Part shown: positions 1 to 64,000 of the stretch, one piece after another
Position numbering within the stretch: position 1 is the first letter of the stretch
Layout of the letters: every line of letters starts with the position of its first letter
Origin: Diplolepis rosae
Taxonomy: Eukaryota > Arthropoda > Insecta > Hymenoptera > Diplolepididae
Length of the DNA stretch: 64,000 nucleotides
Direction of reading: 5' to 3'
Assembly (NCBI GenBank): GCA_030998225.1
Contig: JAPYXD010000742.1
Coordinates: 2,418,001 to 2,482,000 of the forward strand
The notes under the pieces: generated by a model
The model's database searches: none
Told to the model about the DNA's origin: nothing
What the model saw: the letters and a program-made list of their open reading frames with translations, nothing else
Program-made: the position numbers and the translations under genes

Positions 1-480
1 GCTTACGGTTTCCGTTTGTTTCATCCGTAGGTTCACGATAGACTCGAAGTACCATTGATATTTCTTCGACGTGGCCAACAGAGTCTATGACTCGACGTAC
101 GTACCACAGAGGGCACGAAGTTCTAAGAAAATTCAAATCAGAAAATCTCTAGTTTGAATTTTCCTCTCCCTATTTTATGGAAAAAGGTGAATAATCAATT
201 CAATCGCTCAACGGTGACAACAGAGTCAGTGACTCAACGTACGTACTTCAGAGCGAGAGAACCACTAGGATTTTGATTGAATTAATAGTTCAATCGAAAC
301 TCTGTTATATTATTCTCCTTCCGCCGGTACTAAAAAAAAAAAATTTTTTTTTTTAAGAAACATTTGGAAATCCTAACAAAAAATATTTATTGTTGGGCTA
401 AGATTAATGGTAGAGTATACTAAATGGGTCGGCAGAAATGTGTAATATACGTGTGTCAAGAATAGAGAGCTAAACAAGTT
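1..480. repeat. Non-coding region with inverted repeats and a duplicated motif
   Basis: No gene is visible. A motif of the form CAACAGAGTC..TGACTC.ACGTACGTAC..CAGAG occurs twice, near 85-118 and 218-254. Each copy contains a small GAGTC/GACTC palindrome. Longer inverted arms flank them: GAAAATTCAAA near 130 pairs with TTTGAATTTTC near 160, and CAATTCAATC near 200 pairs with GATTGAATT near 276. The hairpin style resembles the array at 851-1475, so this may be the untranslated part of the same mobile element. I cannot name the element. Confidence 0.4.
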
Positions 481-482
481 TA

Positions 483-830
483 TTATTTGGAAGTGGACGC
501 TCCTTGAGACTCTTGTTTTGCCTGCTGGAATTTCCTCAAGTCAATTTCCGCCTTGTTGAGTAGATTTTCGAAAAAGAATGAAAATTCGTCGAAATTATTT
601 ATTTCTCTGATTTCTAATTCCTGCGGGTTGAAAGTTTGGGTTGGAGCCTCGGGTGTTATGCTGCTAAGAGGTTCCCCAGAATCACGAGGAGTCACTTTCA
701 CCTTATCCAACCTCTGGTCAAATTTATCTCTTGCTTGTCGACCCGCACGCGATCTATGTTTGCGCTTACAATCTTGATTAGCGATAGGTGGGGACATATG
801 GAAGAGTCCAGAAGGAAAATTTGAATTCAA
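483..830 (-). CDS. Hypothetical 115-residue protein, possibly element-borne
   Basis: An ATG-initiated ORF of 115 codons that I do not recognise. The N-terminal third is basic (KRKHRSRAGRQARDKF near residues 22-37). The middle is Pro/Ser/Thr-rich, and the C-terminal half is acidic and probably helical (FDEFSFFFENLLNKAEIDL). It is compositionally coherent, unlike the surrounding AT-rich sequence, and sits directly beside a hairpin-repeat array that looks like transposon untranslated sequence. It may be a small accessory or gag-like fragment. The overlapping plus-strand ORFs at 553-777 and 636-824 look like shadows. Confidence 0.3.
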   Translation of the reverse strand: MNSNFPSGLFHMSPPIANQDCKRKHRSRAGRQARDKFDQRLDKVKVTPRDSGEPLSSITPEAPTQTFNPQELEIREINNFDEFSFFFENLLNKAEIDLRKFQQAKQESQGASTSK

Positions 831-850
831 AAGATAATGATAACAAAAAT

Positions 851-1475
851 TGAAGGTTAAAATTCAGGCTCTCTGCTAAAGAGCACAAGAGCCTGAATTT
901 CAGAATTAACTTTCTGCTAAAGAGCACAAAAGTGAATTCTCAAAAACTCAATTTTTGATTGGAAGGAAGGGATTATTTTCTTTCTGTCGAATTGAGGCTT
1001 TCTGTTAAAGAGCACAAAAGATTTACTTCTAAGATTGACACTCTGCTAAAGAGCACAAGAGTAAATCTTTAATGAAAGAAAATGTGAAAGAAAAGAAATG
1101 GAAAAAAAAATTGAAGTTTAACCTTCAGTCTCTCTACTAAAGAGCACAAGAGCTTGAACTTCAGAATTGTCTTTCTGCTGAAGAGCACAAAAGCAAATTC
1201 TCAAAAACTCAATTTTTTGGAATAAAGGGGATTATTTTCTCTCTGTCGAATTAAGGCTTTCTGCTAAAGAGCAGAAAAGATTTAATTCTAAGATTGACAC
1301 TCTGCTAAAGAGCACAAGAGTAAATCTTTAATGAAAGAAAATGTGAAAGAAAAGAAAAGGAAAAAAAATTGAAGTTTAAAATTCAGTCTCTCTGCTACAG
1401 AGCACAAGAGCTTGAATTTCAGAATTGGCTTTCTGCTGAAGAGCACAAAAGCGAATTCTCAAAAACTCAATGTTT
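851..1475. repeat. Array of ten hairpins sharing a TGCT-NAAG-AGCA core
   Basis: Ten copies of a core close to CTGCTAAAGAGCACA occur near 872, 911, 1001, 1041, 1131, 1172, 1258, 1300, 1390 and 1432. Each core has an inner stem TGCT/AGCA around a four-base loop (AAAG, GAAG or ACAG). Most are flanked by outer inverted arms that differ between copies but still pair, for example AATTCAGGCTCT with AGAGCCTGAATT at 860-900. A higher-order unit of about 257 bp, holding four hairpins, is repeated about 2.5 times. Stem change with pairing retained suggests structure acting in RNA or single-stranded DNA. Confidence 0.75.
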
Positions 1476-1905
1476 GGAAGAGGAAAGGATTTTTTTATTT
1501 TTGGAAAGGAGAGTTAATTTAGAACAAAAAATTTTTACAGATCGATAATAATTTGAATAATATAAATTATTCAAATCGGAACAAGATAAGCAGATGGAAG
1601 TAGTTGGTGAGTGTGACTCTGCAACGTGTAACGTGGCTAGGTACAGCGCGAGACAAAAAATCCCACCGCTGCCACCATCAGTTTGTTACGTACGAATAAT
1701 TAAACTTAATATAATAAAATATTAAATCCGATTACTCACCCGCTTGAGGCTCCAAACTGCCAAATTTTAAATTTAGGAAATTTTAAATTAAATAAATCAA
1801 AATTTGTTTTTAATCTGGGATCGAATTTGCCCTCTCCTCTGACTGAGGAGCCTATACCCTTTGCACACAAAAAAAAAATATCGTTTCGCCACTTGCGAGG
1901 GTTAT
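1476..1905. other. AT-rich stretch without a recognised gene
   Basis: Only AT-rich sequence and short palindromic words (for example TAATTTGAATAATATAAATTATTC near 1548) are visible. The ORF at 1827-2084 runs across the border of a dispersed repeat and is not supported as a gene. Confidence 0.5.
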
Positions 1906-2262
1906 TGAGTGACGAGCGACAATGCTCGCAGGAGATCGAAGCCGAGGCGCGATCAGTCCTGCGAGCATTGTCGCGAGTCTCGGAATTACCCGAATTGTGT
2001 GCATTGGCACGTATTCTATTTTATGTGACTTCGGTGCGTATACGAGTTTTTATGCGTACACTGGAATCTAAACTAGTATTGTAGTTGTTTGCGGCGCTAG
2101 TCATTACACTTAATATGTCACGACTAGTCCCGGCCATTTTGATTTTATCGATCTTGTGTAGTAGTAATGGATTTTAGTAGACGCATGCGCAGTTCAAATG
2201 TACAAGGCTTTGCCAGTAAGATGCTAACGCTGTGCGAAGAAGAAGAAGAATAAGAAGGATTG
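1906..2262 (+). repeat. Dispersed repeat A, copy 1
   Basis: This segment is clearly homologous to 60258-60640 in the same orientation. Shared words include GACGAGCGACAATGC, GCGATCAGTCCTGCGAGC, TGTGTGCATTGGCAC and GACTAGTCCCGGCC, and both copies end in a GAAGAAGAAG-type purine run. An inverted repeat is built in: GCGACAATGCTCGCAGGA near 1917 pairs with TCCTGCGAGCATTGTCGC near 1956. Copy 2 carries about 50 extra bases between the two arms. It could be an LTR or a non-autonomous element. I cannot assign a family. Confidence 0.7.
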
Positions 2263-2404
2263 AGCTTCGTTTCATGGCTATGGGCGCATGCGCAGTTCAG
2301 ATTTTACATTTCATTCCTTTCTGGCGAAATGTACTACATTGCGCTACTGTTAACTGTAGCGAAAAAACGAGTTTGCGCGTCGATGGCACATAAAAGATTT
2401 TATT

Positions 2405-3110
2405 TTATGGACTCGCACCTAACACTCCCCCACCAGCATACCTCAGCCGAAGAGCCGAGAAAGGGCAGTTGGCCCGAGGCGGCGAGCCGGGTCACACCGG
2501 AGCGTCGCACTGGGCGAGCGGCCCGGAGATGCCTCTCCTGGTGGGCACACCCACAGGAAGGTATCTCCAAGCACCCTTCGACTTCCTGGTGGAGCCGGAC
2601 CGAGCACTGGCGAATGGGCGCTCCCATGTCCAGTTCTCGGTGCGAGTCGGGCACTTAGCTTCAGGTTCCCCTGACTAGGTGCTGCTCAGGCTTCACCAGG
2701 ATGTGGCAACCTAGCCTGACCGGACTAATCCCCAGAGGATGCCGGGAATCAGCTTCAGGCGCACCTGACTGAACCTGGCCCCGACATCCCTGCGTGAGGA
2801 CGTCACCCCGCTGACCGGACTAATCCCCAGAGGATGCCGCGTCGAACACCGACGAATGGGTTCCCCCATGGTCGGCTTTCGACATGGTCCGGGAATCAGC
2901 TTCAGGCGCACCTGACTGCCCCTGGCCCCCACATCCCTGGGTGTGGACGTCACCCCCCTGACCGGACCAATCCCCAGAGGATTCCGCGTCGAACACCGAC
3001 GAATGGGTTCCCCCATGGTCGGCTTTCGACATGGGCCGGGAATCAGCTTCAGGCGCACCTGACTGACCCTGGCTCCGACATCCCTGGGTGAGGACGTCAC
3101 ACCCGAACCA
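2405..3110. repeat. GC-rich tandem-repeat island
   Basis: GC content rises sharply against the surroundings. A unit containing CCCCAGAGGAT, CGTCGAACACCGACGAATGG, CGGGAATCAGCTTCAGGCGC and ACATCCCTG starts near 2727, 2822 and 2969. The last two are 147 bp apart. The first unit lacks about 50 bp, and a diverged unit lies near 2590-2690. The long minus-strand ORFs here (2711-3277 and 2820-3227) repeat with the DNA and are best explained as repeat-driven open frames. Confidence 0.7.
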
Positions 3111-3350
3111 GACCCGAACTTGACCCGCACTTGACCCGGACATTCCCGCGCGAACTTGACCCGAACTTGACCGTAGCTTGACCCGCACGTGACCCGAAAT
3201 GCAATCATGTTTGACTGACTCGAACACTGCCGAACCCGACCGAACGCGCTACGAAGACCAATACCGGACAACACCAATCACGCGAGAAGACCTCCTCCTC
3301 CCCCTCCTTTTCTTATAACCGACCGACCGACCGACCGACCGAACGACAAA
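3111..3350. repeat. Short-unit repeats: ACTTGACCC-type and (CGAC)n
   Basis: From about 3111 to 3210 a degenerate 9-12 bp unit (GAACTTGACCC and variants) recurs. A (CGAC)n microsatellite follows at about 3317-3345. No gene is supported in this stretch or in the GC-rich sequence up to 3560. Confidence 0.65.
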
Positions 3351-3699
3351 CCCGAAACCCCGGCCCCCTGGATACCGCCATGGCCGGGGTCCTGAGGGCA
3401 AGGCGCGGACCCAGATACCGCTGGGAGCGCCCTAACCTACGACGACACCGACTTGACTCCGACTAGACGGACCGTACGTACCCGAAGGAGAGGGATCGGA
3501 GGTGATTTGAGCGTTTCTCGGAGGCCCGTGCTCCGGACCGATAACATATCACAGCGCAAACAATAAATAACACTGTTTTCATTTATTCCAGAACACGAAC
3601 CAATAGGCCAGTGCCCAGTCTTTCCTCACTTATTCCTCACACGCACTCCGCTTACGTTCCTACGCACATTCCGGCAACCACACGCTCACGCTTTCGCGC

Positions 3700-3812
3700 A
3701 CGCGCACACACACACGCACGCGTAAACTCTATTACACGGAGACCGGCACACAACGATCTATGTTTATATCCACTCACACGCACACGTACACGCACACGTA
3801 CACGCACACATC
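3700..3812. repeat. (AC)n / (CACACGTA)n microsatellites
   Basis: Cytosine-adenine tracts (CACACACACACGCACGCG) near 3704 and an alternating ACGCACACGTAC tract near 3777-3808. They create an apparent Thr/Arg-rich plus-strand ORF at 3611-3949, which I do not treat as a gene. Confidence 0.7.
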
Positions 3813-3819
3813 CCGTCAT

Positions 3820-4689
3820 AAAATGTTATATATCTTCTTTTACCCTTATCTATAATCTATATTTAATAAACTCTTATTTAAACTATATACGACGGTTTCA
3901 TGAATTATTTTCATTTCTTACTCCCCCACTCCTACCGAACCCTGGCTGACTGAAGCGTCTGGCAACCAGGGAGAAAGTAGGGATGTCACAAAGTTCAAAT
4001 AATTTTTTTTATCTAAAACCATTGCTTTCAGCGTAAAGCTGATAAAAAAACGTTTCCAAGACATCCATAAAAAAATTAATTTGGATAACTTTTGTAGAAG
4101 TTATCGTTAATTGAGTATCAGCGTGCGCGGTAAAAGGTTGAAAATTCGAGCCCCTGTATACTGACAACCCGTCGTACTAGAGATGTTCTCTTAGGGGAAT
4201 TAAAAGAAGTTCACTAGGACAATAATTTTGCGGGCTTTCAAGGAAATCGGAGACAAAAAGTTTTTAGGCGGGTACACTTGACGAATTTTGCCCCATATAT
4301 GGCAGATGCCTTTTCATCAGAACTGCTAGAATCTAAATGATTGTCTATCAAGACGATTAAATCATCTAATTCAATGGAGAGCACATGCATTGCATTTCGA
4401 CTTTCTTCACTGACTACGAGCTTTTTTGTTTTAAATTACTTCTGAACTTTTTTATCTTTAGCTTGTCGGTCACCATCAGTGTCTGTAGTAAAAGCATAGT
4501 CCTTATTTTCTAGCATTTTCAATATTTTTGATGCATCACTGTAAGTTTCTAAAACAATAAAAGATCAACTCAGTACTATATCCAACATTCTTATTTCTTT
4601 ATTGACTTTTTATATAGTTTTACGTTTAGCTGCGATTTATATTCAAAGACAAAACAGGTAAAGCATTTTAACTTAACATCGAAAGGTAT
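3820..4689. other. AT-rich region, no gene seen
   Basis: Mainly AT-rich non-coding sequence. No long ORF, RNA gene or recognisable repeat boundary could be supported. Confidence 0.5.
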
Positions 4690-5052
4690 ATTTTTTTTTT
4701 TTGGTGAAGAGGAAAAATGGCGAAATCTTTTATAGACGTTGTACACGACTCTCCTAGGACGGGTCTAGGCATACCTGTTAAAACCAAAAACCACCTCTCT
4801 CGAACCAGAACACCACCCGCAGAACCGTCTTTCGGTTTTAAACTTCACGGGTGGTTGGTTCCAGCATAAAGTTGCGTACGACTCTTTCGTCGTCCATTCG
4901 CCCGGAACTCCCATCCGCGGCCACACGCCCGTTAGGCAGACTGACTAGCCGCGCCTATCTGGGGAGGAACAAGAAGATTCCTTCCCCGGTCGACGAGGAC
5001 AGCCAAGCCCGCCCCGGGTGCAGGACCGCAGGTGCAAGCCCCGATGCAATTT

Positions 5053-5943
5053 CTACTGACCACCGTTGTTGCCGCGCTCTGCACGCCCATCGAGCTCCCT
5101 CGTCTTCATCACGAGGGTGACAAATGACTCGATAAGCATCCATATCCGTTCAGACTGGAGCATGAGAGAGACCATCGTTTCAGGGGTGAGTTGTGCGCTC
5201 ACTTCCCGACCGACAGCCTCTCTTGCCACACCCCACCTGGCACAGAAAAAGAGTGTGTGCTCTGCATCATCCACAAGGGATCCGCAGTAGCTACAAGACT
5301 TGTCGTCTCTTTTCTTGAAACGCTTCAGGTACGCATTAAAGCAGCCATGGTTTGAAAGCGCTTGCGCCAGGTAAAAGCCGTCTTGACCGTGCTTTCTTTC
5401 CAGCCAGGTGGTGAGCTCCGGGATAAGACGGTGTGTCCATCTCCCGGATTGGTCACCATGCCATCTTGTCTGCCATTTCTCGACGAGTCTGCGCCTTCCA
5501 TCTTTGCGGATGGCCTCCTTCGCGCGAGTGATTTCCTGCAGGTTGGTTAAGCAGGTGAGCTCCTTACGGAGCTGAAAGGTCTCTTTCCTTTCCTCCGCCA
5601 ATAAGTCAATTGGCGGGACGCTCAACAGGACCAGCACAGCCCTCGTCGACACAGTTCGGTATGCTGAGACAATACTCATCACCACACCTCTCTGTGCCGA
5701 GAACAGCCTCTTCGGGATAGCATGTTTGTTAAGGGCACTTGTCCAGACCGGAGCTGCATGGAGCAGCTTCGAATTTACCACGCTCGCCACCAGCCTTCTC
5801 TGAGCTTCCCTGGGTCCACCAATGTTGAGCATGAGCCGAGTTAGGGCGGCCCCGCATTGGATGGCTTTGGCAACCGCGATCTGCAGGTGTTCGCCGAAGC
5901 TAAGCCTTCGATCCAACTGCACTCCCAGGTACTTAATGCTCTT
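5053..5943 (-). pseudogene. LINE C-terminal region with CCHC zinc knuckle
   Basis: Continues the reverse-transcriptase frame after the two stops. It starts with KSIKYLGVQLDRRLSFGEH, the conserved thumb segment of R1-type elements. It ends with a cysteine-histidine knuckle CSYCGSLVDDAEHTLFFC (C-x2-C-x8-H-x4-C) typical of this clade and thought to bind RNA or DNA. The end of the ORF overlaps a plus-strand shadow ORF that is not real. Confidence 0.85.
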
Positions 5944-5946
5944 TTA

Positions 5947-7215
5947 CTACTCGATTTCATGTTCCCCGAGAACGCTCTTCGGATACTGGAAGGATCTTCT
6001 GTCTGTGACTAGCAAAGCCTCGGTCTTTTCAGGGGCCATTTTCAGGCCTCTGCTATCTAACCAACGCTTTGCTTGCCACAGACTATCATTGATCCTCAGC
6101 TCCAGAATTCCAAAGTCGTCAGCAGCGCACACGACAAGTGCGTCATCCGCGAAGCCGATGATGCTCGTTCCAGCAGGCAGGTCCATGCGCAGTAAATCGT
6201 CATACATTACGATCAAAACAAGTGGACCCAACCACGATACTTGAGGGGCGCCACATGTCATCTCTTCCTTAAGAGACCATTTGTCGCCCTTGTATATCAC
6301 CCACCTGTCGCTCAAATAGTCATCTATCATTCGCAACAGGTAGTCTGGAACCTTTTTCCGGACCATCGCCTCGATGCAGATGTACCATCTCGCGGTATTA
6401 AACGCATTGCATATGTCAATTCTGACCAACGCGCAAAATCCCTTACGCTTACCAGTTCCTCTTCTTGCTTTAGTGGCGATGTCCACCACTGTCTGGATGG
6501 CGTCAACTGTCGACCTGCCATTCCGAAAGCCGAACTGGTTTTCCGAGAGACCATTCTCGCGGACCATGTGACCCTGTAGTCTTTGTAGGATCATTTCCTC
6601 CAGAAGTTTCCCCATCGTATTCAATAGACATATTGGTCTATACGATGAGGCATTCCCTAGAGGTTTGTTGCCCTTCCTCAGCAGGACCAACCTCTGCTTC
6701 TTCCAGTCTGCGAAGAATCTCCCCTCCCGACGACAGAAGTTAAAGACTTCTAGGAGGATCTTCGGGTGTGCCCCGATCACCTCTTTGAGGATCTTGTTCA
6801 GCAACCTGTCGTTCCCCGGCGCTGTGTTTGCCTTGAGCCTTCCACCCGCTCTCTTTAGTTCTTCGAGAGTGAAGAGTTCCTCGCGCCGGACCACGCAGGA
6901 GCTTCGGTCCTGTCTATGTAACGGCTCTACATGTGGAAACAAGCTTCTTACGATATACTTGACTCGATTGGGATCATCCAGGACCGGGGTCTTTCTTCTA
7001 GTCACCAATCTCTTGGTGACTATTTTGAAGGCGAGACCCCATGGGTCCTTCTCGACGTCCCCGATCAAGTCTTTCCAGCACTGAAGTCGGCTTTTATTAA
7101 TGCCTTGCTTCAGAGCTGATTTCGCTTTTTTCCATGCCTCGTGCAGCAGGGAATTACCCTTTGAGCGGGTGAATCTCCGCCGCGCTGTGAGGCATTCCCG
7201 ACGCAGGACAGACAA
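5947..7215 (-). pseudogene. LINE reverse transcriptase domain (R1 clade)
   Basis: A 422-codon open segment. It carries NTAPGNDRLLNKILKE, SYRPICLLNTMGKLLEEMI, ENQFGFRNGRSTVDAIQTV and the catalytic GFADDALVV (FADD box), all in the expected order. This is the polymerase of target-primed reverse transcription. It terminates at a TAG directly followed by a TAA (5944-5949). The frame itself continues into the downstream segment, so the two stops are substitutions within one ORF rather than a gene end. Confidence 0.9.
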
Positions 7216-7227
7216 CTGGTCGTTTCA

Positions 7228-7515
7228 CCAGTACATTGAGTCGCCGGTACGCCCGTGCCCCCGTCGAGGCATCGAGTGGTCACATGCTGTGATCACTTTC
7301 CGCCTCGCTGCCCGCACGGTGTCCTCCAACGACCCAGCAGACTTAGCCCAACCAAGCTCATCTATGAGCCTGGTTTCCTCAAGATGTTTTCGTAGCTTGT
7401 CTTTGCTGAGTCGTCTTGTGTTCCAGGAGGGGCTCCTTTCTTTGCCGCCCCTTCCCGTGTTCACTGGGTGACTGCGTTCCCGGATGCTAAACTCAATGTA
7501 CTGGTGGTCACTCAA
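7228..7515 (-). pseudogene. LINE segment linking endonuclease to reverse transcriptase
   Basis: Begins with the SDHQYIEF end of the endonuclease and continues through a basic helical linker (TVRAARRKVITACDHSMPRR) to a TGA at 7225-7227. The next frame-mate codons begin NDQLSVLRRECLTARR, and the usual R1 family sequence has a tryptophan pair at this point. The TGA is therefore most simply a TGG-to-TGA nonsense change. The part downstream in the same frame is listed separately as the reverse transcriptase. Confidence 0.8.
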
Positions 7516-8040
7516 GGTTATTACCTGGAGGACGCACCTTTCGACTATCCTTGAGGCAAGACGGGGCGCGGCAAACGTAAGGTCGATAATCGACCCCCCA
7601 CGCTCCTCGTCTGAACGTAAAATCCCGGCCTCGATTTAGTACAATCAGGTCATACCTAGCGGCCATCTCAGCGACCAAGATCCCCCTCCTGTCCAGACGG
7701 GCTTCGACCCACTCGGACGACTTACTGTTGAAGTCGCCCGCGATAAGGGACCGCCCACTAGCCTCTCTGAGGCTTTCCTCAAGAAGGAGGATCTGGGTCT
7801 CGAAGATCTCGAAAGGATCGTTGGGAGATAAGTAGCAGCTGTACACACGCACCCCCGCCACCTCCAACCAAACGAACCCCGCGTCGGTCACCAAGAAATC
7901 CCCGATGCTCAAATCAGGGCTACAAACAAGGATCCCAGCCCTCCGTGTTGCATCCGGGTACCAAGCAGAGTTTTCGGGCTTTCACTTCCCTCTCCCGAGG
8001 TTGAGCTTTAGAAATTTCACTTTCCAGCCCTCAACCTCCG
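7508..8040 (-). pseudogene. LINE apurinic-type endonuclease domain, deleted and frameshifted
   Basis: The domain begins with KVKFLKLNLGRGK at about 8040-8000. A stop and a jump follow, so the part normally lying between this start and the WYPDATRRAGILVCSPDL segment is missing. The rest is well preserved, including RSLIAGDFNSKSSEW with the catalytic GDFN. The frame is lost at a six-C run (7594-7599 on the plus strand), and the next frame carries the remaining strand and the SDHQYIEF catalytic histidine segment near 7515. The domain belongs to the exonuclease-endonuclease-phosphatase fold and would nick target DNA. It is not functional here. Confidence 0.85.
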
Positions 8041-8130
8041 GAGCTCTGCCCTGAATATTGGGCAAGAACCGCTCCTCGAAGCATGGGCGACATCTTTTTC
8101 GCCCCTATCAGCGCAAGTCAGGCTAGTGTT

Positions 8131-9620
8131 TGGTTAATGGTACCGGATCAATATTAACTTGTAATTCAATTCTTTTTTCTGCGTGTAGGTCTAGATCAAT
8201 AAATGATTTTTCGCAGTTTTAGGTAAAGCAGGAAGTAGTCTTAACCGCAAAATTTTCAATAACTCATCTAGGTAAAATTGACATATCTTATGTTTCACAT
8301 GGTAGCCTTCTCCGAGCCTTAACCCATTAACGCCTGAACGGACGTTTTTTTCTGCAAACTTTCCGGTCATAAAAAAAATTATTTAGAAAGTTTATGGAAA
8401 ATCCAGCCAAGGTTTTTCTGAAGTCAAATTTCATCTTCTTTGAGAATCTCGCCCTACTTTTTCGATAAAACGTAAGCTTTCATTGTTATTAACAATTTTA
8501 TTGAAAAAAAAGTGGAATTATCGAGATCGATCACTTTTAAAACCAAAGAAAAACATGGAAATCGAATTCCAAGAACCGCAGAAATTGTTTTTTTCGCGTC
8601 CATAGACATAAAACTCGAAGTTCACTTGCTGTTTTTTTTTGGTTTTCGATAACTAGGTGTCATCATGACATTTAGTTTTCAAAAAAATAAGTTCGGTTGC
8701 AGCTTGGATAAAAGTTGATAAAACGTTCAACAGCTGTCTGGACTCGAATTTATTGTATAGAAGCGTAGCCACTATAGTTTTCAAGTATGATACAAACGAT
8801 CTAGGTCGTGCTGCAGAAATTAAAGAATGAGATAAAACAATGCACTTATTTTTCTATTTCTCTAGAAAACCACCTTGTATTTTATAATTACAGCTTGAAA
8901 AAAAGTATTCAATGTTTTCGGGATAACTGTTTTAATATCTTATTAGAAATTGTCTGTGGGTGGGAAATGCATTGTTTCATATATCTGTGATCGAATACCC
9001 TTCAGGAAATCTTTGCTTCTGCTCAAACAATGCGCAATCGTTCTTCCTTCGGATCCAATTTTCTGTTTTTATAAAAGTGTTCAGAACTTCATCGAATAAA
9101 AGAAAGAATATGCTAGATTAATTCAAGTACAGTCAAAGAACGAAATTCTTTCAAATTTTATTGTATAATTTTTGAAAAAATTATAGAATTACAAATAGTT
9201 TTTCTAAAAAGTACTTCAGGTTTTAAAAGAGTTTGGATAGAATAATTTGATTAGAAAGAGATAAATACCTGCTATACAAGTCCAAGAAAAATTCTTAGAT
9301 TGCGCTTGAAATTCTTGTGGAATTTTAACTGTCACGATGCGCTGTTGTTAGTGTAAGTTTTTTAGATACGAAAAATTTTTATTACTTTGTAAATTGACAT
9401 AAACTTCAGAAATTTATATAATTTTTATATTTAATAATTTAGAATTTAGAAATTAATCTATTAAAAATCTCATCATTTGAAAATGTAGAGACATAATAAT
9501 TCTTCAAACTTCTTTATTATATAAAATTGTTGGTGAAACGAAACGCAGAAATTTCTTAGATGGCCCTGCATTTTCTATGGTTAAAATGTACCCAACATGT
9601 TTTGGGAAATATTACAAGTG
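8131..9620. other. AT-rich region, no gene seen
   Basis: No ORF above noise and no recognised repeat. The 60-codon ORF at 8808-8990 has no coding character. Confidence 0.5.
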
Positions 9621-9623
9621 CTT

Positions 9624-9815
9624 CGGTAGCCGTGCGGTTTAATTTATAAGGTTAGACAGCGTTATACATGTAGTTTAGGTAAAAGTTAAGGTTCGAATCC
9701 TGTCAGCGTAAGATCAATTTCAGCAGCACGGTGATAAATTATTATGTTGAGCGATGTGTAGTGATGGTGTATAATAGTATGATTTGTAATGGAAATCAAT
9801 AAAAAAGTATATAAA
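9624..9815 (+). mobile_element. tRNA-derived SINE
   Basis: The head contains an RNA polymerase III A-box-like TAGCCGTGCGG near 9627 and a perfect B box GGTTCGAATCC near 9690. The spacing is longer than in a simple tRNA, as in serine or leucine tRNAs with a long variable arm. The 3' acceptor side (TGTCAGCG) resembles a tRNA-Ser end. A tRNA-unrelated body follows and ends in an A-rich tail (AATAAAAAAGTATATAAAAAAAAG) near 9797-9820. The cloverleaf arms do not pair well enough for a functional tRNA, so I call it a SINE. Confidence 0.65.
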
Positions 9816-9829
9816 AAAAAGACAACTTA

Positions 9830-12350
9830 AGAAAATATTTTTTTTCTTGTTGCCTTTAATAGTCCATAAAAATTTCATTGACTGTCTTTACAGTTTTCCT
9901 GTACGAGTGATGTGTGAGCTCTATCTGCCTAAATTCATAATTTCATATTAATTCTTAGAAATATCCAATCGTTGAATTTTAATTTCTGAAATGATTCATA
10001 GAAATCATACATTTTGCGTACTCAGAATTTTCAGGTACTTTTTCTACTGAATACTTTTGGAAAGTTCTATACTTTTTCCAGGATTGCTGATCTAATTGTA
10101 CAAGAAGGGTACTCCTAGTTTTAAGTAACTTTTGAACGTATCTGAAAGTCAAGCACTCTGTCATGTAAATTTCCCAGTACTTATTTTTTTTATGTAGGTT
10201 TCACGCTGCTGAAGAGAGCGATACTCATAAATAAATTGTGCTAGTATTTTTCCAATATCGAGTATATTTACGAATAAAACGTTAAAAGTAAATAATAACT
10301 AATCAGTAACAAGTAAGTAAGTAAGTAAGTAATATAACTAATCGAACTTCTTCACTAAAATTAAGTTTGCCATGTTTCTTTTGGAAACAAAACCTTCAAA
10401 ATAAATGTTTAAGAAAGAAACTCAGAAAATAAACTTTGAAAATTATGATTCGTCAGTTAAAGTTTTGAAAAAGCATCTTAAAACTGAAATTCGTAAATGA
10501 AGTTCTAAGAATAACATTGTAAAATATTAGGTTTAAAATTTTTAAAATCGAATAATATTTCGAATATAAAAAAACTTCGAACACGTTAAAAAAGAAGTTG
10601 TTTTGAATGAGGTTTTAAAATTGGAATATGAACATTGAAATGCTGATGTATAATTTTTTTAAAACAAAATTCGAAAATTTAATTTACAAAATAATGTTCA
10701 CAATGGAATTTGGAAACTGGAAAATTAGGTATGCGCCTCTCTCCGCGTCCTCTCTGGATTTATTCGACTGTTCCATGGGAACGCAAAAACCACGGGTATA
10801 TCGTGACGTCCGTATTAAGCGCTCTCTCAAGCCCACTGATACTCTGTCAATTGTTCGGTTGCTAGATGGCATCTCTTCTCCTGAGCATTATTTTTCTATT
10901 ACTGCTTCACTTTACGTTTGTAAGGATTAGAGTGATAATATGGCGTGGCGTATGGATGAAACAAAGAATACAAAAACTTTTACAATAAATCATAGAGCGT
11001 TGGTTACGTTACTCAAAACGTTGGTTACGTTAAATGTAGCGATTACTCATGTAAGGCAAGGCTCTTAGGTCGTATTGAGAGTAAAATAATACAATAAACT
11101 GTAAACAACGTAATTATAATTAAATTTTGAGGCTTTACACATACAAACAATTATAATAATAAATACATTGTATCACTAACAAAGTTGTTTTGATAAATGT
11201 ACTACGCGATCGAATAGTTGTAAATATTGTGTAGCGATAACTTTTATGTCATTGAATGGAATATAACCTAATAACTATGAAAAACCTTCGAACAAATTTT
11301 AAATGGTCTCGCGGATCAAGATCAAATAAGGCACAATTTTTCCATTGCAAGTTTTCAACTTATGAGCGCTGGAAATTTTGGAGACAGGTTTGGCATCTAA
11401 AAAAAATGTTTTTTATAATGTGTTATTGGGCTCGTTTATCTCGTCGTTCGAAACTTCTTCGAAGAAAATTACTGATTTGGTCAATGTAAATGCTCTCACA
11501 AAATCACTCGCGTTGTTTATAACACGATCACGAGCTTTCATAAGCTTTCTTACGATAATTTTCACTGTTGTTCCGATCCCATCTACACAACCTTCACCAT
11601 GAGATGTAGCGAAGAAATTTACATTTTTTTATAAAAAGGTAAGATGGACGAAGCAACATATTTAATTTTTAATTGAGAACTGGGTCAATCACTCCGAATT
11701 TTCAAAGACTCTGGAAAACTACACAGCAATTTGTGCAGATAAGGAATGATTGTTTCGTCTGTGTGCTCCAAATTATTTACACTCGAGATTCCCTATAACA
11801 AGATTCCCTGTAACAAGACCTCCCTTTTACGATCAATGAGGCTTTGATGGCCTTTATCACAAATTTATGAGAAAATAATTGGTGAATTATTGAAAAATTA
11901 CTTAATTGTGTAATTTTACAGTATTTGAAATGAAAAATTTATTATTTAACTTTCCCAATCTGGAGTTTTCAATATTTTGGAGTAAAGTCGGTTATCGAAC
12001 ATTAAAATTGCATAAGTTATTTTGGAAATTTTGATATTTCACACATTCCTGTAGATAGGTGACATTCTCCCTTTTTAAAAAATATGTATGAAAATTTTAT
12101 ATAATTACAATTAATCAGTATGTATAATTTTGCGCAGTTTATTATTGTGATCAATACTACATGTGTGATACTATTTTTTGAAACGCATTTTTATAAATGA
12201 AAACCAACAGCAACATTTTAACATTTATATTACTGTTTATTACATTCATCATCAAGTCTTTTCTTTTTTTTCTGGAAATATTCAGAAATACACCTGATAA
12301 GCATAGATATTTTTATTATTATATTATTATATTTTTAGTATTTTTAGTAC
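9830..12350. other. AT-rich region with a (TAAG)n microsatellite, no gene seen
   Basis: A (AAGT)n/(TAAG)n microsatellite lies at about 10310-10332. A less AT-rich segment at 10735-10925 gives short ORFs on both strands but no recognisable domain. The remaining ORFs (11256-11489, 11378-11602, 12197-12388) look like chance. Confidence 0.5.
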
Positions 12351-12354
12351 ATAC

Positions 12355-12782
12355 TGTTACGTCACAAATACGTAAATACTTACTTTGATCGAAGATTCCT
12401 CGTTTTAAGTTAGGATCGAATGATCCTCGCTTAGGGATGAGGATAAGTCAATGAAAAGTACACAATGATTAGTAAAGTAATACAAATTGAATTTATTTAA
12501 ATTAACACTGATATAAACAAAGTTAAAACTTTACAATGATTCAAACAATGGCACAGGGAATAGGTGAAGAATAGGAAGAATTTTCGGTACCTTTGTTGAG
12601 TTGTGAATAGTCCCTTTTTTATGAATGATCCTCACAGGTGTGAGGGAGAGAGAAAGATTCTTCCACTGGTGCGACGAAGACAGCAATAGGTGGTTTTCTC
12701 TCTCTTTTAGTTATTTCCCCAGATTTCTCTCTAGACCTAGCCTATGCCTATAGTACATTCTAATGCGTCGCGGGACGTGACA
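12355..12782 (-). repeat. 3' LTR (internally deleted)
   Basis: It is 428 bp against 694 bp for the other LTR. The missing 266 bp lies exactly between two CAATAGGT octamers present in the full copy (30861-30868 and 31127-31134), and one octamer remains here. This is the signature of a deletion between short direct repeats. Apart from that I see a single A/G difference (near 12522). The deletion removes the 32-bp tandem repeats and the GACGTCACGC segment. A TTTATT (AATAAA on the element strand) lies near 12490. Confidence 0.93.
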
Positions 12783-12793
12783 CCTCCCCCCCT
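12783..12793 (-). other. Polypurine tract for plus-strand priming
   Basis: On the element strand AGGGGGGGAGG directly abuts the LTR beginning TGTCACG. Position and composition are those of a retroelement polypurine tract, which fixes the 12355-12782 LTR as the 3' LTR. Confidence 0.85.
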
Positions 12794-13224
12794 AGTTCGA
12801 GCGCGGGGGTGAAGCATCCGCGATCGAATCTTCGGAAGAAGAATACATTCGTTAATGTTTTTGAAGATACATTGAATTTCTATTTCTGACGTAATAACCA
12901 ACATTCATTTCGGCGTCTCTTTTACAATTTGTATTTTTTGCATTTGACTATTTGATTCCAATATCGATTTTTTTTTTTTTTTTTTTTTTTGTTGTAATAA
13001 AAATTTATATTATATAAATATTATAATTTTTTTTGTTATAAATAATTACATAGTTTTTTTTTTGAAATAGTATGAACTTAACATAAGGTTACATATGATT
13101 TTTTCTTATATAACTACATACATCAATAATTTTTATTTCATATTCGTAAATTATAAATATCATTTAATATAAAATAATAATATATAAAACTGTAATATAA
13201 AACGTAATTTCATAATGTAGATTT
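12794..13224 (-). other. 3' untranslated region of the LTR element
   Basis: AT-rich, with a run of about 22 T at 12969-12990. No ORF or structured motif is supported. It lies between the last accessory gene and the polypurine tract. Confidence 0.5.
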
Positions 13225-13674
13225 TTAAGAATTATTTTTATATTTTCTATTACGTAAAGGGTTGCGGCAGTTATGAGCTAAATGCCCTCTTTGAAAACAC
13301 CTTTCACAAGAGTTGGTCCATTTTGGCAAGGTTTCTTTACTGATTTCATCATTTATTTTGAAAATTCTCGTTTCTGGGATTAAGCTTTTTTCTTTCATTT
13401 CTTCTAAAAATACATATCTTGTGGAAAGCATTTCCAAGAGTTTAGATGCTGCATTTTGCTTTGCAGACTTTTTTTGAGGGGCTGGTTCCCCAATACAAGA
13501 AAAAGTTATTTTATTTTTAAAAATTTCGCAAGTCGCTTGGAACGGTGGCAGTTCTTGGTGTTTTCCAAGCGATTTTACAGTATATGAGGGTTCGGAGAAA
13601 TCATACTCAATGCTTATCTCGTTTAAAACTTGTACAGCAGTGCCTTTCGATAGGTCTCTTGTCTGCAAGGCCAT
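13225..13674 (-). CDS. dsRNA-binding domain plus zinc-knuckle protein (accessory 1)
   Basis: 149 residues from the ATG at 13674. The start is chosen because TTCTTTTGCAG, a splice acceptor, ends 9 nt before it. Residues about 15-88 form a typical dsRNA-binding domain: AVQVLNEISIEYDFSEPSY, a phenylalanine strand (ITFSCIGEPAP) and the C-terminal helix KKSAKQNAASKLLEML with the canonical KKxAKxxAA. Near residue 126 comes a knuckle CERCFQRGHLAHNC (C-x2-C-x4-H-x4-C), then a basic tail. Known single-dsRBD viral proteins such as Drosophila C virus 1A block Dicer-2. An RNAi-suppressor role here is inference; RNA packaging is an alternative. It shares its architecture with the larger protein at 18934-20049. 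Confidence 0.8.
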   Translation of the reverse strand: MALQTRDLSKGTAVQVLNEISIEYDFSEPSYTVKSLGKHQELPPFQATCEIFKNKITFSCIGEPAPQKKSAKQNAASKLLEMLSTRYVFLEEMKEKSLIPETRIFKINDEISKETLPKWTNSCERCFQRGHLAHNCRNPLRNRKYKNNS

Positions 13675-13689
13675 TGTTTTTATCTGCAA

Positions 13690-14036
13690 AAGAATTACCT
13701 ATTTGAGTTGATGATTGAATTTATTGAAATTCTAAAGTTAGTTAGTTTTTTTTTGTAATAATTTTGTGTTTGTTGATATATTCACTTTTCGCGTTTCCTA
13801 ACTCAAAGAGATATTTCATGCAGAGAAAACAGTGGTCTGTTTTTAAGAACATTTTAATTTATTAAGGTTTGTTGTTACATTATGGTGGTTAAGGAAGAAG
13901 TAGTGGTGTATATGAAATATGATTTTAAACAACGAATAAAAAATTAAAAGGGAAAATTTTTTAACAAAAGTTAGTAATAGATATTGTTTATATTTAGAAG
14001 AAAGAATAATAAAAAATATGTTTTGATTCATTATTT
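13690..14036 (-). other. Spacer between accessory genes
   Basis: AT-rich, with only a short hydrophobic low-complexity ORF (13843-14031) that I reject. It ends in the splice acceptor TTTTGCAG at 13684-13686 serving the dsRNA-binding gene. Confidence 0.5.
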
Positions 14037-14468
14037 TTATTCGTCGTTGTTATAAATAATAGTCGATGCTTCGGAATCGACGTCGTTATACAGTGATTCT
14101 TGTTGGTATAAATGAATTACACGTTCGGCACAAGTTACACATAAATCTGCTCTTTGCCGCATGTAAAAAATTTGTGTATTGCAAATGGAGCAGTCGAGGC
14201 TAGATAGTTTTAACGTACAATATAAGTCTTTAGTAACTATGTGGTCTATTCGGACGGGTAATGTTACTTCGGTTTCGAAAAAGCTGAGTTCTGTCATCCA
14301 ACAATCTTCGCAAACAAGTTTTTTTTCGAGAACATTCATGTAAAAATTCTCGACCAGGGTTGTGCAGCAGTATTCTGACCATAATTGATTTTCAAAATAC
14401 GGCTGAACATCCTGCTCGCTTGCTCGAACTTCTTCTGCTTCGATTGTTTCGATTTCTTGGGGCAGCAT
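14037..14468 (-). CDS. Cys-rich small protein, paralogue 1
   Basis: 143 residues, ATG at 14468, preceded 4 nt upstream by the acceptor TTTCCCCAACAG. The N-terminus is acidic, followed by an aromatic segment (YCCTTLVENFYMNV). Paired cysteines appear in the order CEDC, then C-x8-CSIC, then CVTC, with a conserved RQRADLC before the last pair. This suggests two treble-clef or ribbon-type zinc sites. Cysteine spacing, aromatic positions and the R-x-RA-x2-C motif recur in the neighbour at 14608-15015, so the two are duplicates. I know no family for it. There is no signal peptide, so an intracellular role is likely. Confidence 0.65.
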   Translation of the reverse strand: MLPQEIETIEAEEVRASEQDVQPYFENQLWSEYCCTTLVENFYMNVLEKKLVCEDCWMTELSFFETEVTLPVRIDHIVTKDLYCTLKLSSLDCSICNTQIFYMRQRADLCVTCAERVIHLYQQESLYNDVDSEASTIIYNNDE

Positions 14469-14607
14469 TTTTCTGTTGGGGAAATTTACAATATTTAAGG
14501 AATTTGAAATATTTGCAAAATTTAAAATTTTTTAGTATTAAGGATTTTATTAAATTTAACAAAATTTTTCATGCGTGATTACATGCGTGGAAGGTAGATA
14601 CGTATAA

Positions 14608-15015
14608 TCATGCAGGGGTATTTTCTACTAGAACTTCGTTTCCTTGACTAATTTCGAATTTATAATTTAAATATTGTTCGATACATTCTCTACAATCAGC
14701 TGCTCTTTTTCGCGGAGTAATTAATAGTTCTTGACAACCGTAACAATTCATATATATGCATTCCAATTTACAAATGGAATGCCATGATGTAAAAAATTCA
14801 CAGTTATTTTGAGTTTCCTCATCTAATTTCTCGAAACAGAATTGGCAATATCTTTTTGTGGTTTGGTGATTATAATATAAAAACAATGTTGAAGGTTCTA
14901 ATTCGAAGCAATAACTCTGTAATAAGTGCGCGTATGCTATCGGATAGTCTTGCGGACATACACCGTCTACTGGTCCAAGATGGTTAACAATAGGTTCACT
15001 TGGAGTTGGTATCAT
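14608..15015 (-). CDS. Cys-rich small protein, paralogue 2
   Basis: 135 residues, ATG at 15015, with an acceptor (CAATTTGTAG) ending 3 nt before it. The pattern matches the neighbour: YCFELEPSTLFLYY, then CQFC, later CYGC, then RKRAADCRECIEQYL. It differs in having an extra His/Cys-containing central section (SWHSICKLECIYMNC). Divergence from its partner is large although the cysteines are kept, so the duplication is old relative to this insertion. Function unknown; zinc binding is inferred from the CxxC pairs. Confidence 0.65.
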   Translation of the reverse strand: MIPTPSEPIVNHLGPVDGVCPQDYPIAYAHLLQSYCFELEPSTLFLYYNHQTTKRYCQFCFEKLDEETQNNCEFFTSWHSICKLECIYMNCYGCQELLITPRKRAADCRECIEQYLNYKFEISQGNEVLVENTPA

Positions 15016-15021
15016 TTTCTA

Positions 15022-15489
15022 CAAATTGTTAGAATAGATTTATTTTATTAAGGTCTGATAAGGAGATTGAAAAATAACTTTTTGAATATATTTTCTAATC
15101 ATGCAAGGTAAAAGGTTTTGCTAAAAGTATTTTACTTTCCGTCAGAAAAACAACTTTTATATTACATTTTGTTTTTTTTTTTAGTAAGAAACATTAAAGA
15201 CGTGGGTACAAAAACTGTCCTTCTGACGGTATAGGACGTTCATGCACGTGGTTTTGAGGAAGGTAAGGACGGAATGTACCTGTATCTGAAAAAATTTCTA
15301 AGGTGACTTTGAGTCTATATATAAAAAAAAAAGGGTAAAAGGAAGATAGAATAAAGGGATGGTCAAAAGTAGAGTTATGAGTCATATAAAAAAAAGGTTT
15401 CGAAAAGGGATTATTTGGTACAAGGTAACAAAATTGTTCTTAGAAAATTAGTTACGGATTTTCTCTAGTTGCTGGTAAAAAAAAAGAAA
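15022..15489 (+). promoter_or_regulatory. Divergent intergenic region with TATA-like box
   Basis: This 468-bp gap separates the minus-strand Cys-rich gene from the plus-strand spliced gene. A strong TATA-like TATATATAAAAA lies at 15316-15327, about 165 bp before the plus-strand ATG at 15490. A promoter for the antisense gene is the obvious reading, but only position and the TATA word support it. Confidence 0.35.
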
Positions 15490-16818
15490 ATGGAAGGAGG
15501 AATATGGTTAGGAGTTAGAACTTGGATTTTAAGGTTTAGTCTTGTAGATTCTTCTTTCAAGTTTGGAGCATTACGTGCAATTGAAATGGAGGAAATTTTT
15601 GAATTGTTAAGTGAAGTTGATTTTAGTCCCGTAGAGTTTGAGCGTAGTGAAGATATAGACATAGAAAAATTGATTGAGGAAGTTAGAGATGGAAGTGTCG
15701 CGGACAGGAGTGATTATAATAATTTAATTCATGAGTTAGGTTTGATTGAAAATGACATTGAAGTGAGTAATAGAGAAGCAAGAGACAGGAGTGCTATTAT
15801 AAGGGAGTTAGAGAATGTAGGTTTAGAATTTAGACATAAAAGTGGTGTAAGAGTTGAATCCGTAGAGACTGTTAATCGGAATTTAGGTCCAGTCAATGAA
15901 CAAAGAATAGAGATTTTTTGTGGGGGGGTTTTAATAAAATGTCCCTTAGGCTGGAATGAATTTCCAGCTAACGAGAGGGTCACTTTGCTTAATACTCTGA
16001 GGGAGCAACTAGCTTTTCATGGAATAGCTGGTGCTTTCTATTTGAAGAATATTTTTTATGAAGTTGATGAGAAGAATGACCTGAAGATTGTAAGTATTTA
16101 AAACGATAATTATTCTCTAATGTATATATTTGAATATTTCTTAGATATATTTATTATTTTTTATATACAGTTGGATCCGGCCAGAATTCGGTGGATGCCT
16201 GATGGTCGGAGATTGAAGAGGGCGCTGCCAAAGTTGGAGAACAACGTTCTTCAACCTCCTTTGGCATGGTCATCCAATCGTCGTATGAAAATAGAAGATT
16301 GGATAAGGCCATATTATAAAAATCTTAGGAGTCCTTTTGTTTCCGGTGGCATGAGGTGGAAATTACAGGAAGGACGAATCGTACGAGTAAGTGTGAATGA
16401 GAGTGTTAAATTTCAGTAAGACCTAAAATTATCTCAAGATTTGTAATTATTAATTGTATTTGATTTTAGGTAGGAAGTGAGAATTTAAAGTGGACTGGGC
16501 AGGATTCATCAATGTCCATAACTGAAAGGGATCGTATCTTCGAATACAGGGGCAAAAATATAAAGGTGCCCCTGGATTGGATGTACGTTAACCCGAGTAG
16601 GTTGAAGAAAAATAAAGCCCTGCTGAAGCTTATCTTGAAAAATCAAAGGGAGGGGGCTCCATTTATAATAAATGAGCAACGATATCGTCTGGTCAATGAT
16701 GAGATTGTAGAGGTAATATTTTAAAATTCAGTCAATTTTGCTTTTGGGTACCGAGATTAAATAGTATTAATAAGAAATTTTTATTCTTTTTTAGTATTGG
16801 GACAACTGCGAGGAATGA
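15490..16818 (+). CDS. Four-exon antisense gene with three related modules
   Basis: Exons 15490-16089, 16171-16386, 16470-16712 and 16795-16818 join to 360 codons plus a stop. Each intron begins GTAAGT or GTAATA and ends in CAG or TTTTAG, and every junction is phase 0. The start is the ATG at 15490; a later one at 15586 is possible. Exon 1 opens with an acidic, probably coiled region (EDIDIEKLIEEVRDGS). The first three exons each contain a related module: a PLxW box (PLGW, PLAW, PLDW), a basic helix, a GAF/SPF/APF box and a terminal Y/W-x(K/R/E)-L/V strand just before the donor. Exon 4 adds seven residues ending NCEE. It lies antisense to the viral genome, convergent with the envelope ending at 17084. 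I do not recognise the family. Confidence 0.7.
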
Positions 16819-17083
16819 TTTTTAAGATAATTTTGTACATTTAAGTTTCGTGTGATGTTTATTGGTATATTTATTGTTATTTATGTATATTGTAGTAGTA
16901 GTGTTGTATCTTTTGTAAATATTAGTTTATATAATAGTGATAATGTTTCTACGATAGTCATAGTGTGTATATTTGTTTATTTATATAGATTTATGTATGA
17001 CGATTTGTATCGATTTTGTTATTTAATATATATTATATTTTACCCTAATCTCTGTGCAATTTATTTCAATGTGAATTTTCATA

Positions 17084-18874
17084 TTATTCGTAGTCAAAGT
17101 TAAATGTTAAGTCAGTGAGTAAAGGTTTTGTTACTGAGCTTAAAGGAGTTTTTTGTATAAGTTCTATACGTGTTGGCGTTTTGTTTATTTTTCTAGATAT
17201 TTTTTGAATTTTCAATAGTAATAATCCTAAAATTGTAATCATAAGTAAAGTGATAAAGATTAGTGCTAATGTTAATTTATGTGCACTAGAAATAAAAATC
17301 GATGGAATGAATTTTTGAATGTTTGCATATTTTGTAAGGATAAAGACATGGTTTTCGAAGATTGATAATGGCATGTCTTCCTTTTGCTGAAGAAGAAGTG
17401 ATACCTTTTTTAGTAAGTCAGGCTCTTGAATGGAAATATTATATAAAAATGGTGAAATTATAGCAAGGGAAGTAGTTGATTTGCTGACTGGAATTGAATT
17501 ATCCATTATATTCAAATGGTTTTGAAGATGGTAATATGGAGTTGATGAATCTAGATTGCAACCTGATTTTGTTTGCAAAATTCCTATTCCTTGGAGTGTG
17601 ATTATGGTCTTAGAGTTTTTTCGACATGATAAGAAAATTTGTCGGGGGAAAATTGTTGAGTATAGCCATCCATGATGAAATTGCAATGGTGTTAGAAAGG
17701 GATATTCACTAAAACTGATGAATATTTTACACTTGTATGGTTGAGAATTTAGAAACATTGATGTTTCACAAATAGGATTGTTATCGATGTTAGATATAGA
17801 TCTTGGTGGGTGACAAAATGTTTGGAATCCATTTTGATAACATGCATTGAGGAAATTTTCATTTGTTATAAAGTATGATTGGTTATTTGAAGAAATAGCG
17901 AGATAAGAATTTTGAGGTTTTATGTAAATAGAGGAAATTACGTCAGTATTAAAATCGAGATGTATTGGAATTGGATGTGGTTTAAATAATTGAAATTCTT
18001 CAGCAGATGGGATTGGTATAGTCATAATAAAAATCAAGTACTTATCGAATAAGAAGTATTGTATTTTAGAAAATGGAAGGACCATGGAAAAAAGGGATGT
18101 TGAAAGGTGTGGGTCTTCTTTGTTGGATTTGAAGTCTAAGAAGGTATCAGGAAGTAGCATAGGGTGCCATAAATTAGTTGCGGCATGGGTAATAGCTTCT
18201 GTAAGTTGGTCAAGGAGTAAAAGAAAAGATTGAGAAATTTCATGCAGGTCTTTAAGCCAATTTGCTGCTAATATTCGATATAGGTGAATATTTGGATCTT
18301 TTTGAGAATTATGCCATTTTTTGTAGGTCATAATGTTGTCAAGTTTTGAAGAAAGATTTGTAACTTTTTGGAAAAATGGATTAGGAAGTAGAAATAAATT
18401 TTCTTTGGGCCAGTAAAGGGAGGTTTCATTTCTCATTCTTAATTCTAAAAGTACTTTTTGTATCTGTTGCAAGAATGGATCATTAGTGTTAGAAATATTC
18501 GTGATATTACGAGCTTGTCTAGATATAAATGATATTTCTTCAAGAAAATAGTTGATGCGTTGTTCTATAAAATCAAGTTGTGTCTGATGATCGTATAAAT
18601 TACAATTATTGGCAATATTTGAGAGTATGCAATATTCATATAATTTATGTGAGAAATCTATTATTTTGTATTTAAGTACGTCTGGCTGAAAGATATCGAT
18701 ATAAGATATAAAATGATATTTTTCAGAAAAAAGACGAACTTTTGAAATTGGTTCAAAATAAATCCCTGAAGAATGAGAAAATTGTGAGTCTATGAAGTAT
18801 TTTTCTGCTTTGGAGAAGAGGAGTGGAATTAAAATTAAATACACTCTGGATGCTAGTTGATTAAGGAAATTCAT
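17084..18874 (-). CDS. env: F-type envelope glycoprotein (errantivirus-like), envelope 2
   Basis: 596 residues, ATG at 18874, preceded 16 nt upstream by the polypyrimidine acceptor TTTTCTTTTTCAG. A signal peptide is visible (VYLILIPLLFSKAEK). It is followed by SSGIYFEPISKVRLFSEKY, the N-terminal strand typical of gypsy envelopes and baculovirus F-like proteins. The long ectodomain has scattered cysteines and N-glycosylation sites. Near the C-terminus are a transmembrane helix (LTLALIFITLLMITILGLLLL) and a tail of about 40 residues. I do not see a clear basic furin site. The frame is intact. The role would be entry or cell-to-cell transfer. A relic of its start lies at 63232-63410 with the same upstream acceptor. 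Confidence 0.75.
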   Translation of the reverse strand: MNFLNQLASRVYLILIPLLFSKAEKYFIDSQFSHSSGIYFEPISKVRLFSEKYHFISYIDIFQPDVLKYKIIDFSHKLYEYCILSNIANNCNLYDHQTQLDFIEQRINYFLEEISFISRQARNITNISNTNDPFLQQIQKVLLELRMRNETSLYWPKENLFLLPNPFFQKVTNLSSKLDNIMTYKKWHNSQKDPNIHLYRILAANWLKDLHEISQSFLLLLDQLTEAITHAATNLWHPMLLPDTFLDFKSNKEDPHLSTSLFSMVLPFSKIQYFLFDKYLIFIMTIPIPSAEEFQLFKPHPIPIHLDFNTDVISSIYIKPQNSYLAISSNNQSYFITNENFLNACYQNGFQTFCHPPRSISNIDNNPICETSMFLNSQPYKCKIFISFSEYPFLTPLQFHHGWLYSTIFPRQIFLSCRKNSKTIITLQGIGILQTKSGCNLDSSTPYYHLQNHLNIMDNSIPVSKSTTSLAIISPFLYNISIQEPDLLKKVSLLLQQKEDMPLSIFENHVFILTKYANIQKFIPSIFISSAHKLTLALIFITLLMITILGLLLLKIQKISRKINKTPTRIELIQKTPLSSVTKPLLTDLTFNFDYE

Positions 18875-18933
18875 TAGGCTTCTCGGAAGGCTGAAAAAGA
18901 AAAGTAGGATTAATATTGGATAAAATAGGATGT

Positions 18934-20049
18934 TTACATATGGTTGGATTTAGGTCTAGAAGTTTTTTGGAGAAAAGGGGAAAAAAGTCTACTAAATGTT
19001 GAGGAGTTTCTTGGTGGAACTGGAGGGGGAAATTGGGTTGATTTGTCTACTTTAAAAATATTTCGTCTACGGCACTCTTTTGTAGCATGCATTTGAGTGT
19101 TACAAAATCTACAGGAATTTTCCCAAGGTATTAATTTTGGTCTTGGATCGGTTTGAATACTTTGATTTTTGGTTTTTTGCCTTTTTTTATCATCATTATT
19201 ATAAAATTTTTCGTCGCAGAGATCGTATGATCTTATTAGTAGCAATAATAATTTTAAAGCTGCTCTATTTTCTGCTAATTCACTAGTAGGGCCGGCTTGT
19301 ATAACGAAATGTTCATTTATATTAATTTGGTTGGGAGGTCTATATCCGCATTTAAAACATTTTTTAAAGCTTTTCGTAGAGAAAGATGATGCAGTATGAT
19401 TATTATTTGTTTTCATTTTATATGAATTTGTATTGTGTTCACGATTGTTATTTGAAGTAATATGTTTTGTTATTTGGCTACTCGTTGAAGGTTTTGGATC
19501 GTTTATAGATGATTCTTGAATTGTTACATGCAAATGTTCTAGTGAGTTTATCAAACGTAGTTCACATTTCTCGTCTTTATGCGAAAGAGAATTAATAACT
19601 TTTATGGCAGCAAAATCCTTAGCTGTTTTTATTGAGTTTGCTATTCCTATTTGTTTAATGTTATTAATGAAACAAATTGCTATGTATGTTGAGTCTTTTG
19701 ATGAGGTTTTTATTCGTAATACTGTATATTTTGGATACTCAAATTTATTTTCAGTGCAAATTTCGTTTAATTTTTTGCAATTTTTACTAATAGAGTTTGG
19801 TTGGACGTTTTGATTTGTTTCCTTTGATTCATTAATTAAGGCATTATATAAATTTTGTGCTACCTTTTGCTTTACATTTTCTTTATCTTTGCCACTATTC
19901 ATTATTATAAAATTTTGATATTGTAAATTAACGTGAAATAGACATTCATTATTATTGGTTTGTTCAATGAGTATCTCATAAATTAGGGGTGGATCTCCTC
20001 TTTGTTGAATAATTTTGTTTAGTAAGGTTGTAAAAGGAACATGCGACAT
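18934..20049 (-). CDS. Multi-dsRBD plus zinc-knuckle protein (accessory 2)
   Basis: 371 residues, ATG at 20049, one base after the acceptor CTAACATCTTCAG. Residues about 5-75 (FTTLLNKIIQQRGDPPLIYE, then a C-terminal helix QKVAQNLYNAL) and about 93-160 (KFEYPKYTVLRIK, then AKDFAAIKVINSL) read as two diverged dsRNA-binding folds. A partial third follows about residues 235-290 (GPTSELAENRAALKLLLLLI). After that comes a knuckle CRFCNTQMHATKEC (C-x2-C-x4-H-x4-C), then a Pro-rich tail. The first two domains lack the strong KKxAK helix, so they are weaker calls than in the 13225-13674 protein. A relic of this gene lies at 62885-63120. dsRNA binding, and by extension RNAi suppression, is inferred. 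Confidence 0.7.
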   Translation of the reverse strand: MSHVPFTTLLNKIIQQRGDPPLIYEILIEQTNNNECLFHVNLQYQNFIIMNSGKDKENVKQKVAQNLYNALINESKETNQNVQPNSISKNCKKLNEICTENKFEYPKYTVLRIKTSSKDSTYIAICFINNIKQIGIANSIKTAKDFAAIKVINSLSHKDEKCELRLINSLEHLHVTIQESSINDPKPSTSSQITKHITSNNNREHNTNSYKMKTNNNHTASSFSTKSFKKCFKCGYRPPNQININEHFVIQAGPTSELAENRAALKLLLLLIRSYDLCDEKFYNNDDKKRQKTKNQSIQTDPRPKLIPWENSCRFCNTQMHATKECRRRNIFKVDKSTQFPPPVPPRNSSTFSRLFSPFLQKTSRPKSNHM

Positions 20050-20059
20050 TCTGAAGATG

Positions 20060-22090
20060 TTAGATTTGGATAGAGTAGTGGGTTCTACTAAGTTCTTCTT
20101 TTAATTCAGAGTGAGGATAAAGAGTTGTGTTTGTATTATTGTGATCTTTACCTGAAGTAGTGTTTGCGCAATACGATGGACTTTTAGGTGCCTCTTTCGA
20201 GCTTTGTGGTGCTGAAGCTGTTAGCAGTTCTTGATGACTCTCAGCAGGAGGTCCAGAAGGTCGATGGGTACCTAAGTGTAATAAGAGGTTAGTGACCGAA
20301 TCCCAGAAGGCGCCTAGTAGATGGGGAGACCATCCAAATAATCTGTGTAGCGCATATCCATGAATAATGGTATCAGCTATCAATTTAATCCCTCTAATTA
20401 TTATTATTAATCCAATTAGGCCTGCACTAGTAGTTCCAAAACTTGTAAAAATTGTCCAAAATCTACCCCATGCGGATTCAGCAATTTTATCAATTACATC
20501 TTCATTAAATAAATTCGTTAATGATATTCCTTGATTAATAGTTGGATGTCCTGTTATTTCTCTAGCTAAAGAATTTAGAATCATTGGTTTTTCTGCTGGA
20601 AACATAATATGATCTCGCAGTTTATCAAGATCAGATTGAGAATAAATGCCACTTGTTGCTAAGGATGAAGGATTTGTGTATTTCCAGGTTGCTTTTGTGA
20701 GAGGTTTGACTATAGTTGGTGCTATGGATTCGACAGGATTTGGAAGTAATTTGTACCAGGTTTCTCCAAAAAGGTACATTGGTGGAAGGAAAGAATTGCA
20801 ATTTGTTTGGATACCTGATTTTGTTAATATATGAGTTCGTGGAGAAAGGAAAAAGGATTGATTTCCTCTAAATATTGGTAGTTGTAGATAACATTCTTCA
20901 GTTTTGCGATATTTTACTTCAACCGGTATACATTTTACGATATGTACTACTTCTCCTGCAATTACTGACATATATCCTGGGCCTTTCATTAAATGATATG
21001 CAAATTCGTCTGGTGATTGGGTTGCTAAGGTTAATGTATTTCTAAAAACTTGCTGTTCAAGTATGCATCGTTGAGTAAGAACATCGTGATAAAGTCTATT
21101 TACTTCAGTGCGTATGTGTCGTTCTACATATATAAATTTAGAATTGACGTATGTGAAAATGTCCATATTTTGAACTTCTAAATGTTTATTTTCTAAAAAT
21201 GAATTCCCAGGTCTGGTTTCAAAAATTAATAATTTTGGATGTTCGGTTTGTATTAAAACGTAACTGCAAACTGGTTTTCTTGTTTTTTCAGCCAGTACAA
21301 AGGTTATATCTTCAGTCGTTAAAGAATACAAGGTTTTAGAAATGACTGTCGTGTTGTCATATGTTTTATTTGCTGGTCCTTCATAAATAATTTCATATTT
21401 GTTAAAATTACATACGTCATTAGGTAATGTATCCCAGAATGTTTGTCCATATTCTACGTCTGTACAGAATGTGTCTGAAAGTGTGCATATTATTCCAGAT
21501 CCTAATTGAATTTTATTTGAATTTAAATGAATAGTCGCGTAATGTTCTTGTAAAGTTATTTTGAATATTGCTTGGACTACGACATTATTCCATGTTCCAT
21601 ATGGGTCAGAAAATTGTGTACCAGTACAGTCTCCATTAGGTGTTACAGAACCTGCTAAAGTAACGCTATGAAATGAAGTTTCATTTACTTTTAACTTTGA
21701 TATCTGAAGAGAAGGGGTTACTAAAAATGTTCCTATTGTGTGCATTTGATTACATTGATCTCGTGTAACATCATGTATATATTCACTGTGGCCATTTGCT
21801 ACTATGGAACTGTGAGAATGCATACCACAATGAGAGATGGCGCGTCGAATTTCTATTTTGCATTGTATTACTTTTGTATTTGAAAATCCAGTTAATTGTA
21901 AAAGTTGTATATAAGTTCTTTCAACATGTACTTGAGATCGAGGTAGATCACATTCTCCTACCTCTAGTAAAGATAATGTCGTAATATTTGATTGATTTGA
22001 AGCGCAATCGTATCCTATGATGGCGTAGACTGTTGTTATTTTGTTGAAGTTGCAAGAGAGCAGTGCCAAAAGGAAGCCTCGTAATCCCAT
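20060..22090 (-). CDS. Chuvirus-like surface glycoprotein, envelope 1
   Basis: 676 residues if translation begins at the ATG at 22090. I prefer this start because CCTCCTTTTTCCAG ends 2 nt before it and a signal peptide follows at once (MGLRGFLLALLSCNF). The open frame extends 90 codons upstream, but that part overlaps the CARD-like gene and is basic and unstructured. The ectodomain is Cys-rich with CKIEIRRAISHCGMHSHSS, DPYGTWNNVVVQ and IQTEHPKLLIFE. These resemble glycoproteins of chuviruses and related negative-strand viruses (class III-type fusion proteins), which are known to have been taken up by insect retroelements. A transmembrane helix (SAGLIGLIIIIRGIKLIA) sits about 100 residues from the end. 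A broken relative is at 57540-58750. Confidence 0.65.
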   Translation of the reverse strand: MGLRGFLLALLSCNFNKITTVYAIIGYDCASNQSNITTLSLLEVGECDLPRSQVHVERTYIQLLQLTGFSNTKVIQCKIEIRRAISHCGMHSHSSIVANGHSEYIHDVTRDQCNQMHTIGTFLVTPSLQISKLKVNETSFHSVTLAGSVTPNGDCTGTQFSDPYGTWNNVVVQAIFKITLQEHYATIHLNSNKIQLGSGIICTLSDTFCTDVEYGQTFWDTLPNDVCNFNKYEIIYEGPANKTYDNTTVISKTLYSLTTEDITFVLAEKTRKPVCSYVLIQTEHPKLLIFETRPGNSFLENKHLEVQNMDIFTYVNSKFIYVERHIRTEVNRLYHDVLTQRCILEQQVFRNTLTLATQSPDEFAYHLMKGPGYMSVIAGEVVHIVKCIPVEVKYRKTEECYLQLPIFRGNQSFFLSPRTHILTKSGIQTNCNSFLPPMYLFGETWYKLLPNPVESIAPTIVKPLTKATWKYTNPSSLATSGIYSQSDLDKLRDHIMFPAEKPMILNSLAREITGHPTINQGISLTNLFNEDVIDKIAESAWGRFWTIFTSFGTTSAGLIGLIIIIRGIKLIADTIIHGYALHRLFGWSPHLLGAFWDSVTNLLLHLGTHRPSGPPAESHQELLTASAPQSSKEAPKSPSYCANTTSGKDHNNTNTTLYPHSELKEELSRTHYSIQI

Positions 22091-22209
22091 CTCTGGAAAA
22101 AGGAGGTTCCAATTAGCAGCTTGCTTTGTAATATAAGAATAGGAAAATGTTTTATCATTAAATATGTATATTTTTGAAGTTATTGATTTACTTTTTGTAT
22201 TTTGCGTTC

Positions 22210-22491
22210 CTAGTTCATTATATCCAACATGTCGGCTATGACAATGTGATTTGATAGCCGTAAACTGAGAATTAAATTTTTGTATGCGTCCGGTCCTCTT
22301 GTTTTGATTGTTGAAAAAATGTCTTTTATTATTTCTGGATTGTTTAGATTTCTGTTCCATGTGGGGATATTGCAGTCGTCTTTCTTAAAAATTCCAGTTT
22401 GAATTAAGTATGGCCAGAGAGCTACCATGTCGATAAAACAGGGAACTATTTCAATGAGATCATCTATGCGTTTGCGATGAATTTGTTCCAT
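22210..22491 (-). CDS. Small CARD-like (death-fold) protein
   Basis: 93 residues, ATG at 22491, with the acceptor CACATTATTCCAG ending 5 nt before it. Nearly the whole protein fits a caspase recruitment domain. It has helices around RIDDLIEIVPCFIDMVALWP, a turn IQTGIFKKDD at the position of the usual G-I/V-L-T-x-x-D/E, and then IIKDIFSTIKTRGPDAYKNL, where RGPxAF/Y followed by L-x-x-L is the most characteristic CARD segment. The end IVIADML matches the last helix. It lies between integrase and the first glycoprotein, and its 3' end overlaps the upstream extension of the glycoprotein frame in another frame. Known viral CARD-only proteins interfere with caspase or RIG-like signalling. Such a role here is inference. 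Confidence 0.55.
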   Translation of the reverse strand: MEQIHRKRIDDLIEIVPCFIDMVALWPYLIQTGIFKKDDCNIPTWNRNLNNPEIIKDIFSTIKTRGPDAYKNLILSLRLSNHIVIADMLDIMN

Positions 22492-22735
22492 TATATCTGG
22501 AATAATGTGTTATGTCTGAAAATTCATTTTTATTTTGTTTTATATATATTTTTTATTTTATATATAAAACATATATTTTCATAACAAAAAAAAATTTTAT
22601 TTTTTATATTTTTACTATTTATCGACAAAATAAAATTTCTATATCTTATTTAAGTTGTATATGTATATATATAAATATATATATATTTTTTTTTTATAAT
22701 TAAGGTACAGATATTTTGTTTCTATTTTTATTTAT

Positions 22736-25066
22736 TTACTTTTGTACTTGCACATGTGAGCGTTTTAGTCTATTAATGTGGACAACAGTAGGTTTGCCTT
22801 TATAGCTTATTTTGACATTCCCTTTTCCTAACACTTCCAATATTTCATAAGGCCCTGTATAATGGCTGTCAAGTTTTTTAATTTTTCCTCCTTTTAATAA
22901 AAACACGTAATCTCCAATTTTTACTTCTAAAGGACTTATTTTTTTGTCATAATATAATTTCGATTTTTCTTTTGCTGAAATAAGATTTTCTCTTGCTTGT
23001 GTTCGCATTTCATGTAGTTGTGTTACGAAATTAATTAAATAATCGTCATATGTTTGTAATTTTTCTTGTTGTGATAAAGGTTCACTGGAAGGTTCACGAG
23101 CTAGTTTACCAAAAACCAATTCATAGGGTGTGCATTTTGTGCCTTCATGTACACTAGTATTATATGAGAACATTGCTAGTTCAAGCCAATCATCCCATTC
23201 TGAATTTTTTGCAACAAATTGTTTGAGATATTCTCCTAAAACATGATGTGAACGTTCGAATGACCCGTTTGATTGAGGGTGAAATGCTGTGGTACGAAAT
23301 TGTTTAATTCTAAAACGTTTTGCCAATCTTTTTAATAAATTACTTAAAAAATCTCTGCCTTGGTCAGTAAGTACTCCTTTCGGTGATCCAAATATGCAAA
23401 TAAATTTTTTCACGAAAGCATCTGCTATCGTACTAGCTTGGTGATTAGGAAGAGGTATTGCTAAAGAATATTTGGTAAAATTGTCTTGTATCGTTAGAAT
23501 ATATAAGTTACCAGATTTTGTTTCAGGTAGTGGACCAACAATGTCCATTGATATTTTTTCAAAAGCAGTAGTGGGTGTGTCAGTGATTACCATAGGGTTT
23601 TTTGTTTTGACTCTGATTAATTTTTTCAGTTGACATTGTAAACAGCCTTGAATATATTTTTGAATGTCTACTTTCATATTTTCCCAAAAAAATTTTTGGC
23701 GAATTCGGCTATAAGTTTTTGTAACGCCTTTATGGCCTCCTAATGCTGAGGAGTGAGCTTCTTCAATTAAATGAGTTCGTTGTTCCTTTGTTGGATATTG
23801 CGTTATTCCATTGCAAACTATAATTTTTGTAGTTGAATTTGAAAAAATTGAATCGAAAATTGATTTCACTTCTTCCCAAGGTATATGATTAATTCTGGAA
23901 GTTTTTGATATACTAATAGATCGTAATTTAAATTTTTGAGATAATTCATGTAATGAATGAATTGATAATTTTATATTATTTAAAGTTTCAGATAAATTAT
24001 CTTTAGTTTCTTCTTCAATTGGAAGTGCAAAATGGTAGTAGTTTCCTTTTTTAATCTCTTTTGCTATCCCCTTTTGTAAATTTTTAAATTTTGGTAAAGT
24101 TTCACGTTTTTCTAAAATTTTTGATCCGTTGTCGCGAGGAGTTCCATTTGTTGTAACAAAATATGCATAATTATCTTTTCGCATAGTTAATTGATCGCGA
24201 CATTCAACTAAATTTTTCTTTGTTATAATTTTTTCTGTTTGAGAGATTATAGGAGGAGGTTCTGGGGGTGGACGATTATAATTATCATGATCTTTATCGA
24301 TTTTTTCACAATTTATTTGAGATCTTCGGTTTAATCTCAAATTTTCTTCAAAATAAGGCTCTTCAAATTCTTCCTCCAATTTTTCTTCTTGGTTTTCTTC
24401 AAACTTCTCATCAAAATTTTCCTCAAGATTGTCTTCAAAATTTTCTTCAAAATTCTTTTCGAAATTCTTTTCAAAATCGTCTTCAACATCATCTGCAAAA
24501 TTCTCTTCCCAATTTTCTTCATAATTTTCTCCATCATTTCCTTCGTGTGAGGTTTCAATGTCGTTGATTTCATCTTCTGAGGTTGAAAAATAATTCTCAC
24601 TTTCTTCACTTTCAAATTCATTAATATTTTTTGGCTTCTTGGCATTCTTCTTCTTTTTATTTTTGGCTTGAGTTTGTTTCAAATAATCTAAATAATCAGG
24701 ATCAGAGTCGGAATCTGATTCTACTTTTGTTCGGCTTCCCTTTTGCACATTTATTTCTGGTAATTCGTTTTCAAACATTTGTTTTCTTGGCCTACCTCTC
24801 TTTCTTTTTGTTTGAGAGGGAATATTTTTCAAATTTGTAAGTAGATTTTTTCTTGGCCTACCTCGTGGTTTTTTCATAAGAGGTTTAGAAGAAAAATTTT
24901 CGTCTAATTTTTCTTGAGTTTCGTTTCGATTCAAATTTTTTGCTTTTTCTTGCTCTATTCTCTTTTGAGCTCTCGTAGTAATAGTTTTCCATGATAAATT
25001 TTCGTATTTTTTGGAAAACACTGGACTTAATAAAAATATTGTCATAAAAATAAGTCTTGAAGCCAT
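22736..25066 (-). CDS. pol: Integrase with AT-hook and acidic N-terminal extension (pol 3' part)
   Basis: 776 codons from the first ATG; the frame is open about 110 bases further upstream. The C-terminal 400 residues are a Ty3/gypsy integrase: zinc-binding HLIEEAHSSALGGHKG...CLQCQ, then SMDIVGPLP, LTDQGRDF and HPQSNGSFERSHHVLGEYL with the catalytic D, D and E, and a C-terminal SH3-like part. The N-terminal 340 residues are unusual. There are two AT-hooks (KPRGRPRKN and KRKRGRPRKQ), a Lys-rich segment, a long acidic tract of repeated EENF/EKNF units, and a Pro-rich stretch. The frame is -1 relative to the RT ORF, with about 200 bases between them. Expression needs splicing or frameshifting, or the gene is broken. 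Confidence 0.88.
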   Translation of the reverse strand: MASRLIFMTIFLLSPVFSKKYENLSWKTITTRAQKRIEQEKAKNLNRNETQEKLDENFSSKPLMKKPRGRPRKNLLTNLKNIPSQTKRKRGRPRKQMFENELPEINVQKGSRTKVESDSDSDPDYLDYLKQTQAKNKKKKNAKKPKNINEFESEESENYFSTSEDEINDIETSHEGNDGENYEENWEENFADDVEDDFEKNFEKNFEENFEDNLEENFDEKFEENQEEKLEEEFEEPYFEENLRLNRRSQINCEKIDKDHDNYNRPPPEPPPIISQTEKIITKKNLVECRDQLTMRKDNYAYFVTTNGTPRDNGSKILEKRETLPKFKNLQKGIAKEIKKGNYYHFALPIEEETKDNLSETLNNIKLSIHSLHELSQKFKLRSISISKTSRINHIPWEEVKSIFDSIFSNSTTKIIVCNGITQYPTKEQRTHLIEEAHSSALGGHKGVTKTYSRIRQKFFWENMKVDIQKYIQGCLQCQLKKLIRVKTKNPMVITDTPTTAFEKISMDIVGPLPETKSGNLYILTIQDNFTKYSLAIPLPNHQASTIADAFVKKFICIFGSPKGVLTDQGRDFLSNLLKRLAKRFRIKQFRTTAFHPQSNGSFERSHHVLGEYLKQFVAKNSEWDDWLELAMFSYNTSVHEGTKCTPYELVFGKLAREPSSEPLSQQEKLQTYDDYLINFVTQLHEMRTQARENLISAKEKSKLYYDKKISPLEVKIGDYVFLLKGGKIKKLDSHYTGPYEILEVLGKGNVKISYKGKPTVVHINRLKRSHVQVQK

Positions 25067-25269
25067 ATTTTTGAATAAATTTGTGTATTTTAAAATATTC
25101 TTACCAATCTTACTAAATAATTCTTCACTAAGAAATTCCTGGAAATATTCTGGGATTTTTTGAGTCGATATTTAATATTTGGGCTTCCGAAATTTCGCTA
25201 AAACGATCTACGTCGTCTGGTACGATTTCTGGATTCAAGTTTCTTCGTTTTGAAGGTCTTACCTCATTT

Positions 25270-27640
25270 TTAAGAGTTTTCTTGTTTTTTTCTTGTAAAA
25301 GTTTTCTTTGAAAACATTTTTTCTTGGGAAGTCATAAAAGTATCATTGGCGTCAACTTGTAAATATCTTGATTTCTCTTTGTTATCATCAATAGGGTTTC
25401 TTGAGAGAGCGTCTGCATTTACATTCATTTTTCCTGCTTTGTAAATTACATCAAAATCATATTCTGCGAGTTTCAGTCTCCAACGTGAAACTCGTGAACA
25501 AGGGTCTTTAGAATTTTGAAACCAAACTAGAGGTTTGTGATCAGTCACTAAAGTAAATTTTCTCCCATACAAATAAGGACGAAAATGAGTTACACAAAAT
25601 ATTATAGCAAGAGCTTCTTTCTCATATGTATCATATTTTTTCTCAGTATCACTTAGACTACGTGAAGCATATGCTATTGGCTTATCTTTACCTATTTTAC
25701 CTTGTGATAAAATACCTCCTATTGCAAATCCTGAGGCATCTGTTGTGAGTATAAAAGGTTGAGAAAAATCAGGTCGTTGTAAAAGTGGTTCTTCACATAA
25801 TTTTGCTTTTAAAATTTCGAAAGGTGCTTGTTGTTTTTCTGTCCAATTAAAAGGTGTATCTTTTTTCAGAAGTTGATTTAAAGGACTTGCAATTTTTGAA
25901 AATCCATCAATAAATCGTCTATAATATCCTGCTAAGCCTAAAAATTGTTTAACATTTTTCTGTGTTTTTGGGACTGGAAAGTTTTTTACAGCTATTATCT
26001 TTTTTGGATCTGGACGTACTCCATTTTTATCAATTATATGACCTAAATATCCTACTTCAGGTCGTAAAAATTCGCATTTGTCTGGTTGTAAGTGAAGATT
26101 TGCTTTTCTAAGTCTTTCTGCTAAATTGTTAAATTTAATTTCGTGCTCTTCTAGAGTATTTGCATATATAACTATGTCATCGAGATATACAAAAAGTTCC
26201 GTTCCTATTAATCCAGTTAATGTTAAATCCATTAATCTTTGAAATGTGGCAGGTGCAGTTTTTAAACCGAAAGGCATTCTATCGAATTCGTAATGAGCGT
26301 GAGGTGTAGAAAACGCGGTTTTATGCGAGTCTTTTGGATCCATTTTTATATGGTGAAAACCGGTAGCTAAATCAAACACTGAAAAATATTTTGCTGATCC
26401 TAGAGAATCAAGTATATCGTTTATATTAGGTAAAGGATACGAATCGCCAATTGTTTTTTCATTTAATTTACGAAAATCAAGAACCATTCTCCATTTTATT
26501 TTTCCTTGAGAATCAGGTTTTTTAGGAACTATCCACACTGGAGTGTTATATGGTGATTGTGAGGGCTTGATTATTTTATTTTTTAATAATTCGTCGACTT
26601 GTCTTGTAATTTCTTCCTTGTGAACTGGGGGAAATCTATATTGTCTTGAAAAAATTGGAGCGTCATCTACAGTTGGAATTGAATGTTGTAATACATTAGT
26701 AGCTTCAAGTGGTTCTCCTGGGATTTGAAATCTGTCTGCATTATTTTTAATTAATTTTTCTACATGTTCATATTCATCTTGATTTAAATGGTCTAATCGA
26801 AGAAGTTTTTTAATACATTCTACTCTGTCTTCGTCTGTTACATTATAAAATTTGCATGAGTTAATTAGAGAATTGTCAGTTTTTAAAAAGTTATTTGATA
26901 TTTTACTTGATAAATCTTCGTTATTTGTTTGTTTGAAATTAATTAAATTTTCAATTTGTTTATAGCATTCTTGTTCTTCAAAGTCTTCTAAATTAACTAA
27001 TGGGACGGATAATGTAATTGGGATTTCATTTGTGTTTGCAAATTTTAAATAAGCTTTTCCTCTGTGATTTTTTACAACTGCGTCACCTACGTAGACGCCA
27101 TCTTGGATATGTAATCGAGGTACATACCCTTCACTCTTTTCTGTATTTTTTATATTAACATAAAATGTTGTAACTGTTCGAGCTGGAATAGTAAATGTAT
27201 TGGTAGATTTAAAAGGGTAACAGTGGTTCTCAATTTCTAAGCATTTTGAAGTATAGTTTATATTCACTCTATTATCTTGAAAAAATTCTGATCCCAATAC
27301 TCCATCTTCTTCTACTGGGACTTCATTCGGAATAATGTTAAATATTGTTGGGTAACCAAAAATGTTTATTTTTACTTGTCCTGATGTGTAAAGTGGTAAA
27401 TCATTAATTCCTGTAAGTTTTAATACGTTTTGGCTATTTATTGGTACTTCAGGGTTGAGAACCTTTTGTTTAATTAAATTTCGAGCAGCACCAGTATCAA
27501 TCATCATGTGTGTTGGGTTTTTTAAACCTTCCGTTGATATTATAATTGATGGAATTGAAGTGAACTTTGAAATATTTATTGTTGTTGTTGTATGATCGTT
27601 AGAATTGGATGCCAGTGGTTCTCGATTTATGCTTTCCTCA
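25270..27640 (-). CDS. pol: Protease, reverse transcriptase and RNase H (pol 5' part)
   Basis: The first in-frame ATG is at 27507, but the frame is open upstream and overlaps the end of gag in the -1 frame, as usual for gag-pol frameshifting. An aspartic protease motif MIDTGAARNLI stands at the start. RT follows with WRMVLDFRKLNEKTI, FDRMPFGLKTAPATFQRLMD and the catalytic FVYLDDIVIYA. RNase H shows TTDASGFAIGG, YEKEALAI and VTDHKPL. Order and motifs are those of Ty3/gypsy. The ORF ends at 25270. About 25262, just past the stop, lies a good splice donor (GAG|GTAAGA on the element strand), and acceptor-like CCAG words occur about 25145-25155, so the RT-integrase junction may be processed. Confidence 0.92.
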
Positions 27641-29492
27641 GTGCACCCGTGCTGGGGAGAGCTTTGGAGTTTTCCTGATGAGCTGTTTGTGATTGGCTAT
27701 TTGGTCGTATCTTGCAGTCTCGTACTAAATGACCGGGTTTTTTACAATAATTGCAAACTACTTCAGTATAATTTGAATTTTGTTGATTATTATTATTTTG
27801 TAAAAACCTATATTCATATGGTTTATTTCGATTTTGAGACTGTCCTAAGTTAAAGTTTTGATACTGTCCTGGATTCCATTGTCTATTATTATTATTAACA
27901 TTATTGTTATTATTGTAAAAATTTCTAGGAAAATTGTTATTATTGTTGTGTCTTTGTTGTAAAACATTATTATTATTGTTTTTATAATTATTATTTCTAT
28001 TTTGCAAATTATTATTGTTATTGTTATTAAAATTATGATTTTTATTTCTTAAAAAATTGTTATTCGAAAAATTATTGTAATTGTTTCTTGCAAAATTATT
28101 ATTATTATTACTTCTTTGACCATTGAAATTACTATATCCTTGTTGGTTAGGACGCAACAAAAAATTTTTTTGTTTATTATTAAAAACTGCATCTTGAGCT
28201 TTACTTAAATGAAAACATTTTTCAGTTGTGTGACCTGGTTTTTTACAAATTAAACAAATAGTTTTGTTTTCAAGTGCTACGTTAAATCGGGTTGTTTTGT
28301 TATTTTTATTATTAGATGATTCGTCACTTTTTGAATAATCCATATTTTTATTTCTTCGTAGTGCGGAATTTGCAGCTAATCTTCGTTCTATATCAATACT
28401 GTCGCTAATAACTTCTTTAAAAGTATCCTTTTCTTCAACACGAATTTCTAACTCAGGACGCAAACCGCGTATAAAACATTGAATTACGTTTTTTTCAAGG
28501 TTTACTTTAAAATTATTATCTACCTGACCATTATTATTGAGCCTGTGAGCATCTTCGATTTTGTCGGCAATTTCTTTTATCCTAGCAGCATAGGAAAGTA
28601 CATTTTCTCTTTCCCACATAAATGTATTACCTAATTCTCCCTGTAACTGGTACACGCATTTCGCAGGGGCATATACTCTTTTCAATTTTTCTATCAATTC
28701 TTCTATTGTTGTATAAGTAGAACCAAAAATGCATTTTCTGGCTTCTCCAGTTAATTTACCTCTTAATAGCCTTGCGAGGTTTTCTTGAGCTGCAGGTGTC
28801 GGTAGCATTGCCTTTGCCTCCATGCAACCCTCAATAAAATGTGACAATGGGAGGTTACTTCCGTCAAACAATGGGACCACCTCTAGCGCGTCGCGTAAGG
28901 ATACCTGCTGGCTGTTGGGTATGACCACGGCCATCTCTTCGTTATTTACTCTTACGGGATTATCCTGATTTATGGCTTCTGTGTCGCTTTTGTCGTCGTC
29001 GCTATCGTTGTTACTAATTATAGATTCGTGTGCCAATGAGGTTTCCAATCTTTCTTTCAAAGTTTTATTATCTACTGTTATTACTGTTGAGCTTAGCAAA
29101 TTGAATTCGTCAAAATAAGATAATTCATTCGTTAGAGTTTGATCTTGATTACTGGATCCTGTTACAATGCTTAAATCTGGACAGAAACTTGAATGAAACC
29201 CGCTAGTTTTTTCTGAATTTTCACGTGATATATTTTGATTATTAATTAGAGTCTTGTCTAAACTTGAATCATCTAACTTAAGAGTGTTATCTAATTCTTG
29301 TTCTGTAGGGATTGGATCAGGGATATTTTGGCATTTATTATCAGTTGAATATTCTCTATTCCTAATTGGTTTTATTTTTTAACTACCCTTTTGAATTAAA
29401 TCTACTATTTTTGCAAGCTGACTATCTTGTTTAGCTTGACTACGTGTTATAACTTTCGGGGTAGATTCTAAAGGGATATTTGGTTTTGACAT
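27627..29492 (-). CDS. gag: Gag (capsid/nucleocapsid) with one in-frame stop
   Basis: The 490-codon ORF from 29099 has no ATG of its own (its first codon is TTG). The frame extends upstream to an ATG at 29492, but a TAA at 29379-29381 interrupts it after 37 codons. The capsid-type helical region is recognisable (LARLLRGKLTGEARKCIFGS, then NVLSYAARIKEIADKIEDAH). Two zinc knuckles follow, CLICKKPGHTTEKC and CNYCKKPGHLVRDC, separated by a very Asn-rich low-complexity stretch encoded by AAT repeats. The 37-codon piece may be a short upstream ORF rather than lost gag. The gag 3' end overlaps pol by about 100 bases. Confidence 0.88.
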
Positions 29493-30497
29493 TGATTCAT
29501 TATAAATTTACAATATTTGTATTGAGCGTTGATTGTTTAATGTTTATTTTGTAAATTATTCGATTGTTTATAACAATATAAAAAAAATATATATAAAATT
29601 TGTTTTTTTTTAAAATAAAATGAGATTAGTAAAATTTATTTTTAATTTGTTTATTTATTTTTAATAACAATATAATTTGAAATGAAATTTGTATTTCGTC
29701 ATTTGAAAATAAAATAATGATATAAAAATATAATTATTTCAAATATCCAAATTAAATAAATAATCGCTCAATTGTTTGTAAATTTATAATTTTTAATAAT
29801 AAATTTCTTAAAATAAAATATTTTTCTTTACCAACTGCATGTGCCCTTTATGTAAAATCAAAATAATTTATTTTATTTATTCATAAATTGTTTATAACAA
29901 TTAAACAAATTTGTTTATAACAATGATCATTCGAAATATTCATGAATTATTTTTATTATATTGGAAAAGTTAACTTAAGTGCAAATCTTTGGACAATTTT
30001 TTTGTTTGCAAATAAAAATATTTTGTTCCTTAACAGAGTTAAAATTAAAGTTATAAACAATACAATCACAAGCACTTCGAACTTTGCCCTACCCAATGAT
30101 CGCAATCAATGGTGACCGTTCAACGTACCCAAAAGGGACTTATGCTCTCGTGTGCTGTTTTTTTTTTGTTTGTTTTAACTTAAATCAAAACTTAGTTAAC
30201 AAATTAGAATAATTTTTTAAATAAGATAAGTTACTTAATCACTTAGGTTAGCCTCAAGGTCAGATCCCTGCGTGATTTTTCAAACTTATTTTATTTTATA
30301 TAATTTATATAAATTATAAAATTTCAAAGAAATGACTTGTTTATTAAATCCTTAAGGTTAGCCTCAAGGTCAAATCCCTTTGTGATTTAACAAATCTATT
30401 TTATTGAAATTTTAAGTTTTAAAGTTAAAATAATATTTCATAATCATTTATTTATTTATTATTAAGAACCAATGTGTTCAATTTCAATTGACTTGTG
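29493..30497 (-). other. Untranslated leader between primer site and gag
   Basis: About 1 kb, AT-rich. A 30-bp motif around AGGTTAGCCTCAAGGTCA occurs twice, near 30243 and 30356, about 113 bp apart; such repeated leader motifs can serve packaging. Nothing else is recognisable. Confidence 0.5.
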
Positions 30498-30516
30498 TTT
30501 CCCGGCCGATGCACCA
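30498..30516 (-). other. Primer binding site for tRNA-Gly
   Basis: The plus strand reads TTTCCCGGCCGATGCACCA, which equals the 3' end of an insect tRNA-Gly (GCATCGG...CCGATGCA plus CCA). It is thus complementary to that tRNA on the element strand. It lies 15 nt inside the 5' LTR, a wider gap than usual. Confidence 0.8.
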
Positions 30517-30531
30517 GAAAAAAGGGAAGTA

Positions 30532-31225
30532 TGTTACGTCACAAATACGTAAATACTTACTTTGATCGAAGATTCCTCGTTTTAAGTTAGGATCGAATGA
30601 TCCTCGCTTAGGGATGAGGATAAGTCAATGAAAAGTACACAATGATTAGTAAAGTAATACAAATTGAATTTATTTAAATTAACACTGATATAAACAAGGT
30701 TAAAACTTTACAATGATTCAAACAATGGCACAGGGAATAGGTGAAGAATAGGAAGAATTTTCGGTACCTTTGTTGAGTTGTGAATAGTCCCTTTTTTATG
30801 AATGATCCTCACAGGTGTGAGGGAGAGAGAAAGATTCTTCCACTGGTGCGACGAAGACAGCAATAGGTATCCCACTGGTGTGAGGAAGACAGAAACAAAT
30901 ATCCCACTGGTGTGAGGAGGACAAGAATAGTTATCTCACTCTACACTGAACTATACACGTATCTCACGCTGTGAATCCTTTTAAGATTTTAGAAATTTGC
31001 CGCACTTAATTCTGCTCACAAGACTAGTTTTCCCTTGGCGGCGTGTCCTTTTTATATTATATTTTTTGGTGACGTCACGCGTTGCGCAGTCTCCCGCTGC
31101 GTGTGACGTAGTTATACCTCTCTTTTCAATAGGTGGTTTTCTCTCTCTTTTAGTTATTTCCCCAGATTTCTCTCTAGACCTAGCCTATGCCTATAGTACA
31201 TTCTAATGCGTCGCGGGACGTGACA
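30532..31225 (-). repeat. 5' LTR (full length)
   Basis: 694 bp with TG...CA ends. It contains three 32-bp tandem units (CCACTGGTGYGA.GA.GACA) at 30840-30935, CRE-like GACGTCACGC near 31070 and TGTGACGTAG near 31102, and a splice donor word GTAAGT on the element strand at 30555-30560 inside the presumed U5. That donor could supply the subgenomic mRNAs. The terminal ATAC duplication follows at 31226-31229. Confidence 0.93.
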
Positions 31226-31239
31226 ATACCGTCAAACAA

Positions 31240-31920
31240 GTCAATTAATTCTATGTTGAATACTCGCAAAAATCGTTTTCATACGCTTTTGTACTATGTA
31301 CAACTATGTTAACTGTTTCTGATTTCAATACGTGGTTTGGACTTTATCTTGGGCCTCAGCAAATCAATTTTTCGGCAAAATCTATATGAAATAAGCCTTC
31401 TTCAGTGTTTTTAACGCTTTCAGATTGATAATGATCAACATGATTCATCACATAAGATTGCTGACGTTATGCGTAGATGTTTTTTGCAAATCGAGGTATC
31501 ATTTTGATAATAAGGTCAATTAGATCGTCTAATAAACTTGTCACACGAATCCCCTCAATGAAATAGGCATGCTCCGACTTTTCCCATACCATCCAATTCA
31601 AATTGGCAGATGGAGACGAATGTATTGTGGCCACTTCAGACAACCAAATTTTTTAGAATGAATAGTCAGAGTGTGTACAGTACCAACAATCTTTCACTGC
31701 GTTATGACACAGAAAATTACGGAAAAATCCATCATCGTAATCAGGAATCTCGTTTACGTGCTTGTGCAAACTATTCAGCACCTCAATGAAATTCAAGTGA
31801 CATGAACACCAACACACATTATGTGGTAAATTGTTAATCAGCATCACATTTTCTGGTCGCTTTTTAGCAAAGAAACTTGCAGAACAGTCATCTGGAATGA
31901 AAAAAGTACGAATTTTATGT
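31240..31920 (-). pseudogene. Decayed transposase-like ORF
   Basis: One minus-strand frame carries coding-like sequence across four stops. It contains MLINNLPHNVCWCSCHLNF, then CHNAVKDCWYC, then GIRVTSLLDDLIDLII, HVDHYQSES and HIDFAEKL. A cysteine-rich segment followed by a D-F-A-E motif is typical of a transposon-encoded protein class widespread in insects, which I cannot name with certainty. The LTR element ends directly beside it and may have inserted near or into it. Confidence 0.4.
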
Positions 31921-31929
31921 TTCCAAATA

Positions 31930-32758
31930 TAACGTTAAAATGTAAATTATATTCGCTTCTCTAAAAATAGAATAGCAGCTATAGGGATTTTTGTGGTAAG
32001 GGATTTGTGTTAATGAAGGAACTGGGAATTTTGAATGTCTTAATACTTGGTAGCTTCGATGTCCTTTCCGTCTGTTCTAAGGGGGTGTTCTTATCGAACG
32101 GTTTCAGAAAATCGATTTTTTATTCATTTTTTCAAAGACTAGGAATCTAAGAACGATATAAAGATGTACGACTTGCTTCAATATGGCAATTACGTCAAGA
32201 AAGTTAAACTCAATTTGTTGCTTTTTTTCATTGGAAACTTTAAACGCGTTTTTCTCAAAACTACTTTTTTCCAAACTGGTTCCCACGATTTCTACGAAAG
32301 TAGTAGACGGATTTTGATAAACTTTGTTTGGAATGTGTGGAAATGTACTTGCTATCGTCTGACGGGCGTTTTTTCCCCTATTGTTTATAACAAATGTTTA
32401 ATGAATTTTGAATGATGAAAAAAAGGTGAAAAAAGGTGAAAAAAAACGATTTTGAGGAAAGTAGATGGTCTTTCCGGTTTTGAATAGTCATTTAAGTTCG
32501 TGAAATATGTAAAATGGTAAAATATTTTAAGACTGAAACCAAAATCTACAATTTAATTATATGGCCTAAAACCTTTACATCTAAAAAAATATACAGAATA
32601 GGTAAATTTACCATCTAAGATTGTCGATTCACGAAATCTTCAAACTCACCACGCACAACTACGGTACCTTGCGCTAGGACCATCTAATTACCTCTAAAGC
32701 TAACGAAAGTTTTGCCAGGCGCCAGGCCTTTCTTGGGCCAGTTCGAAAAGTCACAATC
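31930..32758. other. AT-rich region, no gene seen
   Basis: Short ORFs only (32104-32286 and 32164-32415), overlapping on opposite strands without coding character. Confidence 0.5.
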
Positions 32759-32766
32759 AGCCAGAA

Positions 32767-35195
32767 CAGTGTCTCCAGAACGTGGGATTTTTCGGCCCCC
32801 ACCACGTTCCTATCTGGGAGAAACACATGCAAACGTGGCGTGTCAGTGTGTCGGCTCTGCTACACGCTGCGGTCACCAGCTTCGTGTAAAGCCGAAGGTG
32901 CACGAAGACGGACTTCGTTACAATGCTTGAGTTTTCAAGTTATTTTTAGATTTCACGCTTTCGTTTATCGAGTCGAAATTAAGAATTGTATTTTTCTCGA
33001 GTACGTGCAAAAAAGGCGCGAAGCAGACGACGAATTTGAATTTACGAAGTATATAGTTCAAGAAAGTTCAAATCTTATTACAATTTGACAAGATTTTATG
33101 GAGGAGTGCAATCTTTTGGATGAAATATTTTGTAGTTCTTAATTTGTCTGTCCGTCTGAAATCGTAGTAAGATTTGAACAGTAAACAACAAATTTTTCAA
33201 TAGAATTCAGGATCAATAATAATTGATTCAGGAAATACTTCAACTCTGTAGAGCATTTTTGTATTTCGAATTCAAAATGTGTGCTTAAGCCACAAAAAAG
33301 TAAGCTGAAAATGTAGATATAAAACTAATTATGTCATGTTTATGTCTTCTTAATGGAAAATACTTTGCATATAATTCTCTAATTCGATATTTTTTTAATG
33401 TATGAACATTCAAGAAATTGAAAAATATTCCATCTTTTTATAGGAACTAAAAATTTCCGGATAATGCTTTGATTGAGAAAGCTAAAAATTTGTCAAATAT
33501 TGATATAAATTGCAATTTTACAATTGCATTATTTTTCAAATATTTTAACATCTCTTCAATCTTGATAATTCTTACAGAAGTTTATTTCATGTCAGTGACT
33601 TTTTCTTTTTCTAATGAAAGATTTTTTAATTCTAAATTCGGCCCAATTCGTAACATTGTAAAAAGATTTTAAAACTTCATAAAAATTTTTTTTCTGTTTT
33701 ATTCAAAGTCAATAAATATTCAATGTTTGGAATCGAAATATTAAGTAAATGATTTTTAATTTCTGGGAATAAACTGCTTTAATAAGACAATCATTCTTCT
33801 TTGTGAGAAATCTCAATTTTGAAATTAAAATTCTACGCATAGGATACAAAAACATAATATGAAAATACTTTTATTACAGAATTTTGAAACATACAAGTTG
33901 ACCAATTTTTAATCGAGTAAATCGGCTACTTTGAGCAAAAAATTATGTTCAAAATATTTTATCAAAAAAAAATAAGACACATTAAATTACGGTTTAAAAT
34001 CCACATTCATAGATTGATGGTAAAAGCAGTTTAAAGTTTTTTAATCTTACGTTTTAGTGACGTATGCACAGACTTTTAATCAGATAAATGAAATGCTTTA
34101 TAGAAAGTCAAAATTTTCTTATTACTGCACTTAATCAAATTTATAAAGTAAAAATATTTTTTAATTGATGCTTTCACTCAATTCTTTAAACATTCATTAA
34201 TTGAAAATTGTACTCAAAATTTAATCTTGCAGGGTTCCAATATTCCCACAATGTTACAAAATCTTATTAATCATTATTTTAGTCGAATTATTTGCAAAAT
34301 ATTTAAAAAATAAGTGTAAATATTTTGATTAAATACTCTGTCAAATTTTGCATTTGACTGATCTTGCAAAATTGATGAAAGTTTTGAATACCGATAGAAG
34401 AAACTTTAAATGAAATTTTATGTCCATAAATGCTTAAAGTTCTATATAGAAATATCAACTACAACATTCTCAAATTTTATAAATAAACTACTAAATTCAA
34501 AAAGTTTCGGATTCTTTTAAAAACTGTACAAATTTCAAATATGAATCAGTCAAAATCTACTGATTATCAGTGAAATTTGACTGATTTAAATAACTGAAAA
34601 CAGGTTACTGTGAATCAGTCAAATTTCACTGATTACTTCAGTGAAAAGTAACTGATTTAACAGTGAAAATTATTGTTTCCACTGATGATTCAGTGAAAAG
34701 GCAAATCACTGATTCAATCAATGAAAATTTGACTGATTCAGATTTAGAGTGTATACAAATTTCAAATATAAAGTGTACTCTGTACATTAATCAAAAAATA
34801 TGATACATATCGATTTGGAAAAACTTCTTCAAAGTACTCAGACATTTTTCTTATTTTACGACATTTTTGCACCATGTTTGACCTTTGGGTAGGATTCAAG
34901 AAAACAATTGTAGACATACTTTCATTACTTAGTAAAACACTATGAAGACTTGCTTTTTAAATTAAAGCGAAAACTTTTAAAACCTTTAACAGTCGGTTGC
35001 ATAGATTCTGCTCTAATCTTGGACGCAATTAGAGAAATAGGTTTCTTTGCTTCTTTTAGATCTAGTTTTTGCCTTAAACATAAAAGAAAGAAAACACATT
35101 TGAAATATTAAAATAAAAAAGCTGGTTTATTCTTAGAGAATCCCAAATATTCTGAAATAAAACTCCTTTCCACACCACCACGGAGGTAGAGTTTA
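32767..35195. repeat. Left inverted arm of hAT copy A
   Basis: Outer 300 bp is moderately GC and contains GCAAACGTGGCGTGTCAGTG; the rest is AT-rich. At 34555-34745 a cluster of alternating inverted words (AATCAGTCAAATTTCACTGATT and variants) forms subterminal palindromes that could be transposase-binding sites. Apparent ORFs such as 32712-32930, 32840-33088 and 33469-33672 recur in both arms and are not genes. Confidence 0.85.
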
Positions 35196-35851
35196 AGGCT
35201 CGTTTTTTTTACGTGGTATCCCCTGTAGGCCTAGTCCACGTCCTACGAAAAGAAAAGGGTTTTTGCTTTCAAGCAAAAAGAAAAATGGACAAAAATGAAG
35301 CAAAGTGGTAAAAAACGCTACAAATGTAGCCCGTACTTCAGGCTTGCCTCTATCAAATGCCAGTATACGTCGAACAAAAATGTTTTGTTTTAAATCAAAT
35401 AATGAAGAAGTTTGATTAATTCGGGATGATTTGGGGTGCTTGATTACTGTGAGTCCCCTTGCCTCTCACTTATGACCAAAGCGTGATATTACTCAATTTC
35501 AGTATGTTTTCTTACTCACAAAATAATAATTAAAACTAAACAATTTCCATACCCGAGGCACGCGAAGAAAGGAATAAAGAATGTACCTCTGATATAAGAA
35601 ATAAAATGTCATTATTTTGTGAGTAAGAAAAGGGTTTGAAATTGATTAACGCCATGCCTTGGCCATTAAAATTAATCCTCTCCTTCGTGAGCGAAGAGCG
35701 ACAAACCACTTTCCCTATCACTTTCTGCCATCTCATATAGATTTTCGGTCATTAATTGCAAATGCTTCGAAGTGATGCTCGTTGTTCTGGCTGTTTCAGC
35801 ACTCGCCTTTAGGGCTCAACAAGTAACACAAATTGAGTTGACCGTCCTGTT

Positions 35852-37900
35852 TCATAAGCGATTTCTTATGGGAGTTTTCGAGTCCGTGAGCATGGAGAAA
35901 CCTCGCTCCGCCTCAGCATTTGAATGAGGAAGACTCCGAACATGATTCAATACTGAGGTCAAATTTGGAAAAAGTTTTTCTCCTGTACTTGTCGAAGATA
36001 CACCGATACTAGACCACATTTCGTCAAAAGATAAATTCGACCACTTTTCTTTGAGTTCCTGTCTGATTTTGAGTAAAGAATCCCACTCTTTTTGTACACC
36101 TATTCTATCAAACGACCCTAAATCTTGACAAACTTTCCAGACCCTAGGAAAAGTTTCGCTTCGATCAGCATAGAAAGCTACTTGAGGCCGGAAAACAGCA
36201 ACGCAAGACAAAAAGATGTCATCAAAAGTAAGTCGATTGCGAATTTCTTCGCTTGCTGTGACACAAAATTTCAAGCAATTACGAAGAAATAGATCAACTT
36301 CTACTATTTGCAATTTCTTGTTTGTAAGTTGCTGCTGGAAATATTCTCGCGTTTCCTTACCAACGTCAATGTCTTGAAGCGGCTTTTGATTACTAGGATC
36401 TGCAAAGTTAACATTTCTAATGATTTGAAAGAATAAATTCGGTTGAAGAAGACCCTCTTTCAAATAACTGCTAAGAATCCGTACGAAGAATTTAGCCGAG
36501 TTTGGCTGGAGTTCCTGAACCATTCTTTCGCGACTTTGAAATTTCGCATTGTATACGTTGAACCTATTCAAAGTAAATTTCAAGAATAGGAAATATGCGA
36601 GTGTCAAAGGATTCTGCATTTTTCCTAACAAGTCTTTGGCCTTCTCTACCTTCTCAGATACGAGGACCATAAGATACTGAAGAATAACTTCCCAATTCTT
36701 TATTATAATATCTATGCATCGATAGCGGACAAGCCAGCGAGTTTCAGAATGACTAGGAATTTTTTGATAGTCATTTCCTAATTCCAAAACAATCGATCGA
36801 AAAATAGCCGTTCGCTTGGAGCTAGCATTAAGAAAAGCTGGCAAATCTTTGATTAAATCCTCTACATCTGGGATTGTGGCACAAGCATATTTTGCTACAA
36901 TTGCTGACGAATGCGAGACACACGGGAAAACAATTAAACGGGGACTTTTTTCCTTTAATTTTGTTTTAAATGAGGACCTATTGCCGACCATCACCTGTGC
37001 ATTATCACAAGCTAAGGCACAGATATTAGATAAAGGGATTTTCTGCCCGGACAATGCTTTTTCGAACGCATCAAAAATTTTAGAGGCAGAACAATCCGAA
37101 ACATTTACATTAATAAGCTGGAGCAATTCCAACCTGACAGAAAATGTCGTTGGCTCCACATATCGAACCATTAATGACAGCCACTTTTCTAGAGTTCTGT
37201 CGGTCGTTTCGTCTTCGTACACTGAAAATGATTGCTTACGCAAAATATTTGCCATGCGATCAGTTTCAGCAGCACATACGACGTTATTTACAACTAGGAC
37301 CATTTTAGTGTGGCTCAATCTAACGTCTTTTAAAACCGAAGGTTCCATATCTTGGAAAAGTCCTATCAATTCTGATGAAAACGCGAATGGTAAATTATGC
37401 TCTACGAAAAATGTACTAATCCTAATCTCTGCTTCTTGTACTTTCTGTTTGAAAGTAACACTTTCCGGAATCGTGGAATTTGTGAATTCTGAAGCAGAAG
37501 AACTTGCAACACAAGGTTCAACACTGTAAGAATTGGCAGTTACATTAGAAGAATTTTCACTTACTACTGCATAACCTTCTAATTTATTTGAAAACTCTTG
37601 CTTCTTTCTGTGTGATAAAGATGCGTCATACTTTTAAATTTCCGATTTGCCACATAGCAATGTTTTATTGCAAATTTTGTAATGAAATCTTGTTTCATCT
37701 GCTAATGTAACCACCCACTCTCTCCACGACGGAAATTCCTCAAACCATCCCAACTGAAAGTTTTTTGTATTTTTCATGACTTTTCTAGCGGGTTGACATT
37801 CGTTTGAACCCGAGTTCAAACGGTGGTCAACCTTCGTTTGAACATGGCTGTCCTTCAAAACACTCGAATTTGGGTCAACCGGATTACTCATTGTGAACAA
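35852..37900 (-). pseudogene. hAT transposase with BED-like finger, one in-frame stop
   Basis: One frame runs from the ATG at 37900 to 35852, broken only by a TAA at 37634-37636. The N-terminal part is BED-like, with the second cysteine of its pair and a final histidine region (KICNKTLLC, then SLSHRKKQ). The first cysteine and one histidine have become tyrosine. The catalytic core follows: ACDNAQVMVGNRSSFKTKL (DDE-fold second acidic region), CVSHSSAIVAKYA, SETRWLVRY. The C-terminal dimerisation motif is NAEAERGFSMLTDSKTPIRNRL. The TAA between the paired Cys and His is also present in copy B, so it predates both insertions. It would cut and paste the element if functional. Confidence 0.85.
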
Positions 37901-38699
37901 TAAATTATACGACGAAGGAAAACAGAATTATTTGAAAAGAATTAATAAGATGAAAAGTCGATAAAATTGAGCGAATGTGAATAATTTGTAATCTGCACAC
38001 AAATTAAGTTTCACAAAATAAACTTACCCACAAGCATCAAACAATAACGTACGTAAGAGCACTCACGTATCACCAAATAATAATATAATATTCTTACTTT
38101 TGCCGTTTTCAATAAGGAATTACGATAAAAATATGAAGAATCCACACTCTTGCCTTCTCAAATGACGCATAAAACGAGAATCAAGTATATCTTAGAAGAA
38201 AACAAAAGAAGGTTGCTATTATTATTTGTTTTCGTCTCTAATTTGACCTCTATACCGTTCGTTTGCAATTTAAAACATTGGTAACTTTTTGGCTATTAAT
38301 CTGATTGAGCTACAGCTTTTCAGAAAACTTTCTTTACTAAAGTATTAAAATTTTTCTCCTGTAGATAGTTTCAGAAAATGTAGACACTTAATACAATTTT
38401 AATAAAATCGTAAAATTCTGAAAATTTGTTAAGCTAGCGCGAGTGGAAGTAGAGAAAACAATTTTTTTTTAAATGTACTTCTCCGAATTACTTGAAAAAT
38501 TAGAAGTTTCAAAAATTTTTGCAAAAGGAAAAACGATGTGCCTTGAAAGTGGGTACAAGTCCTTGAAATTCAAATTCGAACGATTTTCATAATTAATTAT
38601 CCTGTACATTTAAAGATACAATTTTTGTATTTGGAATAAGTTTTCTGCAATTACGAAAAAATTTATTTAGAGTACATAAAATTTATTGAACTATTACTA

Positions 38700-41656
38700 G
38701 TAAACTCTACCTCCATGGTGGTGTGGAAAGGAGTTTTTTTTCAGAATATTTGGGATTCTCTAAGAATGAACCAGCTTTTTTATTTTAATATTTGAAATGT
38801 GTTTTCTTTCTTTTATGTTTAAGGCAAAAACTAGATCTAAAAAAAGCAAAAAAACCTATTTCTCTAATTGCGTCCAAGATTAGAGCAGAATCTATGCAAC
38901 CGATTGTTAAAGGTTTTATAAGTTTTCGCTTTAATTTAAGAAGCAAGTCTTCATAGTGTTTTACTAAGTAATGAAAGTATGTCTACAATTGTTTTCTTGA
39001 ATCCCACCCAAAGGTCAAACATGGTGCAAAAATGTCGTAAAATAAGAAAAATGTCTGAGTACTTTGAAGAAGTTTTTCTAAATCCATATGTATCATATTC
39101 CAATAATATTTAGGAATATTTATTAAAATATTCATCTTCTAAATTTGTTTGATTAATGTACAGAGCACACTTTATATTTGAAATTTGTATACACTCTAAA
39201 TCTGAATCAGTCAAATTTTCACTGGTTGAATCAGTGATTTGCCTTTTCACTGAATCATCAGTGGAAACAATATTTTTCACTGTTAAATCAGTTACTTTTC
39301 ACTGAAGTAATCAGTGAAATTTGACTGATTCACAGTAACCTGTTTTTAGTTACTTAAATCAGTCAAATTTCACTGATAATCAGTAGATTTTGACTGATTC
39401 ATATTTGAAATTTGCACAGTTTTTAAAAGAATCCGAAACTTTTTGAATTTAGTAGTTTATTTATAAAATTTGAGAATGTTGTAGTTGATATTTCTATATA
39501 GAACTTTAAGCATTTATGGACATAAAATTTCATTTAAAGTTTCTTCTATCGGTATTCAAAACTTTCAACAATTTTGCAAGATCAGTCAAATGCAAAATTT
39601 GACAGAGTATTTAATCAAAATATTTACATTTATTTTTTAAATTTTTTGAAAATAATTCGACTAAAATAATGATTTTTATGATTTTGTAACATTGTGGGAA
39701 TATTGGAACGCTGCAAGATTAAATTTTGAGTACAATTTTCAATTAATGAAGGTTTAAAGAATGGAGTGAAAGCATCAATTAAAAAATATTTTTACTTTAT
39801 AAATTTGATTAAGTGCACTAATAAGAAAATTTTGACTTTCTATAAAGCATTTCATTTATCTGATTAAAAGTCTGTGCATACGTCACTAAAACGTAGGATT
39901 AAAAAACTTTAAACTGCTTTTACCATCAATCTATGAATGTGGATTTTAAACCGTAATTTAATGTGTCTTATTTTTTTTTGATAAAATATTATTAACATAA
40001 TTTTTTGCTTAAAGTAGCCGATTTACTCGATTAAAAATTGGTCAACTTGTATTTTTCAAAATTCTGTAAAAAAGTATTTTCATATTATGTTTTTGTATCC
40101 TATGCGTAGAATTTTAATTTTAAAATTGAGATTTCTCACAAAGAAGAAAGATTGTCTTATTAAAGCAGTTTATTCCCAGAAATTAAAAATCATTTACTTA
40201 ATATTTCGATTCCAAACATTGAATATTTATTGACTTTGAATAAAACAGAAAAAAATTTTTTATGAAGTTTTAAAATCTTTTTACAATGTTACGAGTTGGG
40301 CCGAATTTAGAATTACGAAATCTTTCATTAGAAAAAGAAAAAGTCACTCACATGAAATAAACTTCTGTAAGAATTATCAAGATTGAAGAGATGTTAAAAT
40401 ATTTGAAAAATAATGCAATTGTAAAATTGCAATTTATATCAATATTTGACAAATTTTTAGCTTTCTCAATCAAAGCATTATCCGGAAATTTTTAGTTCCT
40501 ATAAAAAGATGGAATATTTATCAATTTCTTGAATGTTCATACATTAAAAAAATATCGAATTAGAGAATTATATGCAAAGTATTTTCCATTAAGAAGACAT
40601 AAACATGACATAATTAGTTTTATATCTACATTTTCAGCTTACTTTTTTGTGGCTTAAGCAGACATTTTGAATTCGAAATACAAAAATGCTCTACAGAGTT
40701 GAAGTATTTCCTGAATCAATTATTATTGATCCTGAATTCTATTGGAAAATTTGTTGTTTACTGTTCAAATCTTACTACGATTTCAGACGGACAGACAAAT
40801 TAAGAACAACAAAGTATTTCATCCAAAAGATTGCACTCCTCCATAAAATCTTGTCAAATTGTAACAAGATTTGAACGCTTCGAACGAACATTTTTATGTA
40901 AAATTTAAAGTTGATTGATATTTATACGTTAATATGGAAATACCAATAAACACATATTTTAGCTTTTTAATTTATCTACTGCTATAAGACAATTTTCCAT
41001 TTCCGTAGAGATTTTAAGTTTTGGAATGAAAAGTTTGTGCTTAGGCTACAAAAATGTGAGATGAAAATATTTCTAACATATAACTGAAAATATAAATTAT
41101 GAACTTGAATTTTATGTTCATTTTATCTTGATAGAAAATATTGTTCTAATTGAAAAATTGTTAAATGTACAAAATTAGTAAGAAGTATATAATTTTGAAT
41201 GGAATATTATATATTGATTCAAATTTTATACATTTATTGTCACTAAATTTCACTGAAAGTTTATTTTTGAAGTGTTGAAATCCTCATGAAATTTTCCAAG
41301 ATCATACTGATGTTTATTTCATGCAGACTTTCTTCAAGAAATTAAAGAAAAGTGTTATTTCTTGAACTATATACTTCGTAAATTCAAATTGGTCATCTGC
41401 TTCGCGCCTCTTTTGCACGTACTCGAGAAAAATACAATCCTTAATTTCGACTCGATAAACGAAAGCGTGAAATCTAAAAATAACTTGAAAACTCAAGCAT
41501 TGTAACGAAGTCCGTTTTCGTGCACCTTCGGCTTTACACGAAGCTGGTGACCGCAGCGTGTAGCAGAGCCGACACACTGACACGCCACGTTTGCATGTGT
41601 TTCTCCCAGATGGGAACGCGGTGGGGGCCGAAAAATCCCACGTTCTGGAGACACTG
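38700..41656. repeat. Right inverted arm of hAT copy A
   Basis: Inverted counterpart of the left arm, beginning at a GTAAACTCTACCTCC..GGTGGTGTGGAAAGG junction that mirrors about 35170-35195. It includes the ATCAGT palindrome cluster at 39200-39400. It retains a segment near 40870-41345 that the left arm has lost. No gene. Confidence 0.85.
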
Positions 41657-41664
41657 AGCCAGAA

Positions 41665-43739
41665 CGTAGTTACTAAATAGCTATCGAAAGGTTTCCAAAT
41701 ATCCCCAACTCGACCTTAAATTTGTGCTAGCAAATGTATACAGGCCGTGCCGTTAGCTCAGCCCTCTAGTCTGGATAATGGTAGAGGAGGGGGTCGCTAA
41801 CTACCTGAAATGAGACTCGTTATTTAAATGGAAGTATTAATTTAACAATTTATTTCATATTATCGATCGGCATACAGTGAGCGAGCGCAGACTATAATGA
41901 CGCGTGTTGGCTAGTCAAGGGATCACAACAAATCCTTGCAATAAATCAAAAGGGGGGGGGGGGGGTGTAAAAGCAAAGGGTGGTACCAAACAGAGAAGGC
42001 GGGGGAGTGTACGGGTAATTTGCGCAAGATCAAATATATCTAGGGGAGGATACCTAATATTTGGGGGGGGGGGATTCCTATCTTATATGCTCACTAACAA
42101 TGCAGAAAAAGAGGGGGGGGGGCTCACTCTATGAGAAGTGCTTCAGGGCTGGTCAAATGACACTGGATAACTCAGGGTCCAGCGGGGGAATCTCTGCTAT
42201 GTGCAAAAGGGAAGGTTCACAATGATCGAGCTTACAAGCCCGTGTCGTGGAGATTCCGTTTCCAGCAAAGAATATGGAATCTTGTACCTCAATACAGGTC
42301 ACTCACTTTCCAATATTTTCCTTATTTTACGGCGCCTAGTGAGACTCACACTGAGGAGAAGTGACAGCGCAAAACTAGTTCTCCGATGACCACTCTTTTC
42401 GCTTTCCTTTAGCCTTTTTCCAACAAAGTTTTGTCAAGAACGCTCAAATACTCGCCAACCTCTCACTCGCCAGTCAATAATAAGAAGCCGCATCAACGCT
42501 GCCTGACGTCACCCGTTCTATTCCTCGTTTACGCCGTTAGGATTATCGCAAGGTGGGTTCACACTCGTTCGTCGTCAGAGATGAGTTGGGAGATTTATAA
42601 AGTAATGTATTTAATTTCGAGTGATTTTCCGCAGCGCGCCCTATTGCGAAATGCTCTTGGGAACTAAAATGAAAGGTTCATGCTACTACTTCAAGGGTAA
42701 AACAGAGCTACTGTTTATCACTTATGCAGCGCCCCCAATTGCATAAAGCTTTTTCGTCGCACACCAGCCAAAATTCTATTGCTCACTTAATTTGATTAAT
42801 CTGAATTCAAATGTACTATTAAAAGAAAGAGGTCAAAGGCTACCTGTAATCCTGCGGCGTCCTCGCCAGCAACCTCGGCTCGCCATCTTTTTGATTCTTA
42901 TTAACCAGGGAAAGTCCTTAGAATATTTCTATGTCACCCTGGCACACTTGCCACTACGAAAGCCGAGCAGAGAATAAACAACTATGGCGAGATCCGCTGG
43001 CGTGCTCGCGAAACGGGAAGACGGTGGCGCTTACAAAGCTTACCGACATTACCGATATTTACGCTTAGTTAATATTCGCCAGCAACAGATGGCACAGGTA
43101 CGCCGATCTTTAGCGCCGCTACGTGGCGATTACCGGAATTAACCTCGTCGCTCAGGTTAGTTTGTTGACAACCTGTCAACAAAGCGACGGCGAACTCCTC
43201 TCCTTGGTGTTCTTGAGCAGGCGGGACTCACATCCGCCTGACGCACCAAGGATCCTCTTCCTGGTGTGCTGAGGTGTCGTGGTGCTGTGTCCGGTTATTT
43301 CCTCCATCGCTCGCAGTGAAACTTCGACCGTGACGTGAATATTGATCGCCATCGACCTGGCGGTGATCTAGTGGTGCTCGCGTGTGAATGTGAAAATAAA
43401 ATAATAAGAATTAAAGATAAAATTCAGTGTTGTGCATGGTTGGAATCCTCAGTCTGGTAAATAGGAATAGGTTCCCCGGGAGTCTATCATCTCCCTTCAG
43501 GTAACCTGTTATTTGAATTTATAACAAGAAGAAAAAGAACAAAAATGTACGTCAAAGTCAGGAGCCTGCCGAGCACATTACGCTCGACCCCTGGCTTTTG
43601 ACTGTCACAGACAGCCTCGGGCATGATTCTCTGCTCGAGGTTTCCAAAATTAAAGACTTTTTAAAACAATCCTTGTGCGTGGCAAAATACCACGTCACAA
43701 TATATATACAAATTGTCATGTAGAAGATGTAAATTCCAA
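41665..43739. other. Mixed-composition region with poly-G tracts, no gene seen
   Basis: Runs of 8-13 G at 41952-41966, 42064-42073 and 42113-42121. GC is higher between 42950 and 43680, including an inverted pair TGTTGACA / TGTCAACA near 43160-43180 and a sequence that looks like an LTR or a 5' exon. I cannot support a specific call. A word at 42561-42605 recurs inverted at 44805-44850, so part is repetitive. Confidence 0.4.
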
Positions 43740-44590
43740 AAAATGTTATAGTTACAAAGCTTCAAAATTTTGTAATTAAAATTTTAATATATAACTTTAA
43801 GCATTTATTGACCTTGAATTCCACTGGAAAATTTGTTGTTCACTGTACACATCTTCCTCCGATTTCAGAAGAACAGACAAATTAAAAATTACAAAATATT
43901 TCATTAAATAATTGAACTCGTCCATATGACCTTGTCATATTGTAACAAGATTTGAACACTTCAGACAAAAATTTTTATGTAAAATTTAATATCGATAAAT
44001 ATTTACATATTCATATCAAGATATTAATGAACACATATTTTAGTTTTTTAATTTATCCACATCTGTTATAAAATTTTTCCTTTCCATAGACCATTTCAAT
44101 TTTTTAATGAAAAGTCTATGCTTAGGCTACAAAAATGTGAGATGAAAATATTTCTAACATAAAACTGAGAATGTAAATTTTAAACTTGAATTTTATGTTT
44201 ATCTCTTCTTAATAGAAAATATCTCTCTAACTAAAAAGTTTTTAAATGTATAAAATTGATAAGAAGTATGGAAATTTGAATAGGAAAATATATATTGATT
44301 CAAATTTGGAACATTTATTGGCATCAAATTTTACTGAAAGTTTATTTTTGAAGTGTTCAAATGCTTATAAAATTTCACACGATATTTCAGATTTTTATTT
44401 TAGGCACATTTTTCCCAAAATATCGGAAAATAAGTGTTTTCTTAAATAACATATTTCGCAAATTTGAAATTGTCATCTGCTTCGCACCTCTTTTGCACGG
44501 TTCCGACAGAAATACCCAATTCTCAATTCCGACTCGATAACCGAAAGCGTGAAATCTAAAAATAGCATTGCATGGAGGAAGCGAGGAGAA
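43740..44590. repeat. Diverged relic of a hAT inverted arm
   Basis: It parallels 40790-41500 of hAT copy A in order. Shared elements are the GTAACAAGATTTGAAC segment, the ACACATATTTTAG...AATTTATC segment, the GGCTACAAAAATGTGAGATGAAAATATTTC region, and finally TCATCTGCTTCGCRCCTCTTTTGCACG. It is older than copies A and B. The terminal CAGTGTC end is not found; GC-rich unrelated sequence follows at about 44590-44690. Confidence 0.7.
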
Positions 44591-44719
44591 TAAGGAGAAG
44601 TGGGACGAGCCGTTCTCACGTGCAAGAGCGACGAGGAAGAAACAAGGGCAGCGCGCGCCGCTGCCCCTCCAATGAAATTCTGATGGTAAATCATTTCTGG
44701 ATTTTCTAACTTTCATTAT

Positions 44720-45352
44720 TTACTGACGCGCAAAGTACACCTTTTGCGCAACGCGTTCAGAGGGCGCGTTTATCAGCCCACTTTTGTGAAATTCTCTTAT
44801 TCCATTACTTTAGCAATCTCCCAACTCATCTCTATCGTCGTCAAATCGTTCGAGGTTCTTCGACTATTTACCATTGGGTGAGTCCTCAAAATTTTCCATC
44901 ACAAATGATCAACCCTTGTTCTCAACTGGAACCTGCCTAGTGTCTGGAACAGGGTTGCGTCGTCGTCAAAATTTACCCATTTTCCAGCCCATATTCGCAT
45001 CTGGTACTTACCTTAAGTCTTGAACAGGGCTGCGTCGTGGAAGATTTGTACTCCGCCAGGTTGGAGTCGCAAGTTGTGGGTAGCCTCCCTGGTAATTTGA
45101 CACATGGCAAAAGTCCTGGATGAGGTTGTACAGTCCCCATCCTTATCTGCACTCACTGGCTGTAACTACTGAAAGGTCTTTGCAGCCCCACCACATTTCC
45201 CCGACAAGTTGGTATCCCGATAATTTTCCATGAATCGTAACTGGTATAAACGCCCGAGGCCTACGGTAATGGACCCATATCAATTGGGCGTTAAAAGCCC
45301 GAAATTAATCATAATACTCTATACTTCATGCAATACTGGCCGATACCTGTTT
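44720..45352. other. No gene seen
   Basis: Non-coding. It contains an inverted copy (44805-44850) of a word at 42561-42605, and a GTCGTCG..GAACAGGGTTGCGTCG-type motif that occurs twice near 44950 and 45020. Confidence 0.4.
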
Positions 45353-45570
45353 TTATTTTTTTGGATAAGGAGGAAAAGTGGCGAAATCTTTTATAGACGT
45401 TGTACAGAACACTCCTAGGACGAGGCTAGGCATACCTGTTAACACCAGTCGGGGGAAGGAAAAGATCCCCTTCTAACCGAGGCGGCAGCCCCATCCGCCC
45501 GGGACACGTGACTGGGGGCGTAGGCCCCGATACGATTTCTACTGGCCCTCCCCGTTGTTACTCTCCCAAT
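45353..45570 (-). mobile_element. 5'-truncated 3' end of the R1-type LINE
   Basis: Homologous to the 3' end of the LINE at 4690-8130. Shared words are GGCGAAATCTTTTATAGACG, CCTAGGACG, GGCATACCTGTTAA and CCCCGATRCRATTTCTACTG. It stops soon after, as expected for a 5'-truncated insertion. A T-rich run at 45349-45362 stands for the poly(A). Confidence 0.8.
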
Positions 45571-45899
45571 TCATCAGTTGGTTATCATGCGATGCAGGAT
45601 ATCGGACTCTCTCTGTCTATTGTTGCATGACAGTGAGTAGCACCATCTTCAATTTCTCTAGGACGGACGGGTTGTGTAGTGCCTATGTCTTTCTGTACGT
45701 CCTGAATTGGCCTTCTCTACAAGTATTTAGCATAATTTTGGCTGCCATCTTGACTCTGCACTTCTCACTCTGCGATCACATGACCAACATAGTGTTATCC
45801 TTCTCGGATTCGTGTCTTCTCTCACGGCGGTTTTTACCCGAAACTGCAACCATACAATTCCGTTCTTGGGTATCTGATGCGGCGTAACTACGTAATATA

Positions 45900-46630
45900 G
45901 CCATCTTGTGCTGTGCAAAAATTTTGCAAAATCACACGGCTTCCCACAAACAATAGTCCAACGAAGTCATATCACAGCTCCGAGGCGGCCAATTGACATC
46001 AGAATTTTGGCTGATTATTCGATTTTCGAAAACGGTGCGCAAGAGTTCGATTGTTACGTTGGCTGTGTGGCAAGTGGCCCCGTCCTGTTGAAACCGAATG
46101 TCGTCCATGTCATCCTCTTCAATTTTTGGATACAAAAATTCGTTGAGCATGGCATGGTAACGCTCGTCATTGACCGTAACGGCGGATCCTTGCTCATTTT
46201 TGAAGAAAAATGGCCCAATGATTTCCTGAGCCTCAATTGCGACGATTTTGCTCATTGATATAGCCTCCGATGTGGGAATGGGCTTCATCTGAAAAGATGA
46301 AATTGGGTTAATCGAATTGGGTACTGTAAGGGTGTCGTCTCATGTGGGCGCAAAATGCAAAGCAGAAAACCAACAGCCAATTACAGAAAAGCTTAAGATT
46401 TCCTTCTTCGTCAAGGTGTTCCGTAATTGGCTGTTCGTTTTCTGCTTTGCATTTTGCGCCCACATGGGGTGGTACCCTGAGGCTATCCGTGGCAGTCATT
46501 TGAATAATGTTGTGTTTCATTCTTAAATGGAAAGCTTCAATCTTTCAAATAAAACCATGCTTTTGAAAAAATATCCACAAGTTTTTTTGTACCCGATTCT
46601 AATTCCAAATGTTAGATGGCCCACCCTGTA
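45900..46630 (-). mobile_element. Tc1/mariner relic with partial transposase
   Basis: The 118-codon ORF 45932-46288 is the C-terminal half of a mariner-type transposase: EIIGPFFFKNEQGSAVTVND, RFQQDGATCHTANVTIELL with the second catalytic D, and WPPRSCDMTSLDYCLWEAV with the third. The N-terminal half is missing or rearranged, because a palindrome at 46327-46475 interrupts it. The outer end ACAGGGTGGGCCATCTAAC (reverse of 46612-46630) resembles a mariner terminal repeat and abuts TA. The opposite end was not found. Confidence 0.85.
46327..46475. repeat. Near-perfect palindrome inside the mariner relic
   Basis: Arms CATGTGGGCGCAAAATGC... and its reverse complement are about 60 bp each. The spacer contains AAGCTTAAGATTTCCTTC. 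The same reading appears in ORFs of both strands (GAKCKAEN). It could be a foldback insertion or a local inverted duplication. Confidence 0.75.
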
Positions 46631-46639
46631 TTTACGCCT

Positions 46640-48940
46640 ATTCGGCTACGAAGATATCATGAACTATTTACTAATTTTTCCAAACCATTTCAGTCGATTA
46701 TGAAACAAGATTATGCTTACTGAAACTATAATTTATTCACTCAATGTCATAGAACTAAATATCAATTAAAAGAATGTAATAATATAATGTTCAATTTATT
46801 AGGTACAAATAATAAATGCGGAAATGGAGAATAAGATAGAGGAAATCATAGGATTACAAGAAAAAATCAAAGATTGTTGGAAATGGTACACGAACATGGT
46901 AATCGGAAACAAGTTCCGTGACTTCCTGCTTAAAATTTTTAAAAAGAAGTTTGAACAGTCAATAGGAAGTGATGGTCTGTATACAATGTCATTAGATTTA
47001 TATTGTCTACATAGGATCATCGTAAAATACCAGACCCCTTATCATTTCCACTTACGATCTATTTTTATGAAAAATATGACCCTAAGAAAAGTTGTGAAAG
47101 CCATTAATTACTATCTTTTTGTGACTTCGAACTTGACCTTGACCACTTCATTAATGGTAAAATGACGATTAAGGGGAGAGGTCAAGTAAATAACCGTTTT
47201 TTCCTAATTTTTATTAAAACGGTCAAAAAATCTTTTAAATTGGAGCAAAGTACATCATAGTATTTATAATTTGCGGTGTATTACAATGTGTAAAAAATTT
47301 CATGATTAAGTTTTTTTATCATAATGAAATAGCGAAATCAATGTTCATTACAAACTTTTAAATTGTCTTGTTGCGCGCTAGTTAAAGTATGTAAACATTT
47401 AAGAATCCTGGAATAATGTTGCACAGAATTCCATTCTAAGCTACATTAATTCCTGACTTCCAAATGGAGGAAAGCCACACTCTGTATTTTTCATAACTTG
47501 AACGCTTTCTGATAAGCGCCATAAGTCAGCATTCCGGTGCTGGTGAGCTGCTTTGAGAGAAGGGCGAGATTCCAATTGAAATGCCTGCGCTTTAGACTAA
47601 ACATATTACGAATTCTTAAATTAAACCTAGCAAGGTTACTTTTTATGCGGTTCAGATGCACCTGAATCTTACCTATGTTATGTATGTACGTGTGTGAGCG
47701 TTGCACTTACGTATATTGTATACTTGCGATAGGAAACATCGCTGGATGATTTGAAACTAAATGAATCATATAATCTGAACCATTATAGGTGAGAGTTTAT
47801 TAGTACTCAATCGCCACATAGAATAAGGAATATCAAAAGACCAGAGAATGGAAAAAATTGAATCATGAGCTAAGATAAGAGCGCGAAGCATGGAAATGAA
47901 TGAGAAAAGAGATGAAATGAAGGGCTCCCGCCATGGTATGCCAACTCCCATGTATTTCAAAGGGGTACTTACAGATGGTGGCGGGCGAACGCATTTATAT
48001 CAGCGACATCTAGGGGACGTAGCAGGAACTATATTTCACGAAAAATACCCCTCCCCTCTCCACTTCAGATCCTGTAATGAAGGGCGGAAAATTTTCGCCT
48101 TCCCATGCGAAAAAGGAAAAATTCGGATTTTATTATATTAGAGATTACTTTACATGGCTTAAATCAGCTTTGAACGGGACTGGAGTTTCATCTTTATCGA
48201 CACTTAAATGCGGATTTAAAACTGAAGAACGAAAATACTTTTTAATGCAAGCTTTCTTACCGGGGTTTGCAAGATAATACGTAAAGAATTTTTATAAACA
48301 AAACGAGAAACCAAGCCTTTACGAGTTTTATTATAGATTTAAAACAAAATTTATTGGTCACCCATCCGATTAAGGATAAGAACATTTTGAATGTTTATTT
48401 TTCCTCATTCATGAGTTATAATGCTACTTTACGATAGCTTTACGATAGCTGTACGCTACAGCGTAAAGCTACCGTTCAGCCAGTTCGCCAGGGAACCTAC
48501 GACGGAAACGACCCCGGAATCGTCGTTGGAATTTAAGACCGCATCCGGCGTTGGATCTGTGCCGCATCCTGACAGGATCCTAATAGAAAATTGTGTTTAT
48601 TAAAAAAGATAGTTTTTACCAATATTGTGCTGTTTGCATAATAGTGTTTTTAAAAAGATATGTTATTGCTTATTATTATGTTTTTACTTATACTGCTAAA
48701 TTGTGACTTTTAAGAATCTAAAATGGGCTTGATGAATAAAATGCTACATTGCAAATGTTTATTTATAAAGTAAAGTTTATTTAAAAACATCAACATAAAA
48801 GAATTTTCAACACGAAATTTTATAACAATACTATATCAAGTGCTACTGAATATCAACAATGAAGTTATACATTTTTGAATGAATTAAAAAACTATATAAA
48901 TTAAACTTTATATAAATAAATAGTACTATAAAAATTCTGT
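46640..48940. other. No gene supported
   Basis: Several ORFs (46824-47165, 47491-47706, 47890-48141, 48077-48277) lack recognisable domains and overlap on opposite strands. The 113-codon ORF at 46824 is Lys/Leu-rich AT-driven sequence. I see no repeat boundary. Confidence 0.4.
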
Positions 48941-48946
48941 TTTTAA

Positions 48947-49512
48947 GATGTGCGGTTTCGCTTCCTTTTTTCCTTCACGTCGTAAAGTTCATCTGACATG
49001 TACTCTTCCAAATCCTTTTCATTATCAATGCTCGTTTTCCTGGACTTGGGTTTTCCCCCTGATTTTTTTTTATTTTGAGCCGAAGTGCATCTGAAATAGA
49101 AGTAAGTACTTCTACAATTTCCAATTTATTTATTTTTGAGAATAGTCAAAATAGAGATCGGATATTACAGTTATATTCCCAAAATATTATCATATCTATA
49201 ATCATTTAGGAAAAATTATTGACAACCAATGCACTATATACTTCTTCAAGAAATATCTGCACAATTCAAGGTATTTTTAACTATTATAATTAATCAAACA
49301 TTATTTTTTTTATTGCAATTTTCGAATCAATAACATTGAAAAGAAGTAATACCTTTCACAAGTTTGTACTTTTCCGGTATTAAAGGTTCAACGCCATCAT
49401 TTTCTGCATTTCCTGTATGTGTTTTTCGAAGAGATCTTTGGCGAAAAACGGTCTTGTGCCACATTATATCCGCCATATCACGAACAAATCTTGTATCGAT
49501 ATTCATTAACAT
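48947..49512 (-). CDS. Candidate BEN-domain gene, last two exons
   Basis: The exon at about 49346-49512 encodes RFVRDMADIMWHKTVFRQRS and, after a short polar gap, LIPEKYKLVK. This is the helix-loop pattern of BEN domains (DNA- or chromatin-binding). It ends at a donor (GAAAG|GTATTA) and begins after a possible acceptor ATATCTAG. A second segment (48947-49094) follows an acceptor TATTTCAG and is open in two frames. One is Lys/Glu-rich, ending KEKRKRNRTS; the other is shorter and is the one in phase with the upstream donor. This is the only host-like gene in the window. It may also be transposon-borne. Exon phase is unresolved. Confidence 0.35.
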
Positions 49513-49539
49513 TAGTGCCTAGATATCTTCGTAAACAAA

Positions 49540-50015
49540 TCGCCCGGCTCCAACATATACCTATTAAAAAGAATAATTATACAGGTCAACATTTTATCTA
49601 CTCTGAAACACCAGAAACGGATTGGATATACAAAGGTCTTTGAGGTCGCTGATTACGATGAGAGGGTCAGTTAACCTCCATCGCGTCAGGTTAAAGGTTA
49701 TTTGAAGGTCAAGTCTAGAAAAATGCGATAGAAGAATCTGAAAATTCTTACTTATATGTGTGAGGTCACTGAATTCGAATCTAAGGTCAGTTAGTCTTGA
49801 TCACGCGAAATTTAAGGTTATCTGAAGGTTAAATATAGGAAAACTGAAAAAATATCTTCATCATGCAAAAACAACTTGGGTAGCTTCTACCTTTTTCGCA
49901 GGCAGTGTATTTCCAAAACTAAATTCAAATTTTCATAAGCATTAAAAAAATGAATTCTTCAATATGGAGGTTAGTTTATTGAGCAATTCATAAACAGAGA
50001 CACAAATATAACAAA
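49540..50015. repeat. Dispersed repeat B, copy 1
   Basis: Homologous to 63528-64000. The first half (ACATTTTATCTACTCTGAAAC..GGTCAGTTAGTCTTGAT) is in the same orientation. The second half (GCTTCTACCTTTTTCGCAGG, CAATATGGAGGTTAG, AGAGACACAAATATAA) is present there in opposite orientation. Foldback-type or inverted rearrangement. No coding potential. Confidence 0.7.
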
Positions 50016-50096
50016 AAAAAAACAAGGAATCGGTTTAAATCATTTACAACTCAACTTAAATGCTTTCGAGCTGAAGATTAATATAGTTTATCCTAA

Positions 50097-50640
50097 TCTT
50101 AAGCCCTCGACATAGTGGTACCCTTACCTAAAACGAAAAATGGATGTGAATATATTCTGACTAGGCAAGATCAACCATCTAAATTCTGCGTAGCAGTTCC
50201 CTTAAAGTGCACATTAGCAACCACAATAGCTGATGCATTTGTAAAAAGATTTATTTGTGTATTCGGTGCCCCTAGAGTTGTAATCACCAATCAAGGCAAG
50301 ACCTTTCTAAGCAAGTTAATGCACCGGGTTTGAAAAGGGTTTAAAATAAAAAAAAATTAGAACAACTGCATTCCATCCTCAGTCGAATGAATCTTTAGAG
50401 AGATCTCATCATGCATTAGGCGAACTTTTGAAACAGTATACTATTGTTGATGAGGAGTGGGATCAGTGGTTAGAAATTGCTATAATCAATTGAAACACAT
50501 GCAAAACACACTCCGTATGAAGTAATGTTCGGTACAAAAGCGAGGTTACCCTTTAGTGACCCTTAAAGAAAAGCAGATTTGCTCCCCACCTACAAAGATT
50601 ACGTGACATATCTAGTGGCTAGATTAAATGGAATAGGATC
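50097..50640 (+). pseudogene. Integrase relic of a related LTR element
   Basis: Plus-strand frame with PLPKTKNGCEYILTRQDQ, TTIADAFVKRFICVFGAPR and TNQGKTFLSKL, clearly related to the integrase at 22736-25066. The second catalytic D is changed to N, and several stops follow. Later pieces correspond to the domain near the third acidic residue. It stops where hAT copy B starts. Confidence 0.85.
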
Positions 50641-50643
50641 CAT

Positions 50644-53600
50644 CAGTGTCTCCAGAACGTGGGATTTTTTGGCCCTCACCACGTTCCCATCTGGGAGAAA
50701 CACATGCAAACGTGGCGTGTCAGTGTGTCCGCTCTGCAACACGCTGCGGTCACCAGCTTCGTGTAAAGCCGAAGGTGCACGAAGACGGACTTCGTTACAA
50801 TGCTAGAGTTTTCAAGTTATTTTTAAATTTCACGCTTTCGTTTATCGAGTCGAAATTAAGAATTGTGTTTTTCTCGAGTACGTGCAAAAGAGGCGCGAAC
50901 CAGACGACGAATTTGAATTTACGAAGTATATAGTTCAAGAAATAACACTTTTCTTCAATTTCTTGAAGAAAGTCTGCATGAAATAAACATCAGTATGATC
51001 TTGGAAAATTTCATGAGGATTTCAACACTTCAAAAATAAACTTTCAGTGAAATTTAGTGACAATAAATGTATAAAATTTGAATCAATATATAATATTCCA
51101 TTCAAATTTATATACTTCTTACTAATTTTGTACATTTAACAATTTTTCAATTAGAACAATATTTTCTATCAAGATAAAATGAACATAAAATTCAAGTTCA
51201 TAATTTATATTTTCAGTTATATGTTGGAAATATTTTCATCTCACATTTTTGTAGCCTAAGCACAAACTTTTCATTCCAAAACTTAAAATCTCTACGGAAA
51301 TGGAAAATTGTCTAATAGCAGTAGATAAATTAAAAAGCTAAAATATGTGTTTATTGGTATTTCCATATTAACATATAAATATCAATCAACTTTAAATTTT
51401 ACATAAAAATGAACGTTCGAAGTGTTCAAATCTTGTTACAATTTGACAAGATTTTATGGAGGAGTGCAATCTTTTGGATGAAATATTTTGTAGTTCTTAA
51501 TTTGTCTGTCCGTCTGAAATCGTAGTAAGATCTGAACAGTAAACAACAAATTTTCCAATAGAATTCAGGATCAATAATAATTGATTCAGGAAATACTTCA
51601 ACTCTGTAGAGCATTTTTGTATTTCGAATTCAAAATGTGTCCTTAAGCCACAAAAAAGTAAGCTGAAAATGTAGATATCAAACTAATTATGTCATGTTTA
51701 TGTCTTCTTAATGGAAAATACTTTGCATATAATTCTCTAATTCGATATTTTTTTAATGTATGAACATTCAAGAAATTGATAAATATTCCATCTTTTTATA
51801 GGAACTAAAAATTTCCGGATAATGCTTTGATTGAGAAAGCTAAAAATTTGTCAAATATTGATATAAATTGCAATTTTACAAATGCATTATTTTTCAAATA
51901 TTTTAACATCTCTTCAATCTTGATAATTCTTACAGAAGTTTATTTCATGTGAGTGACTTTTTCTTTTTCTAATGAAAGATTTCGTAATTCTAAATTCGGC
52001 CCAATTCGTAGCATTGTAAAAAGATTTTAAAACTTCATAAAAATTTTTTTTCTGTTTTATTCAAAGTCAATAAATATCCAATGTTTGGAATCGAAATATT
52101 AAGTCACAGGTTACTGTGAATCAGTCAAATTTCACTGATTACTTCAGTGAAAAGTAACTGATTTAACAGTGAAAATTATTATTTCCACTGATGATTCAGT
52201 GAAAAGGCAAATCACTGATTCAATCAGTGAAAATTTGACTGATTCAGATTTAGAGTGTATACAAATTTCAAATATAAAGTGTACTCTGTACATTAATCAA
52301 ACAAATTTAGAAGATGAATATTTTAATAAATATTCCTAAATATTATTGGAATATGATACATATCGATTTGGAAAAACTTCTTCAAAGTACTCAGACATTT
52401 TTCTTATTTTACGACATTTTTGCACCATGTTTGACCTTTGGGTAGGATTCAAGAAAACAATTGTAGACATACTTTCATTACTTAGTAAAATACTATGAAG
52501 ACTTGCTTTTTAAATTAAAGCGAAAACTTTTAAAACCTTTAACAATCGGTTGCATAGATTCTGCTCTAATCTTGGACGCAATTAGAGAAATAGGTTTTTT
52601 TGCTTTTTTTAGATCTAGTTTTTGCCTTAAACATAAAAGAAAGAAAGCACATTTGAAATATTAAAATAAAAAAGCTGGTTCATTCTTAGAGAATCCCAAA
52701 TATTCTGAAATAAAACTCCTTTCCACACCACCACGGAGGTAGAGTTTACTAGTAATAGTTCAATAAATTTTATGTACTCTAAATAAATTTTTTCGTAATT
52801 GCAGAAAACTTTTTCCAAATACAAAAATTGTATCTTTAAATGTACAGGATAATTAATTATAAAAATCGTTCGAATTTGAATTTCAAGGACTTGTACACAC
52901 TTTAAAGCACATCGTTTTTCCTTTTGCAAAAATTTTTAAAACTTCTAATTTTTCAAGTAATTGGGAGAAGTACATTTAAAAAAAAAAATTGTTTTCTCTA
53001 CTTCCACTCGCGCTAGCTTAACAAATTTTCAGAATGTTACGATTTTATTAATATTGTATTAAGTGTCTACATTTTCTGAAACTATCTACAGGAGAAAAAT
53101 TTTAATACTGTAGTAAAGAAAGTTTTCTGAAAAGTTGTAGCTCAATCAGGTTAATAGCCAAAAAGTTACCAATGTTTTAAATCGCAAACGAACGGTATAG
53201 AGGTCAAATTAGAGACGAAAACAAATAATAATAGCAACCTTCTTCTGTTTTCTTCTAAGATATACTTGATTCTCGTTTTATGCGTTATTTGAGAAGGCAA
53301 GAGTGAGGATTCTTCATATTTTTATCGTAATTCCTTATTGAAAACGGCAAAAGTAAGAATATTATATTATTATTTGGTGATACGTGAGTGCTCTTACGTA
53401 CGTTATTGTTTGATGCTTGTGGGTAAGTTTATTTTGTGAAACTTAATTTGTGTGCAGATTACAAATTATTCACATTCGCTCAATTTTATCGACTTTTCAT
53501 CTTATTAATTCTTTTCAAATAATTCTGTTTTCCTTCGTCGTATAATTTATTGTTCACAATGAGTAATCCGGTTGACCCAAATTCGAGTGTTTTGAAGAAC

Positions 53601-56600
53601 AGCCAGGTTCAAACGAAGGTTGACCACCGTTTGAACTCGGGTTCAAACGAATGTTAGAAAAGTTGCTAGAATGCTAGAAAAGTCATGAAAAATGCAAAAA
53701 ACTTTCAGTTGGGATGGTTTGAGGAATTTCCGTCGTGGAGAGAGTGGGTGGTTACATTAGCAGATGAAACAAGATTTCATTGCAAAATTTGCAATAAAAC
53801 GTTGCTATGTGGCAAATCGGAAATTTAAAAGCATGAAGCATCTTTATCACATAGAAAGAAGCAAGAGTTTTCAAATAAATTAGAATGTTATGGAGTAGTA
53901 AGTGAAAATTCTTCTGATGTAACTGCCAATTCTTACAGTGTTGAACCTTGTGTAGCAAGTTCTTCTGCTTCAGAATTTACAAATTCCACGATTCCGGAAA
54001 GTGTTACTTTCAAACAGAAAGTACAAGAAGCAGAGATTAGGATTAGTACATTTTTTGTAGAGCATAATTTACCATTCGCGATTTCATCAGAATTGATAGG
54101 ACTTTTCCAAGATATGGAACCTTCGGTTTTAAAAGAGGTTAGATTGAGCCACACTAAAATGGTCCTAGTTGTAAATAACGTCGTATGTGCTGCTGAAACT
54201 GATCGCATGACAAATATTTTGCGTAAGCAATCATTTTCAGTGTACGAAGACGAAACGACCGACAGGACTCTAGAAAAGTGGCTGTCATTAATGGTTCGAT
54301 ATGTGGAGCCAACGACATTTTCTGTCAGGTTGGAATTGCTCCAGCTTATTAATGTAAATGCTTCGGATTGTTCTGCCTCTAAAATTTTAGATGCGTTCGA
54401 AAAAGCATTGTCCAGGCAGAAAATCCCTTTATCTTATATCTGTGATTTAGCTTGTGATAATGCACAGGTGATGGTCGGCAATAGGTCCTCATTTAAAACA
54501 AAATTAAAGGAAAAAAGTCCCCGTTTAATTGTTTTCCCGTGTGTCTCGCATTCTTTAGCAATTGTAGCAAAATATGCTTGTGCCACAATCCCAGATGTAG
54601 AGGATTTATTCAAAGATTTGCCAGCTTTTCTTAATGCTAATTCCAAGCGAACGGCTAATTTTCGATCGATTGTTTTGGAATTAGGAAATGACTATCAAAA
54701 AATTCCGAGTCATTCTGAAACTCGCTGGCTTGTCCGCTATCGATGCATAGATATTATAATAAGGAATTGGGAAGTTATTCTTCAATATCTTATGGTCCTC
54801 CTATCTGAGAAGGTAGAGAAGGCCAAAGACTTGTTAGGAGAAATGCAGAATCCTTTGACACTCGCATATTTCCTATTCTTGAAATTTACTTTGAATTAAT
54901 ATTAACACTCAAAATCAGACAGGAACTCAAAGAAAAGTGGTCGAATTTATCTTTTGTCGTAATGTTGTCTAGTATCGGTGTATCTTCGACGAGTACAGGA
55001 GAAAAACTTTTTCCAAATTTGACCTCAGTATTGAATCATGTTCGTAGTCATCCACATTCAAATGCTGAGGCGGAGCGAGGTTTCTCCATGCTCACGGATG
55101 CGAAAACTCCCAAAAGAAATCGCTTAGGAAACAGGACAGTCAACTCAATTTGTGTTACTCGATCAGCACTAAAGGCGAGAGCTGAAACAGCCAGAACAAC
55201 GACCATCACTTCGAAGCATTTGCAATTAATGACCGAAAATCTATATGAGATGGCAGAAAGTGATAGGGAAGGTGGTTTGTCGCTCTTCGCTCACGAAGGA
55301 GAGGATTAATTCTAATGGCCAAGGCATGGCGTTAATCAATTTCAAACCCCTTTCTTACTCACAAAATAATGACATTTTATTTCTTATATCAGAGATACGT
55401 TCTTTATTCCTTTCTTCGCGTGCCTCGGGTATGGAAATTGTTTAGTTTTAATTATTATTTTGTGAGTAAGAAAACATACTGAAATTGAGTAACATCACGC
55501 TTTGGGCATAAGTGAGAGGCAAGGGGACTCACAATAATCAAGCACCCCAAATCATCCCGAATTAATCATACTTCTTCATTATTTGATTTAAAACAAAACA
55601 TTTTTGTTCGACGTATACTGGCATTTGATAGAGGCAAGCCTGAAGTACGGGCTACATTTGTAGCGTTTTTTACCACTTTGCTTCATTTTTTTCCTTTTTT
55701 CTTTTTGCTTGAAAGCAAAAACCCTTTTCGTTTCGTAGGACGTGGACTAGGCCTACATGGGATACCACGTAAAAAAACGAGCCTTAAACTCTACCTCCGT
55801 GGTGGTGTGGAAAGGAGTTTTATTTCAGAATATTTGGGATTCTCTAAGAATGAACCAGCTTTTTTATTTTAATATTTCAAATGTGTTTTCTTTCTTTTAT
55901 GTTTAAGGCAAAAACTAGATCTAAAAAAAGCAAAAAAACCTATTTCTCTAATTGCGTCCAAGATTAGAGCAGAATCTATGCAACCGATTGTTAAAGGTTT
56001 TAAAAGTTTTCGGTTTAGTTTAGAAAGCAAGTCTTCATAGTATTTTACTAAGTAATGAAAGTATGTCTACAATTGTTTTCTTGAATCCTACCCAAAGGTC
56101 AAACATGGTGCAAAAATGTCGTAAAATAAGAAAAATGTCTGAGTACTTTGAAGAAGTTTTTCCAAATCGATATGTATCATATTCCAATAATATTTAGGAA
56201 TATTTATTAAAATATTCATCTTCTAAATTTGTTTGATTAATGTACAGAGTACACTTTATATTTGAAATTTGTATACACTCTAAATCTGAATCAGTCAAAT
56301 TTTCACTGATTGAATCAGTGATTTGCCTTTTCACTGAATCATCGGTGGAAACAATAATTTTCACTGTTAAATCAGTTACTTTTCACTGAAGTAATCAGTG
56401 AAATTTGACTGATTCACAGTAACCTGTTTTTAGTTATTTAAATCAGTCAAATTTCACTGATAATCAGTAGATTTTGACTGATTCATATTTGAGATTTGTA
56501 CAGTTTTTAAAAAAATCCGAAACTTTTTGAATTTAGTAGTTTATTTATAAAATTTGAGAGTGTTGTAGTTGATATTTCTATATAGAACTTTAAGCATTTA

Positions 56601-57538
56601 TGGACATAAAATTTCATTTAAAGTTTCTTCTATCGGTATTCAAAACTTTCAACAATTTTGCAAGATCAGTCAAATGCAAAATTCGACAGAGTATTTAATC
56701 AAAATATTTACATTTATTTTTTAAATATTTTTAAAATAATTCGACTAAAATAATGATTAATAAGATTTTGTAACATTGTGGGAATATTGGAACGCTGCAA
56801 GATTAAATTTTGAGTACAATTTTCAATTAATGAATGTTTAAAGAATTGAGTGAAAGCACCAATTAAAAAATATTTTTACTTTATAAATTTGATTAAGTGC
56901 AGTAATAAGAAAATTTTGACTTTCTATAAAGCATTTCATTTATCTGATTAAAAGTCTGTGCATACGTCACTAAAACGTAAGATTAAAAAACTTTAAACTG
57001 CTTTTACCATCAATCTATGAATGTGGATTTTAAACCGTAATTTAATGTGTCTTATTTTTTTTTGATAAAATATTTTTAACATAATTTTTTGCTTAAAGTA
57101 GCCGATTTACTCGATTAAAAATTGGTCAACTTGTATATTTCAAAATTCTGTAATAAAAGTATTTTCATATTATGTTTTTGTATCCTATGCGTAGAATTTT
57201 AATTTTAAAATTGAGATTTCTCACAAAGAAGAAAGATTGTCTTATTAAAGCAGTTTATTCTCAGAAATTAAAAATCATTTACTTAATATTTCGATTCCAA
57301 ACATTGAATATTTATTGACTTTGAATAAAACAGAAAACAATTTTTTATGTAGTTTTAAAATCTTTTTACAATGTTACGAGTTGGGCCGAATTTAGAATTA
57401 CGAAATCTTTCATTAGAAAAAGAAAAAGTCACTCACATGAAATAAACTTCTGTAAGAATTATCAAGATTGAAGAGATGTTAAAATATTTGAAAAATAATG
57501 CAATTGTAAAATTGCAATTTATATCAATATTTGACAAA
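50644..57538 (+). mobile_element. hAT transposon copy B, right end truncated
   Basis: Begins with the terminal CAGTGTCTCCAGAACGTGGG at 50644 and follows copy A in inverse orientation. Its left arm has a deletion near 52105 joining two points about 860 bp apart in copy A. The right arm ends abruptly near 57538 inside sequence equivalent to about 40445 in copy A, so the outer 1.2 kb and the terminal repeat are gone. No target duplication can be scored. Confidence 0.88.
53559..55309 (+). pseudogene. Transposase pseudogene of hAT copy B
   Basis: Starts with the same ATG context as copy A. The BED-like finger keeps its pairs here (CKIC, then KHEASLSH) but carries the shared TAA at about 53826. 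A repeat-like insertion near 53655 adds a further stop. The core is open at 54093-54899, then about 0.8 kb of the central region is deleted and the dimerisation end resumes at 54962-55309 (NAEAERGFSMLTD). Not functional. Confidence 0.88.
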
Positions 57539-57539
57539 T

Positions 57540-58760
57540 GAGTATACAGAAAGTAAGGTAATACAATGTAAGTTAGAAATCGATAGAACCATTTATCACT
57601 GTGGCATGTTTTCCCATATTTCGATAGTTTCAAACGGTGGAAATGAATATATCTTTGATGTTAGTAAAAGTATGTTCGAAGACCTACACAAGACTGGCAA
57701 TTTCATGATACATGCATCCCACATGATAAGTGGTATTAAAATCAATCAAACAAAAACACATAGTATATTTTTCGCGGGTGATGTTAATGGAGATGTAAAG
57801 TGTGACGGATCTGGGTATTCTGATCCTTTTGGAACTTGGAAAAATGTTGTGGTACAAGGTACAATTAAAACCACATTGATGAAACAAATAGCTCAAATTA
57901 AATCAAATTCTAATACTATTCGCCTAAGATCCGACACGACGTGTTCCCTCTCCGAAGAAAATTGTATCGACCAGGAAGGAGGTTATACCTTTTGGGAATC
58001 TATCCCTAAAGACAATTGTAACTTTTAAGAATATAGCATCGTCAGATGCGTACCTATAGAGGTAAAGATAGAACATGGAGAATCCTGCTACGCCAAATTA
58101 CAAGTCACAAGAAACAACAAAACCTTCTATCTCACACCAAGAACACATACACTGAAATCAAAGGGGACCGATATACCATGTAACAAAGTACTACCATCAA
58201 CCTACTACATTGGAGAGAAATGGTATAACATATTACCATTTCCTACTTCAGCAGTACAACCAACAGTAATTAAACCCATGACGAGACCAACCTGGGAATA
58301 TATCAATCCGGCTGAATTAGCAACTAATTGAATCTACAGCGACCAAGAAATGCACCAGATGAGGGAAAGGATAATGTTTCCTGTAGAACAACCTGCCGAA
58401 TCAAATGACATCGCTAGAGAAATGAGGGGATACACATCATCCAATAAGGAAGGAAGTTTGTTTAAACTATTAAATGAAGATGTCGAAAAATTAGTAGATA
58501 AAACTTGGAATAAAATGTGGTCTAGATTTATCACAATAGAGAACCGTGAGTGCATGATATATAGCTATGTTCACAATTATACAACTCGTTAAAACCATAG
58601 TCGATATAATCGTCCAAGGATACGCGCTTCACTCAGTATATGGATAGTCAATACACATACTAGGTGCATTATAAAGTTCAGTTTCCCATTTACTACTACA
58701 CCTTGCTACACCCAAACAAACTAGTAGTCAAGATGTTGAGATTGGAGAACTTTTACCAGA
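57540..58760 (+). pseudogene. Chuvirus-like glycoprotein relic
   Basis: Homologous to the glycoprotein at 20060-22090. The 165-codon block holds CKLEIDRTIYHCGMFSHIS and SDPFGTWKNVVVQ. A deletion after FWESIPKDNCNF joins directly to the part near VPIEVK. The C-terminal half (FYLTPRTHTL, TVIKPMTRPTWEY, NEDVEKLVDKTW) follows with a TGA and later stops. The N-terminus is missing at the hAT border. It shows that a relative of the LTR element carried this glycoprotein as its last gene before the polypurine tract. Confidence 0.8.
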
Positions 58761-58975
58761 AACTCCAAGGAAAAAGGATCAACATCAAAAGGATCTCTTG
58801 ATGAGTGGAAAAATTCACCAGCGTTAACTAAAATATGTAAATTCGTTTGGAATCTTCACTAACTATTTAAAGAGTACAATTACTGTAACAAATTATGATA
58901 AAAAATTAACAAGAATTACATATTCACTCAGGGTAATGATCGCTACTCAAGTTACACCCTCCTAGCAATCATTTT

Positions 58976-58995
58976 ACGGTGGGGGTGTGACGTCC
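58976..58995 (+). other. Polypurine tract and LTR start of the relic element
   Basis: ACGGTGGGGGTG followed by TGACGTCC resembles the polypurine/LTR border of the main element (GGGGGGGAGG then TGTCACGTCC). It marks the start of the relic's 3' LTR. The LTR end is not identified. Confidence 0.5.
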
Positions 58996-58999
58996 TGTT

Positions 59000-60257
59000 A
59001 AATCATCCGTCTTAATAAATAAGTTTATATATACGTTTCACCTTTAGCATTATTTTTTTTTAACTTTTGTACTATATTATTTACATTCAAAATCTTGGCC
59101 CTATGAGGAAATTTTAAATTCTTAAACATGTTAACATTTAAAGGAAACATTTTTAGATTAACTGCATCTTACAGTCATATTTGTATCTACTATCTTAACA
59201 AGACTGATGATCATCCAGTATGTGTTTTCTGCTTTCATTAATAATTCAACTTGCGTCTATGTATACATTCACATATCTGAAGGAAAATCTCGTTTAGACG
59301 CCTACAAAATATACAAGACATATGAAAAACCATCCGAGTCCCAAAACAAATGTATGATCAAGTTTAACTCACCATAACCGATCGCACTTGCTCTAAAAAA
59401 TAACGCGCATTTATTATTATCAAATGTACCATACAAACTATGATACAAATGCGAGAAGTTAGTTTAATCTCGTTCAGACTTCCTAGAACCTAGGAAGCGA
59501 CTTGTATCATCGTCTCAAAAGAGGCAGACACTATCCATACAAAAGCCTAAGTAAATATAAATAGACTTAAATGCATTTTCTGTCAGAAATAAGAGTCACC
59601 TACTAATAAATTATAATAAAAGTAAGAATCTCGAGTTCACCAACAAAGAAAAACTTTTTACTCTTTTTATAAACAAATTATATGCAAAGAAAAATTTAGC
59701 TACACATATTACTTTTTTTATAGAAAAAAAATTATATTTTATGTATATTTTTATCGAATATAATAATTCAAATTATTCTTTCTCAGCCAAATGTAATAAT
59801 GACTTCTAATAAAAAGTGCAATTCGCATTGATCATTTAATGACCTAAAAATCATATGATACAAATACCTTAAGTTAGAATAAATCTGTATAAAAAGGTAA
59901 AAATCTAGCTTATCACTTCTATTACAATATACCAATTTACTTGAACTTATTTTAACAAAACTCCGTTCATGTGTACTAATTTATTTAAATACATGTAATA
60001 TTTGCCAAGTTCTATACAAGACGTTAATATCCGGCACTTTGACCAATTCAAATTGTAAATAATGTACACATGGATGTATCTTAATTTATTTGTACATTAC
60101 TTTTACTATGAAAAAGACAATAATTAAATTACAGCGTATAATTAGTTGAATTTAGTCTTTCTATTACTTTTCTGTTTTTCTTTTAAATACTTTATTTTTA
60201 TAATTAAACTCCGAATATTAAATCTAAATAGTATATTATGGGCCTAGGCACACAATG
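59000..60257. other. Probably 3' LTR and flank of the relic element, no gene
   Basis: AT-rich with AATAAA words near 59012 and 59605. No ORF of note. LTR extent undetermined because no partner copy is in the window. Confidence 0.35.
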
Positions 60258-60640
60258 AGGGTGTTTGCGTGACGAGCGACAATGCTTGCAGGAGATCGAA
60301 GCCAAGGCGTAGTCCAGGCCTGGCCGAGACGAAGTCGAGACAAAGCCGAGACGAGTCCGAGGCGCGATCAGTCCTGCGAGCATTGTCGCGAGTCTCGGAA
60401 TGTCCCGAATTGTGTGCATTGGCACATATTCTATTTTATGTGACTGTGGTGCGGATACGAGTCTTTATGCGTACATTGGAATCTAATCTAGTACTTATTG
60501 TAGTTGTTTGCTGCGCTAGTTGTACGAAGCGGGCGCAAATTGGCGACTAGTCCCGGCCGTTTTGATTTTATCGGTCTTGTGTGGTAGTCAGTGCTAATGC
60601 TATACGAAGAAGAAGTGGGAAGAAAAAGAATAAGAAATAC
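60258..60640 (+). repeat. Dispersed repeat A, copy 2
   Basis: Second copy of the repeat at 1906-2262. It contains about 50 bp of extra GAGACGAAGTCGAGACAAAG-type sequence (four to five short degenerate units) between the inverted arms, and ends in the same GAAGAAGAAGT purine tract. Confidence 0.7.
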
Positions 60641-62655
60641 AAAAAGTACAAAAGTCTTCATCTCTGAGAAAATAGATGAACTCGAGAGAAGTTTGGCACC
60701 ATCCATTAGACCCAGATATCAGGCCCGCTACAAAATCCACCTATGAGAATCAAGAGAGTAACTGCTCTCGCTTATCTACACCAATTAGAAGAGCAAAAGA
60801 TAATAAACCGAGTAGCCTTAGAACATTTTTTATGGAAAGGGAAAGTAGACATTTCATAAAAACGGGTTGCACACCTAAAAAATCAGTTCAATTCACTTCA
60901 AAAATCAGAATTCTAAGTTCTGAGTTTAATTAAAAATTTAACATATCTAATTCTAACAGTTCAGTTCTAAAATAAAAAATTTTGAAAGGTTCTGGATGCC
61001 AAATCTCCTCAGTTTCGTCTAAGTTTACCAGAAATTTATCTTCATAAAGGAAGAATTAAATAAAAGTAAGTGAATTTAATTGGCTATCTTTACTTTCTCA
61101 TTTTTTTCCATCTTTAAAATTTATAAAAATATTATTGCGTTACCTACCCGAACTTACTTGGTGCTGGTAATTACTCCAGTGCTGTAGTTCGTTTTTCTCA
61201 GTTTTTAACCCTTTCGTAAAAGGCTGTAAATATTTTGCGTGCTCCTTATTATAGGAAGTGCGAATATTTAACCTTTACTTCCTTTTTTTCCAAATTCATG
61301 TATCCCGTTTAGGAATTTTAAAAAAATAAGAATAAGACTATTAATAACGTTTGTTGCCCGAAGTATTGGAACAAAAGTCCCAGGTTCAAATAAGATTTAT
61401 GTGAGGTTTTTCTGACGTCACATCGATTCAGGAAATCATCTGCAATAGAGCATTACTATAATGAGCCTACCCACGTGCGGAGTTACAAAAAAAATCTGCC
61501 TGCTTCGCGGGCACATTCTCATTGCGCGCAGCTCGCTTCGCTCGCAAGTTTGAGCGCGCCTAGGGCGCGCGATTCGATCGTCGCGCTCCGTTCTTTCTGG
61601 ACCTCGCGCTTCGCGCTCGGTCTTGTGCTCTTTGCATACGTTTAAGTTTATTTTTTATAATTTAATACTGAAGCTCAAACCAACTTAATGATATTAAAGA
61701 TGATGTAAATTAGTCATTTTCTCAAATTCACTAAGTTTCTTTTTCAGATTAAGTGAAACAGGAAATTCAATTTACTTAAGGCTCTATCGGCCTTAAGGAA
61801 CACATTCTCATCATGACACTCGCGCTTCGCGCTCGATTTTCTGTATGCATTTTTGTAACTTTTTAATAAATTACATGATTATTGATAAATTTATTTTCTT
61901 CCAAATCTTTTAAAAAGGAAAAACAATCGTAGACTTTATTTAAGGAAATGATTTTGCAGAACAACGCTTATTTCGTATCACATATTTTGGTGAAAAAAGT
62001 CGAATTCATTTAATATTAAAAATCAAAGCATAAAATATACATCCTGTCGAGAAATTTATCGATAAGAATGTGTAGACCTTATTTAGCCAAACAATTTTCA
62101 TCTCAAAGTTTTTTTTGAATCTCACATATTTTGTAGATATTTTTGAAACTAACAACTTTGTATTCTTACGTTTCTTTCTTATTTTACATATTATTGTTAA
62201 AAAATTGAATTTTGGATTTCCAATAGTTTTTTTTTTTAATTAAAAAGAAAAATATGCATCTTATGAAAAAGTGTTACAATTCAAATTTGTAGGACTTTAT
62301 GTAGAAAATAATATTGTATCATAACGTTTTTTCGTATCTCGTATAATTTAACTGGAAAATGGAATTTTGATATTGACTTTTTTCGAATTTGAATATGCTG
62401 TAACATTTCTAATTTTGATTTAATCAATAAATGTTATCAGGATAATTTGTAGAGATTTATGAGCACTATCTAAAACCAGTATTGAAATTTTTGATTTTTT
62501 CAAAAAATTATTATCAAAAACACAAAAGTGGTGCTCAACCTCTCAATTTTGATTGGATGTGGCTGGTTAACGAACTTGTCCTTACTTTTTCGGCTCCGAT
62601 AAAGTGTACCAAAGCTCAATTCAATCTGATAATTCTATCGAGAGTTATGCCGCAC
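60641..62655. repeat. Non-coding region with TCGCGCTTCGCGCTCG-type repeats
   Basis: Near 61495-61625 and 61815-61840, words of the type CTCGCTTCGCTCGC, CGCGCTTCGCGCTCG and GCGCGCCTAGGGCGCGC cluster and are strongly self-complementary. The downstream AT-rich text has long degenerate similarity to itself (ATGCATCTTRTGAAAAA-type). The ORF 60676-60933 has no domain. No gene supported. Confidence 0.45.
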
Positions 62656-62662
62656 ACGACCT

Positions 62663-62663
<1 letters not shown>

Positions 62664-62693
<30 letters not shown>
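62664..62693. repeat. (ACAG)n microsatellite
   Basis: About seven ACAG units following CCGCACACGACCT. Such runs often sit at ends of mobile elements; the element is not identified. Confidence 0.8.
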
Positions 62694-62884
62694 CTTTCGT
62701 AAAAACCATTTTTTCTGACTCAGGGGGTCTCAAAATGTAAAGATTTGATGAAAATTTCGAAAGTCATTTTTCACATAAAACCAATACCTTCTCATCCATG
62801 ATGAGAATGTAAAAAGATATGTAGAACACACTCTATGGGACTTTTAAACTACGTGTAAATTTTGAGAAATTTTACGATAAAATA

Positions 62885-63120
62885 CGGATTACCGTTACCA
62901 CAACACATCGTTTATCCTGATCCAAATTCAAGAACCAAATCATTTTTTCTTGCTCAAGTTAACACAAACGATCATTTTATTGTAGAAGCGGGTCCTACAA
63001 GTGAATAGCCGAGAATTGAGCTGCTGTGAAATTACTACAACTATTAATAAGATCTATATATTGTAACACTCAAATGCATGCTACAAAAGAGTGCCGTAGA
63101 CGGAATGTTTTTAAAGCGAC
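62885..63120 (+). pseudogene. Relic of the multi-dsRBD/zinc-knuckle gene
   Basis: Contains NDHFIVEAGPTSE, then stops and frame changes, and CNTQMHATKECRRRNVFK. These match the third dsRBD and the knuckle of the protein at 18934-20049. The linker between them, present in the intact gene, is deleted. Confidence 0.75.
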
Positions 63121-63204
63121 CGTACGTCAAATGGATAGTAGGTCCCTTTTCTCGGATCGCGTCACATATGTAAACATCCAATTTTATCCATTACTAATCC
63201 ATTT

Positions 63205-63410
63205 TTCTTTTTCAGCTATTCGAGAAGCATAATGAAATTCCTATACCAACTACCTTCTGGCGCATACTTGATGTTAATTCTGTTTTTTATTTCTGAAGCT
63301 GAAAATTTGTATATCAATTCACAATTTTTTCACTCATCGGGTATTTATTTTGAAACAATTTCAAAATACTTTAAATTGTGCACAAACAAGCTGTCAACTT
63401 AAAAGTTATG
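63205..63410 (+). pseudogene. Relic of the F-type envelope start with its splice acceptor
   Basis: TTTCTTTTTCAG near 63205-63216 precedes an ATG at about 63231. After a signal-peptide-like stretch it encodes INSQFFHSSGIYFETISK, matching the start of the protein at 17084-18874. It then degenerates. The order dsRBD gene then envelope 2 is the same as in the main element. Confidence 0.75.
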
Positions 63411-63527
63411 GAATTTTGAGTAGTTAAATTTTTAATTTATTTGAAATTTGAATGTAAACATTTGAATATACGAATATAAATAATATGCATATTATCTTTA
63501 CACTGTGTAAAATTTTTTGTCAATTAC

Positions 63528-64000
63528 ACATGTCAGCATTTTATCTAGTCTGGAACACCACAAACGTATTGGATTTACAAAGGTTATTGAGGTCGCTAAT
63601 TACATTAAAAGGGTCATTTAAACTCCATCACGTCAGGTTCAAGGTGATTTGAAGGTCAAGTGTAGAAAAATGCGTCAGAAAAATCTGGAAAAATTCTTAC
63701 TTATGTGTTTCAGGTCACTGAGTTTGAATCCAAGGTCATTTAGTCTTGATAACGTCAAATTTTCTTATATTTGTGTCTCTGTTTAGGAATTGCTCAATAA
63801 CCTAACCTCCATATTGAAGAATTCATTTTTTTTTTAATGCTTATGAAAATTTGAATATATTTTTGGAAATACACTGCCTGCAAAAAAGGTAGAAGCTGCC
63901 CAAGTTTTTTTTGCATGATCAAGATATTTTTTGTTTCTCCTATATTTGACCTTTGGATGACCTTGAATTTGACGTTATCAAGACTAAGTTCTTTACATGT
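63528..64000. repeat. Dispersed repeat B, copy 2 (runs off the window)
   Basis: Partner of 49540-50015. First half collinear, second half inverted (CCTCCATATTGAAGAATTC, CACTGCCTGCAAAAAAGGTAG). It continues past the window end with a further inverted part of the first half (TGACCTTGAATTTGACGTTATC), consistent with a large foldback. Confidence 0.65.

Follow-up and report, generated by a model that had tools for sequence, protein, structure and literature searches.

The window analysed in this study, 64,000 nucleotides of a contig of Diplolepis rosae, contains a Ty3/gypsy-type provirus of 18.9 kb that is bounded by LTRs and lies on the minus strand at positions 12355–31225. The gene order is gag, reverse transcriptase (RT)–RNase H, integrase (IN), CARD-like protein, chuvirus-type glycoprotein G, dsRBD protein, F-type envelope, two CxxC proteins and dsRBD/zinc-knuckle protein. 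The cassette downstream of IN spans ~10 kb and also holds one antisense gene. All eight genes that the initial annotation counted after IN, seven on the minus strand and one antisense, were recovered. The longest stop-to-stop open stretches in the cassette were 774, 621, 388, 210, 164, 157 and 136 codons. In 200 shuffles of the cassette, the maximum open stretch had a median of 103 and a highest value of 182 codons, and stretches of at least 130 codons occurred 0.1 times per shuffle. The window DNA gave no Rfam match at gathering score and no tRNA with ARAGORN.

The 5′ LTR (30532–31225, minus strand) is 694 bp in length and contains a CRE-like TGACGTCA, TATAAA and AATAAA. The 3′ LTR (12355–12782, minus strand) is 428 bp and retains AATAAA, but lacks 266 nt that correspond to the TGACGTCA and TATAAA region of the 5′ LTR; the gap falls between two CAATAGGT repeats. 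Only one substitution was found in the 428 common bases, the same count as given before. Thus, the earlier description of the LTRs as intact holds in that both are present and differ by a single substitution, but not for the 266 nt missing from the 3′ LTR. In addition, the duplication ATAC flanks both sides of the element, the primer-binding site (PBS) TGGTGCATCGGCCGGGAA (30499–30516, minus strand) lies 15 nt inside the 5′ LTR and the polypurine tract (PPT) AGGGGGGGAGG (12783–12793, minus strand) directly abuts the 3′ LTR; the presence of all three features was previously reported. The PBS presumably matches the 3′ end of tRNA-Gly(GCC). The promoter of the 5′ LTR, with its CRE and TATA elements, would make the genomic RNA, for which tRNA-Gly would act as the primer.

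On the minus strand, gag (27627–28934) encodes a CCHC zinc knuckle at the C-terminus, pol 1 (25270–27507) a protease-like start (DTGA), RT and RNase H, and pol 2 (22736–25066) an integrase with a GPY motif, of which the N-terminal part has two RGRPRK AT-hook-like motifs. The best PDB relative of the RT was Ty3 Gag-Pol (E 1.1e-96), and the RVT_1 and RT_RNaseH domains were matched. Similarly, Integrase_H2C2 and rve were matched by the integrase, in whose sequence TGPYEI is readable. In the window copy, pol 2 is out of frame with pol 1. This frame break at the RT/IN junction sets it apart from seven other copies, in each of which one frame was open over at least 375 of 401 nt (the pieces overlap partly). 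The window copy is damaged, not intact: it has the 3′ LTR deletion, the RT/IN frame break and a 371-aa dsRBD ORF that is a fusion of two ORFs found separately in other copies.

Two envelope-type genes follow pol. The protein G (20060–22360, minus strand) matched the Pfam profile Monjiviricetes_fusion over its full length (E 8.9e-246, profile positions 17–649 of 653), and it has a signal-peptide-like MGLRGFLLALL from residue 91 (about position 22090) and a transmembrane motif near residue 648. The F-type envelope (17084–18874, minus strand) matched Baculo_F (8e-23) and contains a furin-like RQAR at residue 119 and a transmembrane motif near residue 536. By their profile matches, these are two predicted fusion glycoproteins of unrelated type in one element. 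Both might be used for virion fusion, perhaps with different cells or by different routes.

The CARD-like protein of 93 aa (22210–22491, minus strand) was assigned by the similarity of its relatives to CARD. The window protein itself scored under the Pfam cut-off, and 30 of 41 relatives matched at E up to 1, the best at 1.3e-5. Its open stretch, 99 codons, is no longer than chance would give, and the gene call rests on its conservation between copies. Such a protein may be a decoy that engages a Dronc/Dark-type apoptosome and thereby delays the death of infected cells. The CxxC protein 1 (135 aa, 14608–15015, minus strand) has CxxC motifs at residues 57, 91 and 108, and the weakly similar CxxC protein 2 (143 aa, 14037–14468, minus strand) has them at residues 53, 93 and 110. 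Searches of Pfam (E up to 10), NCBIfam and PDB with the CxxC proteins returned nothing convincing. This pair and the antisense product are likely regulators.

Seven other LTR pairs were found in the same 758-Mb genome, with 0–2 differences in ~762 bp and matching 4-bp target site duplications (TSDs) in 7/7. The sense cassette was present in the same order in seven of the eight cassette stretches fetched, while the eighth (L016) held none. That no other copy would share the cassette, as the initial annotation had considered, is therefore contradicted by other LTR-bounded copies, and its view of the element as young agrees with a multicopy family of near-identical LTR pairs. The pN/pS values of the cassette genes were 0.18–0.37, and that of the integrase was 0.25; the cassette genes are under purifying selection. 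Together with the Ty3-type RT and the Baculo_F envelope, this selection upholds the original designation as an errantivirus-like element with a multi-gene accessory cassette. A viral contig set searched with the G, RT, CARD, antisense and F proteins contained no relative for any of the five.

The 371-aa dsRBD protein (18934–20049, minus strand) and the related 149-aa protein (13225–13674, minus strand) matched dsrm over the Pfam cut-off (1.9e-12 and 5.7e-7). These proteins may weaken Dicer-2/siRNA silencing by binding dsRNA; the element itself would provoke that response, because its sense and antisense transcripts overlap. Both proteins, however, end in a Gag-like CCHC knuckle, C-x2-C-x4-H-x4-C at residue 313 of the 371-aa protein and at residue 123 of the 149-aa protein, and may therefore be nucleocapsid-like RNA chaperones that serve genome packaging or translation control instead; HIV-1 nucleocapsid was also among the weak PDB matches of the 149-aa protein (E 0.9). 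Nevertheless, dsRBDs favor dsRNA, the better PDB matches of these proteins, though weak, were dsRBDs of the RNAi pathway and gag already has a knuckle of its own. Compared with suppression of RNAi, a role in packaging or translation control is the less probable assignment, although a serious one.

The antisense gene, on the plus strand, consists of four exons at 15490–16089 (200 codons), 16171–16386 (72 codons), 16470–16712 (81 codons) and 16795–16818 (7 codons and the stop), separated by three predicted GT-AG introns. A promoter of its own would drive the gene, and the transcript would be spliced. Its protein had no convincing Pfam or PDB relative, and the AlphaFold model was of poor quality. 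A candidate tandem repeat in the exons (exon 2 versus 3, p 0.009; exon 1 versus 2 or 3, p about 0.06) is not claimed. The three intron positions were kept in a lineage that is ~54% identical in protein, across near-saturated dS. Thus, introns antisense to the genomic RNA survived reverse transcription, and it is proposed that they pass because splicing cannot recognise them in sense genomic RNA. The gene offers a clear example from nature of how introns can pass through reverse transcription.

A fresh insertion of this gene into the window copy was dropped as an explanation, given its presence in other copies and in the ~54% identical lineage. The gene was, however, missing from all seven LTR-paired copies, which form one subfamily. 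In this subfamily, the unit first described is matched by the sense cassette but not by the antisense gene. The stretch missing from that subfamily corresponds to 15371–17096 (plus strand) of the window, where it includes the last F codons and is bounded by GTCAAAAG/GTCAAAG. The same junction was visible in 6/7 of these copies, and a near-8-bp repeat lies at the ends of the stretch in the window. These features would fit a gene that is mobile in its own right, foreign to the element and inserted into it, and the genomic context was examined for just 10 of the 181 matches to the gene in the genome. Against such an origin, terminal inverted repeats of the stretch were not above chance (343/500 shuffles were as good), and the gene adjoined the end of F in 8/8 close copies fetched, with the CxxC gene on the other side in 7. 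Moreover, it adjoined the CxxC gene in 2/2 stretches of the ~54% identical lineage, and the adjoining stretch of a more distant copy (C84) holds F. Loss of the stretch between short direct repeats, like the deletion in the LTR, also explains why the subfamily has no such gene. An independent mobile gene is thus improbable.

An ordinary gypsy errantivirus (gag-pol-F) whose viral passenger genes are roleless cargo decaying between copying bursts is equally improbable and already disfavoured, for although stops or indels interrupt G, F or IN in several copies, the subfamily without the antisense gene was still mobile recently and the window copy is damaged, the cassette order recurs in C84 as well as in the 7/8 stretches, the cassette pN/pS is near that of integrase and the intron positions persist. 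Instead, we regard it as likely, with a probability of about 0.7, that the window holds a provirus from a Ty3/gypsy (errantivirus-like) family that is large and was recently active, and whose elements carry genes for two unrelated fusion glycoproteins and a conserved cassette of further genes, likely for budding, cell entry and withstanding antiviral responses. The LTR-bounded unit, the common gene order, the purifying selection and the antisense exon-intron layout kept between distant lineages are directly observed parts of this reading. As the initial annotation proposed, the genes may be aimed at entry and host defence: judged by sequence, the cassette would suppress RNAi, block apoptosis and let the element use both fusogens.

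Gypsy errantiviruses carry gag, pol and a single env in 7–9 kb, and the usual description of insect endogenous retroviruses (ERVs) is of gag-pol-env elements that piRNAs and siRNAs keep in check. Similar to the insect errantiviruses (gypsy, ZAM, 17.6 and Tirant; Metaviridae), the window element has a Ty3-type RT, a GPY-type IN, a baculovirus-F-type envelope after pol, LTRs, a PBS (its tRNA being presumed), a PPT and a 4-bp TSD. Different from them, it is 18.9 kb in length, departs from the three-gene, single-env layout, has a tRNA-Gly-like PBS and adds the chuvirus-type fusion protein and the CARD, dsRBD, CxxC and antisense genes. The element is a new variant among insect errantiviruses. Among the entries listed, titles and abstract openings of open-licence literature, a search set outside the 289 metazoan errantiviruses that Chary and Hayashi reportedly described in 2025 (as cited in PMC13172572), yielded no LTR element with two envelopes and such a cassette. 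With a family of this kind, the way in which insect ERVs cope with RNAi and apoptosis becomes open to testing.

Identity with Troyka was ruled out, as Troyka is described in the excerpt of its report as having no envelope, a 3-bp TSD and CG..CG ends (PMC12440569). Anakin, the mosquito BEL/Pao elements with a chuvirus glycoprotein (PMC7642597), likewise captured such a glycoprotein inside an LTR element. Its pol, however, is Pao-type, whereas the window RT was closest to Ty3 among solved structures, a comparison without a Pao reference, and the excerpt of that report describes neither a second envelope nor an accessory set (PMC7642597). According to the excerpt of another report, clear evidence was lacking for chuvirus glycoprotein capture by Gypsy elements (PMC10084718); the window element did capture one. 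The protein 340R of Iridescent virus 6 is also a dsRBD protein from an invertebrate virus, but one of a DNA virus, and its excerpted report gives RNAi suppression as demonstrated activity (PMC4231766), whereas in the window element such suppression is proposed.

Since selection preserves the cassette genes, the element is likely an invertebrate counterpart of complex retroviruses. In vertebrates, these include lentiviruses, deltaretroviruses with the antisense HBZ and spumaviruses. Similar to them in layout, as generally known and not by sequence, the window element has accessory genes downstream of pol and an antisense gene near the 3′ end. They differ, however, in family, fusogens and hosts, and the antisense gene of the window element has three introns within the element. 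That this family represents the first lineage of complex retroviruses in invertebrates is somewhat more probable than its opposite. Such a lineage would combine two fusogens unrelated in origin with genes of its own against RNAi and apoptosis, and it would have retained a multi-intron gene through reverse transcription by antisense placement; dsRNA from the overlap would explain the presence of at least three dsRBDs in the same genome. If so, retroviral complexity arose independently outside vertebrates.

The minus-strand element at 12355–31225 of the window encodes, in order, gag, a protease-like start, reverse transcriptase (RT), RNase H, integrase (IN), a CARD-like protein, a chuvirus-type fusion glycoprotein (G), a dsRBD protein, a baculovirus-F-type Env (F), two CxxC proteins (CxxC-135 and CxxC-143, named by length) and a dsRBD/CCHC protein. 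The gag carries CCHC. The nearest solved relative of RT was Ty3; in this copy, IN is encoded in a different frame from RT. IN possesses H2C2, rve and a GPY motif, with two AT-hook-like RGRPRK motifs upstream of these. The CARD-like protein has 93 amino acid residues. G (766 residues) matched Monjiviricetes_fusion across almost the whole profile (E 8.9e-246), and F (596 residues) matched Baculo_F (8e-23) and contains RQAR and a TM. BLASTP related the 371-residue dsRBD protein to the 149-residue dsRBD/CCHC protein over both parts (E 2e-4 and 0.002), and the two CxxC proteins were weakly alike (E 0.002), which suggests that the cassette grew by duplication. The 371-residue dsRBD gene corresponded to two ORFs in other copies; thus, a deletion probably fused them into the single ORF of the window.

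The 5′ (right) LTR at 30532–31225 and the 3′ (left) LTR at 12355–12782, of 694 and 428 bp, respectively, were flanked by ATAC, and 1 of the 428 bases shared between them differed. The 266 nt missing from the 3′ LTR, between two CAATAGGT repeats, carry TGACGTCA (position 149) and TATAAA (position 170) in the 5′ LTR; AATAAA was retained in both. AGGGGGGGAGG directly adjoins the 3′ LTR, and the site just inside the 5′ LTR is complementary to what we take to be the 3′ end of tRNA-Gly(GCC). The element-sense strand of 12783–30531 was A-rich (39.5%) and G-poor (12.9%), in contrast to both flanks, and its G content was lowest (6–12%) between 15469 and 22509; a deaminase-like bias is one possible explanation.

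The initial annotation had placed the cassette within one LTR-bounded unit, and LTR-bounded copies of the sense cassette recurred in the genome assembly (757.7 Mb, 428 contigs). The LTR search gave at least 79 matches, a lower bound for copy number because 40 of the 1638 candidates were scored. When the cassette sides of eight LTR pairs (L009–L016) were taken, seven (L009–L015) had IN, CARD, G, dsRBD, F, the two CxxC genes and dsRBD/CCHC in the same order. The LTRs of these seven were ~762 bp with pair differences of 0, 0, 1, 1, 1, 2, and 2 (one of the last with two gap columns), and all seven had matching 4-bp TSDs. None of the cassette genes was found in the eighth, L016 (contig C323, 2281987–2315117). 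Three consecutive LTRs occupy this locus and TATG flanks the set on both sides, an arrangement resembling the product of inter-copy recombination. Among 20 further 6-kb stretches beside LTRs that were sampled unsorted as 5′ or solo, three (L038, L053, and L055) had the cassette end, 4 had distant or reversed pieces only and 13 were empty. In L038 (contig C410), ~1.6 kb separates CxxC-143 from dsRBD/CCHC, compared with ~0.4 kb in the paired copies, which probably represents an insertion. The CARD gene was found at no fewer than 150 places scored of 1176 candidates, all at least 94% identical; at 59 of the 150, including the window, all 93 residues were identical, and 7 had a stop. The ENA-deposited proteins included 52 CARD relatives (53 candidates), 14 dsRBD relatives (1133) and 4 antisense gene relatives (152), 9 of these proteins being chimeras spanning neighbouring genes; they give the same picture of the family.

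The pN/pS ratios (Nei-Gojobori, open rows only, the window as one row) were 0.25 for IN (5 rows), 0.32 for G (4), 0.30 and 0.25 for the first and last parts of dsRBD (7 and 5), 0.25 for F (4), 0.34 for CxxC-135 (5), 0.26 for CxxC-143 (6) and 0.18 for dsRBD/CCHC (7). The first CARD set (pN/pS 0.96, 8 rows) was uninformative with 0.2 synonymous changes per pair, so 20 lower-ranked open copies were sampled from the 150 scored; the ratio was then 0.26 over 21 rows. CARD changes relative to the window that were common to at least two copies were 14 synonymous and 6 non-synonymous, whereas singletons were 20 and 43, respectively, as expected for selection during element replication that is relaxed after insertion.

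The antisense gene comprises four phase-0 exons of 600, 216, 243, and 24 nt, separated by GT-AG introns of 81, 83, and 82 nt. We infer that the introns survive reverse transcription because the gene is antisense to the genomic RNA. It was absent from all seven paired copies, six of which had an F-to-CxxC gap of ~340 nt with one common junction; L011 had a larger deletion there. Compared with these, the window has 1726 nt extra between GTCAAAAG and GTCAAAG. The gene gave 181 matches in the assembly, and context was viewed for ten. In eight close copies (L056–L063), it was adjoined by the F end in all and by a CxxC gene in seven; GT..AG was kept at all three introns in seven, L060 being broken by a deletion, and L058 and L063 had stops or indels in exons. 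In a lineage ~54% identical to the window protein, a CxxC gene adjoined it in both stretches (L064 and L065; splice sites of L065 read by eye). The identity of L064 was 76/144, 40/70, and 43/81 over aligned exons. Its exons were likewise in phase 0, and the positions of its introns (75, 90, and 83 nt) matched those of the window gene; the comparison gave pS 0.73, pN 0.29, dS 2.7, and dN 0.36. Given these contexts, the antisense gene is most simply an old gene lost in one subfamily.

Contig C84 around L064 contains the whole cassette in unchanged order. Its identities to the window were 87% for CARD, 84–98% for G in main pieces, 83 and 81% for the dsRBD parts, 70% for F (with a stop), about 54% for the antisense gene, 69% for CxxC-135, 35–38% for CxxC-143 and 74% for dsRBD/CCHC (with a stop). 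Such unevenness along a single cassette (L064, L066, and L067) looks, at the sequence level, as if lineages had recombined between cassette genes. On the plus strand of the right flank of the window, decayed relatives of IN (50103–50635), G (57543–58668), dsRBD (62955–63118) and F (63232–63366) keep the cassette order, with pieces of 37–85% protein identity; that the pieces have diverged to such different extents points to either a mosaic or at least two old copies. Other repeats of the window include remains of a non-LTR retrotransposon with RVT_1 and an endonuclease domain (5053–7981, minus strand) and large repeated blocks at 33066–57539, mostly 91–99% identical, direct and inverted. One block had a weak hAT dimerisation match just below the Pfam cut-off (35852–37633), and a similar ORF lies at 53829–54899.

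Judged from their domains, the two fusogens G and F suggest dual entry routes, and the dsRBD proteins would fit suppression of siRNA defence, an activity shown for the dsRBD protein 340R of IIV-6 (PMC4231766). For the predicted CARD model, the Dronc CARD was the top-ranked structural match and the CARDs of Apaf-1 and caspase-9 ranked first by Z; a decoy role would fit the domain and this model. Among the open-licence papers listed, neither an LTR element with both F-type Env and chuvirus G nor one with CARD and dsRBD genes was found, and a 2023 survey reported no clear evidence for chuvirus G capture by Gypsy elements (PMC10084718). Each half of the fusogen pair is known separately from earlier work, F-type Env from errantiviruses (PMC12992720) and chuvirus G from the Pao-type element Anakin (PMC7642597).
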